Source: Massilia sp. PAMC28688
GTDB lineage: Bacteria; Pseudomonadota; Gammaproteobacteria; Burkholderiales; Burkholderiaceae_D
DNA length: 64,000 nucleotides
Reading direction: 5' to 3'
NCBI RefSeq assembly: GCF_019443445.1
Contig: NZ_CP080378.1
Span: 4,030,001 to 4,094,000 of the forward strand
This document shows, one piece after another, positions 1 through 64,000 of this stretch. The notes under the pieces were generated by a model that was given only the letters and a program-made list of their open reading frames with translations, ran no database searches and was not told the DNA's origin. The position numbers and the translations under genes were made by a program. Numbering within the stretch: the first letter of the stretch is position 1; each line of letters begins with the position of its first letter.

Positions 1-661
1 CTTCGGGCGCGCTGAGCGTATCGGGCAATTCCTGCAGCGGCACGCCGTCAAACGCCAGGTCGCTGTACCAGGTGGCGTGGTTCAAGCCCACGCAGCGCGA
101 TTCCGGCACCCCGGGGTGGCCCAGCGCCTGACCCAGGGCTTCGAGGTCTTCGTCGGACTGGTCGCACATGCCGATCACCTGCACCTTGCCATGGTTGACC
201 AGGGCCTGGGTCACGATGTTGCTGGGGTTGGTGTAGTTGAGCAAGATGGCGCCGGGCGCCAGTTCGGCCATGGCGTCGGCCACGGCCAGCGCTTCGGGCA
301 CCGAGCGCAGGGCATAGAAAAAGCCGCCCGGGCCCACGGTTTCCTGGCCCGGTATGTCAAATTCCAGGGCCAGGGTTTCGTCCACGCGGCGCGCCGCCAG
401 CCCCCCCGGGCGGGTGGAATTGAGCACCAGGTCGGCGCCGCGCACGGCGTCCTCGAGGGTGGCTGCCGATTCGACCACGAAGGCGGCGCCTTCGCTGCGC
501 GCCATGCCTGCGCACAGGCGCGTGACCAGGGCCAGGCGTTCGGTATCAATGTCATACAGGCGCACGGTGCGCAGGGCCAGCGAGCTGCTCTGGCGGATGA
601 GCGACTGCACCAGTCCCGGGGTATAGGCACTGCCGCCGCCCAAGATGGTCAACGTTTCCAT
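1..661 (-). CDS. GH4-family NAD-dependent glycosidase, N-terminal part (cut by window edge)
   Basis: The reading frame starts at ATG 661 and is still open at base 1, giving about 220 residues of a family normally 420-450 long. The protein opens METLTILGGGSAYTPG, the glycine-rich dinucleotide-binding loop of glycoside hydrolase family 4. It also carries NYTNPSNIV, IGMCDQ (the metal-binding Cys region) and GLNH, all in GH4 order. GH4 enzymes cleave alpha- or beta-glycosides, often phosphorylated, by an NAD+/Mn2+ redox mechanism in the cytoplasm. The start overlaps the end of the upstream kinase gene by 13 bp, so it is the third gene of the operon begun by the GgpPS-like gene. The substrate cannot be told from this part. 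Because of the company it keeps, a glucosylglycerol-like glucoside is possible, but that is inference. Confidence 0.85.
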   Translation of the reverse strand, partial: METLTILGGGSAYTPGLVQSLIRQSSSLALRTVRLYDIDTERLALVTRLCAGMARSEGAAFVVESAATLEDAVRGADLVLNSTRPGGLAARRVDETLALEFDIPGQETVGPGGFFYALRSVPEALAVADAMAELAPGAILLNYTNPSNIVTQALVNHGKVQVIGMCDQSDEDLEALGQALGHPGVPESRCVGLNHATWYSDLAFDGVPLQELPDTLSAPE

Positions 662-1527
662 GGAATCTCCTCAATAAGCTTGGCAATGCGCGCTGCTTCA
701 TGCAGCAGCCCGCCCTGTTGCTGGATCATGTGGGCGGCGGCGCAATTGCCAAAGGCAAGCGCCTGGGCCGGGCGCTGGCCGCGGATCAGTGCCGCCAGCA
801 CGGCGGTGCAAAAGGCGTCGCCGGCCCCGGTACTGTCGATGATCGGCACCACGCCCGCTTCGGCCGTCACGGCTTCGCCTTCGAGCACGCCAAAGGCGCC
901 GGCCGCACCCAGCGTGACCACCACCGAGTGCGCGGCCCCGCCCAGCAGGTGCGGCGCGTCGTACAGGTCGGCGCAGGCGGTGGCCGCTTCTTTCTGGTTG
1001 AGCACCAGCAGGTCCCACGGCTGCCCCCGCAGGTGGGCCAGCTCGGCCAGGCGCTCCGGGCGCCAGCTGGCGCTCACGGCCACGCGGGTGCCGGCGGCAC
1101 GGGCCCGGGCCAGCGGCGCGGCCAGGCGCTGCGCTTCTTCCAGCCCTGGCACCAGAATCCACTTTGCCGCCGGCAGGGTAGTGACGCGGTCAAGCACCTC
1201 GAACCGGGCGGCACTGACAAAGGCGCGCTCGCCGGCATCGGTCAATACCAGCGACACGGCCGGATTGTCGGGCGCCGGCCAGGGCAGGAGCGTAAAGCCC
1301 AGGCGCGCGGCCAGGGCGCCCAGCGCCAGGTCGGCCATGCCCTGGCCGGCGGGCGCGCACAGCCCCACCTCCAGGCCCAGGGCCGCGGCCACGCTGGCAT
1401 TGTTGGCCGCCCCGCCAAAGCTGAGCGTCAACGCATCGACGAAGACCTCTTCGCCACCGGCCGGCGCGGCCGCGCGCGGCACGAACACGTCCAGGTAGGC
1501 CATGCCCGCCACGAGCAGCTCCATCAC
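649..1527 (-). CDS. PfkB-family carbohydrate kinase
   Basis: This 292-residue protein belongs to the ribokinase/PfkB sugar kinase family, ATP-dependent cytoplasmic enzymes. The N-terminal GMAYLDVFV strand, the GGAANNASVAAALG substrate region and the C-terminal STGAGDAFCTAV motif, with the GAGD anion hole and catalytic Asp, are all present. The frame can start at GTG 1527 or at ATG 1524; the second gives a TGATG overlap with the stop of the upstream gene, so translational coupling is likely. It lies between a GgpPS-like gene and a GH4 glycosidase gene. The substrate is not evident. A sugar, or the sugar or polyol freed by the glycosidase, would fit the context. Confidence 0.88.
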   Translation of the reverse strand: MMELLVAGMAYLDVFVPRAAAPAGGEEVFVDALTLSFGGAANNASVAAALGLEVGLCAPAGQGMADLALGALAARLGFTLLPWPAPDNPAVSLVLTDAGERAFVSAARFEVLDRVTTLPAAKWILVPGLEEAQRLAAPLARARAAGTRVAVSASWRPERLAELAHLRGQPWDLLVLNQKEAATACADLYDAPHLLGGAAHSVVVTLGAAGAFGVLEGEAVTAEAGVVPIIDSTGAGDAFCTAVLAALIRGQRPAQALAFGNCAAAHMIQQQGGLLHEAARIAKLIEEIPWKR

Positions 1528-3839
1528 GCGGCCTGGTCGAGCACCGGCGGCGGCACCGGGATGCGGCGCGCGGCCTGTTCGAAGTCGCTTGCCCAGCGCG
1601 CCACGTCATGCTCGGTGATGATGGCCGCCATGCGGGTGGTGCGGTAGGCCCGCTCGTCGGCCCCCATGGTCAGCGCCTTGTTGAGGGAGGCGATCATGGA
1701 GTTGGTGTCGTAGGGATTGGTCAGCACGGCGCCATGCAGGTCGACCGCGGCGCCGGCGAACTCGGACAGGATCAGGACGCCCGAACGCGACAGCGCTTTT
1801 TTGGTGGCGATGAATTCCTTGGCCACGAGGTTCAGGCCATCGCGCAGCGGCGTGATCCACGCCACGTCGCAGGCGGCGTAATGGGCAATGACATCCTCGA
1901 ACGGCAGCGAGCGGTAAAAATAGCGCACCGGCACCCATTCCAGGGTACAGAAGCGGCCATTGATGCGCCCCACGATGCGGTCCACTTCCAGGCGCAGGCT
2001 CTCGTAGATTTCCATCCCCGGCGCGGCCGGCGTGATGATGTTGATCAGGGTGACCTTGCCCAGGTATTCGGGATGCTCTTCCAGCAGTTTTTCAAACGCG
2101 GCCAGCTTTTCCAGCGACCCTTTCACGTAGTCCAGGCGCTCGATGGAAATGATCCCGGTCACGCCATTGAGGTAGCGCTCGATGCTGGCGGTCTTGCTGG
2201 CCACCGGCGCCGATGCGGCCAGCTGCGCGATCAGGTCGACATCGGTGCCCACCGGATGGGCGCCCACGCCGAGCTCGCGGTCGCCGACCTTGATGGCGGT
2301 GGTCACGGTATCGACCCCGAGCGCGCAGCCATAGGTGAGAAAGCGCGGGGCGCAGCGCTCGCTGGACAGTACCTCGACCGGGGCAAAGGAGCGCACCGCA
2401 TCGACAAAGTTCTCGACATAGCGGGGTATATGAAAGCCCACGTAGTCGCACTGGAGCAGGCTGCCGATGATGTCGCGGCGCCATGGCAGGATATTGAAGA
2501 TGTCACTCGACGGGAACGCCGTGTGATGGAAAAAGGCCAGCCGCAGGTCCGGGCGCAGGCGCCGCAGGTAGCCCGGCACCATCCACAGGTTGTAGTCATG
2601 GATCCAGACCAGTGCCCCTTCGGCCGCTTCCAGCGCAGTCTGCTCGGCAAAGAGCCGGTTGACTTCGAGGAATCGCTCCCACTGGGCCTGCTTGAATTCG
2701 GCGCGGTCGGGGAAGGAGAAAATGATGGGCCAGAATGCTTCCTTGGAAAACTTCTTGTAGAACAGGTCCACGTCTTCGGCGGTGAGGGCAATGCGGGCCG
2801 CGTGCAGGTTGGGATAGCGTCCGCTGTCGACCTGCACGTGCTGCACGAAGCCTTCCGGATCGCGGCTTTCCTGCTGCGACCAGGCCACCCAGCTTCCCTT
2901 GCGCGCGCCGGCAAACGAGCGCAGCAAGGTGGGAATGATGCCATTCGGGCTCTTGGGGGCGCGCTGGTGGCACACGCCATCTTCGATGATTTCATCAAAC
3001 GGCAGGCGGTGGTAGACCATCACCAGGTCGGCGTCGCCGCGCACGGCAACAGCCAGCTCTTCGAGCGGAGTCTGTTCGGCCAGCTTGCGGTGGTACACCA
3101 GGCCCTGCAGGATGCCGCCGCAGCCTTCTTCGCTGGCGATGTGCACGCGCGGACGGCGCCGCACGGCGTCGACCAGGGCCGGCTCGGCGCCGCCCACGAC
3201 AATGCCACGGAAGGGCCCGTGCAGCATGGACAAGTCATTCAAGGTGTCGCCGGCCGTGACGATATCGGCCGGGTCGATGCCCTCGGCCTCGGCCAGCGCC
3301 AGCAGGGCCGAGCCCTTGCCCACGCCGCGCGGCAGCACGTCGAGGTAGCGGCCGGCGGAAAACAGCAGGTCGCAGCCCAGGTCGGCCACGGCCTGGCGCA
3401 GGGCCGGCGTAATGCCGCCTTCGGTCACGATGAAGGAACAGCGGCGCTCCTGCGGCACGCTCTGGCGCTGCAGGGAAAACCCGGCCAGGGCGCGCAGCAC
3501 GGCTTGCGAGCCGGGCCAGCGCGCGGCAATGTCGTGCTGGATCGGTTCCACCGGGCGCAGGTCGGCGTGGACCACGGTGGCGCCGACGTCGGCAATGATG
3601 TAGTGAGGGCGGGGAATGGTAGGGTCACTGAGCAGCGGCATGATCGATTCGAGGCTGCGCCCGGTGACGAACACGATCCTGGCGCCGGACTGGGCGTCGC
3701 TGAACAAATCGCGGATCCGGCGCCGGCTGTCGTGGGTGCCTGCGAGCAAGGTTCCATCGAGGTCAGTGGCGAGTATCAATTTGCTGAGCGGGGCAACGGC
3801 GCTGGTATGGTTCCAGCAATCCCTTTGTATCACTGTCAT
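1524..3839 (-). CDS. ggpPS: Bifunctional glucosylglycerol-phosphate phosphatase/synthase (HAD-GT20 fusion)
   Basis: The 771-residue protein has an N-terminal HAD phosphatase domain (residues about 20-260, nucleophile pair D26/D28 in [10 protein letters not shown]) fused to a C-terminal GT20 glycosyltransferase (from about 268). The GT20 half carries [38 protein letters not shown] and [15 protein letters not shown]. These match cyanobacterial glucosylglycerol-phosphate synthase (GgpS) as recalled, far better than trehalose synthase OtsA. The same fusion is known as GgpPS in Stenotrophomonas rhizophila. It would join ADP-glucose and glycerol-3-phosphate, then remove the phosphate, making the osmolyte glucosylglycerol. 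The start at ATG 3839 has an AAGGAT ribosome site upstream. It heads an operon with the PfkB kinase and GH4 genes. Annotation pipelines may call it trehalose-6-phosphate synthase; I consider that wrong. Confidence 0.85.
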
Positions 3840-4144
3840 GGCGGATGATCCTTATTTTGTGGGCGGTGCGCGTGCGGGGAACGGCGGCAAGCGTCGCCGT
3901 ACCTGCAGGCAATGGGCGGCACGTGGTATCCGGCTGGGCGGAATGGGCACCTATGAGCGGGCCGCGCAGAGGCGGCACGCCGCGAGATCCAGGTGCATAG
4001 GGCTGTCTTGTGTTGTTACTGGCAAACTTTGCCTGACTCGACAGCACATGGCCCAGCGTAACAAAGAAAAATTAGCGTTGTCTTAGCGTGCGCGGCTTCC
4101 GGTCGGCGCCGGGGGGCGCGGCCAGGCAATCGGAAGCCCTCTGG
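3840..4144. other. Intergenic region upstream of ggpPS
   Basis: No convincing gene lies in these 305 bases. They hold the leader of the GgpPS operon (minus strand) and follow the end of the Lnt-like gene. An inverted repeat GGCTTCCG (4094-4101) / CGGAAGCC (4131-4138) has no T run, so it is at best a weak transcript end. An AT-richer patch around 4050-4080 is the likeliest promoter area, but I could not fix hexamers. Confidence 0.4.
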
Positions 4145-6595
4145 CTAGCTGCCGTATACCCGCATGAGCAGCCAGGCGGGCATGCCCAGGAACAGCAGGG
4201 CATGGCTGGCATGGTGCAGCGCGCGCCGGATGGCAATGGCGCGCCCGGGCCGCACGGCCGCGGCCACCAGGGTCGCTGCCGCCACCGCCAGGCGCAGGGC
4301 GGCATCGCACAGGGCCACGCCGATGGCCCACGCGGCCCACCAGATGGCAAACGCGCTCAGGTAAGCGCGCAGGCCGAAGGTGTAGTACTCGCCGAACGCG
4401 CCGCCATAGGCGATGTGCTGCTGCAGGTGGAAGGCGGGAATGGCCAGCGCCAGCGACAGCAGTGCATACCGGACCAGCGGATGGTCCAGGCGCGAGCGCC
4501 GCACCGCCACGCTGGCATGCACATAGGCATCGATCAGCACCCGGGCCGGGGTGCGCGCGCCCACCGTGGGGCAGCCCGCCCGGGCCAGGGCCGCCGCCAG
4601 CAGCTGGGGGTGGGCCGTGGCCAGACCATAGTGCCAGCGCCGGCCCGACGCCAGGTGCAGCGACAGGCCCGGGCAGGGCAGGAGCAGGCGCCACAGCTGC
4701 ACGGCGGCGATATCGGCCAGCGCCAGTGTCTCGCGCGCGCGCCCGCGCGTGACCACGACCTGCCCGTTGTCGATCGCCGCGCGAGCCGCGAACAGGTACA
4801 GCACGCACCACGACGCGGCCAGCGGGGCGAGGATGAAGGTGGCAAACATGCGCGCCTGCGCCAGCGTGTTCAGGCGCAGTGCCTCGTTCTGCAGCAGGGC
4901 CACGCACAGATAGGCCAGGCCGGCGCCGGCCACGGCCCGTAGCAGGCCGGCAATGGCGCGCGCCGCCGGAGTGAGCAGCGCCACCTGCAGCGGCCCGTCC
5001 ATGGCCAGCTCGGGCCCGGCGCTGCTGCGCGGGCGCCACCGGCGCAGGGCCGACCAGGCACCGAGCGCGGCCAGGAAGACCATCGCCGCGCGTCCCACCC
5101 AGTCACCCCAGCGCATCACGAGCGTCATCGCCGGCTTGCGCGGCGCCACGTCGCCAATGACCAGTGTGCGTTCCCCCATGCGGCTGCCGGCCAGGACGCT
5201 GCCGCTGGCATCGATGACGGCACTGTAGCCGCTGGTGGTGACGCGGAACTGGGGCAGGCGCGTTTCAATGCTGCGAAAGGCCGCCGCGCTCTGGTGCAGC
5301 TGCGCGCCCAGTGTGCCTGCCGTGAACCAGGAATCGTTGGACATGGTCAGGATGGCCTGCGCGCCCAGGCGTGCGCCATTGATGGCCAGCGTGCTGTCGA
5401 CATCGTCAAAACAGATCAAAGGCAGCACGGGAATCTCGCGCCCATCCTTGAGCAGCAGGGGAAACACGCGCGCGCCATTGCCGCTTTGCCAGTTGCCGGT
5501 CCATGGCAGGGTGCGCCGCAGCTGCGCGCTGTCGAGCCAGCGGGGAACGTATTCGGTCAGGGGGAATAATCTGGTCTTGCGGTAAAAGCCCACCAGTCCA
5601 GTGCCGGGCTGGACAAAGGCGGCGGCGTTGTATTCCCCGGCGCTGTCGCGGTCATAGGTGCCAAAGACAAAGGGCACGCCGGCGGCGCTGACAGCGTCCA
5701 GGATGGCGCGGTCAAACGCGGCTCCCGCTTCGCTGCGGGGCTGGCCGAAGGTGGTGGGATAGACGGTTTCGGACCACAGCACCGCGTCGGCCCCCTGGCG
5801 CTCGACGGCGTCATAGCTCATGGCCAAATGCGTGCCGAGCACCTCGCGCACCACGGCATAGCTGCCTTTTTCCTGGCGCTGGCGTTCGTAGTTGACGATA
5901 TTGGCCTGAATCAGGCCCACGCGCAGCGGCTTGGCGTCGCTTGACGGCATGCCGGCCAGCACCAGCGCGCCATACCCGGCCAGCAGCAGCGGCACCGCGC
6001 CGGCCAGTGCCAGCGGGCGGGCGCTGGCACGCAGGCCCTGCCTGCGGCGCGCCAGCGCCGCTGCCAGCGCTTCATTGGCCAAAAGGAGCAGCAAGGTCAG
6101 GCCGGCGGGCCCGCCCAGGTCCGCTCCCTGGCGCAGCAGGCGGGCCGGATGCAGGCCGTAGCCCAGCGTGTCGCCCAGCAGCTTGGGCACCAGCCACTCC
6201 AGCCCAACCCAGGCCGCCGCTGCCGCCAGCGCCGCCAGCGCTGCGCCGTGCTGGCGCAAGGTTGCGTGGCGCACCAGCGCATAGGCCAGGAACTGTGGCT
6301 GGAACAGGGGCGCTGCCAGCAGCAGCAGGCCCAGCCCGGCCCCCGTGCCGATCTGGGCGTAGTCGCCAATGGCCATGCCGAACCAGGCAAAGCCGGCGCC
6401 GGTAAAGGCCACCGCCATGGCCCAGGCGCGCAGCAGGGCGCCAGCGACGCTCGGGCAGGTATCCAGATTGCGCAGCCACGGCACCAGAAAGACGAAGCCG
6501 AAGACCCATCCACCGCGGACATAGAGGGCAGCCAGGACGGCGCTGGCGGCAATGGCCGCGCCTGCGCGCACGGCCGGGTTCGAAAATGGAAGCAT
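4145..6595 (-). CDS. Apolipoprotein N-acyltransferase-like membrane protein with extra C-terminal domain
   Basis: At 816 residues this is about 300 longer than typical Lnt. Residues about 1-215 hold several membrane spans. A carbon-nitrogen hydrolase domain follows (about 225-480) with the three Lnt-type catalytic regions in order: Glu in WSETVYP, Lys in FYRKTRLFPLTEYVP and Cys in LICFDD. The C-terminal part (about 510-816) has further hydrophobic spans around a soluble stretch and matches no family I recognise. Lnt acylates the N-terminal Cys of lipoproteins in the inner membrane; this may be a paralogue with another acceptor rather than the housekeeping enzyme. It starts five bases after the hypothetical gene at 6601 and is probably co-transcribed with it. 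Catalytic assignment is by motif only. Confidence 0.75.
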   Translation of the reverse strand: MLPFSNPAVRAGAAIAASAVLAALYVRGGWVFGFVFLVPWLRNLDTCPSVAGALLRAWAMAVAFTGAGFAWFGMAIGDYAQIGTGAGLGLLLLAAPLFQPQFLAYALVRHATLRQHGAALAALAAAAAWVGLEWLVPKLLGDTLGYGLHPARLLRQGADLGGPAGLTLLLLLANEALAAALARRRQGLRASARPLALAGAVPLLLAGYGALVLAGMPSSDAKPLRVGLIQANIVNYERQRQEKGSYAVVREVLGTHLAMSYDAVERQGADAVLWSETVYPTTFGQPRSEAGAAFDRAILDAVSAAGVPFVFGTYDRDSAGEYNAAAFVQPGTGLVGFYRKTRLFPLTEYVPRWLDSAQLRRTLPWTGNWQSGNGARVFPLLLKDGREIPVLPLICFDDVDSTLAINGARLGAQAILTMSNDSWFTAGTLGAQLHQSAAAFRSIETRLPQFRVTTSGYSAVIDASGSVLAGSRMGERTLVIGDVAPRKPAMTLVMRWGDWVGRAAMVFLAALGAWSALRRWRPRSSAGPELAMDGPLQVALLTPAARAIAGLLRAVAGAGLAYLCVALLQNEALRLNTLAQARMFATFILAPLAASWCVLYLFAARAAIDNGQVVVTRGRARETLALADIAAVQLWRLLLPCPGLSLHLASGRRWHYGLATAHPQLLAAALARAGCPTVGARTPARVLIDAYVHASVAVRRSRLDHPLVRYALLSLALAIPAFHLQQHIAYGGAFGEYYTFGLRAYLSAFAIWWAAWAIGVALCDAALRLAVAAATLVAAAVRPGRAIAIRRALHHASHALLFLGMPAWLLMRVYGS

Positions 6596-6600
6596 GGGAT

Positions 6601-7260
6601 TCAGCGGCTTGGATTGTTGGGGTCGTTTGGTGGCGGGATGACGATGCGCCGGATCGGCAGCCCGGGCGGGGCCAGTTCCGGCGGCACCACGCGGTTGGCC
6701 GGCATGGCAAGGGGTTGCCCGTTGGGGCCGGTCAGCTGGAAGTCGGGCGCGAACATCAGGATCGCTTCGATGCGCTGGCCATCGTCGGTTGCCTGGTGAT
6801 GGCGGACATAGCCCTTGGGCAGCGCGAAGTCTTCCGGCACGGCCAGGCCCACCAGCGGCGGACTGGTGCCCGGCGGCAGAAAGGCGCCCAGGCCCGAATG
6901 AATCCCGCGCTGGTGCAAGCCGTCGATGACCTGCGCCATGGTGGGCCGCTCGCCGCGAGCCAGGTAACTGCTCAGGTCGCGCGTCGGGTCGGCGTCGCCT
7001 TCAGGCAGCACCGGCAGCGCGCCCGGCTGCTGGCTCGGCGGCTGGCCGGCAGACTGCGGCAGGTAGGGCTCGGGAGCAGGGGCCGGCGCCGGCGGCGGTG
7101 CCGCGGCCAGTTCCGGCGCGCGCAGCGTGGGCGCCCACAGCAGCCATAAGCCCGCCGCGCCGGCCAGTGCCAGCACGATGGCAATGGCCAGGCGGGCGCG
7201 GGAAGGGCGGCCGGCTCCGTTGCCGGAACTGGCCGCTTGCTTGCGAGGTGGCGTGTTCAA
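6601..7260 (-). CDS. Hypothetical membrane-anchored Pro-rich protein
   Basis: The 219-residue protein has a short basic N terminus, one hydrophobic helix at about residues 24-43, a Pro/Ala-rich linker (about 50-95) and a globular C-terminal half (about 100-200) ending in a Pro/Asn-rich tail. This suggests an inner-membrane anchor with a periplasmic domain. I do not recognise the family. It lies 18 bases after the SGNH esterase gene and five bases before the Lnt-like gene, so the three are probably one transcript. Confidence 0.65.
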   Translation of the reverse strand: MNTPPRKQAASSGNGAGRPSRARLAIAIVLALAGAAGLWLLWAPTLRAPELAAAPPPAPAPAPEPYLPQSAGQPPSQQPGALPVLPEGDADPTRDLSSYLARGERPTMAQVIDGLHQRGIHSGLGAFLPPGTSPPLVGLAVPEDFALPKGYVRHHQATDDGQRIEAILMFAPDFQLTGPNGQPLAMPANRVVPPELAPPGLPIRRIVIPPPNDPNNPSR

Positions 7261-7278
7261 AAAGCGCTTCCCCTGACT

Positions 7279-8364
7279 TTATGGCGCCGCCGGGTTGAAG
7301 GTGGACACGGCCCAGCCGATGCGCTCATGACCGAACTGGTTCCAGATCGGATTCTTGCCGCCGCTGATGGTGCTGTAGCGCGCCGCTCCGCTGCCGCTGG
7401 ACGATCCAAACAGGCCAGCCCTGATGGTACTGCCATTGTAGGTCGGGTGGGTATCGTCGGACTGGATGTAGTCATAGCTGCTGCTGGCCGACACAAAGTG
7501 CGTGTTGGCGTCGCGCAGCGTGCCGCGCAAGGTGGCGGTAATGCGCGCCACGTAGCTCGCCTCGGTTTCACCGGCCACGTAGCGCAGGGCGTCCGAATCA
7601 ATGCGTCCGTCGCCGTTGCTGTCATAGTCAGCCGCCATGTACTGGGCAAAGTTGTCGGCGCACTGGAAGCCTTTTTGGCGCGCCACATCGCACATCATGA
7701 AGTTCATGCGCGCCAGCGCCGGCAGGAACTTGTCCTGCATCTTGACGGTGGCGCCAGTGCCGGCGTCGCGGCAGGAGCTTTGCACATTGTCCGTGGCATA
7801 GCCGGGATAGTGAAGATTGGAAATGACTTTGAGCTTGACGCCCGGATAGGCGTTGGCGTTGATGAAATCCATGGCCGCCGTCACGTAGCGCTTGCAGCTG
7901 TTTTCGGCCGCCGTCAGGCCGCTGTAGTCGCAGGTCCCGGTCTGCTTCTTGAACGCCGAGCGGGCCTGCAGGCCGTCATTGCCGCACATTTCAAAGGTCA
8001 CCACCCGGGTATTACTGGCCTGCATGTACGCGCGCTCGGCCACGATCTTGTTGTCGTACACATCGGCGGCAACGGCCCCGGACTTGGTGCGGCGCACGCT
8101 TTCCACGTCGGTGCCCCACTGGGCCGAGAGGTATTCGGCGTTGACCACGGGGGCGGCATACTTGGCGGCGCTGGTGACGGAACCGTTATAGCCGGCGTAG
8201 ATGGAGTCGCCATAGGCCACCGTGCGGTAGCGCGTGCTGGTGCTGGCGCGGTCGATGGTCCAGGAAGCGTTTTGATTGAGGGTGCTGGCCCCTGCCGGTG
8301 CCTGCGCGAGCAGGGCCAGGGCCGGTAGCAGAACAGACAAGGAACGACGAAAGCGAATGCTCAT
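7279..8364 (-). CDS. Secreted SGNH/GDSL-type hydrolase
   Basis: The 361-residue protein has a signal peptide (RRSLSVLLPALALLAQAPAGA). It then shows the SGNH blocks: YGDSIYAG with nucleophile about S54, CGND (oxyanion Asn block) and SDDTHPT carrying the catalytic Asp and His. These enzymes are esterases or lipases acting on acyl or acetyl esters, here outside the cytoplasm. A stretch DYDSNGDGRIDSDAL looks like an EF-hand-type calcium loop in the middle of the domain. The start at ATG 8364 has AGGAGA upstream. It heads a likely three-gene operon with the genes at 6601 and 4145. The true substrate is unknown; a polysaccharide or lipid ester would be usual. Confidence 0.85.
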   Translation of the reverse strand: MSIRFRRSLSVLLPALALLAQAPAGASTLNQNASWTIDRASTSTRYRTVAYGDSIYAGYNGSVTSAAKYAAPVVNAEYLSAQWGTDVESVRRTKSGAVAADVYDNKIVAERAYMQASNTRVVTFEMCGNDGLQARSAFKKQTGTCDYSGLTAAENSCKRYVTAAMDFINANAYPGVKLKVISNLHYPGYATDNVQSSCRDAGTGATVKMQDKFLPALARMNFMMCDVARQKGFQCADNFAQYMAADYDSNGDGRIDSDALRYVAGETEASYVARITATLRGTLRDANTHFVSASSSYDYIQSDDTHPTYNGSTIRAGLFGSSSGSGAARYSTISGGKNPIWNQFGHERIGWAVSTFNPAAP

Positions 8365-8764
8365 GTAGTGTCTCCTGATTGTAATTGGCTGTTGTGGTGA
8401 TCCCGGTTTCTGCGAAACCGTACTGCTCAGCCAATGTATTTCAATCTGAAAAACAATGCTAATGTTGCATTCGTGTTCAGGGAAAAACGTTTAAAAATTG
8501 CAAAACTGTTGTATGGTTGCCGCGCGCGGCCGGGCCTGGCTGCGCCAATCAGGTAGCATGGGGTGGGACAGGAAACCATGGGCGCAAGCGGCCATCACGC
8601 CTGTCGCTGCGACCGGCGTGGGCGCCAAGTGCTTGATATTGAACAGCAAAGGAGCAAAACGCGGAGGCGGTTGCGGTGACGGGCCGCAGGCCGGCCCAGG
8701 CTTGTCAGGTGATCAAGCCGGGCTGCTGCAAAGCCTTGTCATGCCGGCAAGGGCGCCTGGCAGC
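8365..8764. other. Intergenic region upstream of the SGNH hydrolase
   Basis: I see no gene here. The 8420-8520 part is AT-rich and is the likely promoter region of the minus-strand esterase operon. In its leader, CGGTTTC (8404-8410) and GAAACCG (8414-8420) form a 7-bp stem around a 3-base loop, without a T run. Bases 8520-8764 are GC-rich and show no feature I can name. Confidence 0.4.
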
Positions 8765-9127
8765 TCATACCGGCATGGGACTGTTGGCGTTGAGGTCCAC
8801 GAAGCCGCGAATCAAACGGTAAGCCTTCCACAGCCAGACAATGCCCCACACCGCCAGCGCGATCGGAATGCCGATGAAGGTCAAAAACAGGACGCCGACC
8901 ACCACCATCCACACCACATACCACCAGAACGAGCGGATCATCCAGGTGTGATGGCTGTGCACCATGGTGCCCTCGGTCTCCGCGCGCTTGCTGTAGTTGA
9001 TAATGACCGGAATGATCGACAGCAGGCCCAATGAAAAGAAGAAAGTGACCGCGTGCACCAGATACAGCAGGCGGGCGGTATTCTTGGCGTCGGCAGTGCG
9101 GCCGTCGAGGACGAGTTGCTGGTTCAT
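8765..9127 (-). CDS. Small DUF4870-like inner-membrane protein
   Basis: From ATG 9127 the product is 120 residues. The frame is open further upstream, but ATG 9127 is preceded by AAAGGAAC at good spacing and the upstream residues look like noise. It has about three hydrophobic segments (TARLLYLVHAVTFFFSLGLL; WWYVVWMVVVGVLFLTFIGI; ALAVWGIVWLWKAY). This is the layout of the DUF4870 family of small bacterial membrane proteins, whose function is not established. It appears to be a single-gene unit. Confidence 0.75.
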   Translation of the reverse strand: MNQQLVLDGRTADAKNTARLLYLVHAVTFFFSLGLLSIIPVIINYSKRAETEGTMVHSHHTWMIRSFWWYVVWMVVVGVLFLTFIGIPIALAVWGIVWLWKAYRLIRGFVDLNANSPMPV

Positions 9128-9226
9128 GATGGTTCCTTTCAAAGTTGGCGCATGCGGCTGTATGCCGTTGACGCCTTGCATTCTGATTCCCGCACCCCCT
9201 TGACGCAACGGCAATAAAGTTCGCGT

Positions 9227-9451
9227 TTAACCGCGCGCGGCGCGCCGCCGGTCCGGGATGGCGCCATCGTAGACGGCGGCCGATGGCTTGCGGATCTTGC
9301 CTGGCGGGCGGGAAAATATTTCCTGGGTGAGACTGTCCGGCAGCCCCGCCTCGCCGGCGTAGCGCTGGGCGGCATGTTGCTGGAAAGCGGCCCGGGTCAG
9401 CACTGCAATATCCACCAGTTCGGCCGTCTTTTGATCAGTTCTGCGATTCAT
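9227..9451 (-). CDS. Hypothetical small protein
   Basis: A 74-residue frame beginning MNRRTDQKTAELVDIAVLTR and ending in an Arg-rich tail. The residue mix (helical, charged, no low complexity) looks protein-like, but no clear ribosome site precedes ATG 9451; a TTG at 9463 is an alternative. I recognise no family, and it could be a chance frame. Confidence 0.4.
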   Translation of the reverse strand: MNRRTDQKTAELVDIAVLTRAAFQQHAAQRYAGEAGLPDSLTQEIFSRPPGKIRKPSAAVYDGAIPDRRRAARG

Positions 9452-9600
9452 AGGCTTGTGCAATCTGAACGCGGCCCGGCAACCGGCGCGCCCGTATCAG
9501 TACGAGTCCCGATTATGCAGGCAGGCAGGCCTTGGCAGTGTTGGACACCTCACTTATGGCCGATACTGCAGGCACGCCTGACATGGCCGGGGGCGCCGCA

Positions 9601-12378
9601 TCAGTGACTGGTGGCCCCTGCCGGCAGTGCAGCCGCGGCCAGGCGCAAGATATCGTCCACGGCCGAGAGCTGGGTAGGCTTGGTCAGATGGTGGTCAAAG
9701 CCGGCCTCGCGCGTGCGGGCGCGGTCTTCTTCCGATCCCCAGCCCGTCAGGGCAACCAGGCGCACGTCCGCCAGCGCCGGTACGCCGCGCATCTCGCGCG
9801 CCACTTCCAGGCCCGTCAGGCCGGGCATGCCGATGTCGAGGAAGGCGATGTCGGGGCGCTGGGCAATGGCCCGGGTGAGGGCGGCATGGCCGTCATGCAC
9901 CACCGTCACGCTGTGGCCGCGCAGCTCGAGCAAGGTGGCCAGGATGTCGGCCGCGTCGATATTGTCGTCGGCCACCAGGATCTCGAAGCAGTGCCCCGGG
10001 CCCTCGTCGGCGCAGCCCTGGGTCGGGGCCGGGGCCGCAGCGGCGCCGGCAGCGAGCGGCAGCGTGATCTCGAAGGCCGTGCCCAGGTCCTTGCCGGCGC
10101 TGCGGGCCTGCACCCGGCCACCGTGCAGCTCGGCCAGCTGGCGCACGATCGACAGGCCGATGCCCAGTCCGCCCTGGGCACGGCCCAGGTTGCGGCTGAC
10201 CTGGCTGAACATGTCAAATACCGACGGCAAGGCTTCTTCGGGGATGCCCACGCCATTGTCGGTGACGGTAATGCACACCGCGTCGCCATCGCGCCTGGCC
10301 GAGATGGCAATCTCGCCGCCTTCGGGCGTGTACTTGGCGGCATTGGTCAGGAGGTTGCCCGCCACCTGGGCAATGCGCACCGGGTCGGCATAAATCAGCA
10401 GGTCTTCTTCAGGCAGGCTGGCCTGCAGGCGGTGGCGGCTGCTGGTCATGAGCGGCATGCTTGCCTCGATGGCGGTGGTGAGCACATCCTGCAGGCGCAC
10501 CGTGTCCTTCTTCAATTCGATCTTGCCGCTGGTGATGCGCGCCACGTCCAGCAGGTCATCGATCAGGTGCACCATGTGGCTGACCTGGCGCCGCATCATG
10601 TCCGACACGCGCAGCACCGTGGCCGGATTTTCCGCACTGAGGCGGATCACTTCCAGGCCGCTGCGGATCGGCGCCAGCGGGTTGCGCAGCTCGTGCGCCA
10701 GCACCGCCAGGAATTCGCTCTTGCGCCGGCTCGCTTCCGACAGTTCGGCTGCCAGGCGGCGCAGGTCTTCGTCAGCCTTGCGACGCGCGGTGATGTCGGA
10801 AAACAGCAGGGCCACGATGCGGCTGCCCGGCTCACCCAGGCGCGTGGCATACACGTCGAACCAGCGACCCATGGCGCGCGCTTCCTCCACGAAGCGTATC
10901 GCCTCGCCGCTTTCGGCGACCCGGGCGTAGCGTTCCACCCAGCCGTGGTCAAGCTCGGGCACCAGTTCGTAAATCGTCTTGCCCACCGCATCCTGGCCCA
11001 GGCCCGTCTGCTTGGAAAACACGGGATTGACTTCGATGAAGCGGTAGTCGGCCGCCTGGTCGTTGGCATCGTACAGGATCTCGATCAGGCAGTAGCCTTC
11101 ATCCATGGACGCGATCAGCTGGCGATAGCGCTCATCCGACAAGCGCGCCGCTTCCTCGTAGCGCTTGCGTTCGGTAATGTCGATGCCATGGACCATGATG
11201 CCGCTGATCTCGCCATCGGTATTGCGCAGCGCCACGTAGACAAAATCGAGCAGGCGCTCGTCAAACCTGCCATCGCTTTGGCGCACCGATACCGGCACGC
11301 TGTTGCCGACGTAAGACTGGCCGGTGCGAAACACATTGTCGAGCAGCGCGATGAAGCCCTGAGAAGCCACTTCGGGCAGCACCTCGCGCACCGGGCGGCC
11401 GAGGATGGCCGCACTCTTGCCGATCAGCTGGTAATAGCGCTCGTTGGCCATCTCGAACACATGGTCCGGTCCCTGGAGCGTGCACATGAAGGCCGGAGCC
11501 TGGTGGAAAATGCTCTGCAGGCGCGAGCTGAGCACCTCGGACTCCTTGAGCAGGCGTTCGCGCTCGATTTCGCCCAGCATGCGCGCGGTGGCGTCGCTGA
11601 AAATCTTCACCAGCGACTGCGCGGCGCCGGCATCGTCGCGCACGGCAATGGTCACGCCGTCGGCGTAAAAGCGCTTGCCATCCTGGCGCTGGTGCCAGCG
11701 CCGGTCCGGGGCGCGGCCGGTGGCCAGGGCCATGGCCCGTTCCAGCGCCGGCTGGCCGGCGGCCCGGTCTTCTTCGCTAAACAGGAGCGCAATGTCCTGG
11801 CCGCAAATCTCGCCCGCTTCCCAGCCCGTGATGCGGGCCGCCGCGCCGCTCCAGTCCGTCACCAGGCCTTCGGGCGTCATTTCAATGAAGGCATACTCCT
11901 TGGCGTTTTCCAGGATCAGGCGGGTGCGCTCGTTGCTGGCCTTGATCTGGGCCGCATGCAGGGCTTGCTGCATTTCTTCGATCTGGCGGTTCTTGACGTG
12001 CAGCTCGACAAAGAAGCGCACCTTCGAAACCAGGATGATGGGATTGATGGGCTTGGACAGATAATCCACGGCCCCCACGGCGTACGCCTTTTCGATCGGG
12101 AATTCACGGGGATCGGACGCCGTCACGAAAATGATGGGCAGGCTGCGCGAGCGCCGCCGCTCGCGGATCAGTTCGGCCACTTCCATGCCATCCATGGTCG
12201 GCATCTGCAAGTCCATCAGCACCACGGCAAACTCGCTGTGGAGCAGGTGGCGCAGCGCTTCGCGCCCCGAGTTGGCGCGCACCACACGGCAGCCGAGCGG
12301 TGCCAGCATCACTTCCAGGGCAAGAAGATTGGCCGGTTCGTCATCGACGATCAATACCTGGGTTTGCTGCATGCGCAC
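9601..12378 (-). CDS. Hybrid sensor histidine kinase with receiver domains at both ends
   Basis: The 925-residue protein lacks membrane spans and is probably cytoplasmic. The domain order is: N-terminal receiver (phospho-acceptor D54 in VLMDLQMP), three PAS-like sensor domains (about 130-520), HisKA with the H-box near residue 562 (AVLAHELRNPLAPI), HATPase (NLLTNAAKYTPEGG, TDNGVGI, GGLGIGLSIV), and a C-terminal receiver (EILVADDN; acceptor Asp near 847 in AFLDIGMPG). An N-terminal receiver means it can be phosphorylated by an upstream kinase and can pass phosphate to its own C-terminal receiver or a partner. No response-regulator gene lies beside it, so it is an orphan. The signal is unknown. 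Confidence 0.92.
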   Translation of the reverse strand: MRMQQTQVLIVDDEPANLLALEVMLAPLGCRVVRANSGREALRHLLHSEFAVVLMDLQMPTMDGMEVAELIRERRRSRSLPIIFVTASDPREFPIEKAYAVGAVDYLSKPINPIILVSKVRFFVELHVKNRQIEEMQQALHAAQIKASNERTRLILENAKEYAFIEMTPEGLVTDWSGAAARITGWEAGEICGQDIALLFSEEDRAAGQPALERAMALATGRAPDRRWHQRQDGKRFYADGVTIAVRDDAGAAQSLVKIFSDATARMLGEIERERLLKESEVLSSRLQSIFHQAPAFMCTLQGPDHVFEMANERYYQLIGKSAAILGRPVREVLPEVASQGFIALLDNVFRTGQSYVGNSVPVSVRQSDGRFDERLLDFVYVALRNTDGEISGIMVHGIDITERKRYEEAARLSDERYRQLIASMDEGYCLIEILYDANDQAADYRFIEVNPVFSKQTGLGQDAVGKTIYELVPELDHGWVERYARVAESGEAIRFVEEARAMGRWFDVYATRLGEPGSRIVALLFSDITARRKADEDLRRLAAELSEASRRKSEFLAVLAHELRNPLAPIRSGLEVIRLSAENPATVLRVSDMMRRQVSHMVHLIDDLLDVARITSGKIELKKDTVRLQDVLTTAIEASMPLMTSSRHRLQASLPEEDLLIYADPVRIAQVAGNLLTNAAKYTPEGGEIAISARRDGDAVCITVTDNGVGIPEEALPSVFDMFSQVSRNLGRAQGGLGIGLSIVRQLAELHGGRVQARSAGKDLGTAFEITLPLAAGAAAAPAPTQGCADEGPGHCFEILVADDNIDAADILATLLELRGHSVTVVHDGHAALTRAIAQRPDIAFLDIGMPGLTGLEVAREMRGVPALADVRLVALTGWGSEEDRARTREAGFDHHLTKPTQLSAVDDILRLAAAALPAGATSH

Positions 12379-12515
12379 TTTCTAGGGCAGGTGCGGTGAA
12401 TACCTGGCTAATGGGGTTGGACGGGACGCCATTGTAGTCCGTCTGGCAATTATTGTCGCCGGGGATGGTTTCAAGAGGACGCCTGCTGCTGCAGCCGCTT
12501 GACACACCTGTCCTC

Positions 12516-13451
12516 CTACCCGGGGCGCAGCAGCGACGAGTGGCCGCCCAGGGCCAGCGGCAAGGCCCGCGCCCAGCGGTTGGACGAGAGCGAAAAGGTG
12601 AGCGAGCGCACCTGGTGGTACCAGCCCGCCGGCACATACAGCATGTCGCCGGGATGGACGATCACTTCGACCAGCGCGGCGTGGCGGGCCAGCGGAAAGC
12701 GCGCGTAGTCGGGCGCTTCCGGGTCGAAGGGCGAACCGAACAGGATGGCATTGGCCTGGCGCGGGTACAGGAACTGATCGTGGTGGGGTGGCGCCAGGAA
12801 GATGCGCTTGCTGCCCCACACCTGCGCGAAGATATTGTCGTCGTAATCGCAGTGCAGGGGCGTGACGGTGCCGGCGGGGCCCACCCAGAAACGGGGCGGG
12901 CCCATCTTGTCGAACCACGATGGCCAGTGGCACAGGGCATTTAACTGGCGCAGTTCCAGGTTGCCCAGGTAAGGAGGCAGGGCCTGGCTGCCGGCGTCAA
13001 GCAGGTCCAGGTAGGCCGCCATCGTCATGTCCTGCATGGCGCGGTCGGGCGCGAAGGCGGTATGGATGTAGTCGCCCACGCGGGCGCGTACCGGCAGGTG
13101 CCCAAAGCGCTCGCGCAGGCTGGCCGGCCCCAGCGCCGACAGCGGCCAGCGCTGCACCAGTCCCGTGACCAAAAACGGCAGGCCGCGCGCGGCGCGGGCC
13201 CGGAACGCATCCCCGTCCGGCGCCTTGACGCGCTCGAGCTCGCTGATGGGGGGCAAGTCGCGCGCCGCATGCCGGATCGCCTGGCGCATGGCCTCGATCG
13301 AGCTCACGCCCCGCACCTGCGCATCCCTGTCCTCGCGCGCAGCCTTGCGCGCCGCGTCCTGCTCCGGCGTGGCCGCCGGCTCCGGGCGCGGGGGCAGCCG
13401 CGGGGCTGCGGGGGCCGGGCCGTGGGGCCTGTCGGTGTTGTCAATGCCCAT
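12516..13451 (-). CDS. Cupin-like (JmjC-type) domain protein
   Basis: The 311-residue protein has a Pro-rich N terminus (about 1-30) and then a cupin_8/JmjC fold. The HCDYDDNIFAQ segment supplies an H-x-D pair (about H196/D198), and MLYVPAGWYHQV supplies the distal His (about 276), as in Fe(II)/2-oxoglutarate hydroxylases. KRIFLAPP and SNRWARALPL are typical of the bacterial cupin-like group. Such proteins hydroxylate protein side chains or other acceptors; the target here is not evident. It lies 137 bases upstream of the hybrid kinase gene in the same direction. Confidence 0.8.
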   Translation of the reverse strand: MGIDNTDRPHGPAPAAPRLPPRPEPAATPEQDAARKAAREDRDAQVRGVSSIEAMRQAIRHAARDLPPISELERVKAPDGDAFRARAARGLPFLVTGLVQRWPLSALGPASLRERFGHLPVRARVGDYIHTAFAPDRAMQDMTMAAYLDLLDAGSQALPPYLGNLELRQLNALCHWPSWFDKMGPPRFWVGPAGTVTPLHCDYDDNIFAQVWGSKRIFLAPPHHDQFLYPRQANAILFGSPFDPEAPDYARFPLARHAALVEVIVHPGDMLYVPAGWYHQVRSLTFSLSSNRWARALPLALGGHSSLLRPG

Positions 13452-13785
13452 CCAATTGCTCCTTCCGTTTGCTTCGGCATGCTGGTTTTACGGCGTGACA
13501 GCATAGCGCATGGCCGCGCGCCGGGCCAGATGCGGCCTGATCACGCACGTCAACCCGTCATGATCCATGGTGAACCTGGACTGTGGCATCGACAAATGCT
13601 CCTTTTATTGCAGAGCACGTTAAAAAAATTCTCCTGGAAATGTTGCAGACCGTTGTATTTCGAGAATTGTCTCTTATAAAATTTATATTGAACGGCTGAG
13701 AAGCGTAGTATCGAATTTGCATAAAAATGCAAAGGCCTGGTTCAGGCTTCTCTAAACCAAAAGCAGCATATCCAAGGGATGATCC
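13452..13785. other. Divergent intergenic region before the PEP-CTERM gene
   Basis: The region is markedly AT-rich between 13600 and 13780, unlike its GC-rich surroundings, and must hold the promoter of the plus-strand PEP-CTERM gene. AAGGGAT before ATG 13786 is the ribosome site. The short repeat TTTGCATAAAAATGCAAA (13717-13734) is palindromic and could bind a regulator. No gene is apparent; a 60-codon minus-strand frame ending at 13550 looks like noise. Confidence 0.45.
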
Positions 13786-14433
13786 ATGAAAAAATTACTA
13801 AAGAGTTCGCTTTGTTGTATTGCTTTGGTGGCATCAACTGTGCACGCAGGTGAAGTCGGTACGGCAACAAGGGAGGATGTGACACTGGCCACCGAGGCTG
13901 CCGACTTCTTCCAGTATGCAGACGGCGTCAATCCACAGGGAAATGCAGGGTCAACAGGCTTTGACGGCGCCTTTGACGCCTACGGGGACGGTGCATGGCA
14001 AAAGATGGCCAAGGTAACGCAGGCCGGCGACGCCTATCCCCTGACCTATGAGGCGTCCGACTTCCTGGGCAAGTTCAGCTTTACGTTCACCCTTGTCGAT
14101 GGCAAGAACGGCACCTGGTCGATCACCAACACGGACCTGCTCAATGATTTGACGCTGGACCTGGTATTTGCCATGCACGTGGGCGGCGGCAGCGGCGCCT
14201 GGCTGTTTGACGACCAGTTCATCGCGTCCGGCCAGACGCTGCAAGGCACCTGGGTGCAGAACATGGTCAATGGACGTCAGCAACGTGTCACTGATTTTTC
14301 CAACCTGACCTTCTTCGGACGCGACCTGGTGCCCAGCATTCCCATTGTCGACGTTCCCGAGCCGGCAACCTTTGCCACGCTGGCCCTGGGTTTTGGCCTG
14401 ATGGGTCTGGCACGCCGGCGCAGGCAGACGTAA
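13786..14433 (+). CDS. PEP-CTERM sorting domain protein
   Basis: The 215-residue protein has an N-terminal signal peptide (MKKLLKSSLCCIALVASTVHA) and a C-terminal PEP-CTERM signal: VPEPATFATL, a hydrophobic helix and the basic tail ARRRRQT. Such proteins are exported and processed by exosortase in Gram-negative bacteria that make exopolysaccharide. The middle part (about 22-185) resembles secreted beta-rich proteins of this class; its function is not known. It is a single-gene unit closed by the terminator at 14457. Confidence 0.85.
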   Translation: MKKLLKSSLCCIALVASTVHAGEVGTATREDVTLATEAADFFQYADGVNPQGNAGSTGFDGAFDAYGDGAWQKMAKVTQAGDAYPLTYEASDFLGKFSFTFTLVDGKNGTWSITNTDLLNDLTLDLVFAMHVGGGSGAWLFDDQFIASGQTLQGTWVQNMVNGRQQRVTDFSNLTFFGRDLVPSIPIVDVPEPATFATLALGFGLMGLARRRRQT

Positions 14434-14456
14434 GCTTTTTCCGGGCTTCCCGCACG

Positions 14457-14485
14457 GCCGGCTCCACAACAGCCGGCTTTTTTTT
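14457..14485 (+). terminator. Rho-independent terminator after the PEP-CTERM gene
   Basis: GCCGGCT (14457-14463) pairs with AGCCGGC (14471-14477) around a 7-base loop, followed by eight T. It lies 24 bases after the stop codon and ends plus-strand transcription before the convergent diguanylate cyclase gene. Confidence 0.9.
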
Positions 14486-14496
14486 GCCTGATGACG

Positions 14497-15642
14497 CTAC
14501 AGGGCAACCGTGCGGTTGCGGCCTGCTGCCTTGGCAGCGTACAGGGCGCGGTCGGCGCGCTCGATCATGTCGTCAACCTGCTCGCCGCTGCGGTAGCGCG
14601 TCATGCCGGCGGAAAAGGCCACGCGCAGCTGCGGCGCCTGCGCGCTGGCCTCGGTCTCGACCAGGGCAGCCCTGAGGCGCTCGATGCCGATGTTGGGGTC
14701 GCCCGGCGGTGACGCCGGCAACAGCATCAGGAACTCTTCGCCACCCCAGCGCGCCACCATGTCGGTGCTGCGCAGCTGGGCGCGGGCCTGGCCGGCAAAG
14801 CATACCAGCGCCTCGTCGCCCACCCGGTGGCCGTAGGTATCGTTGACCTTCTTGAAGTGATCGATATCGGCCAGCGCCACGAAAAAACCCGGCCCGCCCC
14901 GGGCCTGGCGCGCGATATGTTCGTCGAGCAGGCCAAGCATGCGGCGCCGGTTGGGAAGGCCAGTCAATTCGTCGTGGGTGGCCACTTTCTGGATATGTTC
15001 CAGGGCCGATTCGAGCGCCACTTTCTGGCTGCGCAGGCGGTCGCGCATGCGCGAGAGCTGGACCGAGAGCGTGGAAATGACGGGCAGCACGGTGGCCATC
15101 ATGGCAAAGTAAATCAGTTCCAGCCGGGCAGGGTAGAACGCAGGATCGGCATGCGCGCACCAGGCCATGACGGCGCCCATCATGGCACTGGTATAAAACA
15201 TGAGCAGCCGGACATTGCGCGGACCCATGTCGAACATCCCGAAAAACATCACCATGGCCAGGAAGATGAGATTGGCGGCATGGGCCGGACCGCTGACGGC
15301 GTAGGCAATGCCAATCAGGCTCTGGGCCACGAGCGCTTGCGGCAGGGCCAGCGAGGGCTCGGCAAAACGCAGGTTCAGGCCACTGCGAACCATGGCATAG
15401 AAGCTTAGCGCCGTGAGCGCGCACAGCAGACCGAGCACCTTGACCGCGCCGGCCTCAAAAACCTCGAACACCACGCCGTAGCCCAGCAGGGCCAGGCAGA
15501 CGGTGTACATGGCCGCCGTCATCAGTACCATCGTCACGCGGCGGCGCTGGCGAAAGTCGTCGGTAAGGACCAGCGTGGCAATGCGGCCAAGCGCGGCAGG
15601 CCACCGGCGTTGGGTGCTGGTCGTCGCTGGAGGGGTGGTCAT
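14497..15642 (-). CDS. Membrane diguanylate cyclase (GGDEF)
   Basis: The 381-residue protein has five or six membrane helices in residues about 35-205 and a C-terminal GGDEF domain (about 225-378). The active-site motif is RWGGEEF, a functional variant. RSTD five residues upstream matches the RxxD inhibitory site, so product inhibition by cyclic di-GMP is expected. LTGLPNRRRM and DIDHFKKVNDTYGH are the usual GGDEF substrate motifs. It makes cyclic di-GMP from two GTP at the inner membrane. The N-terminal sensor matches no family I can name. An HD-GYP protein, which may degrade the same messenger, is encoded 1.7 kb away. Confidence 0.92.
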   Translation of the reverse strand: MTTPPATTSTQRRWPAALGRIATLVLTDDFRQRRRVTMVLMTAAMYTVCLALLGYGVVFEVFEAGAVKVLGLLCALTALSFYAMVRSGLNLRFAEPSLALPQALVAQSLIGIAYAVSGPAHAANLIFLAMVMFFGMFDMGPRNVRLLMFYTSAMMGAVMAWCAHADPAFYPARLELIYFAMMATVLPVISTLSVQLSRMRDRLRSQKVALESALEHIQKVATHDELTGLPNRRRMLGLLDEHIARQARGGPGFFVALADIDHFKKVNDTYGHRVGDEALVCFAGQARAQLRSTDMVARWGGEEFLMLLPASPPGDPNIGIERLRAALVETEASAQAPQLRVAFSAGMTRYRSGEQVDDMIERADRALYAAKAAGRNRTVAL

Positions 15643-15886
15643 GAGGGGGAAATGTCAGGGCATGAAAGCGTTTGCCCATTATGCGGCAAAGAAACGTGCC
15701 GGCCCAGTCTTTCGCCCCTGCCGACGGGGCGTTGTGGCGCCGCGGCGTAAAAGTTACCGGCGCGCACACACGGGGGATTCTTTCTGGTATATTCTATTTC
15801 TACAAGGCAAAATTCCAGGCACTGTGCCGGCGTGCCTGCCGACGGCCAACACCCGGGCGCGCGGCCCGGGCTGTTGTGCTGAACGA

Positions 15887-17251
15887 TCAGCGGCGCTGCA
15901 GCCGCCATTGCTGGTTGGCGGCGTTATTGACGGGATACTGGATGACCTGGGCGCCGTCGGCCTGGTTGGACGCCTTGACGTCCAGCACCATGCCGCTTAA
16001 CTGGTTGGCCACCGTGTAATAGCCGGCGGCCGGGCTCGCAAAGCGCCACTTCTGGCCCGCGCCTGCCCAGTAATCCCATTGGGCGATGTCGGTGCCGGCC
16101 CGGGTGGAATTGCCATAATTGTCCAGGCTGCGCCGGCTGTTGGCATTGATCACGCTGTAGTAGCCATCGCCGTGTCCCATCACATACCAGGACTGGTGCT
16201 TGCCGCCGTTATCGGTGAACTGCTGCGCCAGCGCGCCGTTGGATGTGGAGGCGCCGGCAATCGTGAGCGCCTTGCCATTTAAGCGCGACTTGAAGGCATA
16301 CAGGCCGTCGCTGATGCCGCCGCAGCCGGCAAAGCTGCTGAAGTTGCGGTTGAGTACCGGCCAGTCGCCGCTGTAGCTCATCTTGTGGAATTGCAGCTTG
16401 GCATTGCCGTTGTCGTTCAGGTCATAGTAGTGGGTGGAGACGAAATTGCAGCCATCCTGCTTGAGGACGCCCACATGGCCGGGGCCCTTGAAGCGCCCGT
16501 CCACGTTGGCCATGACGGTGCGTGTACCGGAGTAGGGCCCGGTGACGCTGGTGGCGCGCTGCACTTCGACCGAGTAGGTGCTGTTGACGCCATCGCAGCA
16601 TTTGCCGCGGTTGACGAACAGGTAGTAGTAGCCGCCGTTGCGCACGATATAGGGCGCTTCGATGTCGGTGTGGCCACCGGCCCAGATCTTGGTCACCGGA
16701 CTGGCAAGCTTGCCCGTGGCCTGGTTGATTTCGGCCACGCCAATCCCGCCGAACCACGAGCCATAGCTCATGTAGACCTTGCCGTCGTGGTCGCGAAACA
16801 GGGCCGCGTCGATGGCATTGATTTCGGAGCGCCCGCCAAACGACTCCACCACGATGCCCAGGTCTTGCCAGTTGGGGTTTTTCAGCGACGCCGAGCGCGC
16901 CACGCCGATGGCCGACGTGGAGGTGCCGAAGGTGGAAACGGAGTAGTACATGTAGTAGTAGCCGTTCATGTGGATCAGGTCCGGTGCCCAAAACGATCCC
17001 TTGAAGTCGGGGATCTTGGTCTTGATCCACGCCGGCCAGCTGCCAAACACCGGCGCCGGGCCACCGGTCCAGGTGACCAGGTCTTTCGAGGTCGAATACC
17101 AGATGCCGGTGCCGGTCGTGAAGTTGAAGTAGGTGTCGCCATCCTTGGTGATGGTGCCCGGATCATGCGCGTTCTGCAGTCCGGCAAGGTTGACGGCCGA
17201 TGCCGGAAGCGCGGACAGCGCAAGGCAGCTTGCGAATACAAGGTTTTTCAT
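15887..17251 (-). CDS. Secreted GH43 endo-1,5-alpha-L-arabinanase with ricin-type lectin domain
   Basis: The 454-residue protein has a signal peptide (residues 1-19) and a GH43 five-blade propeller with the three acidic residues in place: D30 in NAHDPGT (base), D148 in INAIDAALF (pKa modulator) and E198 in TDIEAPY (acid). GSFWAPD and GKCCDGVNSTY are typical of endo-arabinanases of subfamily 5. Residues about 318-454 form a ricin-like beta-trefoil (repeated Q-x-W: HQSWYV, GQKWRF, NQQWRL), a likely carbohydrate-binding module. It would cut arabinan outside the cell. Its promoter carries the shared operator (17319-17361), tying it to the arabinose region although it stands alone, 1.5 kb from the HD-GYP-side end of that region. 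Confidence 0.92.
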   Translation of the reverse strand: MKNLVFASCLALSALPASAVNLAGLQNAHDPGTITKDGDTYFNFTTGTGIWYSTSKDLVTWTGGPAPVFGSWPAWIKTKIPDFKGSFWAPDLIHMNGYYYMYYSVSTFGTSTSAIGVARSASLKNPNWQDLGIVVESFGGRSEINAIDAALFRDHDGKVYMSYGSWFGGIGVAEINQATGKLASPVTKIWAGGHTDIEAPYIVRNGGYYYLFVNRGKCCDGVNSTYSVEVQRATSVTGPYSGTRTVMANVDGRFKGPGHVGVLKQDGCNFVSTHYYDLNDNGNAKLQFHKMSYSGDWPVLNRNFSSFAGCGGISDGLYAFKSRLNGKALTIAGASTSNGALAQQFTDNGGKHQSWYVMGHGDGYYSVINANSRRSLDNYGNSTRAGTDIAQWDYWAGAGQKWRFASPAAGYYTVANQLSGMVLDVKASNQADGAQVIQYPVNNAANQQWRLQRR

Positions 17252-17294
17252 AAGTCTCCTGACGATGGTTTTTTTTATGGGTGCAGCAGGAGAG

Positions 17295-17361
17295 AGCTTA
17301 GGAGCTTGTCAAGACTTTCACCAATGAATTTTTTTAAGGCTGCGATACCCGTTTTGGTATC
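17295..17361 (-). promoter_or_regulatory. Shared LysR-type operator/promoter, copy a (arabinanase gene)
   Basis: Read on the minus strand: GATACC-N6-GGTATC (17361 to 17344), 19 nt, a -35-like TTGGTG, 18 nt and a -10 TAAGCT (17300-17295). The palindrome extends to 10 bp per arm (17340-17365) with no mismatch. The spacing is identical to the four other copies. The -10 lies 43 nt before the arabinanase ATG at 17251. Confidence 0.75.
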
Positions 17362-17375
17362 GCAGGCAAACGAGT

Positions 17376-18602
17376 TCAGGGTGCCAGTTTGCCCGCCCAC
17401 AGTTTTTCAATCAGCGCCGTGGGCCAGCCCTGGCGCTCTTCCGGGCCGCTGACGCAATCGTCCTCGGCATCGGCAAGATTGAGCAGCTCGGGCGGCAGGG
17501 CACGGGCCGAGGCTGTGCAATAAAACGTGCGTACAACGGGACGTGTGTAGCTGTGCTTGTTTTGTTCCACCACCACGGCCAGGCGCGCCGATTTGAGCCG
17601 CACCAGCGAGCCGGTCGGATAGATTCCTACCACTTCGATGAACGAAGCGAGCACCTTGGGGTCAAAATGGCCTTTCCAGGAAATCATTTTGGCCAGCGCA
17701 TCGGCCGGATCCCAGCCGCGCTTGTAGGGCCGGTCGGAAGTGACGGCATCGTAGACGTCACACACGGCGCTCATGCGCGCCAGGAGGGCGATCTCCTGGC
17801 CTGACTGGCCAGCCGGATAGCCGTTTCCATCCATCCGTTCGTGGTGGTGCAGGCACGCCTGACGCACCTGCTCGCTCACGCCCCCGTGCAGCAAGGCGGC
17901 ATAGGCATGCTCGGGATGGCGCTTGACGGTGGCAAACTCCTCATCGTCGAGCGCGCCCGGCTTGTTCAGGATATCAAGGGGAATCTTGGCCTTGCCGATA
18001 TCATGCAACAGGCCGCTCAGGCCCGCTTCGCGCACATCGGCCTCGGTCAACTTCATGGCCTTGGCCAGCGCCACCATGAGGGCGCACACGGCCACTGAAT
18101 GCATGTAGGTATAGTCGTCATCGCTCTTCAGGCGCGCCAGGCTGATCAGGGCGCCTGGATGGCGCTCGACCGAGCCGACGATATCGTCCACCAGGCCGGC
18201 GCACACGTCCAGATCCACCACCTTGCCCAATCTTGCCTGGGAAAACATGGCAACGATGGCGTGGCGCGCGGTGCCGCACAACTTGGCGGCATTGCGCAGC
18301 TCATCGTCCATGCTGAGCGGCGCATGCAGGCTTTGGCGGGTTTTCTGACGATTGGTGACCAGGTGGGGCGTGCCGCGCACGGCCGGCAGCACCGGCGCCG
18401 GACCAGCCACATCGCGGCCAAGACTGACATCGATCCAGCATTCCTTGACCCCGCTCGCGCGCGCCGCGGCGAGGTCGGCCGGATTGTCGAGCAAAAAACG
18501 CGAGGTCCAGAACGGATTGGACAGCCAGGCGCCCTCGAAGCGCACCAGGAACATGCCTAGCTGAAGCTGCTTGACCCGAATTTTTTTGACGCGCTCTGCC
18601 AC
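17376..18602 (-). CDS. HD-GYP domain cyclic di-GMP phosphodiesterase-like protein
   Basis: The frame is open from 18749, but the first 49 codons are Cys-rich and unlike the family. I place the start at GTG 18602 (VAERVKKIRVKQLQLGMFL), which begins the DUF3391 N-terminal domain and gives 408 residues. The HD-GYP domain carries LLHDIGKAKIP (metal-binding HD) and HHERMDGNGYP (GYP motif), then DVYDAVTSDRPYKRGW. Such proteins hydrolyse cyclic di-GMP to GMP in the cytoplasm. It sits between the tal gene and the arabinanase gene in the same direction but has its own leader. No obvious link to arabinose is visible. Confidence 0.88.
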   Translation of the reverse strand: MAERVKKIRVKQLQLGMFLVRFEGAWLSNPFWTSRFLLDNPADLAAARASGVKECWIDVSLGRDVAGPAPVLPAVRGTPHLVTNRQKTRQSLHAPLSMDDELRNAAKLCGTARHAIVAMFSQARLGKVVDLDVCAGLVDDIVGSVERHPGALISLARLKSDDDYTYMHSVAVCALMVALAKAMKLTEADVREAGLSGLLHDIGKAKIPLDILNKPGALDDEEFATVKRHPEHAYAALLHGGVSEQVRQACLHHHERMDGNGYPAGQSGQEIALLARMSAVCDVYDAVTSDRPYKRGWDPADALAKMISWKGHFDPKVLASFIEVVGIYPTGSLVRLKSARLAVVVEQNKHSYTRPVVRTFYCTASARALPPELLNLADAEDDCVSGPEERQGWPTALIEKLWAGKLAP

Positions 18603-18776
18603 GGTGTAATGCCCACAATGTCGGGCCCTTGTTTCACGGCGCAACGTGCGCCATGAATCGGACCTTGGCGACAGCTTGACGGTTGCTGAGGTGCAAGTCA
18701 AGTCCGCAAAGCAACATTTCGTGTTATAAGTGAAACAAAACAACAGCAATGCGCACCCCGCACCCCGCGATGCACT

Positions 18777-19733
18777 TTAAGCGGCCAGGCTGGCGTTGAC
18801 GATCAGGTCCAGCTTTTCCTGGTCGATGGCAAAGTTACGAATGCCTTCAGCGAGCTTCTCGGTGGCCATGGCATCCTGGTTCAGCTGCCAACGGAAGGCG
18901 CTTTCCGTCAGCGCCGCCGGGCGCGCCTGGGCTGCCTGTTCGGCGTGCAGCTTGCGCGCCAAAGGCCCCGTCTGGGCAGCGAGCTGATCGAGCAGGGCAG
19001 GGGCGATGGTCAGGCGGTCACAGCCGGCGAGCGACTGGATTTCCCCGATGTTGCGAAAGCTCGCGCCCATGACCACGGTGGCGAAGCCGCTGCGCTTGTA
19101 AAAGTCGTAGATCTGGCTCACCGAGATCACGCCCGGGTCCTTCGCGCCGGCGAAATCGGCGTCCGGCGTTTTCGCCTTGTGCCAGTCCAGGATGCGGCCG
19201 ACGAAAGGCGAAATGAGGTACACGCCCGCTTCCGCGCAGGCCTGGGCCTGGCACATCGCAAAGAGCAGCGTCAGGTTGCACTGCACGCCTTCGCTTTCCA
19301 GCACGCGCGCGGCGGCAATGCCTTCCCAGGTCGAGGCGATCTTGATCAGAATGCGCTCGCGCGGCACGCCTGCTTCCTGGTACATGGCCACCAGTTCGCG
19401 CGCCTTGGCCAGCGTGGCATCGGTGTCGAACGACAGGCGCGCATCGACTTCGGTGGAAACGCGGCCCGGGACGTGCTTGAGGATTTCCGTGCCCAGGATG
19501 ACGGCCAGCTTGGCCGTTGCGCCTTCGAGCTGCTGTTCGGGCGGGCGGTTGGCGCGTGCCCACGCCACCGCCTGGGCCAGCAGGCCCTGGTAGCGCTCCA
19601 GGCGGATGGCCTGCAGCACCAGCGAAGGATTGGTAGTGGCATCCTGGGGCGCAAACTGGGCGATGCTGTCGACATCGCCGCTGTCGACCACCACGGTGGT
19701 CATGCTCTTGAGTTGTTCTAGTTGGTTGGACAT
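18777..19733 (-). CDS. tal: Transaldolase
   Basis: The 318-residue protein matches the long (TalB-type) transaldolase, with [12 protein letters not shown] near the N terminus, the Schiff-base Lys K131 in [11 protein letters not shown] and [18 protein letters not shown]. It moves a dihydroxyacetone unit between sugar phosphates in the non-oxidative pentose phosphate pathway. Here it is the last gene of araB-araD-araA-HAD-tal, 29 bases after the HAD gene, so it would be co-induced to carry D-xylulose-5-phosphate made from arabinose into glycolysis. Confidence 0.95.
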
Positions 19734-19762
19734 GGGCAGCTTGTAGGTACTTGGTAAAAGGG

Positions 19763-20362
19763 TTAGCGGAAGTAGTCGTTTTCCACGCCATGCACGGCCA
19801 GCACATCCACGCCCGCCATGCCGGCGCTGGCGGCAGCCTGCAGGCCGAGCGCGGAGTCTTCAAACACCACGCAGCGTGCCGGCGCGGCGCCCAGCAGTTC
19901 GGCGCAGCGCAGGAAGGTGTCGGGCGCCGGCTTGGGATGGCGCACCTGGTCGGCGCCCACCACATGGTCAAAGTAGCCATCGAGCCCGCACAGGGCCAGG
20001 ATCTGGCGCGCTTCGCCGGTGTAGGCGCCGGTGCCCACGGCCATCGGCGTGGCGCCGTGATACTGCCTGACCACGCCGGCGAGCGCCGTGGCCTTGACGT
20101 GGCGCGCCATATGCTCGCGCACGAACGCTTCCTTGAAGCTGTTCATGGCCTCAAGCGGGGTGTCCACGCGGCAGCCGAAATGGCCGATCAGGTGTTCCAG
20201 GGTGCCGATGGTGGGTACCCCGGCCAGGGAACGCATCAGCGGCGCATCGAGCGGGATGCCATAGCGTTCAAGCGTGGCGCGCCACGCCAGTTCATGCAGC
20301 TGGCCGCTGTCGACCAGCGTGCCGTCCATGTCGAAAATGAGCGCTGAATAGTGTCCGTACAT
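19763..20362 (-). CDS. HAD-superfamily sugar phosphatase (YqaB-like)
   Basis: From ATG 20362 the product is 199 residues. A much longer open frame exists upstream but runs across araA and reads as low-complexity shadow, so this start five bases after the araA stop is preferred. The motifs are [11 protein letters not shown] (nucleophile D11, acid D13), [17 protein letters not shown] and [12 protein letters not shown], the beta-phosphoglucomutase/YqaB type. It would remove phosphate from a small sugar phosphate in the cytoplasm. Inside the ara operon it may detoxify accumulating pentulose or pentitol phosphates; that role is inferred. Confidence 0.88.
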
Positions 20363-20367
20363 GCGCC

Positions 20368-21870
20368 TTATACGCCGTCCTTCAGATGATAGTAGGCGGC
20401 ATTGTGGCGCAACTCCGTCTTCAGGCCGCGCACGCTGGTGTCCGCGCCGATGACCACCGCTTCGATGCCGGCAATGTCGGCCCAGTCCAGCGCTTCCTCG
20501 GCCGTGATGCCTTGCGTGTAGGTGCTGTGATGGGCGCCGCCGGCATGGATCCACGCCGCTGCCGCCACCTGCAGGTTGGGACGCGGCTCCCACAGTGCCT
20601 TGGCCACCGGCAGCTTGGGCAGCTCCTGCTGCGGCGCCACCGTGTCCACTTCGCTGATGATCATGCGGAAGCGCTGGCCAAGGTCCACCAGCGAGATGCA
20701 CAGTGCGGGACCGGCCTTGCCGGTAAACAGCAGGCGTGCGATGTCGTTGCGGCAGCCGATGGTGTGCAGGTGCACTTCCAGTGTCGGCTTGTCGGCAGCG
20801 ATCGAGGGGCACACTTCCAGCATGTGCGCGCCCAGCACCTGGTCGGTGGCGCCAAAGTGGTAGGTGTAGTCTTCCATGAACGAGGAGCCGCCCGGACGGC
20901 CCTGCGACATCACCTTGGCGATGCGGACCATGGCCGCGGTCTTCCAGTCGCCTTCGCCGCCGTAGCCGTAGCCCTGCGCCATCAGGCGCTGGGTGGCCAG
21001 GCCCGGCAGGTTGGTCAAGCCGGTCAGGTTTTCAAAGCAGTTGGTAAAGGCGCCAAAGCCGCCTTCGGTCAGGAAGGAGAGCATGCCCAGTTCCAGGCGC
21101 GCTTCGTTCTTGAGCATCTGGAACTGGTGCTGGTCGCTGAGCACCGATGGCGCGATGTCATAGGCTTGCTTGTAGACTTCGATCTGGCTGGCCACCTGCT
21201 CGTCGGTGACCGCGTCCACCACTTTCTGCAGGTCGCCCAGGCCATAGGCGTGTACCTCGTAGCCAAACTGGATTTGCGCGGCGACCTTGTCGCCGTCGGT
21301 CACGGCCACCTGGCGCATGTTGTCGCCAAAGCGCGCCACGCGCAGGTTGCGGCTCTCGTGCCAGCCCATGGCCACGCGGCACCAGCTGTCAATTTCCAGC
21401 TGTACCGCCGGTGCGGCCCAGTGGCCCACCACCACCTTGCGCTCCTGCTTCAGGCGCGTGCTGACGTGGCCGAATTCACGGTCGCCGTGCGCGCTCTGGT
21501 TCAGGTTCATGAAGTGCATGTCGATGTCGGCAAAGGGCAGCTCGGCATTGAACTGGGTGTGCAGGTGCATATAGGGCTTGGACAGCACCGACAGGCCAGC
21601 GATCCACATCTTCGCCGGCGAAAAGGTATGCATCCACAGGATCAGGCCAACGCAGTTGGGATCACTGTTGGCAGCCTGGCACACCGACAGGATTTCGCCC
21701 GGTGACTTCACCACGTCCCTGGCCACGATCCTGATCGGGATGTTGCGCGACTCGGTCAGCGCGGCGGCGATCTGGCCGCTGTTGGCAGCGACCTGCTGCA
21801 ACACACCGGGGCCATACAGATGCTGCGATCCTGTCACCAGCCAGACTTCTTTTTCGCCGTAGGTTTTCAT
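20368..21870 (-). CDS. araA: L-arabinose isomerase
   Basis: The 500-residue enzyme starts at ATG 21870 with AAGGAA upstream; the open frame before it is a shadow of araD. It begins [20 protein letters not shown], the standard AraA N terminus, and is of usual length. [30 protein letters not shown] and [17 protein letters not shown] carry the family's substrate and Mn2+-binding region. It converts L-arabinose to L-ribulose, the first step of the phosphorylative route. It is the third gene of the ara operon, 35 bases after araD. Confidence 0.97.
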
Positions 21871-21905
21871 GTTGGGTTCCTTGAAGATAGTTATAAGTGA
21901 TATTG

Positions 21906-22598
21906 TTATTTCTGGCCGTAGTAGGCGTTCTTGCCGTGCTTGCGCAGGTAGTGCTTGTCCGTGATGGCCTGCTTGAGCGGGCCGGTATCGGCCCTCAGGG
22001 TGCGCGTGAGATAAGCCATGCGCGCAATCTCTTCCAGGATCACGGCGTGGGACACGGCATCGTGCGCATTGCGTCCCCACGTGAAAGGTGCGTGGCCGGC
22101 AACGATCACCATCGGCGCCTCCATCGGATTGCGCCCGCGGTAGCACTCGGTGATCTGCACGCCGGTTTCTTCTTCATAGTCGCGCGCGATCTGCTCGTCG
22201 GTCATCAGGGCGGTGCACGGAATGTCCCCATAGGCGTAGTCGGCGTGGGTGGTGCCGAAGCAGGGAATGGCCTGCTGCGTCTGCGCCCACGCAGTGGCGT
22301 AGGTGGAATGGGTGTGCGTGACGCCGCCAATGGTATCGAAATGGCGGTACAGGTGCGTGTGGGTCTTGGTGTCGGAAGAAGGGCGCAGGCGGCTGTCGAC
22401 CACGCGGTTTTCCAGGTCTACCAGGACCATGTCTTCGGCGCGCAGCTGGTCGTAGGCGACCCCGCTTGGCTTGATGGCGATGATGCCGGCGGCGCGGTCG
22501 ATCTGCGACACATTGCCCCAGGTGAGTACCACCAGTTTGCGCAGGTGCAGTTCCATATTGGCTTCGTACACCTGGCGCTTGAGTTCAAGGTGGCTCAT
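21906..22598 (-). CDS. araD: L-ribulose-5-phosphate 4-epimerase
   Basis: The start at ATG 22598 overlaps the araB stop by four bases (ATGA), giving 230 residues, the usual length. [34 protein letters not shown] and [15 protein letters not shown] provide the phosphate-binding and Zn2+-His residues of the class II aldolase/epimerase fold. It makes D-xylulose-5-phosphate, the entry to the pentose phosphate pathway. Translational coupling with araB is likely. Confidence 0.96.
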
Positions 22599-24262
22599 CG
22601 CACGCCGCCTTCCACGTATGCGCCCAGGGCCAGGTACTGGCGATACAGGGCGTCGTACCGGGCCGCAGCCGCAGGGTCGGGACGGTAGGTCTTGCACACC
22701 GGGGAAGCCAGGGCCTGCTGGGCGCTGGCCACGTCCGCGTAGACGCCGCCGACGGTGGCGGCAAAGATGGCAGCGCCCAGGGCGCAGCTTTGTTCGCTCT
22801 CGAGCACATCGACCTGGCAGTTCCAGACGTCGGCGCACAGCTGCACGATGAAATCGGACTTTTTCGAAATGCCGCCGATGACGACGACCGAATCGACCGC
22901 CACCCCTTCGGCCCGGAAGCGCTCGATGATGGCGCGCGCGCCAAAGGCGGTCGCTTCCACCAGGGCGCGGAAGACCTCCGGCGCGCCGCTGCCCATGGTC
23001 AGGCCGCTGATGGCCATCGACAGGCGCTGGTCGGCGTCCGGCGTGCGGCGGCCGTTGACCCAGTCCAGCGCGGTGATGCCCCCGGCGCCGGGCGCCAGCT
23101 TGCTGGCCGCCTCGCCCAGTGCGGCCAGGGTGCGCTCTTCAATTTCGGCCTGCAAGGCGGCCTTGCTTGCCTCGTCCAGCAGCGCGCTTGACGCAATCAG
23201 GTTGGCCAGCGGCCAGTTGACGAGGGACTTGAACCAGGCATACAGGTCGCCAAAGGCCGACTGTCCTGCCTCCAGGCCGACCATGCCCGGCACCACCGAG
23301 CCGTCCACCTGGCCGCAGATGCCGCGGATCGCCTTGTCGTTGATGTCGCTGTAGCTGGCCACCGTGATGTCGCAGGTGGAGGTCCCCATGATCTTGGTAA
23401 GCACGCCCGGCTTCACGTTGGCCGCCACGGCGCCCATGTGGCAGTCGAAGGCGCCAAAGCCGACCGGCGTGCCTTCGGGCAGGCCGAGGCGCTCGGCCCA
23501 CTCGCGCGTGATGCGCCCGCACAGCTGGTCGGCCGAGAAGGTTTGCGCCGGCAGGCGGTCGCGCAGGCCGTCAAGGAGGGGATCGATGGCGGTGAAGAAT
23601 TCATTGGGCGGATAGCCGCCCCAGCTCTCGTGCCACATCAGTTTGTGGCCGGTGGCGCAGCGGCCCATGCGCAGGCGCGAGGGGTGGGTGGTGCCGGTGA
23701 TGACGGCGCTGATCCAGTCGCAATGCTCGACCCAGGTGTGCGCGGCGGCGGCAACGGCTGCGTCTTCACGCAGCACGTGCAGCACCTTGGCCCAGTACCA
23801 TTCGGATGAATAAATCCCGCCCATGTAGCGCAGGTAGGGCGTGTACGAGGCGCTGGCGGCAGCGGTGATCTGCTCCGCTTCCACGATGGCAGTGTGATCC
23901 TTCCACAGCACGAACATGGCGTTGGGATTGTCCGCAAACTCGCTCTTGAGCGACAGCGCCACGCCGTCGGCGTCAAGGGCGATGGGGGTGGAACCGGTGG
24001 TGTCGAAGCTCACGCCAATGACTTCGCTGGCCGCCCCCGCGGGTGCGCGCTGCCACAGGCCGGCCAGCACCTGTTCCAAACTCTCCAGGTAGTCAAGCGG
24101 ATGCTGGCGGAAGCGGTTGCTGGCAGGGTGGCAGTAGAGGCCCTGCTTCCAGCGGGGGAATTCAATCACATGGCTGGCCACTTCGGTGCCGGCGTGGGCA
24201 TCAACCAGCAGGGCGCGAACGGAATCGGATCCATAGTCCAGACCGAGGGCATAGGACGTCAT
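22595..24262 (-). CDS. araB: Ribulokinase
   Basis: This 555-residue FGGY-family kinase begins GLDYGSDSVRALLVDAHAG, typical of AraB, and has FGAFDCHMGAVAANV, IMGTSTCDI and VVIGGISKKSDFIVQLCADV (ATP site) in order. It phosphorylates L-ribulose to L-ribulose-5-phosphate. It is the first gene of araB-araD-araA-HAD-tal, transcribed from the operator-bearing promoter at 24304-24370. The leader is about 35 nt. Confidence 0.96.
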   Translation of the reverse strand: MTSYALGLDYGSDSVRALLVDAHAGTEVASHVIEFPRWKQGLYCHPASNRFRQHPLDYLESLEQVLAGLWQRAPAGAASEVIGVSFDTTGSTPIALDADGVALSLKSEFADNPNAMFVLWKDHTAIVEAEQITAAASASYTPYLRYMGGIYSSEWYWAKVLHVLREDAAVAAAAHTWVEHCDWISAVITGTTHPSRLRMGRCATGHKLMWHESWGGYPPNEFFTAIDPLLDGLRDRLPAQTFSADQLCGRITREWAERLGLPEGTPVGFGAFDCHMGAVAANVKPGVLTKIMGTSTCDITVASYSDINDKAIRGICGQVDGSVVPGMVGLEAGQSAFGDLYAWFKSLVNWPLANLIASSALLDEASKAALQAEIEERTLAALGEAASKLAPGAGGITALDWVNGRRTPDADQRLSMAISGLTMGSGAPEVFRALVEATAFGARAIIERFRAEGVAVDSVVVIGGISKKSDFIVQLCADVWNCQVDVLESEQSCALGAAIFAATVGGVYADVASAQQALASPVCKTYRPDPAAAARYDALYRQYLALGAYVEGGVR

Positions 24263-24303
24263 AACTCTACCTTCTCTTTACACGTTATAGGAATTGCAAA
24301 ATC

Positions 24304-24370
24304 AGTGTAAAGCGATTGATGATCCCCATCTAATCAAAAAATTTCTCTTATCGATACGTTTTTGGATATC
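24304..24370 (-). promoter_or_regulatory. Shared LysR-type operator/promoter, copy b (ara operon)
   Basis: Read on the minus strand: GATATC-N6-CGTATC (24370 to 24353), 19 nt, a -35-like TTAGAT, 18 nt and a -10 TACACT (24309-24304). The same spacings occur in the four other copies. The site lies in the araB/dehydrogenase divergent gap. Read towards the plus-strand gene at 24470, it has no -35/-10 at these distances, so it appears to serve the ara operon. Confidence 0.8.
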
Positions 24371-24469
24371 TCTTCGTAGAGGCTTACCTCCAGAAAATAA
24401 ATCTTGAGGAAGCCAACGTGTAAAATCGCCAAGTCAAGTTTGAAAACTTGTGTTTAGAGGTGGAAACAT

Positions 24470-25240
24470 ATGATGGATTCCTTCGCGCGCTATCCCAGCC
24501 TTGCTGGCAAAGTGGTGTTTGTGACGGGCGGCGGCTCGGGCATCGGGGCCGATATTGTGGTGGCCTATGCACGCCAGGGTGCGCTGGTGGCGTTTGCCGA
24601 CCGTGATCGCGACGCCTCCCTGGGCCTGGTGGCTGCACTCGAGGCCGAAGAGGTTCAGACGCCACTGTTCATCGAGTGCGACCTGACCGATATGGACCGG
24701 CTCAAGGCAGCCATTGCGCAAGCGGTGAGCCGCTTCGGCGACATCGACATCCTGGTCAACAACACGGCCAGCGATGCCCGCCACGCATTTTCGGCGGTCA
24801 CCCCGGAACACTTCGATGCTGCCGTGGCGATCAACCTGAAAGTGGCCTTCTTCGCGTCCCAGGCAGTCGTGGACGGCATGGTGCGCAAGGGCGGGGGATC
24901 GATCATCAATCTTGGCTCCTGCAGCTACAGGAAACGCATCGGCGGCTACGCCGCTTACGCCACGCTCAAGGCTTCCGTCATTGGTCTGACGCGCAGCCTG
25001 GCGCGCGAATTCGGTCCCGGCATGGTGCGCGTCAATACGCTCACGCCCGGCTGGGTCATGACACCGCGCCAGCTGGCCCAGGTCATCGACGCCGAGGCGG
25101 GGCGCCAGCTCGACGCCGATCAATGTCTCCCAGGCAGGCTGGTAGGCACCGACATTGCCAACATGGCATTGTTCCTGGGCGCTGCAGACAGCCGCATGGT
25201 CACTGCCCAGGAGTTCGTGGTGGACGCCGGCTGGTCCTGA
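24470..25240 (+). CDS. Short-chain dehydrogenase/reductase, probable sugar 1-dehydrogenase
   Basis: The 256-residue classical SDR has the cofactor loop TGGGSGIG, NNTAS where most have NNAG, and catalytic YATLK with an upstream Ser. GAGGTGGAA precedes ATG 24470. It is divergent from araB and resembles the second SDR at 36881 through most of its length (GGGSGIG, VRVNTLTPGWVMT, VVDAGW). The likely role is NAD(P)-dependent oxidation of L-arabinose or a related aldose to the lactone, the first step of the oxidative route. The exact sugar is inferred from context only. Confidence 0.85.
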   Translation: MMDSFARYPSLAGKVVFVTGGGSGIGADIVVAYARQGALVAFADRDRDASLGLVAALEAEEVQTPLFIECDLTDMDRLKAAIAQAVSRFGDIDILVNNTASDARHAFSAVTPEHFDAAVAINLKVAFFASQAVVDGMVRKGGGSIINLGSCSYRKRIGGYAAYATLKASVIGLTRSLAREFGPGMVRVNTLTPGWVMTPRQLAQVIDAEAGRQLDADQCLPGRLVGTDIANMALFLGAADSRMVTAQEFVVDAGWS

Positions 25241-25422
25241 AAAATTAACAGGAAATAAATTCTTGTATCGTAATCGCAACGATTCGCGTCGAAAATTCCC
25301 CTCAACAATTAATGTTCTATGGAACGATTGAGTCCGACGAGATAATCAGATTTCTCATAGTAAGTACAGCCATTTTCTGGACAAAAAAACGGTGTTTCAG
25401 CGGCCGGTGCCATGCAAGCTTA

Positions 25423-25489
25423 GATATCTTTTTCGATATCAAAAACCGGAAAAAATTGATTGGATTGTATTTTTACATGCCCCTAACAT
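25423..25489 (+). promoter_or_regulatory. Shared LysR-type operator/promoter, copy c (TonB receptor operon)
   Basis: GATATC-N6-GATATC (25423-25440), 19 nt, -35-like TTGGAT (25460-25465), 18 nt and -10 TAACAT (25484-25489). Both half-sites are perfect. The -10 lies 66 nt before the receptor ATG at 25556. The intergenic 25241-25555 is AT-rich and holds no gene. Confidence 0.8.
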
Positions 25490-25555
25490 GATTTCTCAGC
25501 ATGTCATTGCATGCCAGTTGATTCACCAAAATAACTAGAACGCCCCAGGAGATAT

Positions 25556-28186
25556 ATGAAGATTTCTGCCAGTGCCGCAGCGTCGGCCATGCCTTGCCAA
25601 AGCCCATCGCTCAAGACCCTCGTGGTGACCCTCGCCGGTGCCGGACTCATCGGTAGCGCTTCCGGTGTCTGGGCCCAGGCCGCCACGCCTGCCACCCCGG
25701 CGGCAGCCGAGCCGACCGTCGTGACCGTGACCGGTGTCCGCCAGGCTGCCCGTAGCGCACAATTGATCAAGCAAAACGCCGAGCAGGTGCTCGACTCCAT
25801 CGTTGCCGAAGATATCGGCAAGTTCCCGGACAAGAACGTCGCGGAAATCCTGGGCCGCGTCACCGGTGTCCAGATCCTGCGCGGCGCCGGTGAAGCCGGT
25901 ACGGTTGTCATCCGCGGCCTGGGCAACGTGGGCACGCTGCTCAACGGCCGTGAAGTATTTACCGCCGCTAACCGCGGCATCGTCCTGTCCGACATTCCGG
26001 TCGCCATGCTGCAGCGTGTGGATGTCTACAAGTCGCAGGGCGCAGACATGGTCGAAGGCGGTGTCGCCGGCGTGGTGGACGTGCGTACCTTCAAACCATT
26101 CGATTTCAAGGATGACGTGATCGCCGTTGCCGCCCGCGTGGAGCACCGCGACAAGGCCGATTCCTACGATCCCAACCTGTCGATGATGGCATCGAAGCGC
26201 TGGAAGGGCGCCTACGGCGAAATCGGCGCCCTCGGTGGCCTGTCGTACCAGCGCGGCCGCTATCACGACGAAACCTCGTGGGTGTCGCCACCAATGCTCA
26301 TCGATGGCGGCGTCGAAGGTGCACGCGCAGTTGGCCGCGTCATGAACACGGGCGACCGCAAGCGCCTGGCTGTCAATGGTGCCCTGCACTGGCGTCCGAG
26401 CTCGGAAGTGGAACTGTACGCTGACATTTTCAGCACCAAGATCGACCACGTTTCGCAAAGTATCTTCTTCGTCGGCGACCTGCCTATCAACAAGGGTGGC
26501 ACGGTCACCACCGTCCCGGGCACCAACTACCTGCGCAGCATCTCGCACCCGGGCGCCAGCGAATTTACGCTCAGCTCCACCCAGGCCCGCGACGACCTGT
26601 CGATGGGTACCCAAAGTGCGGTGGGCGGGCGCTGGGATGTCGCGCCAACGGTGCGCGCCACGGCCGAATTCGTCCGCACGGTCAGCAACTACCGCCAGGA
26701 CAACCCGATCGTCGACGTGGTCGACTTTGCAGTCAAGCCGATGGAAGCGGGTATCCGCGACGGCGGCGGCTATGTGGACTACCCCGGCTACAACATGGGC
26801 AACCCGGCCAACTGGAACCTGTTTGGCTTCTTCGACAACCACAACGATGCCAAGGGCCGTGCCAACGACCTGCGCAGCGACGTGACCTGGGATCTCGAAG
26901 AGCGTGATGGCTGGCTCAAGGAAGTGACCGGCGGTGTGCGCTTTGCCGACCGCAACGCCCGTGCGATCCGCGAACTCAATGGCTACATGCCCGCCCCAGG
27001 CGGTATTTCGGCAGCATCGCTGCCGGGCATGAGCTGCCTGTCGCCGGCCACCGGTGGCGACTACGGCATGAACCAGTTCTATGCGCCTTGCCACACCTTC
27101 CTTCTCGAGAACACCTCGGCCGTGCGCGCCGCCTTCGGCAGCCCTGGCCGCACCCCGGACGATCCGATGTCCTTCTTTGAAGCGCGTGAAAAGACGGCGG
27201 CCGTCTACGTCAAGGGCAAGTACGGCTTCAATATCGGCCCGGTACCGGTCGATGGCAATGTCGGCGTGCGCGTGGTACGCACCAACATGAGTATTGACGG
27301 TAATTCGCGCAGCGGCGACGCCCAGATCACGCCTGTCAATGTGGACACCAGCAGCACCGATGTCCTGCCAAGCATGACGCTGCGTGCCAAGTTCCGCCAG
27401 AACCTGATTGGCCGTTTCGTGGCCGGCAAGACGATTGAGCGAGCCGCCTTTGGCGACTACAACCCTGGTCTGCGCCTGTCCACCGTTACGCCGACCACCC
27501 CGGCCACTGGCAGCTCGGGCAATCCAAACCTCAAGCCGCAGGAAGGCCGCAACCTCGACCTGGCGCTGGAATGGTATTTCGCACCAACCGGTTCCATCAC
27601 CGGCACCGCATTCAAGCGCGAATTCAAGAACTACATCCGCCGCAGCGGCATGGATGAAGTGCATGGCGGCGTGACCTACCGCGTGGACCGTCCGTACAAC
27701 ACGGTGGAGGGCGAACTGGAAGGCTTCGAACTGGCTTACCAGCAGTTCTACGAAAAGCTGCCAGGCTGGCTTGGTGGACTGGGCCTGCAGGCCAACGTGA
27801 CGTACATGAAGGGTGGCCTGACCGAAGTTGACCGCGCGACCCAGCGACTGGTGACCAACGACTTCGCCGGCATGTCCAAGCTTCAGTACAACATCGTCGG
27901 CCTGTACGAGCGCGATGCCTGGTCGGCGCGCGTGGCCTACAACTGGCGCGACAAGTTCGTGGCCGAGTACGACTACCGTGCATCCGGCTTCAACCTGATG
28001 GTTGCCCCGATCAAGACGCTCGACGCTTCGCTGTCGTACAAGATCAACACGAAGGTGACGCTCACCCTCGATGGCACCAATCTGCTCGATACGCCGTACA
28101 ACGACTACCACGGCGTGCCGCAGCTGGCACGTGACATCCGCCGCTTTGACCGCACCGTCGGCCTGTCGCTGCGCTGGAAGAACTAA
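25556..28186 (+). CDS. TonB-dependent receptor for arabino-oligosaccharides
   Basis: The 876-residue outer-membrane protein has a long signal peptide (about 1-43). The plug domain (SIVAEDIGKFPDKNVAEILGR; VVIRGLGNVGTLLNGRE; GGVAGVVDVRT) is typical of proteobacterial carbohydrate TonB receptors, and the C-terminal beta-barrel ends in VGLSLRWKN. It would import oligosaccharides using TonB energy. It heads a unit with a GPH symporter, a GH43 and an aldose epimerase. No SusD-like partner is encoded, as expected outside Bacteroidetes. Its promoter bears the shared operator, so arabinan fragments are the likely cargo. Confidence 0.92.
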   Translation: MKISASAAASAMPCQSPSLKTLVVTLAGAGLIGSASGVWAQAATPATPAAAEPTVVTVTGVRQAARSAQLIKQNAEQVLDSIVAEDIGKFPDKNVAEILGRVTGVQILRGAGEAGTVVIRGLGNVGTLLNGREVFTAANRGIVLSDIPVAMLQRVDVYKSQGADMVEGGVAGVVDVRTFKPFDFKDDVIAVAARVEHRDKADSYDPNLSMMASKRWKGAYGEIGALGGLSYQRGRYHDETSWVSPPMLIDGGVEGARAVGRVMNTGDRKRLAVNGALHWRPSSEVELYADIFSTKIDHVSQSIFFVGDLPINKGGTVTTVPGTNYLRSISHPGASEFTLSSTQARDDLSMGTQSAVGGRWDVAPTVRATAEFVRTVSNYRQDNPIVDVVDFAVKPMEAGIRDGGGYVDYPGYNMGNPANWNLFGFFDNHNDAKGRANDLRSDVTWDLEERDGWLKEVTGGVRFADRNARAIRELNGYMPAPGGISAASLPGMSCLSPATGGDYGMNQFYAPCHTFLLENTSAVRAAFGSPGRTPDDPMSFFEAREKTAAVYVKGKYGFNIGPVPVDGNVGVRVVRTNMSIDGNSRSGDAQITPVNVDTSSTDVLPSMTLRAKFRQNLIGRFVAGKTIERAAFGDYNPGLRLSTVTPTTPATGSSGNPNLKPQEGRNLDLALEWYFAPTGSITGTAFKREFKNYIRRSGMDEVHGGVTYRVDRPYNTVEGELEGFELAYQQFYEKLPGWLGGLGLQANVTYMKGGLTEVDRATQRLVTNDFAGMSKLQYNIVGLYERDAWSARVAYNWRDKFVAEYDYRASGFNLMVAPIKTLDASLSYKINTKVTLTLDGTNLLDTPYNDYHGVPQLARDIRRFDRTVGLSLRWKN

Positions 28187-28213
28187 GCCTGGCTAGTTAA
28201 GGAAAGCATCAGG

Positions 28214-28250
28214 AGGCGTTGCAGGGGAAATCCGGCAACGCCTTCTTGTT
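28214..28250 (+). terminator. Intercistronic hairpin between receptor and symporter genes
   Basis: AGGCGTTGC (28214-28222) pairs perfectly with GCAACGCCT (28235-28243), followed by TCTTGTT. The T run is broken, so it is a weak terminator or a 3'-end stabiliser. It would let the receptor be made in excess over the downstream symporter, as is common for such operons. Confidence 0.55.
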
Positions 28251-28266
28251 GTAAGGAGAGAGAAAA

Positions 28267-29619
28267 ATGAAAACGCAAAAACTGTCAGTGCTGGAAAAGG
28301 TAGGCTTCGGCGCCGGCGACATGGCCCTGAACGTGGTGATCTCGTCGATGATGCTGATCATCACGTTCTTCTATACCGATATTTACGGACTGCGCACTGA
28401 AGACCTGGCGCTGCTGTTCGTCGCCGTCAAGGTGGTGGGCGCCGTGGCCGACCTGGTCATGGGCCAGCTCACCGACCGGTTCACCTCGCGCTTCGGGCGC
28501 TACCGTCCGTGGCTGCTGCTGCTCGCCGTCCCGTATGGCATCAGCGTGGTTTTTGTGTTCACCACCCCCGACTGGGGCTACAGCGCAAAGCTGATCTGGG
28601 CCTATGGCACCTACATCCTCATGACACTGATGACGGCGGGTGTGGGCATTCCATACATTTCACTGATCAGCGGCCTGACCAACGATCCCAAGGAACGCCT
28701 GTCGGCCAACGGCTACCGCCTGTTCTTTGCCAAGATCGGCGCCTTCATGGTCACCATCATCGTACCGATCCTGGCAACGCGCTGGGGCGACGGCGATCCG
28801 GCGGCCGGCTACCAGGCGGCCATGGCCCTCATGGCGGCGATGGGCGTGGTGCTGTTCCTGTTCTGCGTCTTTACCACCACCGAGCGCGTGATCCACGTGG
28901 TGGAAAAGCAGTCGCTCACCGAACAATTCAAGATCCTGATGCGTAACGACCAGTGGCTGGTGCTGTGCGGCGTGTGCGTGACCGGCACCATCGGCTACGT
29001 GGTGCGCGGCTCGGTCGCCATGTACTATGCCAAATACTACCTGGGCGGCGATGACGCCGTGGTCTCGGCCTTCCTGTCCATTGGCGTGGCGGCAGCGATC
29101 CTGTCGATGGTCGCCTCGACCTGGGTCACCAAGTTCTATTGCAAGGTCAAGCTGTTTCGCAATACGCAGCTGGCTGTGGCAGCGATCAGCGTGCTGATTT
29201 ACTACGCTGTCAAGCCGGGCGACATCATGCTTGCCTTTGTCCTGTACTTCATCCTCTCGTTCGTGGTGGACCTGCATGCACCGGTGTTCTGGTCGGCCAT
29301 CGCCGAGACCATCGACTACGGCCAGGTGAAAACCGGCAAGCGCGTCTCCGGCTTTGCCTTCGGCGGCATCTCGGTGTGCCAGAAGGCCGGCATGGCGGTG
29401 GCCGGCGGCCTGGTGGGCGTGCTGCTTACCTTCTTTAACTATCAGCCCAACGTCGCCCAGACGCCGCTGGCGCTGACCGGCATTGCGCTCATGCTGACCG
29501 TGATCCCGGGCTTCTTCCATCTGCTGATGGGCATGCTGATGTTCAAGTACCGCATCAGCGACGATTACTACGGCAACGTCAAGACCCAGCTGCGCGACAG
29601 CGGCTACCTGACTACCTGA
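28267..29619 (+). CDS. GPH-family sugar:cation symporter
   Basis: The 450-residue inner-membrane protein has about 12 helices and the features of the glycoside-pentoside-hexuronide family: KVGFGAGDMALNV near the N terminus, VVGAVADLVMGQLTDR, RFGRYRPWLL, and in the second half WSAIAETIDYGQVKTGKR. AAGGAGAG precedes ATG 28267. It would carry arabinose or short arabinosides from periplasm to cytoplasm with Na+ or H+. It stands between the TonB receptor and an intracellular GH43, so short oligosaccharides are a reasonable cargo. Confidence 0.92.
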   Translation: MKTQKLSVLEKVGFGAGDMALNVVISSMMLIITFFYTDIYGLRTEDLALLFVAVKVVGAVADLVMGQLTDRFTSRFGRYRPWLLLLAVPYGISVVFVFTTPDWGYSAKLIWAYGTYILMTLMTAGVGIPYISLISGLTNDPKERLSANGYRLFFAKIGAFMVTIIVPILATRWGDGDPAAGYQAAMALMAAMGVVLFLFCVFTTTERVIHVVEKQSLTEQFKILMRNDQWLVLCGVCVTGTIGYVVRGSVAMYYAKYYLGGDDAVVSAFLSIGVAAAILSMVASTWVTKFYCKVKLFRNTQLAVAAISVLIYYAVKPGDIMLAFVLYFILSFVVDLHAPVFWSAIAETIDYGQVKTGKRVSGFAFGGISVCQKAGMAVAGGLVGVLLTFFNYQPNVAQTPLALTGIALMLTVIPGFFHLLMGMLMFKYRISDDYYGNVKTQLRDSGYLTT

Positions 29620-29644
29620 TCCTGAATACGACATCGACTTCACC

Positions 29645-30589
29645 ATGCAAAAACTGACACCACTGATACCGCAGCGCGCCGATCCGCATATCTTTCGCCA
29701 CAGCGACGGCTATTACTACTTCACCGCTTCGGTGCCGGCCTTCGACCGCATCGAACTGCGCCGCGCCGCCAGCATTGAAGCGCTGGCCGACGCCCCGACT
29801 GTCGATGTCTGGATCAAGCCCGACAGCGGCGCTTACAGTGAACTGATCTGGGCGCCGGAGCTGCACTACAACCAGGGCGCCTGGTATGTCTACTTTGCCG
29901 CCGCGCCAAGCCGCGACATCAAGGACAAGCTGTTCCAGCACCGCATGTACGCCATCCGCAATACCAGTGCCGATCCGCTGGAGGGCCAGTGGGAGTTCAT
30001 GGGCCAGATCGACACCGGCATCGACACCTTCTGCCTGGACGCGACCACCTTTACCCACAAGGGCACGCTGTACTATGTATGGGCGCAGAAGGACAAGGAA
30101 ATCGAGGGTAACTCGAACCTGTACATCGCTCCCATGTCCACGCCCTGGCAGCTGGCCGGCCCGCCGGTCATGCTGAGCAAGCCGGAATTCGACTGGGAGA
30201 CGCGCGGCTTCTGGGTCAACGAAGGCCCGTCGGTCCTGCAGCGCAACGGCAAGGTCTTCATCAGCTACTCGGCCAGCGCCACCGACGAGAACTATGCCAT
30301 GGGTCTCTTGTGGGCAGATGCAGACGCCGACATGCTCGATCCGGCCTCCTGGACCAAGTTGAAGGAACCGGTTTTGCGCAGCTGCCATGAACACGAAGTG
30401 TTCGGGCCGGGCCACAACAGCTTTACCACAGCCGCCGATGGCGAGACGGTGATGCTGGTGTACCACGCCCGCACCTACACCGAGATCGTGGGCGACCCGC
30501 TGTGGAATCCGGACCGCCACACCTACGTCAAACCGCTGCGCTGGGACGATGCGGGCATGCCCGTATTTGGCCGCGCTTCGATCGCCTGA
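29645..30589 (+). CDS. Intracellular GH43 exo-alpha-L-arabinofuranosidase
   Basis: This 314-residue protein has no signal peptide. The GH43 acidic triad is visible: D13 in RADPHIF, D132 in FCLDATTF and E193 in VNEGPSVL; IWAPELHYNQGAWYVYF is typical. It resembles subfamily 26 exo-1,5-alpha-L-arabinofuranosidases (Streptomyces Araf43A type). It would release single L-arabinose units in the cytoplasm from oligosaccharides brought in by the symporter encoded just upstream (25-base gap). Confidence 0.9.
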   Translation: MQKLTPLIPQRADPHIFRHSDGYYYFTASVPAFDRIELRRAASIEALADAPTVDVWIKPDSGAYSELIWAPELHYNQGAWYVYFAAAPSRDIKDKLFQHRMYAIRNTSADPLEGQWEFMGQIDTGIDTFCLDATTFTHKGTLYYVWAQKDKEIEGNSNLYIAPMSTPWQLAGPPVMLSKPEFDWETRGFWVNEGPSVLQRNGKVFISYSASATDENYAMGLLWADADADMLDPASWTKLKEPVLRSCHEHEVFGPGHNSFTTAADGETVMLVYHARTYTEIVGDPLWNPDRHTYVKPLRWDDAGMPVFGRASIA

Positions 30590-30596
30590 GGCGCCA

Positions 30597-31667
30597 ATGC
30601 TGGGCACCCATATCGACAGCGCCTCGTTCGGCACGCTGCCAGACGGCCGCGAGGCGCAGCTGTACACGCTGGTCAACCGCAACGGGCTGGTGGTCAAGAT
30701 CACCAACTACGGCGGCATCATCACCGAGCTGTGTACACCGGACCGGGACGGCTTCTTCACCGACATCACCCATGGTTACGACAGTGTGGCGCCGTATGTC
30801 ACCGACAGCCCGTATTTTGGCGCGCTGATTGGCCGCTTCGGTAACCGCATCGCCGGCGGACGGTTTGAACTCGACGGCCGCACGGTGCAGCTGGACGTGA
30901 ACGACGGCGTCAATCACCTGCACGGCGGCACCGACGGCTTTCACAAGGTGCTGTGGAGCGCCGATCCCTTCCAGGGTGATGGATTCTGCGGGCTGCGCCT
31001 GTCGTACCTGAGCCGCGACGGCGAGCAGGGCTATCCCGGCAACCTGGCGGTGACGGTGGTGTATACGCTGAACGACCACAATGAGCTGGAAGTGGACTAC
31101 CACGCCGTGACCGACCAGGCCACGCCGGTCAACCTGACGCAGCATGCGTACTTCAATCTCGCCGGCCATGGCAGCATCCTGTCGCACGAATTCGAGATTG
31201 ACGCAGATGGATTTTTGCCCATCGATGGCGGCCTGATTCCCACCGGCTGCATCGCACCGGTGGAAGGCACGCCGTTCGACTTCCGCAAGCCGCGCAAGAT
31301 TGGCGAGCGTATCGACGAGCCCCACGAACAGCTGGCCAATGGCAGCGGTTACGATCATAATTTCGTGCTCAATGAACGCACCAGGGCAGGGAAGAAAGCG
31401 GCCGTGACGGTACGCGATCCTTCGTCCGGCCGGGTTCTCGAATTATTCACCGACCAGCCGGGCGTGCAGCTCTACAGCGGCAACTTCCTGGATGGCTCCC
31501 TGACGGGCAAGGGCTGGAAGTATGGGCACCGGGGCGGCTTTTGCATCGAGCCGCAGCACTTCCCGGACGCGCCCAACCAGCCGCAGTTTGCCGGCACGAT
31601 CCTGCGCCCGGGAGAGGAATACAAGGCATTCGCACGTCTGCGCTTCTCGGTGGACCAGGGTAGCTAG
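30597..31667 (+). CDS. galM: Aldose 1-epimerase (mutarotase)
   Basis: Starting at ATG 30597, seven bases after the GH43 stop, the product is 356 residues, the usual GalM length. An in-frame upstream extension lies within the GH43 gene and is rejected. FGALIGRFGNRIAGGRF, NHLHGG, DQATPVNLTQHAYFNL and YDHNFVLN supply the substrate Arg, the acid His and other GalM-conserved residues. It interconverts sugar anomers, matching the alpha/beta form released by glycosidases to that used by the isomerase or dehydrogenase. It is the last gene of the receptor operon. Confidence 0.93.
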   Translation: MLGTHIDSASFGTLPDGREAQLYTLVNRNGLVVKITNYGGIITELCTPDRDGFFTDITHGYDSVAPYVTDSPYFGALIGRFGNRIAGGRFELDGRTVQLDVNDGVNHLHGGTDGFHKVLWSADPFQGDGFCGLRLSYLSRDGEQGYPGNLAVTVVYTLNDHNELEVDYHAVTDQATPVNLTQHAYFNLAGHGSILSHEFEIDADGFLPIDGGLIPTGCIAPVEGTPFDFRKPRKIGERIDEPHEQLANGSGYDHNFVLNERTRAGKKAAVTVRDPSSGRVLELFTDQPGVQLYSGNFLDGSLTGKGWKYGHRGGFCIEPQHFPDAPNQPQFAGTILRPGEEYKAFARLRFSVDQGS

Positions 31668-31860
31668 GTCCGGCGCCATTGACCGCGTGCAGGATGTCGA
31701 TGCCGCCCCATGACTGGCGGGCGCCAGGCAAAGGCCGGTGCAGCCTGCGTTACGTGCGCCGCGCTCTCGCTTGGGCGAGTGTTTGCCTGGAGGTGGTTCT
31801 GGTATCCTGAGCTGCCTGGCGCTTATTTGCTAAATAGTTATGCACCGATCAGTGAGGACC

Positions 31861-32310
31861 ATGTGGCAACGCTTTGTGCGTAGCCAAGACCAGGCGACTG
31901 GCAGCGAATGCGCCATCTCGAGCTGGCATTTTTGCGACAACCAGCATGATGCTGATGAATGCGCGCGGCTGGTCGTGGCCGGCGCTAAACGCGCTACCGC
32001 TCCTTCGCTGTGGTCCCTGGAGCATGCCAACGAGGGCCCGCCGCAAGCGGGAGACCTGCATGTCATTACCAACTGGGCTGGCATCGCACAGTGCATCATT
32101 CGCGTCACCGACGTTGAAATCATCGCCTTTGATGCCGTCTCTGAAGCACATGCGCGCGAAGAGGGCGAGGGCGATGGCACACTGGCCTGGTGGCGAGACG
32201 CTCACTGGGCGTACTACCATCGGGAACTGGCTGGCACCGGATACCATCCTCGCCGCGATATGCCCATCATGTTCACGCGCTTCGAGTGCGTGTTCCCCAT
32301 CCCGACCTGA
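31861..32310 (+). CDS. ASCH domain protein
   Basis: From ATG 31861, with GTGAGG upstream, the product is 149 residues; ATG 31840 is possible but has no ribosome site. The ASCH fold is indicated by AGAKRATAPSLWSLE, GDLHVITNWAGIAQCIIRV and the acidic stretch with TLAWWRDAHWAYY. ASCH proteins are thought to bind RNA or act on modified nucleosides (E. coli YqfB is an amidohydrolase of that fold). It sits between two arabinose units but shows no sign of sharing their function or operator. Confidence 0.82.
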   Translation: MWQRFVRSQDQATGSECAISSWHFCDNQHDADECARLVVAGAKRATAPSLWSLEHANEGPPQAGDLHVITNWAGIAQCIIRVTDVEIIAFDAVSEAHAREEGEGDGTLAWWRDAHWAYYHRELAGTGYHPRRDMPIMFTRFECVFPIPT

Positions 32311-32381
32311 TCACCAGGCGCTTACGCCTGCCGCTAGTTAGGCAACGGCCAGTGTAAATACTTTCCTCGGATCAAATGCAG

Positions 32382-32448
32382 CATATCGATTTTGCTATCG
32401 GTAGCACGCAAAAAGTGATTTGAAAGATATCTGTTAGCCACTTACTAT
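32382..32448 (+). promoter_or_regulatory. Shared LysR-type operator/promoter, copy d (oxidative operon)
   Basis: CATATC-N6-GCTATC (32382-32399), 19 nt, -35-like TTTGAA (32419-32424), 18 nt and -10 TACTAT (32443-32448). This copy has the weakest half-sites but identical spacings. A further GATATC lies at 32426-32431, inside the -35/-10 spacer. The dehydratase ATG is at 32505. Confidence 0.7.
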
Positions 32449-32504
32449 CCCTCACAGACTGACGCGCCATAAGGCGTGCATTCATAAGAATAATGGGAGA
32501 TGAG

Positions 32505-34244
32505 ATGTCTGACAAAAAAATGCCGAAGCTGCGCTCGGCCGAATGGTTTGGAACCCAGGACAAGAATGGGTTCATGTATCGCAGCTGGATGAAAAACCAG
32601 GGAATTCCCGATCACGAATTCCAGGGCAAGCCCATCATCGGCATCTGCAATACGTGGTCTGAACTGACTCCCTGCAACGCCCACTTCCGCCAGCTGGCCG
32701 AATACGTCAAGCGCGGCATTCTCGAAGCGGGCGGCTTCCCGGTCGAATTCCCGGTCTTCTCCAATGGCGAGTCCAACCTGCGCCCGAGCGCGATGCTGAC
32801 CCGTAACCTGGCCAGCATGGACGTCGAAGAATCCATGCGCGGCAATCCCATGGATGCCGTGGTGCTGCTGGTCGGCTGCGACAAGACCACGCCGGCGCTC
32901 CTGATGGGCGCAGCCAGCGTGGACCTGCCGACCATCGTCGTGAGCGGTGGCCCCATGCTCAACGGTAAATTGAATGGCAAGGACATCGGCTCCGGCACGG
33001 CGGTCTGGCAGCTGCACGAGCAGATGAAGGCGGGTAGCATCACGCTGCACCAGTTCATGTCCGCCGAATCGGGCATGTCGCGCTCGGCCGGTACCTGCAA
33101 CACCATGGGCACTGCTTCCACCATGGCCTGCATGGCCGAAGCGCTGGGCACCTCGCTGCCACACAACGCCGCCATCCCTGCGGTCGACTCGCGCCGCTAC
33201 GTACTGGCCCACATGTCGGGCATCCGCATCGTTGAAATGGTGCGCGAAGATCTGCGCCTGTCCAAGGTGCTCACACGCGAAGCGTTTGAAAATGCGATCC
33301 GCGTCAACGCCGCCATTGGCGGCTCCACCAATGCCGTGATCCACCTGAAAGCGATTGCGGGCCGCATCGGCGTGCCGCTGGAAATGGAAGACTGGACCAC
33401 CATCGGGAAGGGCACACCGACCATTGTCGACCTGCTGCCATCGGGCCGCTACCTGATGGAAGAATTCTATTACGCCGGTGGCCTGCCGGGCGCCATCCGC
33501 CGCCTTGGCGAAGGCGGCCTGCTGCCGCATCCTGGCGCACTGACCGTCAATGGCCACAGCCTGTGGACCAACTGCGCCGAGGCGCCGGTCTATAACGACG
33601 AAGTGATCCGCACGCTCGAAAAGCCGCTGCTCGCCGACGGCGGCATTTGCATCTTGCGCGGCAATCTGGCGCCGCGCGGTGCGGTCCTCAAGCCATCGGC
33701 CGCTACCCCGGCACTGATGCAGCACACCGGCAGGGCAGTGGTGTTTGAAGACTTTGAGCACTACAAGGCGCGCATCGTGGACCCGGACCTGGACGTGGAT
33801 GCCAACTCGATCATGGTCATGAAGAACTGCGGCCCCAAGGGCTATCCCGGCATGGCCGAAGTGGGCAACATGGGCCTTCCGCCAAAGCTGCTGGCCCAGG
33901 GCGTGACGGACATGGTGCGCATCTCCGACGCGCGCATGAGCGGCACTGCCTACGGCACCGTGGTACTGCATGTGGCACCGGAAGCGATGGCCGGCGGTCC
34001 CCTTGGCATCGTGCGCGATGGCGACATGATCACGCTTGACTGCGCCGGCGGCAAACTCAATCTGGACATCAGCGACGAAGAAATGGCAGAGCGCCTGGCG
34101 GCACGCGCCATCTCGCAGCCGGAAGGTCCAAAGGGCGGCTACCAGCAGCTCTACATCAACCATGTGCTGCAGGCCGACGAAGGCTGCGACTTCGACTTTT
34201 TGGTCGGCAGCCGCGGTTCGGCCGTCCCCAAGCATTCGCACTAA
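32505..34244 (+). CDS. L-arabonate dehydratase (IlvD/Edd family)
   Basis: The start is ATG 32505 with GGGAGA upstream; four earlier in-frame codons are rejected. The 579-residue protein is the length of Rhizobium L-arabinonate dehydratase and shares long runs with it as recalled: LVGCDKTTPALLMGAAS (cluster Cys), SRSAGTCNTMGTASTM (cluster Cys), GGSTNAVIHL, MVRISDARMSGTAYGTVVLH. The family carries a [2Fe-2S] cluster and Mg2+. It would turn L-arabonate into 2-keto-3-deoxy-L-arabonate in the cytoplasm. Related enzymes also take D-fuconate or D-galactonate. First gene of the oxidative operon, with the shared operator upstream. Confidence 0.92.
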   Translation: MSDKKMPKLRSAEWFGTQDKNGFMYRSWMKNQGIPDHEFQGKPIIGICNTWSELTPCNAHFRQLAEYVKRGILEAGGFPVEFPVFSNGESNLRPSAMLTRNLASMDVEESMRGNPMDAVVLLVGCDKTTPALLMGAASVDLPTIVVSGGPMLNGKLNGKDIGSGTAVWQLHEQMKAGSITLHQFMSAESGMSRSAGTCNTMGTASTMACMAEALGTSLPHNAAIPAVDSRRYVLAHMSGIRIVEMVREDLRLSKVLTREAFENAIRVNAAIGGSTNAVIHLKAIAGRIGVPLEMEDWTTIGKGTPTIVDLLPSGRYLMEEFYYAGGLPGAIRRLGEGGLLPHPGALTVNGHSLWTNCAEAPVYNDEVIRTLEKPLLADGGICILRGNLAPRGAVLKPSAATPALMQHTGRAVVFEDFEHYKARIVDPDLDVDANSIMVMKNCGPKGYPGMAEVGNMGLPPKLLAQGVTDMVRISDARMSGTAYGTVVLHVAPEAMAGGPLGIVRDGDMITLDCAGGKLNLDISDEEMAERLAARAISQPEGPKGGYQQLYINHVLQADEGCDFDFLVGSRGSAVPKHSH

Positions 34245-34269
34245 GAACAATCAAATAGAAGGAGCGCAC

Positions 34270-35262
34270 ATGCTGCTCGTGCAATTCAAAGACAAAGAAG
34301 GCGACCGCCATGTTGGCGTGGTCGAAGGTGCCAACCTGCGCATCATCGACGGTTTCCCCACCACTTACGCGCTGGCCCAGGCCGCGGTAGCGCGTGGCCT
34401 CAAGCTGGCGGCGCTGGCTGCGCTGGAAGCTGGCCCCACGGTGGTATCGTACGAAGAAGTGGCCAGCCAGGGCCGCCTGCTGCCGCCACTGGACCATGCC
34501 GATGACGCCCACTGCTACGTGACCGGCACCGGCCTGACCCACCTTGGCAGCGCCGATACGCGCGACGCCATGCACAAGAAGATTGGCGGCGATGTCGCCA
34601 CTCTGAGCGACAGCATGAAGATGTTCCGCATGGGCGTGGAAGGCGGCAAGCCGGCCGAAGGCGAGAAGGGCGTGCAGCCGGAATGGTTCTACAAGGGCGA
34701 CGGCTCGGTGGTGCGCGCCAGCGGCGAAGCCTTGCCCATGCCCGAATTTGCACTCGACGGCGGCGAAGAGCCTGAAATCGCCGGTTTGTACGTGATTGGC
34801 CAGGACGGCCAGCCACTGCGGCTCGGCTACGCCATTGGCAATGAGTTCTCGGACCACGTGACCGAGCGCGAAAACTATCTGTACCTGGCGCACTCCAAGC
34901 TGCGCGCATGCGCCGTGGGCCCGGCGCTGCTGGTAGGCGAACTGCCGGCCCACATCGCCGGCACCTCGCGCATCCGCGACCGCGACGGCCTGGTACGCTG
35001 GGAAAAAGCCTTTGTCAGCGGCGAGCAGAATATGTCGCACACCATCGCCAACCTCGAATATCACCACTTTAAGTACGGCCTGTTCAACCGTCCGGGCGAT
35101 GTCCATATCCACTTCTTTGGCACCGCCACGCTCAGTTTTGCCGATGCGGTCACGGTGCAGCCGGGCGAAAGCTTTGAAATCGAGTCGCCCGTCTTCGGGC
35201 CAGCCCTGCGCAACAAGCTCGCTGTCGTTCCCACCGCATTTTCGAAAGTGAAGCCATTATGA
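34270..35262 (+). CDS. AraD1/GguC-family protein, probable 2-keto-3-deoxy-L-arabonate dehydratase
   Basis: From ATG 34270 (AAGGAG upstream) the product is 330 residues; the long open frame before it is a shadow of the dehydratase gene. It belongs to the fumarylacetoacetase (FAH) superfamily, AraD1/GguC group: AIGNEFSDHVTERENYLYLAHSKLRACAVGP is characteristic, with acidic metal ligands in that region. In this position it would convert 2-keto-3-deoxy-L-arabonate to 2-oxoglutarate semialdehyde, a step done by a DHDPS-type enzyme in many other bacteria. The stop overlaps the next start (ATGA), so the two are coupled. Confidence 0.85.
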   Translation: MLLVQFKDKEGDRHVGVVEGANLRIIDGFPTTYALAQAAVARGLKLAALAALEAGPTVVSYEEVASQGRLLPPLDHADDAHCYVTGTGLTHLGSADTRDAMHKKIGGDVATLSDSMKMFRMGVEGGKPAEGEKGVQPEWFYKGDGSVVRASGEALPMPEFALDGGEEPEIAGLYVIGQDGQPLRLGYAIGNEFSDHVTERENYLYLAHSKLRACAVGPALLVGELPAHIAGTSRIRDRDGLVRWEKAFVSGEQNMSHTIANLEYHHFKYGLFNRPGDVHIHFFGTATLSFADAVTVQPGESFEIESPVFGPALRNKLAVVPTAFSKVKPL

Positions 35263-36830
35263 TCATTACCGGCGAAGCGTTCATCGGGGGCAAGGCCGTC
35301 ATGGGCGGCGGCTCCTCGTTCCAGGCATACAACCCATCGCTGCGCGCGCACATGGAGCCGGCATTCGGCATGGTCACGCGCGAGCAGATCGACCAGGCTT
35401 GCCAGCTGGCGAAGGCCGCGTTTGACGCGTTCCGCGCACTGAGCGACGAGGCCCGCGCGGCCTTTCTGGACGCCGTGGGCGAACAGATCATGGCGCTCGG
35501 CGACGCGCTGATCGAACGCGCCATGGCCGAAAGCGGGCTGCCGCGCGTGCGCCTGGAAGGCGAACGGGGTCGCACCGTCAACCAGCTCAAGCTTTTCGCC
35601 ACACTGCTGCGCGAAGGGTCGTGGCAGGATGCGCGCATCGACAGCGCGCTGCCCGAGCGCCAGCCGCCGCGACCTGACCTGCGCATGCGCATGGTTGGCG
35701 TGGGCCCGGTTGCCGTTTTCGCAGCCAGTAACTTCCCGCTGGCGTTTTCGGTTGCGGGCGGCGATACCGCGGCAGCGTTTGCAGCCGGCTGCCCGGTGGT
35801 GCTCAAGGCCCATTCGGCCCACCCCGGCACCTCCGAACTGGTGGCACGCGCCATCGTGCGCGCCGTGGAACAGTGCGAGCTGCCGGCCGGCGTATTCGCC
35901 CTGCTGACGGGCACCGGCAACGGCATCGGCCAGGCGCTGGTCGCGCATCCGGCGATTCAGGCGGTCGGCTTCACCGGCTCGCGCAGCGGCGGCGTGGCGC
36001 TGATGGGCGTGGCGGCCGCGCGCCCGCAGCCAATTCCCGTCTACGCCGAAATGAGCAGCATCAATCCCTTGCTGGTTCTGCCAAACGCGCTGGCCGCACG
36101 GGGCGAAGCCATCGCAGCCGGCTTCGCCGCTTCGCTCACCATGGGCGTGGGCCAGTTCTGCACCAACCCGGGCCTGGTCCTGGGCATCGCCGGCGAAGAC
36201 TTCGACCGCTTCGGCCAGCAGGCCGCCGCGGCGCTGCAAGGCTTTGAAGCGGCCACCATGCTCACGCCAGGCATTGCTGAGAGCTACCAGGTGGGCGTCA
36301 CCGAGATGTCGGCGCATGAGCGTGTCGAGGTGTTGGTGAACGGCCAGCATGCCGAGTGCAAGGGCGCCGCCGCGTTGTTCAAGACCAGCGGCGAAAGCTT
36401 CATGGCCGAGCACAAGCTGCATGGCGAAATGTTCGGTCCGGCGTCGCTGCTGGTAGCTTGCCGCGACGAGGCAGAGCTGCTCGCCATTGTGGAGCAGCTC
36501 GAAGGCCAGTTGACCGCGACATTGCAAATGGACCAGGGCGACTACGAACTGGCACGTTCGCTGCTGCCGGCGCTGGAGCGCAAGGCGGGCCGCATCCTGG
36601 CCAATGGCTTTCCCACCGGCGTGGAAGTGTCCAGCGCCATGGTTCACGGCGGTCCGTTCCCGGCCACGTCGGACGGTCGCAGCAGCTCGGTCGGTACGGC
36701 GGCCATCACGCGCTTCCTGCGCCCGGTGTGTTACCAGAACCTGCCGCAGGAGTTGCTGCCGGAGTCGCTCAAGGACGGCAGCGGGCGCCAGGTCTGGCGC
36801 CGCCGCGATGGCGAGCTTACCAAAGAGTGA
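35259..36830 (+). CDS. 2-oxoglutarate semialdehyde dehydrogenase
   Basis: The 523-residue aldehyde dehydrogenase has FAASNFPLAFSVAGGDTAAA (cofactor region), VVLKAHSAHPGTSEL, GFTGSRSGG, catalytic Glu in YAEMSSINP and catalytic Cys in VGQFCTNPG. These are the marks of the KGSA dehydrogenase type used in oxidative pentose and hydroxyproline breakdown. It oxidises 2-oxoglutarate semialdehyde to 2-oxoglutarate with NAD(P)+, feeding the TCA cycle. Four-base overlap with the AraD1 gene. Confidence 0.93.
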   Translation: MIITGEAFIGGKAVMGGGSSFQAYNPSLRAHMEPAFGMVTREQIDQACQLAKAAFDAFRALSDEARAAFLDAVGEQIMALGDALIERAMAESGLPRVRLEGERGRTVNQLKLFATLLREGSWQDARIDSALPERQPPRPDLRMRMVGVGPVAVFAASNFPLAFSVAGGDTAAAFAAGCPVVLKAHSAHPGTSELVARAIVRAVEQCELPAGVFALLTGTGNGIGQALVAHPAIQAVGFTGSRSGGVALMGVAAARPQPIPVYAEMSSINPLLVLPNALAARGEAIAAGFAASLTMGVGQFCTNPGLVLGIAGEDFDRFGQQAAAALQGFEAATMLTPGIAESYQVGVTEMSAHERVEVLVNGQHAECKGAAALFKTSGESFMAEHKLHGEMFGPASLLVACRDEAELLAIVEQLEGQLTATLQMDQGDYELARSLLPALERKAGRILANGFPTGVEVSSAMVHGGPFPATSDGRSSSVGTAAITRFLRPVCYQNLPQELLPESLKDGSGRQVWRRRDGELTKE

Positions 36831-36880
36831 GCAAGCCGGCAGCAAGCATATAAGAACAATCAGCGGTACCAGGAGACAGC

Positions 36881-37648
36881 ATGAACAAATCGGCAAGCTA
36901 CGCCTCCCTTCGGGGACGGCGGGTTTTTGTCACGGGCGGTGGCAGCGGGATTGGCGAATCCATCGTCACCGCCTTTGCAGAGCAGGGTGCGCACGTCGCC
37001 TTTGTCGACATCCAGCGCGACGCCAGCCTGGCCCTGTGCGAGCGCATCGCGGCAGCCGGCCACCCGGCCCCGCTGTTTCGTTATTGCGACATCACCGATG
37101 TCGCCGGTCTGCAGGCCACGATGGAGGAACTCAGCACCCGCATGGGCGACTTTGATGTCCTCGTCAACAACGCTGCCAACGATCACCGCCACGACCTGGA
37201 AAACGTTTCGCAAAGCGAGTGGGACCGCTGCATCGCCGTCAATCAGCGCCCCATGTTCTTTACCAGCCAGGCCGTGGTTCCGGGCATGAAGCGCAATGGC
37301 GGCGGTTCCATCATCAACCTCAGCTCCGTGTCGTGGCGCGTCAAGGGCGGGGGCTATCCCGTGTACGTGACCACCAAGGCGGCCGTGGTGGGACTGACGC
37401 GCGCACTGGCCCGCGACCTTGGCCAGCACAGGATTCGCGTCAATACGGTCACGCCAGGATGGGTGATGACGCAGCGCCAGGTGGACCTGTGGGTGAGCGA
37501 CGAGGACAGGCAGGAGATGGCGCGCGTGCACTGCCTGCCGGGTGATCTGCTGCCGCACCACATCGCATCCATGGTGCTGTTCCTTGGCGCCGATGACAGC
37601 GCGATGTGCACGGGCCATGACTTCGTGGTGGACGCCGGCTGGACCTGA
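36881..37648 (+). CDS. Short-chain dehydrogenase/reductase, probable L-arabinose 1-dehydrogenase
   Basis: The 255-residue classical SDR has TGGGSGIG, NNAAND, catalytic YVTTK with Ser in SSVSW, and PGWVMTQRQVDLW. AGGAGA precedes ATG 36881. It lies in the operon that encodes arabonate breakdown, so oxidation of L-arabinose (or another aldose with that configuration) at C1 is the likely role. It is a paralogue of the dehydrogenase at 24470. No lactonase gene is visible in the window; the lactone may open spontaneously or by an enzyme encoded elsewhere. Confidence 0.87.
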   Translation: MNKSASYASLRGRRVFVTGGGSGIGESIVTAFAEQGAHVAFVDIQRDASLALCERIAAAGHPAPLFRYCDITDVAGLQATMEELSTRMGDFDVLVNNAANDHRHDLENVSQSEWDRCIAVNQRPMFFTSQAVVPGMKRNGGGSIINLSSVSWRVKGGGYPVYVTTKAAVVGLTRALARDLGQHRIRVNTVTPGWVMTQRQVDLWVSDEDRQEMARVHCLPGDLLPHHIASMVLFLGADDSAMCTGHDFVVDAGWT

Positions 37649-37690
37649 CCGGCCCCCGCACGGAAAAATCTCAAGGCCCGGAAAACGCCC

Positions 37691-39598
37691 ATGGACATTC
37701 TTCAGAAAACGCTGTTTGCCACCCTTGCCCTGCTTGGTGCCAATGCGCAGGCGCTGGACAGCCCGGACAAGCGCATCAGCGTCAAGGTTGGCCAAACCGA
37801 TCGCAAGCAGCTGACCTACACGGTCTTGCGCGACGCGCGGCCAGTTGTTCTGCCATCAAGCCTGGGCCTGCAGCTGGCCGACGCTGACCTGGCTTTCGGC
37901 CTCACGCTTGGCACGCCGTCCATGGTCAGGGCGGTAACGGACCGGTACGAGATTGCGGTTGGCAAGAAGCGCCACGTCACTTACCGCGCCAACGAGCAGG
38001 TTTTCCCGATCCGCAATGCACAGGGCCAGAAGATGGACCTGGTGTTCCGCGTATCCAACGATGGCGTGGCCTTTCGCTATGTGGTCAAGGGCGCCGGGCG
38101 CAAGCAGTTTGTGAGCGAAGCGACCAGTTTCGCCTTCAGTGCGGATGCCAGGGCATGGCTGCAGCCCATGCAGGTGGCGCAGACCGGCTGGATGAACACC
38201 AATCCGGCCTACGAAGAGCACTACCAGCGCGAGATCCCCGTCGGCACGCCATCGCCCTCGAAGGCAGGCTGGGTGTTCCCGGCGCTGTTTCGCACGGGCG
38301 ACACCTGGGTGGCGCTGACGGAAGCGAACATGGACGGCAGCTTCCACGCCTCGCGCCTGCAGGCCGGGTCCCCTGATGCCACCTATCGCATCGGCCTGCC
38401 CATGGCCGAGGAAAAGACCACCGGTGGGGAGCTTTTGGCCAGCACCACCGGTGACATGGTCACGCCGTGGCGCGTCATTGCACTAGGTTCGCTGGCCACC
38501 GTCATGGACTCCACACTGGGTACCGACCTGGCCGCACCGGCCATCGCATTTGAAGCATCGAAAGTCAAGCCCGGGCATGCCTCCTGGAGCTGGGCCCTGC
38601 TCAAGGATGACGCCACCGTCTACGATGTGCAGAAGAAGTTCATCGACTACACGGCCGACATGAAGTGGGATTACGCGCTGGTCGATGCCGACTGGGACCG
38701 CAAGATCGGCTACGAAAAAATGCGCGAGCTGGCCAAGTACGGCGAAGGCAAGGGCGTGGGCATTCTGGTCTGGTACAACTCCTCCGGGGAGTGGAACAAG
38801 ACCGACTATTCGCCCAAGGGCGCGCTGCTCACCGCGGCCCAGCGCAAAAGGGAATTTGCGCGCATGAAGGAGATGGGCATCAAGGGCCTGAAGATCGATT
38901 TCTTCCCCGGCGACGGCGTCTCGGCCATCAAGTATTACGTTGATCTGCTCAGGGACGCGGCAAAAGCTGGCCTGCTGGTCAACTTCCATGGCGCGACCCT
39001 GCCACGGGGCTGGGCCCGCACCTATCCCAATTTCATGACCGCTGAAGCGGTCAAGGGCCTGGAATTTACCACCTTCACCCAGGCCGACCAGGATGCCGTG
39101 GTGCGCCATGCAGCCATGCTGCCATTTACCCGCAATTTGTTCGACCCCATGGACTTCACCCCCATGGTGTTTGGGGATATTCCGACCATCAAGCGCGCAA
39201 CGCGCAATGGCTTCGAGCTGGCCCAGTCGGTCCTGTTCCTGTCCGGTATCCAGCACTTTGCCGAGACCCCGGACGGCATGGCAACCGCGCCGTCCTTCGT
39301 CAAGCGCTTCCTGCAGGAGCTGCCCGGCAGCTGGGACGACAGCAGGTTCGTTGCCGGTTACCCGGGCACGCACGTGGTCATTGCGCGCCGGGCGGGCGAC
39401 ACGTGGTACGTGGCTGGCCTGAACGCGGACGACAGCGAGCGCACCGTGGCGCTGGACCTGTCGTTTCTGGGCCGGCGCAAGGGCACCTTGATTACCGACG
39501 GCGCCAGCGAGCGCGCCTTTATCACATCCAGTATCACAGCCGGAAGTACCAGCATCACCATCAAGCCACAGGGCGGGTTCGTGGCCGTATTCAGATAA
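37691..39598 (+). CDS. GH97 retaining glycosidase (alpha-galactosidase / beta-L-arabinopyranosidase type)
   Basis: The 635-residue protein has a signal peptide (about 1-21), an N-terminal beta-domain (about 25-290), a TIM barrel and a short C-terminal beta-domain. KGLKIDFFPGDG places an Asp (D403) where retaining GH97 enzymes have their nucleophile, and NFHGATLPRG lacks the Glu found at that place in inverting SusB-type enzymes. ARTYPNFMTAEAVKGLEF is the GH97 signature. Retaining members act on alpha-galactosides, and one Bacteroides enzyme also on beta-L-arabinopyranosides, which have the same ring shape. Given the neighbours, the arabinopyranoside activity is attractive. Confidence 0.88.
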   Translation: MDILQKTLFATLALLGANAQALDSPDKRISVKVGQTDRKQLTYTVLRDARPVVLPSSLGLQLADADLAFGLTLGTPSMVRAVTDRYEIAVGKKRHVTYRANEQVFPIRNAQGQKMDLVFRVSNDGVAFRYVVKGAGRKQFVSEATSFAFSADARAWLQPMQVAQTGWMNTNPAYEEHYQREIPVGTPSPSKAGWVFPALFRTGDTWVALTEANMDGSFHASRLQAGSPDATYRIGLPMAEEKTTGGELLASTTGDMVTPWRVIALGSLATVMDSTLGTDLAAPAIAFEASKVKPGHASWSWALLKDDATVYDVQKKFIDYTADMKWDYALVDADWDRKIGYEKMRELAKYGEGKGVGILVWYNSSGEWNKTDYSPKGALLTAAQRKREFARMKEMGIKGLKIDFFPGDGVSAIKYYVDLLRDAAKAGLLVNFHGATLPRGWARTYPNFMTAEAVKGLEFTTFTQADQDAVVRHAAMLPFTRNLFDPMDFTPMVFGDIPTIKRATRNGFELAQSVLFLSGIQHFAETPDGMATAPSFVKRFLQELPGSWDDSRFVAGYPGTHVVIARRAGDTWYVAGLNADDSERTVALDLSFLGRRKGTLITDGASERAFITSSITAGSTSITIKPQGGFVAVFR

Positions 39599-39617
39599 GA
39601 TTCAACAGGAGACCAGC

Positions 39618-41168
39618 ATGAACATCATCAAGCAAAGCATTGCCATCATCGGCTTCGTCGCTGCCAGCGCAGTACCGGCATTTGCCGCCGTTACCGTCAC
39701 CATCGACGCCAACAATCCCGGACCGGTCATCAACAAGAACGTGTATGGCCAGTTTGCCGAGCACCTGGGCACCGGCATTTACGGCGGCATGTGGGTGGGC
39801 CCCAATTCCAAGATCCCCAACACCAAGGGCTGGCGCAACGACGTCGTTGGCGCGCTGAAGAAGCTGCAGGTGCCGCTGGTGCGCTGGCCAGGCGGCTGCT
39901 TCGCTGACGAATACCACTGGAAGGACGGCATCGGCCCGCGCGCCAAGCGCCCGGTCAAGGTCAATACCAACTGGGGCGGCGTGGAAGAAGACAACGCCGT
40001 CGGCACCCACGAATTCTTTGACCTGATCGACCTGCTGGGCGCCGACGCCTATGTCAACGGCAACCTGGGCTCGGGCAGCGTGCAGGAAATGTCGGAGTGG
40101 CTCGAATACCTGACCTCGGACAGCAAATCGACCCTGGCCAACCTGCGCCGCAAGAACGGCCGCAATGAGCCATTCAAGGTTGCATACTTCGCCATCGGTA
40201 ACGAAGCCTGGGGCTGCGGCGGCAACATGACGCCTGCCTACTACACGGACCTGTACAAGAACTACTACAACCTGATGAAGGCACCGGCCGAGAGGCGTCC
40301 AAAGTTCATCGCCAGCGGTGGCAATGACTACGACACCACCTGGACCGATACCCTCAGCCGCGAACTGAAGGGCCGCACCGACGCCATCAGCTTCCACTAC
40401 TACACGGTGCCAACCGGCGTATGGGAGAAGAAGGGCGCTGCGACCGGCTTTGCCGAAGACCAGTGGATTTCGACCCTGGCCAACACGCTCAAGCTCGATG
40501 GCATGATCAAGAATAACGTGGCCAAGCTGGACAAGAACGATCCGGAGAAGAAGATCGGCCTGTTCGTCGATGAATGGGGCACCTGGTACGACGTGGAGCC
40601 GGGCACCAACGCGGGCTTCCTGTTCCAGCAAAACACGCTGCGCGACGCGCTGGTGGCGGCCTTGAACTTCAACGTCTTCCATGAGCATGCAGAGCGCGTG
40701 CAGATGACGAACATCGCGCAGATGGTCAATGTGCTGCAGGCGATGATCATCACCGACAAGGACAAGATGCTGCTCACGCCAACCTACCACGCGTATTCGA
40801 TGTATGTGCCGTTCCAGGGTGCGACCACCTTGCCGGTCAAGCTCGAGAACAATACGCCCTATACCCTGGGCCAGGTAAGCGTGCCGGGCATCAGCGCTTC
40901 GGCAGCGCGCGCCAAGGATGGCAAGACCTATCTGTCGCTGGTCAATACCAACCCCGGCAAACCGACCGACGTGGTGATCAACATGGCTGGCAAGAAGATC
41001 GCGGGCGTCACGGGCCGCTTGCTCACCGCCGAGAAGATGGATGCCCATAACACCTTCGCCAACAAGGAAGCCGTGAAGCCTGTGCCAATGACGGCCCGCG
41101 CCAACGGCGGCCAGATGACGGTAACCGTGCCGGCCAAGTCGGTCATCGTGGTGGCAGTGGACGCTTGA
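39618..41168 (+). CDS. Secreted GH51 alpha-L-arabinofuranosidase
   Basis: The 516-residue protein has a signal peptide (1-23) and a GH51 TIM barrel, with acid/base E196 in FAIGNEAWG and nucleophile E319 in FVDEWGTW; PLVRWPGGCFADEYHW is the GH51 substrate segment. It removes alpha-L-arabinofuranosyl side groups from arabinan or arabinoxylan, probably in the periplasm. AGGAG precedes ATG 39618. It sits between GH97 and GH43 genes, with a two-base gap to the next one. Confidence 0.93.
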   Translation: MNIIKQSIAIIGFVAASAVPAFAAVTVTIDANNPGPVINKNVYGQFAEHLGTGIYGGMWVGPNSKIPNTKGWRNDVVGALKKLQVPLVRWPGGCFADEYHWKDGIGPRAKRPVKVNTNWGGVEEDNAVGTHEFFDLIDLLGADAYVNGNLGSGSVQEMSEWLEYLTSDSKSTLANLRRKNGRNEPFKVAYFAIGNEAWGCGGNMTPAYYTDLYKNYYNLMKAPAERRPKFIASGGNDYDTTWTDTLSRELKGRTDAISFHYYTVPTGVWEKKGAATGFAEDQWISTLANTLKLDGMIKNNVAKLDKNDPEKKIGLFVDEWGTWYDVEPGTNAGFLFQQNTLRDALVAALNFNVFHEHAERVQMTNIAQMVNVLQAMIITDKDKMLLTPTYHAYSMYVPFQGATTLPVKLENNTPYTLGQVSVPGISASAARAKDGKTYLSLVNTNPGKPTDVVINMAGKKIAGVTGRLLTAEKMDAHNTFANKEAVKPVPMTARANGGQMTVTVPAKSVIVVAVDA

Positions 41169-41170
41169 CC

Positions 41171-42685
41171 ATGACGAAGATGCTCCTGGGCGCAAGCGCC
41201 CTGGCAGCTGCGATGGCCCTTTCCGCCTGTGGCGGAGGGGGCGGATCGTCCGCACCTGCCCCGACACCAGCACCCACGCCGACGCCGACGCCAACGCCGA
41301 CGCCAACGCCAACGCCAACGCCAGCGCCCGTGGTCACCTTCGCCAACGTCAGCGTGCATGATCCCTCGCTGGTCAAGGTTGGCAGCGACTTTTACGTGTT
41401 CGGTTCCCACGGCGCCGCTGCCAAGACCACGGACTTCATGAACTGGCTGAAGGTGGCAGATGGTGTCAACGCCGCCAATCCCCTGTTTAACAACGTCACG
41501 ACCGAGCTAGCCGAGGCGTTTGCCTGGTCCCAGGTGACCGGGCTGTGGGCGGCGGACGTGATCCAGCTTGCCGACGGCAAGTTCTACTTCTACTACAACA
41601 CCTGCAAGGGCGACTCGCCCCGCTCCGCCATGGGCGTGGCAGTGGCCGACAAGATCGAAGGCCCGTACGTCAACAAGGGCATCTTCCTCAAGTCCGGCAT
41701 GTGGGGGCAGGTGAGCGAAGACGGCGTGAATATCTATGACGCCCAGAAGCATCCGAACGCGGCCGATCCTGACGTCTTCTTCGACAAGGACGGCAAGCTG
41801 TGGATGGTGTACGGTTCCTACTCGGGCGGCATCTTCATCCTGGCCATGGACCCGGCCACGGGCAAGCCACTGCCGGGGCAGGGCTACGGCAAGCATCTGA
41901 TGGGGGGCAATCACAGCCGCATCGAAGGCGCGTATGTGCTGTACCACCCGGCCCAGGACTACTATTACATGTTCACGTCCTTTGGCGGCCTGGATGCCAC
42001 GGGCGCGTACAACATGCGCGTGGCACGCTCACGCACTCCGGACGGTCCCTACCTCGATGCGGCTGGCAAGGACATGGCGCAGGTCAAATCCAACCCGGCC
42101 TTGCCCCTGTTTGACGACGCCAGCATTGCACCGCATGGCCAGAAGATCATGGGTAACTTCCAGTTCACCGGAACGACGCTGGGCTATGTATCGCCGGGCC
42201 ATAACTCGGCATATTACGATGCCGCGACCGGGCAGAGCTTCCTGGTGTTCCACACCCGCTTTCCCAACACCGGGGAAGCGCACGAGGTGCGCACGCACGA
42301 GATGTTCATCAACGGCGCCGGCTGGCCCGTGGTCTCGCCGCTGCGCTATGCGCCGCTGGCGAAGAGCCCGGCCCTGGTGAGCACCGTTACCAGCAAGGAG
42401 GCCGAAGGCAGTTACCAGCTGGTCAACCATGGCAAGGATATCTCGGCATCTGTCAAGATGTCGCAGGCCGCCAGGCTCAATGCCGATGGCACCGTCTCGG
42501 GCGCTGTCAGCGGTACCTGGGTCCATGACGGGGCCAACAAGATGAGCATCACCCTCGCTGGCGGCGGCGCCTATTCCGGCGTGTTGTCGCGCCAGTGGAA
42601 TTCACATGCCAACAGCTTCGTGGTAACTTTCACGGCGCAGTCGAACGAGGGCGTGTCCATCTGGGGCATTCGCTCGGGCGAGTAA
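41171..42685 (+). CDS. GH43 arabinanase lipoprotein with C-terminal beta-barrel domain
   Basis: Starting at ATG 41171 (two bases after the GH51 stop), the 504-residue product has a lipobox LSAC with C20, a Gly/Ser stretch and a (Pro-Thr)n linker (about 30-52). Next come a GH43 propeller (SVHDPSLV, DPDVFFDKDG, SRIEGAYVLY) and a C-terminal beta-domain (about 400-504: GSYQLVNHGKDIS, ADGTVSGAVSGTW). The last resembles the second domain of Bacillus Abn2-type endo-arabinanases. It would act on arabinan while anchored to a membrane. A TTG six bases upstream is an alternative start. Confidence 0.88.
   Translation: MTKMLLGASALAAAMALSACGGGGGSSAPAPTPAPTPTPTPTPTPTPTPTPAPVVTFANVSVHDPSLVKVGSDFYVFGSHGAAAKTTDFMNWLKVADGVNAANPLFNNVTTELAEAFAWSQVTGLWAADVIQLADGKFYFYYNTCKGDSPRSAMGVAVADKIEGPYVNKGIFLKSGMWGQVSEDGVNIYDAQKHPNAADPDVFFDKDGKLWMVYGSYSGGIFILAMDPATGKPLPGQGYGKHLMGGNHSRIEGAYVLYHPAQDYYYMFTSFGGLDATGAYNMRVARSRTPDGPYLDAAGKDMAQVKSNPALPLFDDASIAPHGQKIMGNFQFTGTTLGYVSPGHNSAYYDAATGQSFLVFHTRFPNTGEAHEVRTHEMFINGAGWPVVSPLRYAPLAKSPALVSTVTSKEAEGSYQLVNHGKDISASVKMSQAARLNADGTVSGAVSGTWVHDGANKMSITLAGGGAYSGVLSRQWNSHANSFVVTFTAQSNEGVSIWGIRSGE
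41276..41329 (+). repeat. Six-base tandem repeat encoding the Pro-Thr linker
   Basis: About eight imperfect copies of ACGCC(G/A) with period 6 code for the Pro-Thr linker between the lipid anchor and the GH43 domain. Whole-unit gain or loss keeps frame, so linker length could vary between strains. Confidence 0.85.
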
Positions 42686-42692
42686 GCGTGAC

Positions 42693-42724
42693 GGCATCCC
42701 TGCGAAGGGATGCCGGCTTTTTTT
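42693..42724 (+). terminator. Rho-independent terminator inside the glycosidase gene series
   Basis: GGCATCCCT (42693-42701) pairs perfectly with AGGGATGCC (42706-42714) around GCGA, followed by GGC and seven T. It lies just after the GH43 stop and 14 bases before the next gene's start. It should reduce or stop read-through to the downstream GH43 and GH127 genes unless they have their own promoter. Confidence 0.88.
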
Positions 42725-42738
42725 CAGAACAAGGAATC

Positions 42739-43779
42739 ATGAACATGACAACACTGCTGCGCACCGCCGTTATCCTGCCGCTGTTTGCGGTGCTGGGCGC
42801 CTGCCAGGCTGTCCAGGTGGACGTGCATGACCCGGTCATGGCGAAGCAGGGCAATACCTACTACTTGTACAGCACCGGACCGGGCATCACGTTTTACAGC
42901 TCCACCGACATGAAGAACTGGACGCCGGAAGGCCCGGTCTTTGCCAACGCGCCGGCCTGGGCGCGCAAGGCTGCGCCAAGCTTCAATGGCCACGTGTGGG
43001 CCCCGGACATTTATCAGCACAAGGACAAGTACTACCTGTACTACTCGGTGTCCGGCTTTGGCAAGAACACGTCAGGAATTGGCGTGGCCACCAATACCAC
43101 GCTCGATCCGCGCGCGCCTGGCTACCGCTGGCAGGACCAGGGCATGATCCTGCAATCGGTTCCCAACCGCGACGAGTGGAACGCCATCGATTCGCACGTC
43201 ATCGACGATGCGGACGGCACGCCGTGGATGTCCTTCGGCTCCTTCTGGAGTGGCCTGAAGCTGGTCAAGCTCGATGCCAGCCGCACGCGGCTGGCTGAAC
43301 CCCAGGAGTGGCACGCCATTGCCAGCCGCGCGCCCTCCGACCGCAAGGCCGATCCCGCCTCGCAGGCCGGCGTGCATGAAATCGAAGCGCCGTTCATCTT
43401 CAAGAAGAACGAGTACTACTACCTGTTTGCATCGTGGGGCCTGTGCTGCAAGGGCAAGGACAGCACCTATCACGTGGTGGTGGGACGGGCTAAAAACGTG
43501 ACCGGCCCTTACCTGGACAAGGACGGCAGGAGCATGCAGGCGGGCGGCGGCTCGCTCGTCATCGCCGGTGACAAGGACTGGAAGGGCCTGGGGCACAACA
43601 GTGCCTACACCTTTGACGGCAAGGATTACCTGGTCCTGCACGCCTATGAAACGGCTGACAAGTATCTGCAAAAACTCAAGGTGCTGCCTATGGCCTGGGA
43701 CAAGGACGGCTGGCCCGTGGTCGACCAGAAGGACCTGAATCGCTATCAAAGCACGCGCCTGGCGAAGCCATCCAAATGA
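42739..43779 (+). CDS. GH43 endo-arabinanase-like lipoprotein
   Basis: From ATG 42739 (AAGGAA upstream) the product is 346 residues with lipobox LGAC (C22). The GH43 residues are D31 in VHDPVMA, Asp in WNAIDSHVI and Glu in HEIEAPFIF. HVWAPDIYQ and GLCCKGKDSTYHVVVGRA match the endo-arabinanase subfamily that also includes the gene at 15887. It would cut arabinan in the cell envelope. Its stop overlaps the GH127 start by four bases, so those two are co-translated. Confidence 0.9.
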   Translation: MNMTTLLRTAVILPLFAVLGACQAVQVDVHDPVMAKQGNTYYLYSTGPGITFYSSTDMKNWTPEGPVFANAPAWARKAAPSFNGHVWAPDIYQHKDKYYLYYSVSGFGKNTSGIGVATNTTLDPRAPGYRWQDQGMILQSVPNRDEWNAIDSHVIDDADGTPWMSFGSFWSGLKLVKLDASRTRLAEPQEWHAIASRAPSDRKADPASQAGVHEIEAPFIFKKNEYYYLFASWGLCCKGKDSTYHVVVGRAKNVTGPYLDKDGRSMQAGGGSLVIAGDKDWKGLGHNSAYTFDGKDYLVLHAYETADKYLQKLKVLPMAWDKDGWPVVDQKDLNRYQSTRLAKPSK

Positions 43780-46124
43780 TTCTGCGCCTGCTCACTGCCG
43801 TAGTTCTTTTCGCTGCGGCCGGTGCGCCGCACGCCGCGCCCGCCCAGCTGTTCCCCCTCAGTGATGTGCGGCTGACGGCAGGACCCTTCCTCGACGCGCA
43901 GAATACCGGCCAAGCCTATCTGCTGACGCTGGACCCGGACAGGCTACTGGCGCCTTTCCGGCGCGAGGCAGGCCTGCCGCTGCCCAAGCCGAGCTACGGC
44001 AACTGGGAGTCGTCCGGCCTGGACGGTCACATGGGCGGCCACTACCTGTCGGCGCTGGCGCTGATGTATGCGTCCACGGGCGATGCGGAAATGCTGGCAC
44101 GGCTGAACAAGTTCATCGCCGGCCTGCGCGAAGTGCAGCAAAAGAATGGCGATGGCTACATCGGTGGCATCCCTGGCGGCGCCACCCTGTGGCAGGCGAT
44201 CGCCCGCGGCGAAATGCAGGCCGATAACTTCTCGGTCAATGGCAAGTGGGTCCCGTGGTACAACCTGCACAAGATGTTCGCCGGCCTGCGCGACGCCCAT
44301 CAGCACGCGGGCAGCAAGGATGCGCGCGCCATGCTCATTGCCTTGTCCGACTGGACGCTGGCGCTGACGGCAAGACTCACGCAGGAGCAGATGCAGGCGA
44401 TGCTGCGCAGCGAGCATGGCGGCATGAACGAAGTGCTGGCCGATGTGGCACGCCTGACCGGTGACGATAAGTACATGGCCCTGGCGCGGCGCTTCTCGCA
44501 CCAGGCCATCCTGGACCCGCTCGCACGCGGGGAAGATCAGCTCAACGGGCTGCACGCCAACACGCAGATTCCCAAGGTGATCGGCTTCAAGCGCATTGCA
44601 GACCTGACCGGCGAGCGCCGGATGCAGGATGCGGCGCGCTTTTTCTGGCAGACCGTGCACGACAAGCGCACCGTTGCCATCGGCGGCAACAGCGTCAAGG
44701 AGCACTTCCACGATACGAAGGACTTTTCGTCCATGATCGGCGAAGTGGAGGGGCCGGAGACCTGCAATACGTACAACATGCTCAAGCTGTCCGGCATGCT
44801 GTTCCTCACCGACCCCAGGGTCGCCTATACTGATTACATCGAGCGCGGCCTGTACAACCACATCCTGGCGTCGCAGCGGCCAAAGCGGGGCGGCTTTGCG
44901 TACTTTACGCCCATGCGCCCGAATCACTATCGCGTGTACTCACAGCCCGAGCATGCCATGTGGTGCTGTGTGGGATCGGGCATCGAGAGCCACGCCCGCC
45001 ATGGCGAATTCATTTACGCCCACGATGGCAATTCCCTGTATGTGAACCTGTTCATCGCCTCCACGCTCACCTGGCGCGACAGGAACGTGCGTCTGACCCA
45101 GGCCACCCGCTTTCCCGACCAGGCCAGTTCCCGCATCACGGTGCATGATGACGCCGCGTTTGCACTCAAGATCCGCTATCCGCGCTGGGTGGCCGCCGGT
45201 GCGCTCAAGCTGCGTGTCAATGGCAAGCCCTATCGCTACAAGGGCGGTCCGGGCGACTACATCACGCTCGATCGCCAGTGGCGCCCGGGCGACCGCATCG
45301 ATGTCAGCCTGCCGATGACCACGCGCCTGGAGCAGATGCCCGATGGCTCGAACTATTACGCGGTGCTGCACGGCCCTATCGTACTGGCGGCAAAGACGGC
45401 GCCGTTTGCCAACGAAAAGCTCAGTTTTCTGGCCGACGATTCGCGCATGGGGCACATCGCCTCCGGTCCGGTCTGCGAACTGTCGGCTGCGCCCATGCTG
45501 GTGAGCGACACCAAGGATTTCATGCACAGGTTCCGGCCCGTGCGCGGCGAGCCGCTGACGTTTTCGGCGCCCGGCCTCATTCGCGGCAAGGATGCCGGCT
45601 CACTGCGCCTGATTCCCTTCTTCCGCCTGCATGAGTCGCGCTACACCATCTACTGGCCGTATTCCACGCCGGCCGATGCCGAGCTGCTGCAGGCGGCCAC
45701 CGCCATGGCCGAAGCGGAGCGGCTGGAGCTGGACGCACGCACCGTCGACCAGGTGGCGCCCGGCCAGCAGCAGCCGGAATCGGACCATGGCTTCAAGGGC
45801 GAGGGCGCCGAAGCGGGCGTCAACGGCGCGCGCCACTGGCGCCACGCGACCGGCTGGTTCAGCTACGAGCTCAATGACCCGAAAGGCGAAGCCAGCATAC
45901 TGCGCCTGACCTTTGCCAGGGGCGACGCCGGGCGCCGCTTTGACATCGTTGTCGACGGCGTCAAGATCGCCGGCGTGACCCTGGGCGCGCCCGAGGGCGA
46001 GGACTTCTACACGGTCGACTATCCTGTCGCGCCGGCCAGGCCGGGCAGCAAAATGACCGTCAGGTTCGTCGCCCAGCCGGGCTCCATCGCGGGCGGGCTG
46101 TATGGGCTGCGGCTGCTGCGTTGA
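43776..46124 (+). CDS. GH127/GH146-type beta-L-arabinofuranosidase
   Basis: The 782-residue protein has a signal peptide (about 1-21), an alpha/alpha barrel and C-terminal beta-domains. The unusual zinc-thiolate active site is complete: E328 and C330 in GPETCNTYNML, and C397/C398 in AMWCCVGSG. By analogy with Bifidobacterium HypBA1, the second Cys of that pair is the nucleophile. SSGLDGHMGGHYLSAL and DQLNGLHANTQIPKVIG are the family signature (former DUF1680). It hydrolyses beta-L-arabinofuranosides such as those on hydroxyproline-rich plant proteins or in complex pectin side chains. GH127 versus GH146 cannot be settled by eye. Confidence 0.9.
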   Translation: MILRLLTAVVLFAAAGAPHAAPAQLFPLSDVRLTAGPFLDAQNTGQAYLLTLDPDRLLAPFRREAGLPLPKPSYGNWESSGLDGHMGGHYLSALALMYASTGDAEMLARLNKFIAGLREVQQKNGDGYIGGIPGGATLWQAIARGEMQADNFSVNGKWVPWYNLHKMFAGLRDAHQHAGSKDARAMLIALSDWTLALTARLTQEQMQAMLRSEHGGMNEVLADVARLTGDDKYMALARRFSHQAILDPLARGEDQLNGLHANTQIPKVIGFKRIADLTGERRMQDAARFFWQTVHDKRTVAIGGNSVKEHFHDTKDFSSMIGEVEGPETCNTYNMLKLSGMLFLTDPRVAYTDYIERGLYNHILASQRPKRGGFAYFTPMRPNHYRVYSQPEHAMWCCVGSGIESHARHGEFIYAHDGNSLYVNLFIASTLTWRDRNVRLTQATRFPDQASSRITVHDDAAFALKIRYPRWVAAGALKLRVNGKPYRYKGGPGDYITLDRQWRPGDRIDVSLPMTTRLEQMPDGSNYYAVLHGPIVLAAKTAPFANEKLSFLADDSRMGHIASGPVCELSAAPMLVSDTKDFMHRFRPVRGEPLTFSAPGLIRGKDAGSLRLIPFFRLHESRYTIYWPYSTPADAELLQAATAMAEAERLELDARTVDQVAPGQQQPESDHGFKGEGAEAGVNGARHWRHATGWFSYELNDPKGEASILRLTFARGDAGRRFDIVVDGVKIAGVTLGAPEGEDFYTVDYPVAPARPGSKMTVRFVAQPGSIAGGLYGLRLLR

Positions 46125-46189
46125 TATCACTATTGATATCGATCACTGCAAAAAAATGATTGGATGGTTATTGCATTTTCTCCTACTAT
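46123..46189 (+). promoter_or_regulatory. Shared LysR-type operator/promoter, copy e (ABC importer operon)
   Basis: GATATC-N6-GATATC (46123-46140), 19 nt, -35-like TTGGAT (46160-46165), 18 nt and -10 TACTAT (46184-46189). Both half-sites are perfect. The first half-site overlaps the GH127 stop codon (46122-46124), so the operon boundary is fixed by the operator itself. The importer ATG is at 46245. Confidence 0.82.
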
Positions 46190-46244
46190 TGTTGACATAA
46201 GAAGGGCTTGCCTATATCGGCCCGCCACCAACTGGAGACTTGCC

Positions 46245-47207
46245 ATGACCATCCGCAGAACATTTCTGGGCGCAGCCGTGCTCGCCATCTTTGCCACCAC
46301 CGCCGGCAGCGCCCTTGCCAACAAGCCGCTTGTGATGGGTTTTTCGCAGGTGGGCGCCGAAAGTGAATGGCGCACCGCCAACACCCGCTCGATCAAGGAA
46401 GCGGCCAAGAAGGAAGGCATCATCCTCAAGTTTGCCGATGCCCAGCAAAAGCAGGAAAACCAGGTCAAGGCGATCCGCTCCTTCATCGCCCAGCGCGTCG
46501 ATGTGATTGCGTTCTCGCCCGTGGTGGAATCGGGCTGGGACACGGTGCTGCGCGAAGCGCGCAATGCCAAGATCCCCGTGATCCTGACGGACCGCGCCGT
46601 CAACGCCGCCGACAAGACGCTGTACACCACTTTCATCGGCTCGGACTTTGTGGAAGAAGGCCGGCGCGCCGGGCGCTGGCTGGTGGAGCACGCCAAGAAG
46701 ACCCCGCAGCGCACCCTCAACATCGTCGAACTGCAGGGCACCGTCGGTTCGGCCCCGGCGCTGGACCGTCAGAAGGGCTTTGCCGAAGCCATTGCCGGCC
46801 ATCCGAACCTGAAAATCGTGCGTTCGCAGACCGGTGACTTCACCCGCGCCAAGGGCAAGGAAGTGATGGAAGCGTTCCTGAAGGCACAGGGCAAGAACAT
46901 CAACGTGCTGTACGCGCACAATGACGACATGGCCATTGGTGCCATCCAGGCCATTGAAGAAGCAGGCCTGAAACCGGGCAAGGACATCGTGATTGTCTCG
47001 ATTGACGGGGTCAAGGGCGCGTTCGAGGCCATGATGGCTGGTAAGCTCAACGTCACGGTGGAATGCAGCCCCCTGCTTGGCCCCCAGCTGATGAAGGTAG
47101 CCCGCGACATCAAGGCCGGCCGTCCGGTACCGAAACGCATCGTCACGGAAGAGGGCGTGTTCCCGGCCGAAGTGGCGGCCAAGGAATATCCAAACCGCAA
47201 ATACTAA
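46245..47207 (+). CDS. ytfQ: Furanose ABC transporter, periplasmic binding protein (YtfQ-like)
   Basis: From ATG 46245 (GGAGA upstream) the 320-residue product has a signal peptide and long identity runs with E. coli YtfQ as recalled: VGFSQ-like start, QQKQENQ(V)KA(I)RSF, VELQGTVG, DRQKGFAEAI, GDFTRAKGKEVMEAF and YAHNDDM. YtfQ binds galactofuranose. Placed among arabinofuranosidases and behind the shared operator, this one more likely binds L-arabinofuranose. That substrate is inference; the family call is firm. Confidence 0.92.
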   Translation: MTIRRTFLGAAVLAIFATTAGSALANKPLVMGFSQVGAESEWRTANTRSIKEAAKKEGIILKFADAQQKQENQVKAIRSFIAQRVDVIAFSPVVESGWDTVLREARNAKIPVILTDRAVNAADKTLYTTFIGSDFVEEGRRAGRWLVEHAKKTPQRTLNIVELQGTVGSAPALDRQKGFAEAIAGHPNLKIVRSQTGDFTRAKGKEVMEAFLKAQGKNINVLYAHNDDMAIGAIQAIEEAGLKPGKDIVIVSIDGVKGAFEAMMAGKLNVTVECSPLLGPQLMKVARDIKAGRPVPKRIVTEEGVFPAEVAAKEYPNRKY

Positions 47208-47222
47208 GCGGCGGTGCCAGTG

Positions 47223-48746
47223 ATGACTGCTACCGTACAGGCCGCTCCGGTACTGGAGTTGAGCGGCATTTTCAAATCCTTCCCCGGGGTCAAGGCGCTC
47301 ACCGACGTGTCGCTGCGTCTGTTCCCTGGCGAAGTCCACACGCTGATGGGGCAGAACGGGGCCGGCAAATCGACTTTGATCAAGGTGCTCACGGGTGTCT
47401 ATACGCCCGAGCGCGGCACCATTTCCCTGGCCGGCCAGCCAATTGCGCCGCGCTCCACGGCGCAGGCCCAGGACCTGGGCATCAGCACCGTGTACCAGGA
47501 AGTAAACCTGTGCCCCAACTTGTCGGTGGCCGAAAACATCTTCATCGGCCGCTATCCACGCAAGTTCGGCATGGTGGACTGGCGCGGCATGCGCGAGCAG
47601 GCGCGCCGCCTGCTGCTGCAGCTGCAGATCGACATTGACGTCGAGGCCCAGCTGTCCACCTTCCCGCTGGCGATCCAGCAGATGGTGGCAATTTCGCGGG
47701 CGCTCAATACCTCGGCCCGCGTGCTCATTCTCGACGAGCCCACCTCCAGCCTGGACGAAGCGGAAGTGCAGCTGCTGTTCGGCGTGCTGCGCCGCCTGCG
47801 CGAGCAGGGCATGGCCATCCTGTTCGTGACCCACTTCCTGGACCAGACCTACGCCATTTCCGACCGCATTACCGTCATGCGCAATGGCGAGCGCGAAGGC
47901 GAATACCTGTGCAGCGAGCTGTCGCGCCTGGCCCTGGTCAACAAGATGATTGGCGTGGCCGCCGATGCGCCCGAGGCTGAACCGGGCGCCGGCCTGCCCG
48001 GCGCCAGCCGCAGCGCGCAACCCTTCCTGCAAGCGAAAGGCCTGGGCCGGCGCGGCGTGCTCAATCCGCTCGATATCGACATCCACCAGGGTGAACTGCT
48101 GGGCCTGTGCGGCCTGCTCGGTTCCGGGCGCACCGAGGCGGCGCGGCTGCTGTTCGGGGCCGACAAGGCCGACAGTGGCAGCATTGCCGTGGGCGGGCGC
48201 AGCAGTGTGTTCAGTTCCCCGCGCGATGCGATTGGGCACGGCATTGCCTTCTGTTCGGAAGACCGCAAGCACGAAGGCGCAATCCTGGAACTGTCGGTGC
48301 GCGAAAACGTCATTTTGGCACTGCAGGCGCGCATGGGCATCCTGCGCGCCATTCCCTACAAGCAGCAGGTGGCAATGGCGCAGGATTATGTGAAATGGCT
48401 GGGTATCAAGACAGCCGATGTGGAAACACCCATCGGCACCCTGTCAGGCGGCAATCAGCAGAAAGTGCTGCTGGCGCGCTGGCTGGTCACCGATCCCACG
48501 CTGCTGATACTGGACGAACCGACGCGCGGCATCGATGTGCGCGCCAAACAGGAAATCATGGATTACGTAAGCAATTTGTGCCGGAAAGGGATGGCGATCC
48601 TGTTCATCTCGTCCGAACTGCCCGAAGTTCTGCGCTGCAGCGACCGGCTGGTCGTCATGCGCGACCGCAAGGCTTGCGGCGAATACCAGCGCGGCGAGCT
48701 CGATGACAGCTCGGTGCTGCAAGTAATTGCAGGAGAAGCCGCATGA
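47223..48746 (+). CDS. ytfR: Furanose ABC transporter ATP-binding protein (YtfR-like)
   Basis: The 507-residue product has two ABC domains. The first shows Walker A GQNGAGKST, Walker B VLILDEPT and a degenerate signature (LAIQQMVAISRAL). The second lacks a normal Walker A (GLLGSGRTE, as usual in sugar ATPases of this class) and has LSGGNQQKVLLARWL and LLILDEPTRGIDVRAKQE. It powers the importer at the inner membrane. I take ATG 47223 as start; a GTG three codons earlier is open. The stop overlaps the next start by four bases. Confidence 0.93.
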   Translation: MTATVQAAPVLELSGIFKSFPGVKALTDVSLRLFPGEVHTLMGQNGAGKSTLIKVLTGVYTPERGTISLAGQPIAPRSTAQAQDLGISTVYQEVNLCPNLSVAENIFIGRYPRKFGMVDWRGMREQARRLLLQLQIDIDVEAQLSTFPLAIQQMVAISRALNTSARVLILDEPTSSLDEAEVQLLFGVLRRLREQGMAILFVTHFLDQTYAISDRITVMRNGEREGEYLCSELSRLALVNKMIGVAADAPEAEPGAGLPGASRSAQPFLQAKGLGRRGVLNPLDIDIHQGELLGLCGLLGSGRTEAARLLFGADKADSGSIAVGGRSSVFSSPRDAIGHGIAFCSEDRKHEGAILELSVRENVILALQARMGILRAIPYKQQVAMAQDYVKWLGIKTADVETPIGTLSGGNQQKVLLARWLVTDPTLLILDEPTRGIDVRAKQEIMDYVSNLCRKGMAILFISSELPEVLRCSDRLVVMRDRKACGEYQRGELDDSSVLQVIAGEAA

Positions 48747-49807
48747 GCCAAGCCTTGAATATGACAGCGCCGGCCGGTGAAGGTTTTTTTGCGGCGATGC
48801 TGCGTCATCAACTGTTTCGCCCGCTGGCGGCTCTGGCAGCTCTCCTGCTGATCGACCTGATCGCCATCCCGGGCTTTTTTCATCTGGAGTTCAAGGACGG
48901 CCATTTGTATGGCAGCCTGATTGACATCGTCAACCGCGCCGCACCGCTCATGCTAACCGCGCTCGGCATGACGCTGGTAATTGCCACGCGCGGTATCGAT
49001 ATTTCGGTCGGCGCCGTGGTGGCCCTGTCCGGCACGGTGGCAGCCATGCTCATTGGCGGCACCATGGAAATGCGCGACGGCGTGCCGCACTATGTCAGCA
49101 ATATTCCCATGGTGTGGGCCCTGTGCGCCGCGCTTGGTGCGGCGGTCCTGTGCGGCGCCTGGAACGGTTTGCTGGTTGCTACGGTGGGCCTGCAGCCCAT
49201 CGTCGCCACCCTGATCCTGATGGTGGCCGGGCGCGGGCTGGCCCAGCTGCTGACGGACGGCCAGATCGTCACCGTCTATTACCAGCCCTTCTTTTTCCTC
49301 GGCAGCGGCTACCTGTTTGGCTTGCCGTTTTCGCTGACGATTGTGGCCGTGGTATTCATTGCCACCGCCTTCCTGATGCGCAAGACGGCGCTTGGGCTGT
49401 TCATCCAGGCGGTCGGCATCAACCCGGTGGCGGCGCGCCTGGCGGGTCTCAAGACGGCGGCGCTGATCTTTTTCGTGTACGTGTTTTGCAGCGCCTGCGC
49501 CGGCCTGTCCGGACTCATGATTGCCGCCAACATCAAGAGTGCGGACGCCAATAACGCCGGCCTCATGCTTGAACTGGACGCCATCCTGGCCGTCACACTG
49601 GGCGGCACCTCGCTGGCCGGCGGCAAGTTCAGCATCGCGGGCAGCCTGATCGGCGCGCTGATCATCCAGACCCTGACCTACACCATCTACTCGCTGGGCG
49701 TTCCGCCGGAAGTGAACATGGTGGTCAAGGCCATCGTCGTGTTCCTGGTCTGCATTTCCCAGTCGCCCGAATTCAAGAAAATGTTTGGCCGCAGGAGGGC
49801 AGCATGA
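48743..49807 (+). CDS. ytfT: Furanose ABC transporter permease 1 (YtfT-like)
   Basis: The 354-residue membrane protein has about ten hydrophobic helices and the conserved stretches LTALGMTLVIATRGIDISVGAVVAL, VATLILMVAGRGLAQLLTDGQIVT and ADANNAGLMLELDAILAVTLGG, which match E. coli YtfT. It forms half of the inner-membrane channel of the importer. Four-base overlaps (ATGA) link it to the ATPase gene before and the second permease gene after. Confidence 0.93.
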   Translation: MSQALNMTAPAGEGFFAAMLRHQLFRPLAALAALLLIDLIAIPGFFHLEFKDGHLYGSLIDIVNRAAPLMLTALGMTLVIATRGIDISVGAVVALSGTVAAMLIGGTMEMRDGVPHYVSNIPMVWALCAALGAAVLCGAWNGLLVATVGLQPIVATLILMVAGRGLAQLLTDGQIVTVYYQPFFFLGSGYLFGLPFSLTIVAVVFIATAFLMRKTALGLFIQAVGINPVAARLAGLKTAALIFFVYVFCSACAGLSGLMIAANIKSADANNAGLMLELDAILAVTLGGTSLAGGKFSIAGSLIGALIIQTLTYTIYSLGVPPEVNMVVKAIVVFLVCISQSPEFKKMFGRRRAA

Positions 49808-50772
49808 ACGCATTGACGGCCAAGCCGTATTTCACTTCGCTCGTCACGGTGCTGTTGCTGGTCATGATGTTTGTCATCGGCGGCGCCACCTATCCCGGCT
49901 TCCTGTCGCTGCAGGTGGTACTGAACCTGCTGATCGACAATGCCTTCCTGCTCGTGATCGCTGTCGGCATGAGCTTTGTCATCCTGTCCGGCGGCATTGA
50001 CCTGTCGGTGGGCTCCGTGCTGGCCCTGAGTACCATGATGGCGGCAGCGCTCATGAGCAAGCTGCAATGGCCACCGGTACTGGTGATTGCTGTGGTGCTG
50101 TTGCTGGGCGCGGGCTTTGGCGCCGGCATGGGCGCGCTGATTCACTACTTCAAGCTGCAACCCTTCATTGTCACGCTCGGCGGCATGTTCCTGGCGCGCG
50201 GCCTGTGCTACCTGATCAGCATTGATTCCATCACCATCGAAGACCCGCTGTTTGTCGCCATGTCACAGACCCAGCTGCCGTTCTTTGATGGCTTCGTCTC
50301 GCCTGGCGCCGTGATTGCGCTCGCCGTGCTGCTCCTGGCCGTGGTGCTGGCCCACTTCAGCGCCTTTGGCCGCGCCGTGTATGCGATCGGCGGCAATGAA
50401 CAGTCCGCCCTCATGATGGGCTTGCCCGTGGCGCGCACCAAGGTGCTGGTCTACGCCTTCAGCGGCCTGTGCGCCTCGCTGGCGGGCGTGCTGTTCTCGT
50501 TCTATATGCTGTCCGGCTACGGCCTGCATGCCCAGGGCACCGAGCTCGACGCGATTGCCGCCGTGGTCATTGGGGGCACCCTGCTCAGCGGCGGCTACGG
50601 CTATGTGGCCGGCGCCTTGTCCGGTGTGCTGGTGCTCGGCGCAATCCAGACCCTGATTGCCTTCGATGGCACGCTCAGCTCGTGGTGGACCAAGATCGTG
50701 ATCGGCGCCTTGCTGCTCGTGTTCTGCCTGGTGCAGCGCGTCATGACTTTCGGCGCTGCGCGCCGGCTATAA
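49804..50772 (+). CDS. yjfF: Furanose ABC transporter permease 2 (YjfF-like)
   Basis: The 322-residue membrane protein is the second permease of the YtfQRT-YjfF system: AVGMSFVILSGGIDLSVGSVLAL, LQPFIVTLGGMFLARGLCYLIS, YAIGGNEQSALMMGLPV and GTELDAIAAVVIGGTLLSGG are typical. It pairs with the YtfT-like permease. AGGAGG before the start overlaps the end of the previous gene. Confidence 0.93.
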   Translation: MNALTAKPYFTSLVTVLLLVMMFVIGGATYPGFLSLQVVLNLLIDNAFLLVIAVGMSFVILSGGIDLSVGSVLALSTMMAAALMSKLQWPPVLVIAVVLLLGAGFGAGMGALIHYFKLQPFIVTLGGMFLARGLCYLISIDSITIEDPLFVAMSQTQLPFFDGFVSPGAVIALAVLLLAVVLAHFSAFGRAVYAIGGNEQSALMMGLPVARTKVLVYAFSGLCASLAGVLFSFYMLSGYGLHAQGTELDAIAAVVIGGTLLSGGYGYVAGALSGVLVLGAIQTLIAFDGTLSSWWTKIVIGALLLVFCLVQRVMTFGAARRL

Positions 50773-50800
50773 AATACTATAAACACACAGGAGAGAAAGC

Positions 50801-51796
50801 ATGCATCAGTTGTTCCGTACGTCCATTTCCCTGGCCCTCGCTGCTGTCGTGGCAGGCTGTGCCGGCCCTGAAGCGGTCGCCCCGGCGCGCGACGGCAACC
50901 CGATTGTGACCAACATCTTCACGGCCGATCCGGCCGCGCTGGTCGACAACGGGCGCGTCTACCTGTATGTAGGCAAGGACGAAGCGCCTGCCGGCGGCAA
51001 GGAATATGTGATGAACGAGTGGCGCGTGTATTCCAGCTGCGACATGCGCAACTGGGTGGACCATGGCTCGCCGGTACGCTATTCCAGCTTTGCCTGGGCG
51101 GGGCGCGATGCCTGGGCCGCCGATGTCACCAAGCGCAACGGCAAATACTATTTCTATTCCACGGTCGACCACAAGACCATCCCGGGCAAGGCGGTTGGCG
51201 TGGCCGTGTCCGACAGCCCGACCGGGCCCTTCGTCGATGCCTTGGGCAAGGCGCTCATTTCCAACGACATGACCAAGCATACCGACATCATGTGGGATGA
51301 CATCGATCCGGGCGTCTTCATCGATGACGATGGCCAGGCGTACATTTACTGGGGCAATACGGTCCTCAAGTATGCCAAACTCAAGGCCAATATGATCGAG
51401 CTGGACGGCCCGATCGAAACCATCAAGCTGGAAAACTTCACGGAAGCGCCCTATGTGCACAAGCGCGGTTCGACCTATTACCTGAGCTACTCGCGTCACT
51501 TCCCGGAAGAGACCGTATACCAGATGGGCCCGAGCCCGACCGGCCCGTGGACCTATGGCGGCCTGATCATGGAAAAGAACAGCAACGTCAAGACCATTCA
51601 CCAGGCCATCGTCGAATTCAACGGCAAGTCCTACATTTTCTATCACAACGGTAAATTGCCAGGTGGCGGCGAGTTCCGCCGTTCGGTGGCGGTGGAAGAG
51701 ATGCGCTATGAGCCGGACGGCAAGATTGCCTTCGTGCCCCAGACTGCGCAAGGCCCGGCCGTCAATCCGAGTCCTGGCTGCAGCACGGCGAAATGA
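50801..51796 (+). CDS. GH43 arabinofuranosidase lipoprotein
   Basis: The 331-residue product has lipobox VAGC (C20) and a GH43 propeller: Asp in FTADPAALV, Asp in WDDIDPGVFIDDDGQ, Glu in FTEAPYVH. NEWRVYSSCDMRNWVDHGSP and AWAADVTKRNGKYYFY recall arabinoxylan arabinofuranohydrolases (subfamily 29 type) rather than endo-arabinanases. It would release arabinofuranose next to the importer that carries it. AGGAGAG precedes ATG 50801, 28 bases after the permease gene, so it is probably in that operon. Confidence 0.88.
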   Translation: MHQLFRTSISLALAAVVAGCAGPEAVAPARDGNPIVTNIFTADPAALVDNGRVYLYVGKDEAPAGGKEYVMNEWRVYSSCDMRNWVDHGSPVRYSSFAWAGRDAWAADVTKRNGKYYFYSTVDHKTIPGKAVGVAVSDSPTGPFVDALGKALISNDMTKHTDIMWDDIDPGVFIDDDGQAYIYWGNTVLKYAKLKANMIELDGPIETIKLENFTEAPYVHKRGSTYYLSYSRHFPEETVYQMGPSPTGPWTYGGLIMEKNSNVKTIHQAIVEFNGKSYIFYHNGKLPGGGEFRRSVAVEEMRYEPDGKIAFVPQTAQGPAVNPSPGCSTAK

Positions 51797-51851
51797 TGTG
51801 CCCAAGGCCACAATTGAGGGTGTTCAATATTTGCCGTGTTAACATTGCGGT

Positions 51852-52793
51852 ATGGATACCCTGAACCCGAACTGGTTTTTGCGCGCGCGCCTGAAGACGC
51901 GCCAGCTGCTGCTGCTCATCGCCCTGGACGACCACCGCAATATCCACCGTGCGGCCGATGAATTGCACATGACACAGCCGGCCGCGTCCAAGCAGATCAA
52001 GGACCTGGAAGAGATGCTGGACGTGCGCCTGTTCGACCGGCTGCCGCGCGGCATGGAGCCGACCATTTACGGCGAAACCATGATCCGCCATGCGCGCATG
52101 GCACTGACCAGCCTGTCGCTGGCGCATGACGATATCGTGGCGCTCAAGGCGGGCCTGACGGGCCAGGTGGAAGTGGGCGTGATCATGACGCCGGCCATGG
52201 CACTGCTGCCGCGCGCCATTGCCGACGTCAAGGCCCAGGCCCCCTTGCTGCGCATTGGCGTGCACATGGAGCACAGCAGTCTGCTGATCGACCGTTTGCG
52301 CCGCGGCACGCTGGACTTCATGATCGGCCGCATCCTCGAACGCGACGACAGCCTGGGCCTCATCTACGAGGAACTGACCGAAGAGCCAGCCTGCGCCGTG
52401 GCGCGGGTAGGGCACCCCTTGCTGGAACAGGACAAGCTGGCCATTGGCGACATGGTCAACCTGCCGTGGATCCTGCCGCCGCACGGCAGTATCCTGCGCC
52501 ACCGTTTTGACATGATGTTCCGCAAGGCCGGCTACGAGCCGCCATCGAATGTGGTCGATACGACGGCCCTGCTGCTCGTGACCGCCTTGCTGCAGCAGAC
52601 CGATTCCCTGCATGTGATGCCGCTTGAGGTGGCCAGGTATTATGCTTCCCTGAACGTGCTGGCGATCTTGCCGATCGAACTGCCCTGCAGGATGGATGCC
52701 TTTGGCATCATTCGCCAGAAGGAGCACTTGCTGGCGCCGGGCGCCGAGCTGCTGCTCGCATCGGTACGCAGTGCTGCGGCTGCCATGTATTGA
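51852..52793 (+). CDS. LysR-family regulator (GbpR-like), candidate master regulator of the arabinose regulon
   Basis: The 313-residue protein has an N-terminal winged helix-turn-helix (about 13-70: LLLIALDDHRNIHRAADELHMTQPAASKQIKDLEE) and a periplasmic-binding-like effector domain. It resembles the GbpR group, which controls sugar-binding-protein genes in response to arabinose or galactose in Agrobacterium. It lies 55 bases after the GH43 gene at the end of the importer operon. Five promoters of the region carry a palindrome centred near -65, the standard activation position for this family, making it the obvious candidate to bind them. Confidence 0.88.
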   Translation: MDTLNPNWFLRARLKTRQLLLLIALDDHRNIHRAADELHMTQPAASKQIKDLEEMLDVRLFDRLPRGMEPTIYGETMIRHARMALTSLSLAHDDIVALKAGLTGQVEVGVIMTPAMALLPRAIADVKAQAPLLRIGVHMEHSSLLIDRLRRGTLDFMIGRILERDDSLGLIYEELTEEPACAVARVGHPLLEQDKLAIGDMVNLPWILPPHGSILRHRFDMMFRKAGYEPPSNVVDTTALLLVTALLQQTDSLHVMPLEVARYYASLNVLAILPIELPCRMDAFGIIRQKEHLLAPGAELLLASVRSAAAAMY

Positions 52794-53209
52794 CATGTGA
52801 CGCTGCCGCCTGGCAGGGGCAAGCGTGTCAAATATCAAAACAACATTCCTCTTGTCGGACCTAAATAGTCTTTTTGACAATTTCGCTCGCCGGTCGCGAT
52901 AAGATTCCCGCCGCACACATCGGTCCCGCCCGTCCAATGGGCGGGGCGGACCCTTCGTATTTCTCGTCCTTTCAGCTGTCGCATATTTGCACAGTTTGGG
53001 TTTTGATCTGCCTTAAACTTTCACTGTGGCGGCGAAATTTTCTTTTGAGTTCCTTCCCAAAGAGAAAATTTCCTCCGTTAAAATTTTCTACAGTGCTATT
53101 GTTTCCTTTGCTATATTCCATTGCAACTCTTCATTATTGCGAGAGTGCAGGCTGCCACAAGCGGCCGTGATACCTAGACCAATAAATCAAATCATAAGGT
53201 GTGAGACAC
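52794..53209. other. Intergenic region before the PEP-CTERM/subtilase pair, with inverted repeats
   Basis: No gene is visible. At 52922-52952, GGTCC/CGCCC and GGGCG/GGACC arms form an imperfect GC-rich hairpin without a T run. At 53034-53043 and 53063-53072, GAAATTTTCT and AGAAAATTTC form a perfect 10-bp inverted repeat in an AT-rich stretch (53000-53140) that must hold the promoter for the plus-strand gene at 53210. Confidence 0.5.
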
Positions 53210-53989
53210 ATGAATCGTCAATCGAAACCGGCTGCGGCCTTTCTCAAGAACTTGCTGTGCGCTTCGGTGCTGGGTGCATGCGGCGTGCTGGCCGCGCCTG
53301 CCCAGGCTGCCCTGCTCACGTTTGATGCCGCGCAAAACGTTGTCACCCCCGTGCTCAACGCGGGCGACACCGCCTACAACACGGGCGATGCCTTTACCGA
53401 AGGCTTGTTTACGCTGCAGGTTTTGAATAACCCCACGGCAGCAGCCGATGAATACGGCGCGGTTGGCGCCATGATTGATTCGGACAATGCCATGGCCTGT
53501 ACCCTGACCGCCTGTCCTGTTGGCAACGGCAGCGTGTACTTTGGCGGGCTTAATGACGGCTGGCTGAACATCACCATTGCCGGCGCCGCCGGTTTCCGTG
53601 TCGCTGGCCTGGACTACGCCTTTATCGCACCGCTGGCGGGCCTGCAGGATTTCAGCTATGGCCGCCTGATGCTGACCGGCACCACCGCCGATGGCAGCAT
53701 CATCACCACGGGCGCCGATTTCCCCGGCCAAAACCTCGACGGCCGCTTTGTCTTTGACGCCTTCATGGTGGACTCGGCCTTCCGCAGCACCACGCTGACC
53801 AGCCTGGCCATTGGCGCCTGCCTGTTTGACGGCAACGGCGACTGCGTGTTTGAACGCGAACTGGTCCAGAACCAAGCGCAGTTTGCCATCGATGACCTGA
53901 ACCTGAACGTGATCCCGGAGCCGTCGTCCTATGCCCTGATGTTGCTCGGCATTGCGGGCCTTGCCGCTTTCTCCCGCCGCCGCGCTTGA
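53210..53989 (+). CDS. PEP-CTERM protein with QFxxD motif
   Basis: From ATG 53210 (AAGGTG upstream) the 259-residue protein has a signal peptide (to about residue 31) and a C-terminal PEP-CTERM signal: IPEPSSYALMLLGIAGLAAF plus the RRRA tail. Just before it stands QFAIDDLNLN, the QFxxD motif of one PEP-CTERM subgroup. The body is beta-rich and of unknown function. It is exported and presumably processed by exosortase. The next gene, a subtilase, starts 31 bases later and is probably co-transcribed. Confidence 0.87.
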   Translation: MNRQSKPAAAFLKNLLCASVLGACGVLAAPAQAALLTFDAAQNVVTPVLNAGDTAYNTGDAFTEGLFTLQVLNNPTAAADEYGAVGAMIDSDNAMACTLTACPVGNGSVYFGGLNDGWLNITIAGAAGFRVAGLDYAFIAPLAGLQDFSYGRLMLTGTTADGSIITTGADFPGQNLDGRFVFDAFMVDSAFRSTTLTSLAIGACLFDGNGDCVFERELVQNQAQFAIDDLNLNVIPEPSSYALMLLGIAGLAAFSRRRA

Positions 53990-54020
53990 GCGCCCGCGTA
54001 ACCTTTCACAGGACTAATCC

Positions 54021-57000
54021 ATGAAACTGCGCCCAATTTCCCTCGCCATCGTCGCGCTGCTCTCGAGCGCTGCCCTGACTGCCTCCGCCGACACCGTGCG
54101 CCGCTCGTACATTGTGCAGCTCGCCGACAAGCCGGTCGCTTCCTACACCGGCGGCGTCACCGGCCTGCCGGCCACCAAGCCGGCCGCCGGCCAGCCCCTG
54201 AACGTGAGTGCTGCCGACGTCCAGAACTACATCACTTACCTTGACCAGAAACAGAGCAGCGTGCTCTCGACCGTGGCCGCGGCCCAGGTCACCCACCGCT
54301 ACAAGGTGGTCTTCAATGGCTTTGCCGCCCTGCTGACCGACGCCGAAGTCAAGGCGCTCAAGGGCGACCCGGCTGTTGCCGCCATCAACGCCGACGAAGA
54401 GCGCACCCTCGACACCAATTACACCGGTGGCTTCCTGGGCCTCGACAAGATGCCTGACGGCCTGTGGAACCAGCAGCCCGGCGGCAAGGGCAAGGCTGGC
54501 GACGGCATTGTCATCGGTATCGTTGACGGCGGCATCTGGCCGGAGAACAAGGCCTTTGCCGACCGCGTCGATGGCAACGGCAACCCGACCTTTGACGGCG
54601 CTGGCAGCCTGGTCTTTGACGCGCCGCCGGCCAGCTTCAGCGGCGCCTGCCAGACTGGCGAAGGCTTTACCGCCAGCCATTGCAACAACAAGCTGATCGG
54701 CGCGCGCTACTTCAACAGCGGCTTCCTCTCCAGTGGCCGCTCCCTGCACTGGAGTGACTTCGTTTCGCCGCGCGATTCGGTCGACGGCCCGAGCGGCAAG
54801 GGCGGCCACGGCACGCACACCGCCAGCACCGCCGGCGGCAATGCCAACGTGGATATCGCCATCAATGGCGTTCAGATGGGCAAGGCCAGCGGCATCGCGC
54901 CCCACGCACGCATTGCGGCCTACAAGGTGTGCTGGACCTATCCCGATCCGAGCAATCCTGACGGCAGCGGTACCCGCAATTCCTGCTTCAATTCCGACAG
55001 CGTGGCGGCGATCGACCGCGCCGTGCTCGACGGCGTGAACGTCATCAACTTTTCCATCAGCGGTTCCCAGACCAGCGTGACCGATCCCGTGGAACTGGCC
55101 TTTTTCGGCGCCGCGGACGCCAACGTCTTTGTCGCGGCCTCGGCCGGTAACAGCGGCCCTAACAACCAGGTGGCCCACCTGTCGCCGTGGATCACGACCG
55201 TGGGCGCCTCGACCCACAACCGCCTCAACGGCGCCACCGTCACGGCCGGGAATGGCAACAGCTATGTTGGCGCCTCGCTCAATGAAACGGCGCTGACCAA
55301 TGTGCCCGCCATTGCCGCGCGCGACGCCGGCGTGGTGCCGTACGACAGCCTGAGCGCGGCCGACAAGCTGGCCCGCCGCCTGTGCTACACGGCAGCCGAC
55401 CGCGTCACCTTTGGTGGCACGGCAGCATCGGCGCTCGACCCCAGCCGCGTGAGCGGCAAGATTGTCCTGTGCGAGCGCGGCAACACGGCCCGGACCGAGA
55501 AGAGCCGCGCCGTCTCTGATGCCGGCGGCGCCGGTATGGTGCTGGCCGACAACGGCGCAGGCCTGGTGGCGGAAAAGCACAGCGTGCCTACCGTGCACGT
55601 CTCCAGCGCTGCCGGCAGCGCACTGCTTTCGTATATCCAGGGTACGCCCGGGGCCACGCTGTCGCTGTCCACCTGGAGCCCGCAGGTCGGTTCCACGCCG
55701 GCACCGGTGATGGCTGGCTTCTCTTCGCGCGGTCCCAACAAGGGCTTTGCCAACATTCTCAAGCCAGACCTGACCGCGCCCGGCGTGGACATCATCGCCG
55801 CTGTGACGCCGGTGCATGACCAGGCTGAGCGCGACAGTATCGCGAGCGGCAGCCTGGTGCCTGGCGCGGCCTGGGCTTCCTACAACGGCACGTCCATGTC
55901 CAGCCCGCACGTGGCCGGTCTGGCCGCGCTGCTCAAGCAGCTGCATCCGACCTGGTCGCCTGCGGCCATCAAGTCGGCCCTGATGACCACCGCATCGAAC
56001 ACCTTCAACGATGGCTTGCCCGGCTTGCAGAACGGCCGCCTGCCATTTGGCCAGGGTGCGGGGCATGTGGTGCCGAACATGGCCACCAACCCGGGCCTGG
56101 TGTATGACGCCAGTACCACCGACTACATCCGCTACCTGTGCGGCGCGCGCCTGGTGGCCCCGGCCACCTGCAACGTGACCGGCAGCATTGCCGACTACAA
56201 CCTGAACCTGGCTTCGCTCACCGCTGCCAGCGTGCTGGGCAAGCTGACCATGACGCGCACGGTCACCAACGTGAGCGACACCGCATCGACCTATACGGCA
56301 GCGGCAACCCTGCCTGGCTTTACGGTCGCGGTGGCGCCGTCGACCCTGACGCTTGCCCCTGGAGCCAAGGGTACCTACCGTGTCACCCTGACTCGCACCA
56401 CCGCACCAATGAACGAGTACAGCTTCGGTTCACTCGAGTGGCGCGATGGCACCCACGTGGTCAAGAGCCCCCTGACTGCCCGGGCGCAGGCGTTCGTGGC
56501 GCCACCGCTGCTCAAGAGCGAAATGGTGACCGGCAACTCGGTGTTTACCGTCGGTTCCGGCTTCAGCGGCAAGCTCACGGCCGCCAAGGGTGGCCTCAAG
56601 CCGGCCACCCTGATGACCCAGACCGTGGCGCAGACCAATGCGGCGGACGGCGGCCTGGCCGAATGCCGGGCAGGCGGCTCGGCCGGCGTGGTGGCCACCG
56701 CGGTGACGGTACCGGTCAACACGATGATGATGCGTTTCTCGCTGCGTGACGTTGACACCAGCGGCTTCCAGAGCGGCGGCACGGACGACCTCGACCTGTT
56801 CCTGCTCGACGCGGCGGGTAACCAGGTGGGCTACAGCGGCACGGCCACGTCTAACGAAATGATCACCCTGATGGCACCTGCGGCCGGCAACTACCGCCTC
56901 TGCGTGGCTGGCTACGCACCGCGCAACGGCAGCTCCACCTACACGCTGGCATCGTGGGTGGTCGGTTCGAGCGATGTGGGGGGCAACTTCAAGGTGGCAT

Positions 57001-57221
57001 TGCCATCGAGCGTCTTCACCGGTGGCACGGCTTCGGCTGTCGCGAGCTGGTCGTCCCTGACTCCCGGCCTGCGCTACATGGGCGTCATCCAGTACCTGAT
57101 GAACGGTGCCACGCCGCTGAGCTACACGCTGGTGGAAGTGGACGCCACCAATCCGGTGCCAACGGCCACGGCGGCTGGCAAGATGGCAAAGGAAGGCCTG
57201 CCAGCCGGCGGCGCCGACTAA
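54021..57221 (+). CDS. Secreted S8 subtilisin-like serine protease (cucumisin-like)
   Basis: The 1066-residue protein has a signal peptide (1-23) and an I9-type propeptide (about 28-130). The S8 domain carries Asp in VIGIVDGGIWP, His in GGHGTHTAS and Ser in NGTSMSSPHVAG. A PA-type insert (about 420-545) lies between the His and Ser regions. After it come a fibronectin-like domain (MTRTVTNVSDTASTYTA) and a C-terminal domain resembling PPC (FLLDAAGNQVGYSG, GNYRLCVAGYAPRNGSSTY). It is an extracellular endopeptidase, possibly released by type II secretion. A terminator follows. Confidence 0.93.
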   Translation: MKLRPISLAIVALLSSAALTASADTVRRSYIVQLADKPVASYTGGVTGLPATKPAAGQPLNVSAADVQNYITYLDQKQSSVLSTVAAAQVTHRYKVVFNGFAALLTDAEVKALKGDPAVAAINADEERTLDTNYTGGFLGLDKMPDGLWNQQPGGKGKAGDGIVIGIVDGGIWPENKAFADRVDGNGNPTFDGAGSLVFDAPPASFSGACQTGEGFTASHCNNKLIGARYFNSGFLSSGRSLHWSDFVSPRDSVDGPSGKGGHGTHTASTAGGNANVDIAINGVQMGKASGIAPHARIAAYKVCWTYPDPSNPDGSGTRNSCFNSDSVAAIDRAVLDGVNVINFSISGSQTSVTDPVELAFFGAADANVFVAASAGNSGPNNQVAHLSPWITTVGASTHNRLNGATVTAGNGNSYVGASLNETALTNVPAIAARDAGVVPYDSLSAADKLARRLCYTAADRVTFGGTAASALDPSRVSGKIVLCERGNTARTEKSRAVSDAGGAGMVLADNGAGLVAEKHSVPTVHVSSAAGSALLSYIQGTPGATLSLSTWSPQVGSTPAPVMAGFSSRGPNKGFANILKPDLTAPGVDIIAAVTPVHDQAERDSIASGSLVPGAAWASYNGTSMSSPHVAGLAALLKQLHPTWSPAAIKSALMTTASNTFNDGLPGLQNGRLPFGQGAGHVVPNMATNPGLVYDASTTDYIRYLCGARLVAPATCNVTGSIADYNLNLASLTAASVLGKLTMTRTVTNVSDTASTYTAAATLPGFTVAVAPSTLTLAPGAKGTYRVTLTRTTAPMNEYSFGSLEWRDGTHVVKSPLTARAQAFVAPPLLKSEMVTGNSVFTVGSGFSGKLTAAKGGLKPATLMTQTVAQTNAADGGLAECRAGGSAGVVATAVTVPVNTMMMRFSLRDVDTSGFQSGGTDDLDLFLLDAAGNQVGYSGTATSNEMITLMAPAAGNYRLCVAGYAPRNGSSTYTLASWVVGSSDVGGNFKVALPSSVFTGGTASAVASWSSLTPGLRYMGVIQYLMNGATPLSYTLVEVDATNPVPTATAAGKMAKEGLPAGGAD

Positions 57222-57274
57222 GCCCGCCTGGCCTGATCCGCGCTGGCTGAGGCCGGCCGAATTGGCATCGCACG

Positions 57275-57311
57275 AAACGCCGCGTCCTGGCTGGATGCGG
57301 CGTTTTTTTTT
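57275..57311 (+). terminator. Rho-independent terminator after the subtilase gene
   Basis: AAACGCCGC (57275-57283) pairs with GCGGCGTTT (57297-57305), and the T run continues to 57311. It lies about 55 bases after the stop codon. Confidence 0.9.
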
Positions 57312-57314
57312 GGG

Positions 57315-57500
57315 GTGCCCGGAGCGGCGTCGCCGGGCTCGCCCCGGAGCGTGGTCATCAACGAGATCGCTACGGTGACCCGGCAGAACGCGGCGCTGGT
57401 CGAGCAGGCCGCCGCCGGCCCCATTCAAGCGCAGTCAGCGCGCCTTGCAGGCGGTCAGCCTGGTCAGGGTGGCGCCGGCGCGGGTATTTGGAGCGCCTAA
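57315..57500 (+). pseudogene. Fragment of a methyl-accepting chemotaxis protein C terminus
   Basis: VVINEIATVTRQNAALVEQAAA matches the last helix of chemotaxis receptors. The expected continuation (QRALQAVSLVRVAPARVF) is found in another frame, so the piece has also suffered a frameshift. Nothing of the receptor's sensor or hairpin tip is left upstream, where a terminator is found instead. It is a relic and not expected to work. Confidence 0.65.
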
Positions 57501-57795
57501 CAAAACCTCTCGACATACCTCCAACAGATGAGTGAGCAGGCGAGCGAAAGAAACGCTTGGTGGATGTCCGCTTGCCGTTCATAACGGATGCGCAATCTGC
57601 GAAAACGGTGTCGCCACCCCGGGGTACGTTCAACGACCCAACCCCACCTGCCGGGCCTTTCGCGTGAATCGACCCCGTCGCGTGCTATCCGTATTGAGAT
57701 TCCTCGCCGGCGCAACCAGACTCGATGTGCTATCGAAGCGTACGCTCGATCAGCGTGCAGCTTATCTGGACGTTTCCGCGCACGGCCGGGTAGGC
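57497..57795 (-). mobile_element. Remnant of an IS5-family transposase (C-terminal part)
   Basis: Read on the minus strand, the frame gives PDKLHADRAY, LRRRGISIRIARDGV, RWGWVVERT and FRRLRIRYERQADIHQAF, ending LICWRYVERFC. These are the C-terminal motifs of IS5-family (IS427-like) DDE transposases, including the catalytic Glu in VVERT. The N-terminal half is missing, so the element is dead. It abuts the chemotaxis-receptor relic at 57497-57500. Confidence 0.75.
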
Positions 57796-57815
57796 CTTTA
57801 ACAGCTGGGATCGAT

Positions 57816-58003
57816 TCTACGAGTGGAATGAGGAGGCGCGAATCATTACCTGAGCGCCGGTGATTTTAGCCACGAGGGGCAGGCCACGCTGAAGGTCATG
57901 CCGCTGCCGCACCCAAGCTCACGCGGCAGGTATTCCCAAGGTATTCCAGTTTTAAGAACAAATAGAATGCCCGTGAGGGACCTTCGTGACACAACCTAGT
58001 TTC
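57816..58003 (+). pseudogene. Possible relic of a uracil-DNA glycosylase-like gene
   Basis: In broken frames this stretch reads FYEWNEEARIIT and then LKVMPLPHPSSRGRYSQGIP with a stop at 58003. The second piece recalls the HPSP motif of uracil-DNA glycosylase-like proteins followed by a shortened C terminus. Similarity is short and from memory; it may be coincidence. Confidence 0.3.
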
Positions 58004-58032
58004 ACATCTCAATGTCACAAGTTGCTTCTAAG

Positions 58033-58251
58033 TCAGTCCCCCATCGCGAAGAGAAGCTTTTTGGCTAACTGGGCTTCAGCGACTAGTTCAAGCAGTTGCG
58101 TAATGATCTGTTTGAGTTCCTCCACCTGAACTGTTTTCCAGTCTTCGGCTTCCAATGACTGAACCTCGCCAAGCCAACCTGTGAGGACGCGGAAGTTGCC
58201 GCTCCTCTCGGAGAGGTCTAACCTGGCTATTTCAAGCTCTTGAATCGCCAC
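58033..58251 (-). CDS. Hypothetical protein, probably truncated by the IS3-family element
   Basis: From GTG 58251 the frame gives 72 residues (VAIQELEIARLDLSERSGNF ... KKLLFAMGD), charged and helix-forming, possibly a coiled coil. Its first codons lie in the outer part of the IS inverted repeat (58240-58275), so the original N terminus may have been lost when the element inserted. I recognise no family. Confidence 0.4.
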   Translation of the reverse strand: MAIQELEIARLDLSERSGNFRVLTGWLGEVQSLEAEDWKTVQVEELKQIITQLLELVAEAQLAKKLLFAMGD

Positions 58252-58258
58252 GAGTTTG

Positions 58259-59092
58259 CTAGACACTCGCGAGCCGCTGGAAATACTGCTTTTCATATTC
58301 GACCGGCGATAAGTCATTGCTGAAGCTGTGCCGGCGCTTTGGATTGTAGAACATCTCGATGTAATCGAAGACATCCTGCTTTGCTTCTTCCCGTGTGCCG
58401 TAGCTCTTGCGCTTGATTCGCTCCCGTTTTAGCAGCTGAAAGAAGCTCTCGGCTACGGCATTATCGTGGCAGTTCCCGCGCCGGCTCATGCTCTGCTGCA
58501 GGTTATGCTCGTCCAGGAAGTCGCGCCAGTCGTAGCTGCTGAACTGGCTGCCTTGATCGGAATGCACCATCACCGTATCCTTGGGCTGCCGACGCCAGAC
58601 GGCCATCAAGAGTGCATTCATCGCCAGCTCGCGATCGATTCGGGAGCTCATTGACCAGCCGATCACCTGACGTGAAAACAGGTCCAGTACAACCGTAAGA
58701 TAGAGCCAGCCTTCGTATGTGCGAATGTACGTGATATCCGTTACCCAGACGCGATTCGGTTCCTGCACATCGAACTGGCGTTGCAGATGGTTAGGCGCCA
58801 CCAGGGAAGGGGCACCGCCGCGTTTGTATTTCCGCTTGGCGTAGCCGGTTTGCGAACGAATCCCGGCCGACCGCATAAGACGGTGGACGCGATTGATACC
58901 GCACTGTTCACCGAGCTCGCGCAGGTCGTCGCTGACTTTGCGGTAGCCGTACACGCTGCCGCTCTCGAGCCATGACTCCTTAATGGGAACCAGGAGGCGC
59001 TTGTCTTCCCTGGCGCGGCGGCTTTCAGGGTTCAGGCGCCAGGCATAGAAGCCGCTTGGGTGCACATCGAGCACTTTGCACAGCCGGCGCAC
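58259..59092 (-). CDS. IS3-family transposase OrfB (DDE integrase domain)
   Basis: The frame has the HTH_21 region (VLDVHPSGFYAWR) and the rve integrase core: WVTDITYIRT (Asp), VMVHSDQGSQFSS (Asp) and DNAVAESFFQLLKRE (Glu), ending SPVEYEKQYF. GTG 59092 is the first possible separate start, but the frame is open upstream through 59180 (VRYTLIAELQDQFPVRRL) in the -1 frame relative to orfA. The working protein is therefore expected as an OrfAB fusion made by -1 frameshifting near the A-rich run at 59166-59170. Confidence 0.9.
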   Translation of the reverse strand: MRRLCKVLDVHPSGFYAWRLNPESRRAREDKRLLVPIKESWLESGSVYGYRKVSDDLRELGEQCGINRVHRLMRSAGIRSQTGYAKRKYKRGGAPSLVAPNHLQRQFDVQEPNRVWVTDITYIRTYEGWLYLTVVLDLFSRQVIGWSMSSRIDRELAMNALLMAVWRRQPKDTVMVHSDQGSQFSSYDWRDFLDEHNLQQSMSRRGNCHDNAVAESFFQLLKRERIKRKSYGTREEAKQDVFDYIEMFYNPKRRHSFSNDLSPVEYEKQYFQRLASV

Positions 59093-59130
59093 TGGAAATT
59101 GGTCCTGTAACTCAGCAATTAAGGTGTACC

Positions 59131-59409
59131 TTACCCGGACGTCTTGGCAAAGTACACCGCGGCCTTTTTCAATATGTCACGCTCCTCCGTGACGCGCTTG
59201 AGCTCGGCCTTCAGGCGCCGCATTTCGTCGGACTGAACGTCGACAGCCTTGCGCTGCGCCTCGGGCACGCCATAGCGCTTCGTCCACGCATACAGGCTAT
59301 GGATGCTTACCCCGAGCCGCTCCGCTACTTCGCTCGCTGGATGCCCACGCTGGGCTACTTGCTTGACTGCTGCAATCTTAAATTCCTCTGTGTACCGCTT
59401 GCCGCTCAT
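59131..59409 (-). CDS. IS3-family OrfA (HTH transposase subunit)
   Basis: The 92-residue protein begins MSGKRYTEEFKIAAVKQV and has the HTH_Tnp_1 helix-turn-helix (VAERLGVSIHSLYAWTKRYG) and a leucine-zipper-like tail (DEMRRLKAELKRVTEERDIL). It binds the element's ends and limits transposition. Its stop at 59131 is bypassed in the fusion form by -1 frameshifting. Confidence 0.9.
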   Translation of the reverse strand: MSGKRYTEEFKIAAVKQVAQRGHPASEVAERLGVSIHSLYAWTKRYGVPEAQRKAVDVQSDEMRRLKAELKRVTEERDILKKAAVYFAKTSG

Positions 59410-59470
59410 ATATTCTCCTTGTGCCCGATATTATGGCTCGGGAGTGTCTACAAATGTCGTGGCGATTCAA

Positions 59471-59810
59471 ATATTAGCGGCACGACGACAATCGTGCTCA
59501 ATGCAACGACGAGCATTGCTGAAGGTTTCACAGCGCGGTCCAGTCTCGCATGGCGTTCTTAGTGCCCACTTGAAGCGTCATAAATTTCCGTGTGCGCCAA
59601 CCAAGACGGGATCTGCTCGCCCCGCAAATGGCTGATTCTGGTCGGCAGTTCCCGATTGTACTCGACGAAATGCGGCTAACCATCAGGCCGCCTCTGCCCC
59701 AAAGCTGACCTTCGCACCGGCCTCAGCCGTGGGAACTTCTTGACTGAGTACTCCATGGCGAAGCTGACAATTCAGGCCATTCTGCTGCCTCAGCCTTATC
59801 GGCTTGTGAG
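59471..59810. other. Region without recognisable gene between the IS and a membrane-protein gene
   Basis: Open frames here are short and of unlikely composition. The 14-mer GCCCCAAAGCTGAC occurs here (about 59695-59708) and again near 60370, suggesting relics of a repeated mobile segment. Nothing else is seen. Confidence 0.35.
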
Positions 59811-60209
59811 TTAGCGGATTATTGAGCAAAGCCCTGCGATCGCGAGGCACAGCAACCCAGCTGCGCGCAGGCGTGGTGACGCGGGAAGACTTTGTCGGTA
59901 GAAATCGACCAGCCTTGCGAATTCTTCGTCCCTTATCCGCTTTGGGAGGGCAAAGACGAGCGCGTACCGTAGGCCTAGGAGTAGCGTTAAGAGTGCCAAG
60001 GACATGGTTACGGTAAATGCGAAATACCACCCAGGCTCGCCGGCGGAGAAAGTGATCACATCACCGCGTCGTGACAAAGTTGTGATCGCGCCTTCACGCC
60101 AACTAAACCATGTTTTATGCGTAAGATATACGCCGATGCTTAGCAACATAGCCGCGTAACCTAAGCAACGGATCGAACCGTTGCGGACGAAATTAGGAAA
60201 AATAATCAT
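59811..60209 (-). CDS. Hypothetical membrane protein
   Basis: The 132-residue frame has three hydrophobic stretches (about 14-30, 62-88 and 112-130) with a basic loop (LPKRIRDEEFARLVDFYRQS) between the second and third. The pattern of spans and charges looks like a real inner-membrane protein. I recognise no family, and the ribosome site before ATG 60209 is weak. Confidence 0.5.
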   Translation of the reverse strand: MIIFPNFVRNGSIRCLGYAAMLLSIGVYLTHKTWFSWREGAITTLSRRGDVITFSAGEPGWYFAFTVTMSLALLTLLLGLRYALVFALPKRIRDEEFARLVDFYRQSLPASPRLRAAGLLCLAIAGLCSIIR

Positions 60210-60620
60210 GTCAAACAGGTTACCTGGTGCGAGCTTAATGACTCGGAGAAGTCAGGAATGCGGCACTTGGGAAAGACCGCTTTTGGCCGATACCAAGCCT
60301 GTCGGCCGATGATAGCAGCTTGCCCCCCCGGAAAGCACCCAGTTAAACTGACGAGTGACCGGAAACGCCCCAAAGCTGACACTCGAACCTAGAAAAAATC
60401 AGCACCTTGCAGTGCACTGCGACGTTACAAACGCCGTGCGCTGAAGTAAGGTAATGGGCATTCACTGCAGTAGTCCAGAACCCGAGCGCCCCTGGACAGT
60501 CACTTGCGATGGCGACGCCGCAGTTGGTTGGATTGGCGCGCGCTGTGGGCATTTTGGCGCACCCTGGACATCAGTTCTACCATCGCCTAAGCCTTCGCTT
60601 CCAGGAAACTAAAAGCTCTG
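60210..60620. other. Region without recognisable gene
   Basis: These 411 bases have no frame with convincing residue use. A second copy of GCCCCAAAGCTGAC lies near 60370 (see 59471-59810). A 69-codon minus-strand frame (60343-60552) is Cys-rich noise. Confidence 0.35.
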
Positions 60621-60971
60621 TCAGGTACGTCCTGCGACGAATCGGCGGGCCGTGGTAGCGCCTGCGAGAAAGAATATAAAGAAGCAGGTGTATCTCGTCC
60701 CCGTCATCCATATTGATTCGCTATGCCCCAACGACAAAATTAGCGCCGGCGCGACCACAACTGGTATCCAATCAAAGAGCCAGAGGCGCTTCAAACCGTA
60801 GCGAATATTCCTGTCCGGTGACGCAAGTACTCCAACAACAATGGATACCCCCAAGACTGCGGCGAAAAATCCCCCATCATCGGCCCCTCCATTCCATAGG
60901 ATTCCGTACGCGCCCAAGGTGAGGACCGTGCTGGCTAGTAGTACGACTATCAGTTGTTTAAAGTTTTTCAT
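60621..60971 (-). CDS. Small membrane protein downstream of a Gly-rich peptide ORF
   Basis: The 116-residue product (MKNFKQLIVVLLASTVLTLG ...) has about four hydrophobic segments and few charged residues outside loops, so it is an inner-membrane protein. I recognise no family. Its start lies three bases after the stop of a 32-codon Gly-rich ORF (60975-61073), which suggests they are translated together. An immunity or export role for that peptide is possible but not shown. Confidence 0.6.
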   Translation of the reverse strand: MKNFKQLIVVLLASTVLTLGAYGILWNGGADDGGFFAAVLGVSIVVGVLASPDRNIRYGLKRLWLFDWIPVVVAPALILSLGHSESIWMTGTRYTCFFIFFLAGATTARRFVAGRT

Positions 60972-60974
60972 TGT

Positions 60975-61073
60975 TCACCAAGTCGTTCCGCCACCCACAG
61001 TGATCGTTTCGCCCGAGCCCCCAAATCCACCATTACCCGAGCCCCCAAATTCGCGCTCACGCTCGGGTGTCAT
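60975..61073 (-). CDS. 32-residue Gly-rich peptide ORF
   Basis: ATG 61073 is preceded by AGAGGAAGTG, the best ribosome site in this part of the window. The peptide begins MTPEREREFGG, continues with Gly/Ser repeats (two copies of a GGSG unit) and ends ETITVGGGTTW. A charged N terminus followed by Gly-Gly recalls, in short form, the leader and core of small secreted peptides. It is followed after three bases by a small membrane protein gene. The family is unknown; it could also be a leader ORF. Confidence 0.45.
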   Translation of the reverse strand: MTPEREREFGGSGNGGFGGSGETITVGGGTTW

Positions 61074-61162
61074 CACTTCCTCTTATTTTCGAATGTCTGC
61101 TGTTAGCCGATTCCTGCATGTTGTGACAGCCAGCTGTCGACCCCAAGCGCGCTGCCGCGCTT

Positions 61163-61232
61163 TTACATCACCGACATCCAATCGTGACGATCTAGCTCGG
61201 CTATAAACAAATCCAGACTCTGATGGTCGAGA
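61163..61232 (-). pseudogene. 3' part of a small gene split by the IS66 element
   Basis: This piece encodes HQSLDLFIAELDRHDW plus a few residues, then TAA (61165-61163). It joins in frame to the 5' part at 63574-63733 when the IS66 element and one copy of the 8-bp duplication are removed, restoring a product of about 73 residues. Confidence 0.75.
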
Positions 61233-61266
61233 GTAAGCGGCCAGCCCAGCCACCTTCTACCAGCGT

Positions 61267-62808
61267 TTAAGTCTGTGTAGAGTTTGCGAACGGTAGCAGC
61301 GAGTCGATTTTGCTGTTGGGGCAGGTGGGAAGCTTTGCGAGGGTGTCGGCGAGCCAGCGAGCCGGGTCCAGGCCGTTAAGCTTGGCGGTAGCGAACAGGC
61401 TCTGGATGGCAGCGGCGCGGCGGCCCGCGCGCTCGGAGCCGGCAAACAGCCAGTTCTTCTTGCCGATGGCGATGGGGCGTATCGCATTCTCGACCGGATT
61501 ATTGTCAATCGGAAGGCTGCCCGAGCTGGCATAGCACTGCAGCGCCGCCCAGCGCTTGAGAGCATGCTCGATGGCCTTGGCCGTGCCACTGCCAGCAGCG
61601 ACGCTGCGCTGGGTCGCCACCAGCCAGCCATGCAAGTCGGCCAGCACTGGCATGGCGAGCTGCTCACGCAACGCTGCGCGCTGTTGCGCCGTCATCCCCG
61701 CCGCTTGCTGCTCGATGGCGTACAGCTGCCCAATGCGCCGTAGTGCTTCCTCGGCCACCGGGCTGCCGCTAGCAGCGTGGACGTCGAAGAACTTGCGCCT
61801 GATGTGGGCCAGGCAAGCGAGCTCGGTGGGGCCTGCCGTAAACAGCGCCTTGTAGCCGACATAGTCGTCCACCATTAGATGGCCGCGCCATTGCTGCAGG
61901 AAGGCGCGAGCGTGCGCCCCAGCGCGACTGGTCTGGTAATCGAACACGACGATGCCCGACCCGTCATCGAGTACGTTGGAGCGGTAGGCCCACAGATAGG
62001 CGTGTTTGGTCTTGCCGCTGCCAGGATCGAGCTGGCGCACCGGGGTTTCGTCGGCATGCAGGCAACTTCGTTGCCTGAGCAGTTCGGCCAAGCGGTCAGC
62101 CAGCGGCTGCAAGGCCACACCGATGCGCCCGATCCATTCGCCGAGCGTAGAGCGGGCCAGTGGCACGCCGTCACGCGCGGCAATCTGTTCGATGCGGTAG
62201 AGGGGCAAGTGGTCAAGGTACTTGCACACCGCGATCCAGGCCAGCAGCCCGACAGCGGCCATGCCGCCGTCGATGACGGCTGGCGGGATAGGCGCCGCCG
62301 TCACCGTCTCGCAAGGACGGCACGCATACTGCGGGCGGATGTGGCGATGCACGAAGAAGCGCGCCGGTTCCACGTCCAGCTGTTCGCTTACGTCTTCGCC
62401 GATCTTGACCAGGTCGGCGCCGCATTGACCGCACAGGCACGACTCGGGCTCATGACGGTGCTCGATGCGTTCCAGATGCGCTGGCAGCGGTTGGCGCCCG
62501 GCGCGCTTGCGCTGCCGATTTACGGGGGCCTGCGCTTGAAGTTCCTCGTCGATGGCTGCCAGGTCCGTATCGACCGTTTCTTCAAACAGCAGCCGCTGCG
62601 CGCCGACGAGTGCTTCGCTGGCCTTGCCGAAGCGAACCCGCTTGTAGTACGCCAGCTCGTGCGTCAGCGCGGTGATCTTGAAGTCCTTCTCAGCGAGCAC
62701 AGCGTCGCGCTGTGCCAGCTTGGCCTGCTGCTGCTCGAACAATGCCTGCACCTTCGCCAAGGCGGCAGGAGCGATATCCAGATCGGCGAGTTCGTTGAGC
62801 AGGTCCAT
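61267..62808 (-). CDS. tnpC: IS66 transposase TnpC
   Basis: The 513-residue protein has an N-terminal leucine-zipper region (about 15-95), an IS66 zinc-finger segment (CLCGQCGADLVKIGEDVSEQ ... YACRPC) and the DDE transposase domain (CLHADETPVRQLD, LMVDDYVGYKALF, ENAIRPIAIGKKNWLF). The C-terminal tail (ARWLADTLAKLPT) is typical. It catalyses movement of the element. Full length, no damage seen. Confidence 0.95.
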   Translation of the reverse strand: MDLLNELADLDIAPAALAKVQALFEQQQAKLAQRDAVLAEKDFKITALTHELAYYKRVRFGKASEALVGAQRLLFEETVDTDLAAIDEELQAQAPVNRQRKRAGRQPLPAHLERIEHRHEPESCLCGQCGADLVKIGEDVSEQLDVEPARFFVHRHIRPQYACRPCETVTAAPIPPAVIDGGMAAVGLLAWIAVCKYLDHLPLYRIEQIAARDGVPLARSTLGEWIGRIGVALQPLADRLAELLRQRSCLHADETPVRQLDPGSGKTKHAYLWAYRSNVLDDGSGIVVFDYQTSRAGAHARAFLQQWRGHLMVDDYVGYKALFTAGPTELACLAHIRRKFFDVHAASGSPVAEEALRRIGQLYAIEQQAAGMTAQQRAALREQLAMPVLADLHGWLVATQRSVAAGSGTAKAIEHALKRWAALQCYASSGSLPIDNNPVENAIRPIAIGKKNWLFAGSERAGRRAAAIQSLFATAKLNGLDPARWLADTLAKLPTCPNSKIDSLLPFANSTQT

Positions 62809-62863
62809 GGCTCAGTAGTTTACAGAGCACGGACGATGTTTACAAGCGAAACAGTTTACGTCC

Positions 62864-63205
62864 TCACAGTCGCCACTGCGCTGGTGCCGGTGCCGACAGG
62901 CGTTGCCAGTCCACGCCAGCGACCAGCCATTGCCATTGTTCGGCGCTGATCTGCCAGCAGGCGTCGTCAACTTGGGGCCAGACAAACTGGCCCCGGTGCA
63001 GGCGGCGCAGGCACATCCACACGCCCGTGCCATCCCAGCAGACCATCTTCAGGCGCGTACGGCGACGGTTGGCAAACACGTATGCCGTGCCATCGCATGG
63101 CGGCCGCCCCAGCGCCTGCTGCACATGCAAGGACAGCCCGTCGATGCCGATGCGCATGTCCACCGCTGCCGTCGCCAGCCAGATTGCATTGGCCGACAGC
63201 TGCAT
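62864..63205 (-). CDS. tnpB: IS66 accessory protein TnpB
   Basis: The 113-residue protein shows the IS66 Orf2 pattern: AVDMRIGIDGLSLHVQ, DGTAYVFANRRRTRLKMVCWD and HRGQFVWPQ. ATG 63205 overlaps the tnpA stop (TGATG), so the two are coupled; a TTG at 63208 is also open. TnpB is needed for IS66 transposition, though its exact action is not known. Confidence 0.93.
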   Translation of the reverse strand: MQLSANAIWLATAAVDMRIGIDGLSLHVQQALGRPPCDGTAYVFANRRRTRLKMVCWDGTGVWMCLRRLHRGQFVWPQVDDACWQISAEQWQWLVAGVDWQRLSAPAPAQWRL

Positions 63206-63495
63206 CAAAGCGCCCGCATCACTTCGGCCAGCCAGCTGGCCGGTATCGCGCCGGGCAGCGTCAAGGTCCAGCCGCGCTCACTACGTAGCGTGATCGTCGG
63301 CATCGCCGCCGGCACGCCCACCACCCGCACCGGTAGCAGCGCCGACGTTTGCACACCCGTCAATCGCCGCACCCAGTAGCCGACCTGGCGCGCTGGGAAA
63401 CCATGTTGGATTGCGTAGGCGCGCTGGGACAAGCCGCTTGCCTGCCATTGAGCTACCCGCTCCTGCCATACCTGCTCGCGTTCCACGTTGTTCAC
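63205..63495 (-). CDS. tnpA: IS66 accessory protein TnpA
   Basis: The 96-residue protein has a helix-turn-helix start (WQERVAQWQASGLSQRAYAI, HGFPARQVGYWVRRL) usual for IS66 TnpA, and a beta-rich tail (TITLRSERGWTLTLPG). It is the first gene of the element and is probably DNA-binding. Confidence 0.92.
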   Translation of the reverse strand: MNNVEREQVWQERVAQWQASGLSQRAYAIQHGFPARQVGYWVRRLTGVQTSALLPVRVVGVPAAMPTITLRSERGWTLTLPGAIPASWLAEVMRAL

Positions 63496-63573
63496 ACTGT
63501 CCTCCTAAAGTACGAGGGATGCAGTGTGGCCAGTGTGATTAGGAATTCATAGGTGGGCCGGCTGGCCGCTTAC

Positions 63574-63733
63574 GGTCGAGATCGAAAACGGCACAAAAGC
63601 CGCCTTTTCGATGTTGCTCGACCTCATGGACGCGGGTGACCCCCGGTGCACTTTCAAGGAACAAGCGTAACGTATCTGCCGTGTCGTTAGGATCGTATCG
63701 TTGTCGTCGCATGAACCGCTGAGCTTGACGCAT
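63574..63733 (-). pseudogene. 5' part of a small gene split by the IS66 element
   Basis: ATG 63733 is preceded by GGAAAGG. The piece encodes MRQAQRFMRRQRYDPNDTAD and on to GFCAVFDLD, where the IS66 element enters. In the present state it reads on into the element as RKRPAGPPMNS and stops at 63539. The restored product is about 73 residues, basic at the N terminus, and belongs to no family I recognise. Confidence 0.75.
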
Positions 63734-63788
63734 CGTTGCCTTTCCGCTTTGTGCTTTGTAGTGCTCCGACAGACCGCTTCTGGCCCAG

Positions 63789-63921
63789 GCTGTGTAAAAA
63801 CGCAGAAAAATTTGGCGTGAGAAAAAATCGACCCTCCAGAACGGCCGCTACGCGATTTTCTCGGTGCGGAGAATGGTCACCCTACCCATGAAATTTACAT
63901 GCTTCTGCGTTTTTACACAGC
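63789..63921. mobile_element. 133-bp MITE-like element
   Basis: Perfect 19-bp inverted repeats GCTGTGTAAAAACGCAGAA (63789-63807) and its complement (63903-63921) bound 133 bases with no coding content. TGTGTAAAAAC-type ends resemble those of transposase-bearing elements, so this may be a non-autonomous derivative. No clear target duplication is visible. Confidence 0.65.
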
Positions 63922-64000
63922 AAAGTCCCGTTGCCTAACACGCTTACGCCGTCGACGACTCCGTAAGAACGCATGCGTTCTTCGATTTCTGCAAGGGGTG
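63882..64000 (-). CDS. C-terminal end of an unidentified protein, altered by the MITE-like element
   Basis: A minus-strand frame enters from the window edge reading PLAEIEERMRSYGVVDGVSV and LGNGTL, a protein-like sequence. It then runs into the inverted repeat of the MITE-like element, which supplies the last dozen residues (LCKNAEACKFHG) and the stop at 63882-63884. The original C terminus has probably been replaced. The family cannot be named from so short a piece. Confidence 0.4.
   Translation of the reverse strand, partial: PLAEIEERMRSYGVVDGVSVLGNGTLLCKNAEACKFHG

Follow-up and report, generated by a model that had tools for sequence, protein, structure and literature searches.

Five promoters with one rigid operator-promoter layout lie within a 64,000-nt stretch of the genome of Massilia sp. 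PAMC28688 (hereafter the window), and very probably they belong to a single arabinose regulon run by the LysR-type protein encoded at 51852, which would act as an activator and amplify its own synthesis. The first-pass annotation had described these five 67-nt sites as consisting of an 18-nt palindrome, 19 nt, a TTGGAT-like hexamer, 18 nt and a TAnnnT box, and a check of the sequence found all of them at the coordinates and on the strands proposed.

From a genomic perspective, the sites, whose scores derive from a matrix trained on relatives only, are placed before genes for arabinan breakdown, uptake and both arabinose routes. Site 1 (17295..17361, minus strand; palindrome 17344-17361, -10 box 17295-17300; score 52.1) precedes a GH43 gene (15887..17251, minus strand) encoding an arabinan endo-1,5-alpha-L-arabinosidase-like protein with a lectin-like C-terminus, which reaches 208 bits with the AbnA model, below its equivalog cut-off of 480. 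Site 2 (24304..24370, minus strand; score 50.8) is found before the araBDA-HAD-tal operon, encoded on the same strand and comprising araB (ribulokinase, 22595..24262, above the cut-off of its model), an araD-type class II aldolase/epimerase gene (21906..22838), araA (L-arabinose isomerase, 20368..22146) and a HAD hydrolase gene (19763..20812), these last three with overextended ORF starts, and a transaldolase gene (18777..19733). The remaining features are on the plus strand. Site 3 (25423..25489; score 66.3) precedes a run formed by a TonB-dependent receptor of the TonB-Xanth-Caul type (25556..28186, above cut-off) and by a GPH-type sugar symporter, a GH43 enzyme and an aldose 1-epimerase (28267..31667). 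Site 4 (32382..32448; score 58.3) is located before the oxidative (arabonate) run (32493..37648), which encodes an arabonate dehydratase-like protein (824 bits with the L-arabinonate dehydratase model, cut-off 882), a GguC/AraD1-family protein (GguC above cut-off), an aldehyde dehydrogenase and an SDR dehydrogenase, and which is followed by genes for a GH97 enzyme, an arabinofuranosidase with an Alpha-L-AF_C domain, two GH43 enzymes and a GH127 beta-L-arabinofuranosidase (37691..46124). Site 5 (46123..46189; score 69.1), whose palindrome overlaps the GH127 stop codon, precedes a furanose-type ABC importer with YtfQ, YtfR, YtfT and YjfF as best models (46245..50772; YjfF above its cut-off, the other three below theirs; for ytfQ, the in-frame ATG at 46245 was taken as the corrected start). 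Its run continues with a GH43-like arabinosidase gene showing weak matches to arabinosidase models (50801..51796) and ends with the gene for the LysR-type regulator, a candidate AraR (51852..52793).

The palindrome is exact in two sites and carries two mismatches in the other three; its five occurrences in the window compare with a mean of 0.49 and a maximum of 3 in shuffled sequences, none of 100 reaching 5. Moreover, a matrix built on any four sites places the held-out fifth directly behind the training four among 127,868 window positions. Outside the motif columns, pairwise identity between the sites is 6 to 11 of 29, indicating that they are not recent copies of one another. The first-pass annotation had raised the frequency of the motif in unrelated regions as a possible objection, and this applies to the bare palindrome, present with up to two mismatches at 244 places of the 5.46-Mb genome (reversed pattern, 16), but not to the whole layout, which with up to three mismatches is present at 9 places (reversed control, 0). 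The frequency of the bare palindrome would favour the idea that the five copies arose by chance or through recent duplication of a promoter cassette, with no common regulator; this idea is practically negligible in view of the leave-one-out recovery, the near-background identity off the motif columns, the absence of reversed-matrix matches scoring at least 18, the recurrence of the layout in front of orthologous genes of related genomes, and the rigid spacing there. In fact, when the gap is left free in the window plus 100 loci, some of them from the same genomes, the distance from palindrome end to TSATTNG is 16 nt in 79 of 82 occurrences, and for those 79, 74 of 81 matches have a TANN[AC]T box 18 nt beyond the position of TTGGAT.

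The proposal that the TTGGAT-like hexamer represents the -35 box describes this region incompletely: in relatives the hexamer is preceded by a conserved AAAAAA, surrounded by TGATTGGA and followed by a less strict GATATC-like half-site. These column counts come from 24 loci (22 distinct) out of 29, with L049, L056, L059, L063 and L066 left out as chance-like two-mismatch matches. In the window, identity of this third half-site to GATATC is 1, 4, 2, 6 and 4 of 6 bases in sites 1 to 5, poor in sites 1 and 3 and perfect in site 4. Both the A-tract and the third half-site had escaped the first-pass annotation. Taking the TAnnnT box as the -10, the upstream palindrome and the downstream element fit the -65/-35 arrangement of LysR-type regulators, and the A-tract and half-site around the "-35" are as expected for a putative recognition site plus activation site. 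The T-N11-A core is frequent in the LysR family without being universal; here the palindrome is even in length and its T3/A16 pair forms T-N12-A, so that the symmetrical T-N11-A core is not present.

On these grounds the following mechanism can be proposed. A LysR tetramer would bind the upstream palindrome GATAYC-N6-GRTATC, centred near -65, as its recognition site, and the A-tract would favour bending, so that the protein could reach the activation site TGATTGGA...GATATC, which covers the -35 in what would be a weak sigma-70 promoter. Activation would occur in the presence of L-arabinose or an early product. The window lysR is not divergent from any site, and its position as last gene of the importer run makes self-activation likely, since induction at site 5 should raise the level of the regulator itself. 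This likely autoregulation had not been remarked upon earlier. Alternatively, the same protein could bind the sites and mainly repress, with arabinose lifting the repression: the sign of control cannot be read from position alone, and a protein bound at the downstream element, which overlaps the -35, might obstruct the polymerase. This appears very unlikely, as a recognition site near -65, a poor -35 and a TAnnAT -10 fit what is established for activation in the LysR family.

As for the regulator, the protein encoded at 51852 shows an N-terminal HTH_1 domain (PF00126, 3.6e-20) and a C-terminal LysR_substrate domain (PF03466, 3.2e-30), both over the gathering score. Among 148 related genomes, the layout is present in 28 of 28 having an orthologue of this LysR and in 8 of 120 lacking it (Fisher p 2e-23, a statistic that ignores kinship); G103 was excluded from the first set, its match being of the paralogue kind with 41-44% identity. 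Two of these eight genomes, G001 and G006, have the locus, the former with a contig apparently ending inside the importer run and the latter with a broken piece 95% like the LysR, while the other six hold single, chance-like two-mismatch matches; the reversed pattern matches 4 of the 148 genomes once each. Furthermore, the sites directly adjoin lysR genes in several families of the outgroups, mostly in divergent orientation: they are upstream of and point away from lysR in L096, L098, L099, L100, L101, L102 and L103 (the last two judged by coordinates), in six beta-proteobacterial plasmid loci and in three Azospirillum loci. A site scoring at least 18 is present in 73 of 80 named LysR loci (reversed matrix, 0). 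At this threshold no site was found in the other seven, of which L162, L184 and L191 are on stretches of at least 13 kb, nor in 5 of the 16 plasmid loci whose LysR is more distant, the Halomonas locus among them.

The hypothesis that the sites are bound by some other protein, such as another LysR or an unlinked factor, and that the protein at 51852 is just a member of the regulon, would draw on the 36 first-look LysR candidates of the genome and on the fact that the regulated genes likewise co-occur with the motif. It is nevertheless unlikely, given the layouts that, in Azospirillum as well as in several families, are upstream of lysR orthologues and directed away from them, and the finding that the layout follows LysR even without the dehydratase: G007 and G105 have the LysR and no close dehydratase, and their sites are still present, whereas among 20 genomes with a dehydratase homologue and no detected LysR only G001, G006 and G063 show a layout match. 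Matches at LysR paralogues (41-44% identity) had also been considered as support for the link to the regulator and were dropped, their positions falling after the paralogue genes: in L039 to L045 the match shares the strand of the gene and is just past it or overlaps its final bases, in L091 it is about 400 nt past, and in 4 of 12 paralogue loci (L046, L047, L048 and L090) there is none. Taken together, co-occurrence and lysR-adjoining outgroup sites, including the three Azospirillum records, support the view of a common regulon, and the lysR gene at 51852, nominated in the first-pass annotation, is well supported as the candidate regulator of the five sites.

Some further gene clusters elsewhere in the genome, which the earlier description had also missed, are probably under the same regulator. 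Four of the whole-layout places lie beyond the window, and three of them precede GH39 or GH43 genes. Place 3395268 appears chance-like, with three mismatches and no A-tract. A further genome search returned 13 places, including a weaker layout match before a rhamnogalacturonan lyase gene; place 671589, one of the nine whole-layout places, is missing from this list, and 1900485, 2048771, 2858166 and 5059656 are chance-like. Place 5112304, before a pectate lyase gene, has the A-tract and GTGAT and scores below 12 with the relatives' matrix, making it only a lead.

The isomerase operon, which 3 of 392 genomes of the family possess, had not been recognized as the odd one out, and it has apparently been wired into an older regulon. 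The ancestral regulator would have controlled the oxidative route for arabinose together with sugar importers, and in the present lineage the regulon would have grown to include the TonB receptor, several glycosidases and the araBDA-HAD-tal operon. As for the third genome with araA, its araBDA operon was rejected as a target, no site scoring at least 12 being present in its 16.8-kb stretch (L215). Among 120 listed araA matches, the best named ones are from Gilvimarinus and Marinimicrobium (about 70-72%), other listed matches being higher, and a gamma-proteobacterial origin of araA is a guess. More broadly, with the balance slightly in its favour, one promoter code and one LysR clade would govern arabinose use in alpha- and beta-proteobacteria, and here the isomerase operon would have evolved or acquired the operator, so that two routes, uptake and pectin side-chain breakdown would share one self-amplifying switch. 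The code may have spread by gene transfer instead of common descent. For the use of arabinan and pectin side chains in Oxalobacteraceae, these observations yield a regulator that can be tested, an operator-promoter design that is precise, and a list of targets; they provide a clean case of how a newly gained operon comes under an old regulator, and raise the question of why one cell has the isomerase and oxidative routes under one switch. In addition, the rigid layout makes these promoters a good system for studying the geometry of LysR activation.

In enteric bacteria, AraC controls araBAD in response to L-arabinose. AraC and the window LysR differ in protein family and site design, and no AraC-type protein was found among the window proteins scanned, which cover part of the ORFs. 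Among NCBIfam models, PcaQ (TIGR02424) gives the window LysR its highest score; this assignment was rejected, because 179.9 bits fall under the equivalog cut-off of 303.8 and PcaQ, by its name, has a role in aromatic catabolism. No arabinose regulator of Oxalobacteraceae appears among the literature matches listed. A LysR-type arabinose regulator is already known as a prediction: comparative genomics in Halomonas proposed a LysR-type AraR controlling arabinose transport, the oxidative-route genes and its own gene (PMC5507952), all features predicted also for the window regulator. In contrast to the window regulon, araBDA, a TonB receptor and glycosidases are absent from the targets given in section 11 of that paper (PMC5507952). 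In one Halomonas plasmid record, the LysR shares 42% identity with the window protein over 310 residues and, by BLAST to window proteins, has a comparable neighbourhood (aldose epimerase, ABC genes, dehydratases), and the intergenic region scores just 1.7 with the relatives' matrix. Finally, Agrobacterium GbpR is described as a LysR regulator of the sugar-binding protein gene chvE when sugars are present (PMC4086400). In three Azospirillum records, a relative of the window LysR is encoded next to chvE and genes of arabinose type, which the layout precedes, a likeness to GbpR that concerns its description and the gene neighbourhoods and implies no sequence identity.

Five stretches of 67 nt were proposed in the first-pass annotation to share a single operator-promoter layout, and all are present exactly as described: a palindrome GATATC-N6-GATATC, 19 nt, a TTGGAT-like -35 hexamer, 18 nt and a TAnnnT -10 box. 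They precede a GH43 arabinanase-like gene (site 1, 17295..17361, minus strand), araBDA-HAD-tal (site 2, 24304..24370, minus), a TonB receptor run (site 3, 25423..25489, plus), the oxidative arabonate run (site 4, 32382..32448, plus) and an importer run (site 5, 46123..46189, plus). The palindrome is perfect in sites 3 and 5 and carries two mismatches in each of sites 1, 2 and 4. In leave-one-out trials over 127,868 positions, the four-site matrix placed the held-out fifth directly behind its training sites, and a matrix trained on relatives only scores the five at 50.8 to 69.1. Compared with each other, the sites share 6 to 11 of the 29 positions that lie outside the motif columns, which is near background, so they look individually maintained rather than recently copied from one another. 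In the whole genome, the two parts of the motif behave differently: the bare palindrome (up to two mismatches) is common, with 244 places versus 16 for the reversed pattern, and is by itself no evidence, whereas the full layout (up to three mismatches) is specific, with 9 places versus 0.

The gene at 51852..52793 (plus), put forward earlier as the regulator of a single regulon, encodes a standard LysR protein; its identity as PcaQ was rejected. It comes after the ytfQ-, ytfR-, ytfT- and yjfF-like genes and a GH43-like gene, with gaps of 6, -4, -4, 28 and 55 nt by ORF coordinates, and a consensus scan, of a type performing at chance level here, detected neither promoter nor terminator between lysR and the gene ahead of it; lysR is therefore probably also expressed from site 5. 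In 148 related genomes, a LysR match reaches 1e-75 or better in 29, reduced to 28 by leaving out one paralogue-like match. The layout with up to two mismatches is found in 28 of these 28 versus 8 of the 120 others (statistics ignoring kinship), and the reversed pattern gives one match each in 4 of the 148. As for the eight others that carry the layout, the contig of one (G001) apparently stops inside the importer run, another (G006) holds a broken LysR piece, and the other six have single, chance-like matches with two mismatches. Moreover, two genomes (G007, G105) possess sites together with LysR though no close dehydratase, and where a dehydratase homologue is present but LysR was not detected (20 genomes), only 3 have a layout match, two of them being G001 and G006. 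This co-occurrence, together with the sites adjoining lysR in less close relatives, supports the proposed regulon and argues for a strong link between this LysR and the sites.

A different regulator might nevertheless bind the sites, the LysR at 51852 being merely a member of the regulon, and the loci of LysR paralogues (41 to 44% identity) bear on this reading. Eight of twelve such loci (L039 to L048, L090, L091) hold a match of at least 12 and four do not; the matches have the same spacing and, by eye, a GTATAC-type palindrome. Seven of the eight (L039 to L045) carry the match on the strand of the paralogue gene, immediately past its end or sharing its final bases (about 2435-2516 when lysR is on plus), and in L091 it sits about 400 nt beyond the gene. 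These matches are a lead only. Since they are not upstream of the paralogue genes, they lend no support to the link with the LysR at 51852, which makes that link very slightly less likely and a different regulator very slightly more so than an upstream position would have done. We still regard a different regulator as improbable, and it is quite likely that the five sites are promoters of one arabinose regulon under the LysR at 51852.

Among the best 80 of 154 LysR loci in relatives, 73 have a site scoring at least 18 (reversed matrix, 0), the remaining seven (L140, L158, L162, L164, L184, L191, L195), some on short contigs, having none at this threshold. Over a set of 100 loci, made up of these 80 and 20 fetched stretches that partly share genomes, the first gene after sites scoring at least 15 is most often ytfQ (70 cases), the dehydratase (12) or ytfR (8), with no gene assigned in 22. 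In less close relatives (L096, L098 to L103) a site lies upstream of lysR and is directed away from it, as in Comamonadaceae, Paraburkholderia caribensis and D15, Burkholderia arboris, Caballeronia grimmiae and Diaphorobacter; L096 and L098 have a second site after lysR, and in L097 the sole adjoining site comes after it. Furthermore, of 48 plasmid records with a LysR relative (37 to 60% identity), 16 were fetched and 11 have a site scoring at least 18, those of Caballeronia SBC2, Halomonas, Azospirillum thermophilum, Niveispirillum and Cupriavidus having none. In three of four Azospirillum records (L217, L221, L222), with LysR at about 40-42% identity, the layout is found at three promoters each (lactonase run, ytfQ and chvE; 19.6 to 28.4), reversed and random controls being below 0. 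Thirteen Janthinobacterium and Undibacterium loci (L118 to L127, L130, L141, L161) show a weaker reverse-oriented match (9926-9992, minus; 19 to 30) whose end is 8 nt short of the lysR start; it may be an autoregulatory site in its own right.

The consensus of 108 distinct relatives' sites (effective number 27), picked with the window-site matrix, is GATAYC-N6-GRTATC, an A-tract in columns 28-33, TGATTGGA in 35-42, a GATATC-like half-site in 45-50 and TAnnAT in 62-67. Because of this way of picking, the columns left free by the search pattern were also examined in 24 of the 29 loci, 22 of them distinct: A occupies columns 28-33 in 16 to 24 of 24 loci, columns 45-49 show G18, A15, T17, A13 and T17, and column 50 is mixed (G11, C7, T6). 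In window sites 1 to 5 the half-site matches GATATC at 1, 4, 2, 6 and 4 of 6 bases. When the length of the gap was not fixed, 79 of 82 occurrences had 16 nt from palindrome end to TSATTNG; within these 79, 74 of 81 matches to a -10-like box stand at 18 nt. Following established knowledge of the LysR family, the palindrome would serve as the recognition site, TGATTGG together with GATATC would form an activation site covering the -35, and the A-tract would bend the DNA between the two.

Of the nine full-layout places, four lie outside the window, and the one at genome 3395268 was set aside as looking like chance. The other three stand before a GH39 gene (genome 2886851; 0 mismatches; relatives' matrix 38.2), a GH43 gene (5114939; 1; 31.2) and a GH43 gene that also encodes a lectin-like domain (671589; 3; 27.2). 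An additional match, not one of the nine, stands before a rhamnogalacturonan lyase gene (5110525; 3; 26.9); the reversed matrix gives 0 matches of at least 12 in the window and the three stretches holding these four matches. Judging from their families, these genes would fit pectin side-chain breakdown. A pectate lyase gene is also preceded by a three-mismatch match (5112304, plus), below 12 with the relatives' matrix. The rhamnogalacturonan lyase site (L019 5526-5592) also faces a divergent SMP-30/gluconolactonase gene (L019 4523-5749, minus; genome 5109522-5110748), the overextended start of its ORF includes the site, but the domain begins further in. No lactonase gene for the oxidative route was found among the window proteins scanned, and our guess for this step is the SMP-30/gluconolactonase, to which a lactonase one gene away from lysR on a Comamonadaceae plasmid is 36% identical.

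The isomerase gene araA is present in 2 of the 148 relatives and 3 of 392 family genomes; araB is preceded by a site both in the window genome and in G011, a close relative, and the araBDA stretch of the third araA-bearing genome has none. From this rarity and the site in two of three genomes, the isomerase operon seems to have arrived late and been placed under a resident operator. An SDR dehydrogenase gene (24470-25240, plus), divergent from araB, lies between sites 2 and 3; in G011 (L110) their counterparts are separated by only some 280 nt, too little to accommodate it. On the strand of the transaldolase gene and 27 nt beyond it starts a gene for an HD-domain protein with DUF3391 (HD-GYP-like; 17376-18749, minus); it may be co-transcribed with araBDA-HAD-tal, which would link arabinose to c-di-GMP turnover.

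No arabinose LysR regulator for Oxalobacteraceae was among the literature matches listed, subscription papers being mostly outside their coverage, and the accessible parts of PMC10204090 and PMC10107873 describe no closer system. According to the accessible text of the sources, a LysR-type AraR is predicted to control arabinose transport and oxidative-route genes in Halomonas (PMC5507952), and chvE is regulated by GbpR in Agrobacterium (PMC4086400); the window regulator would belong to the same broad kind. What seems to be new is the reach of the regulon, which would take in both arabinose routes together with glycosidases and outer-membrane uptake, the precision of the promoter design and its breadth across families, and the captured isomerase operon.
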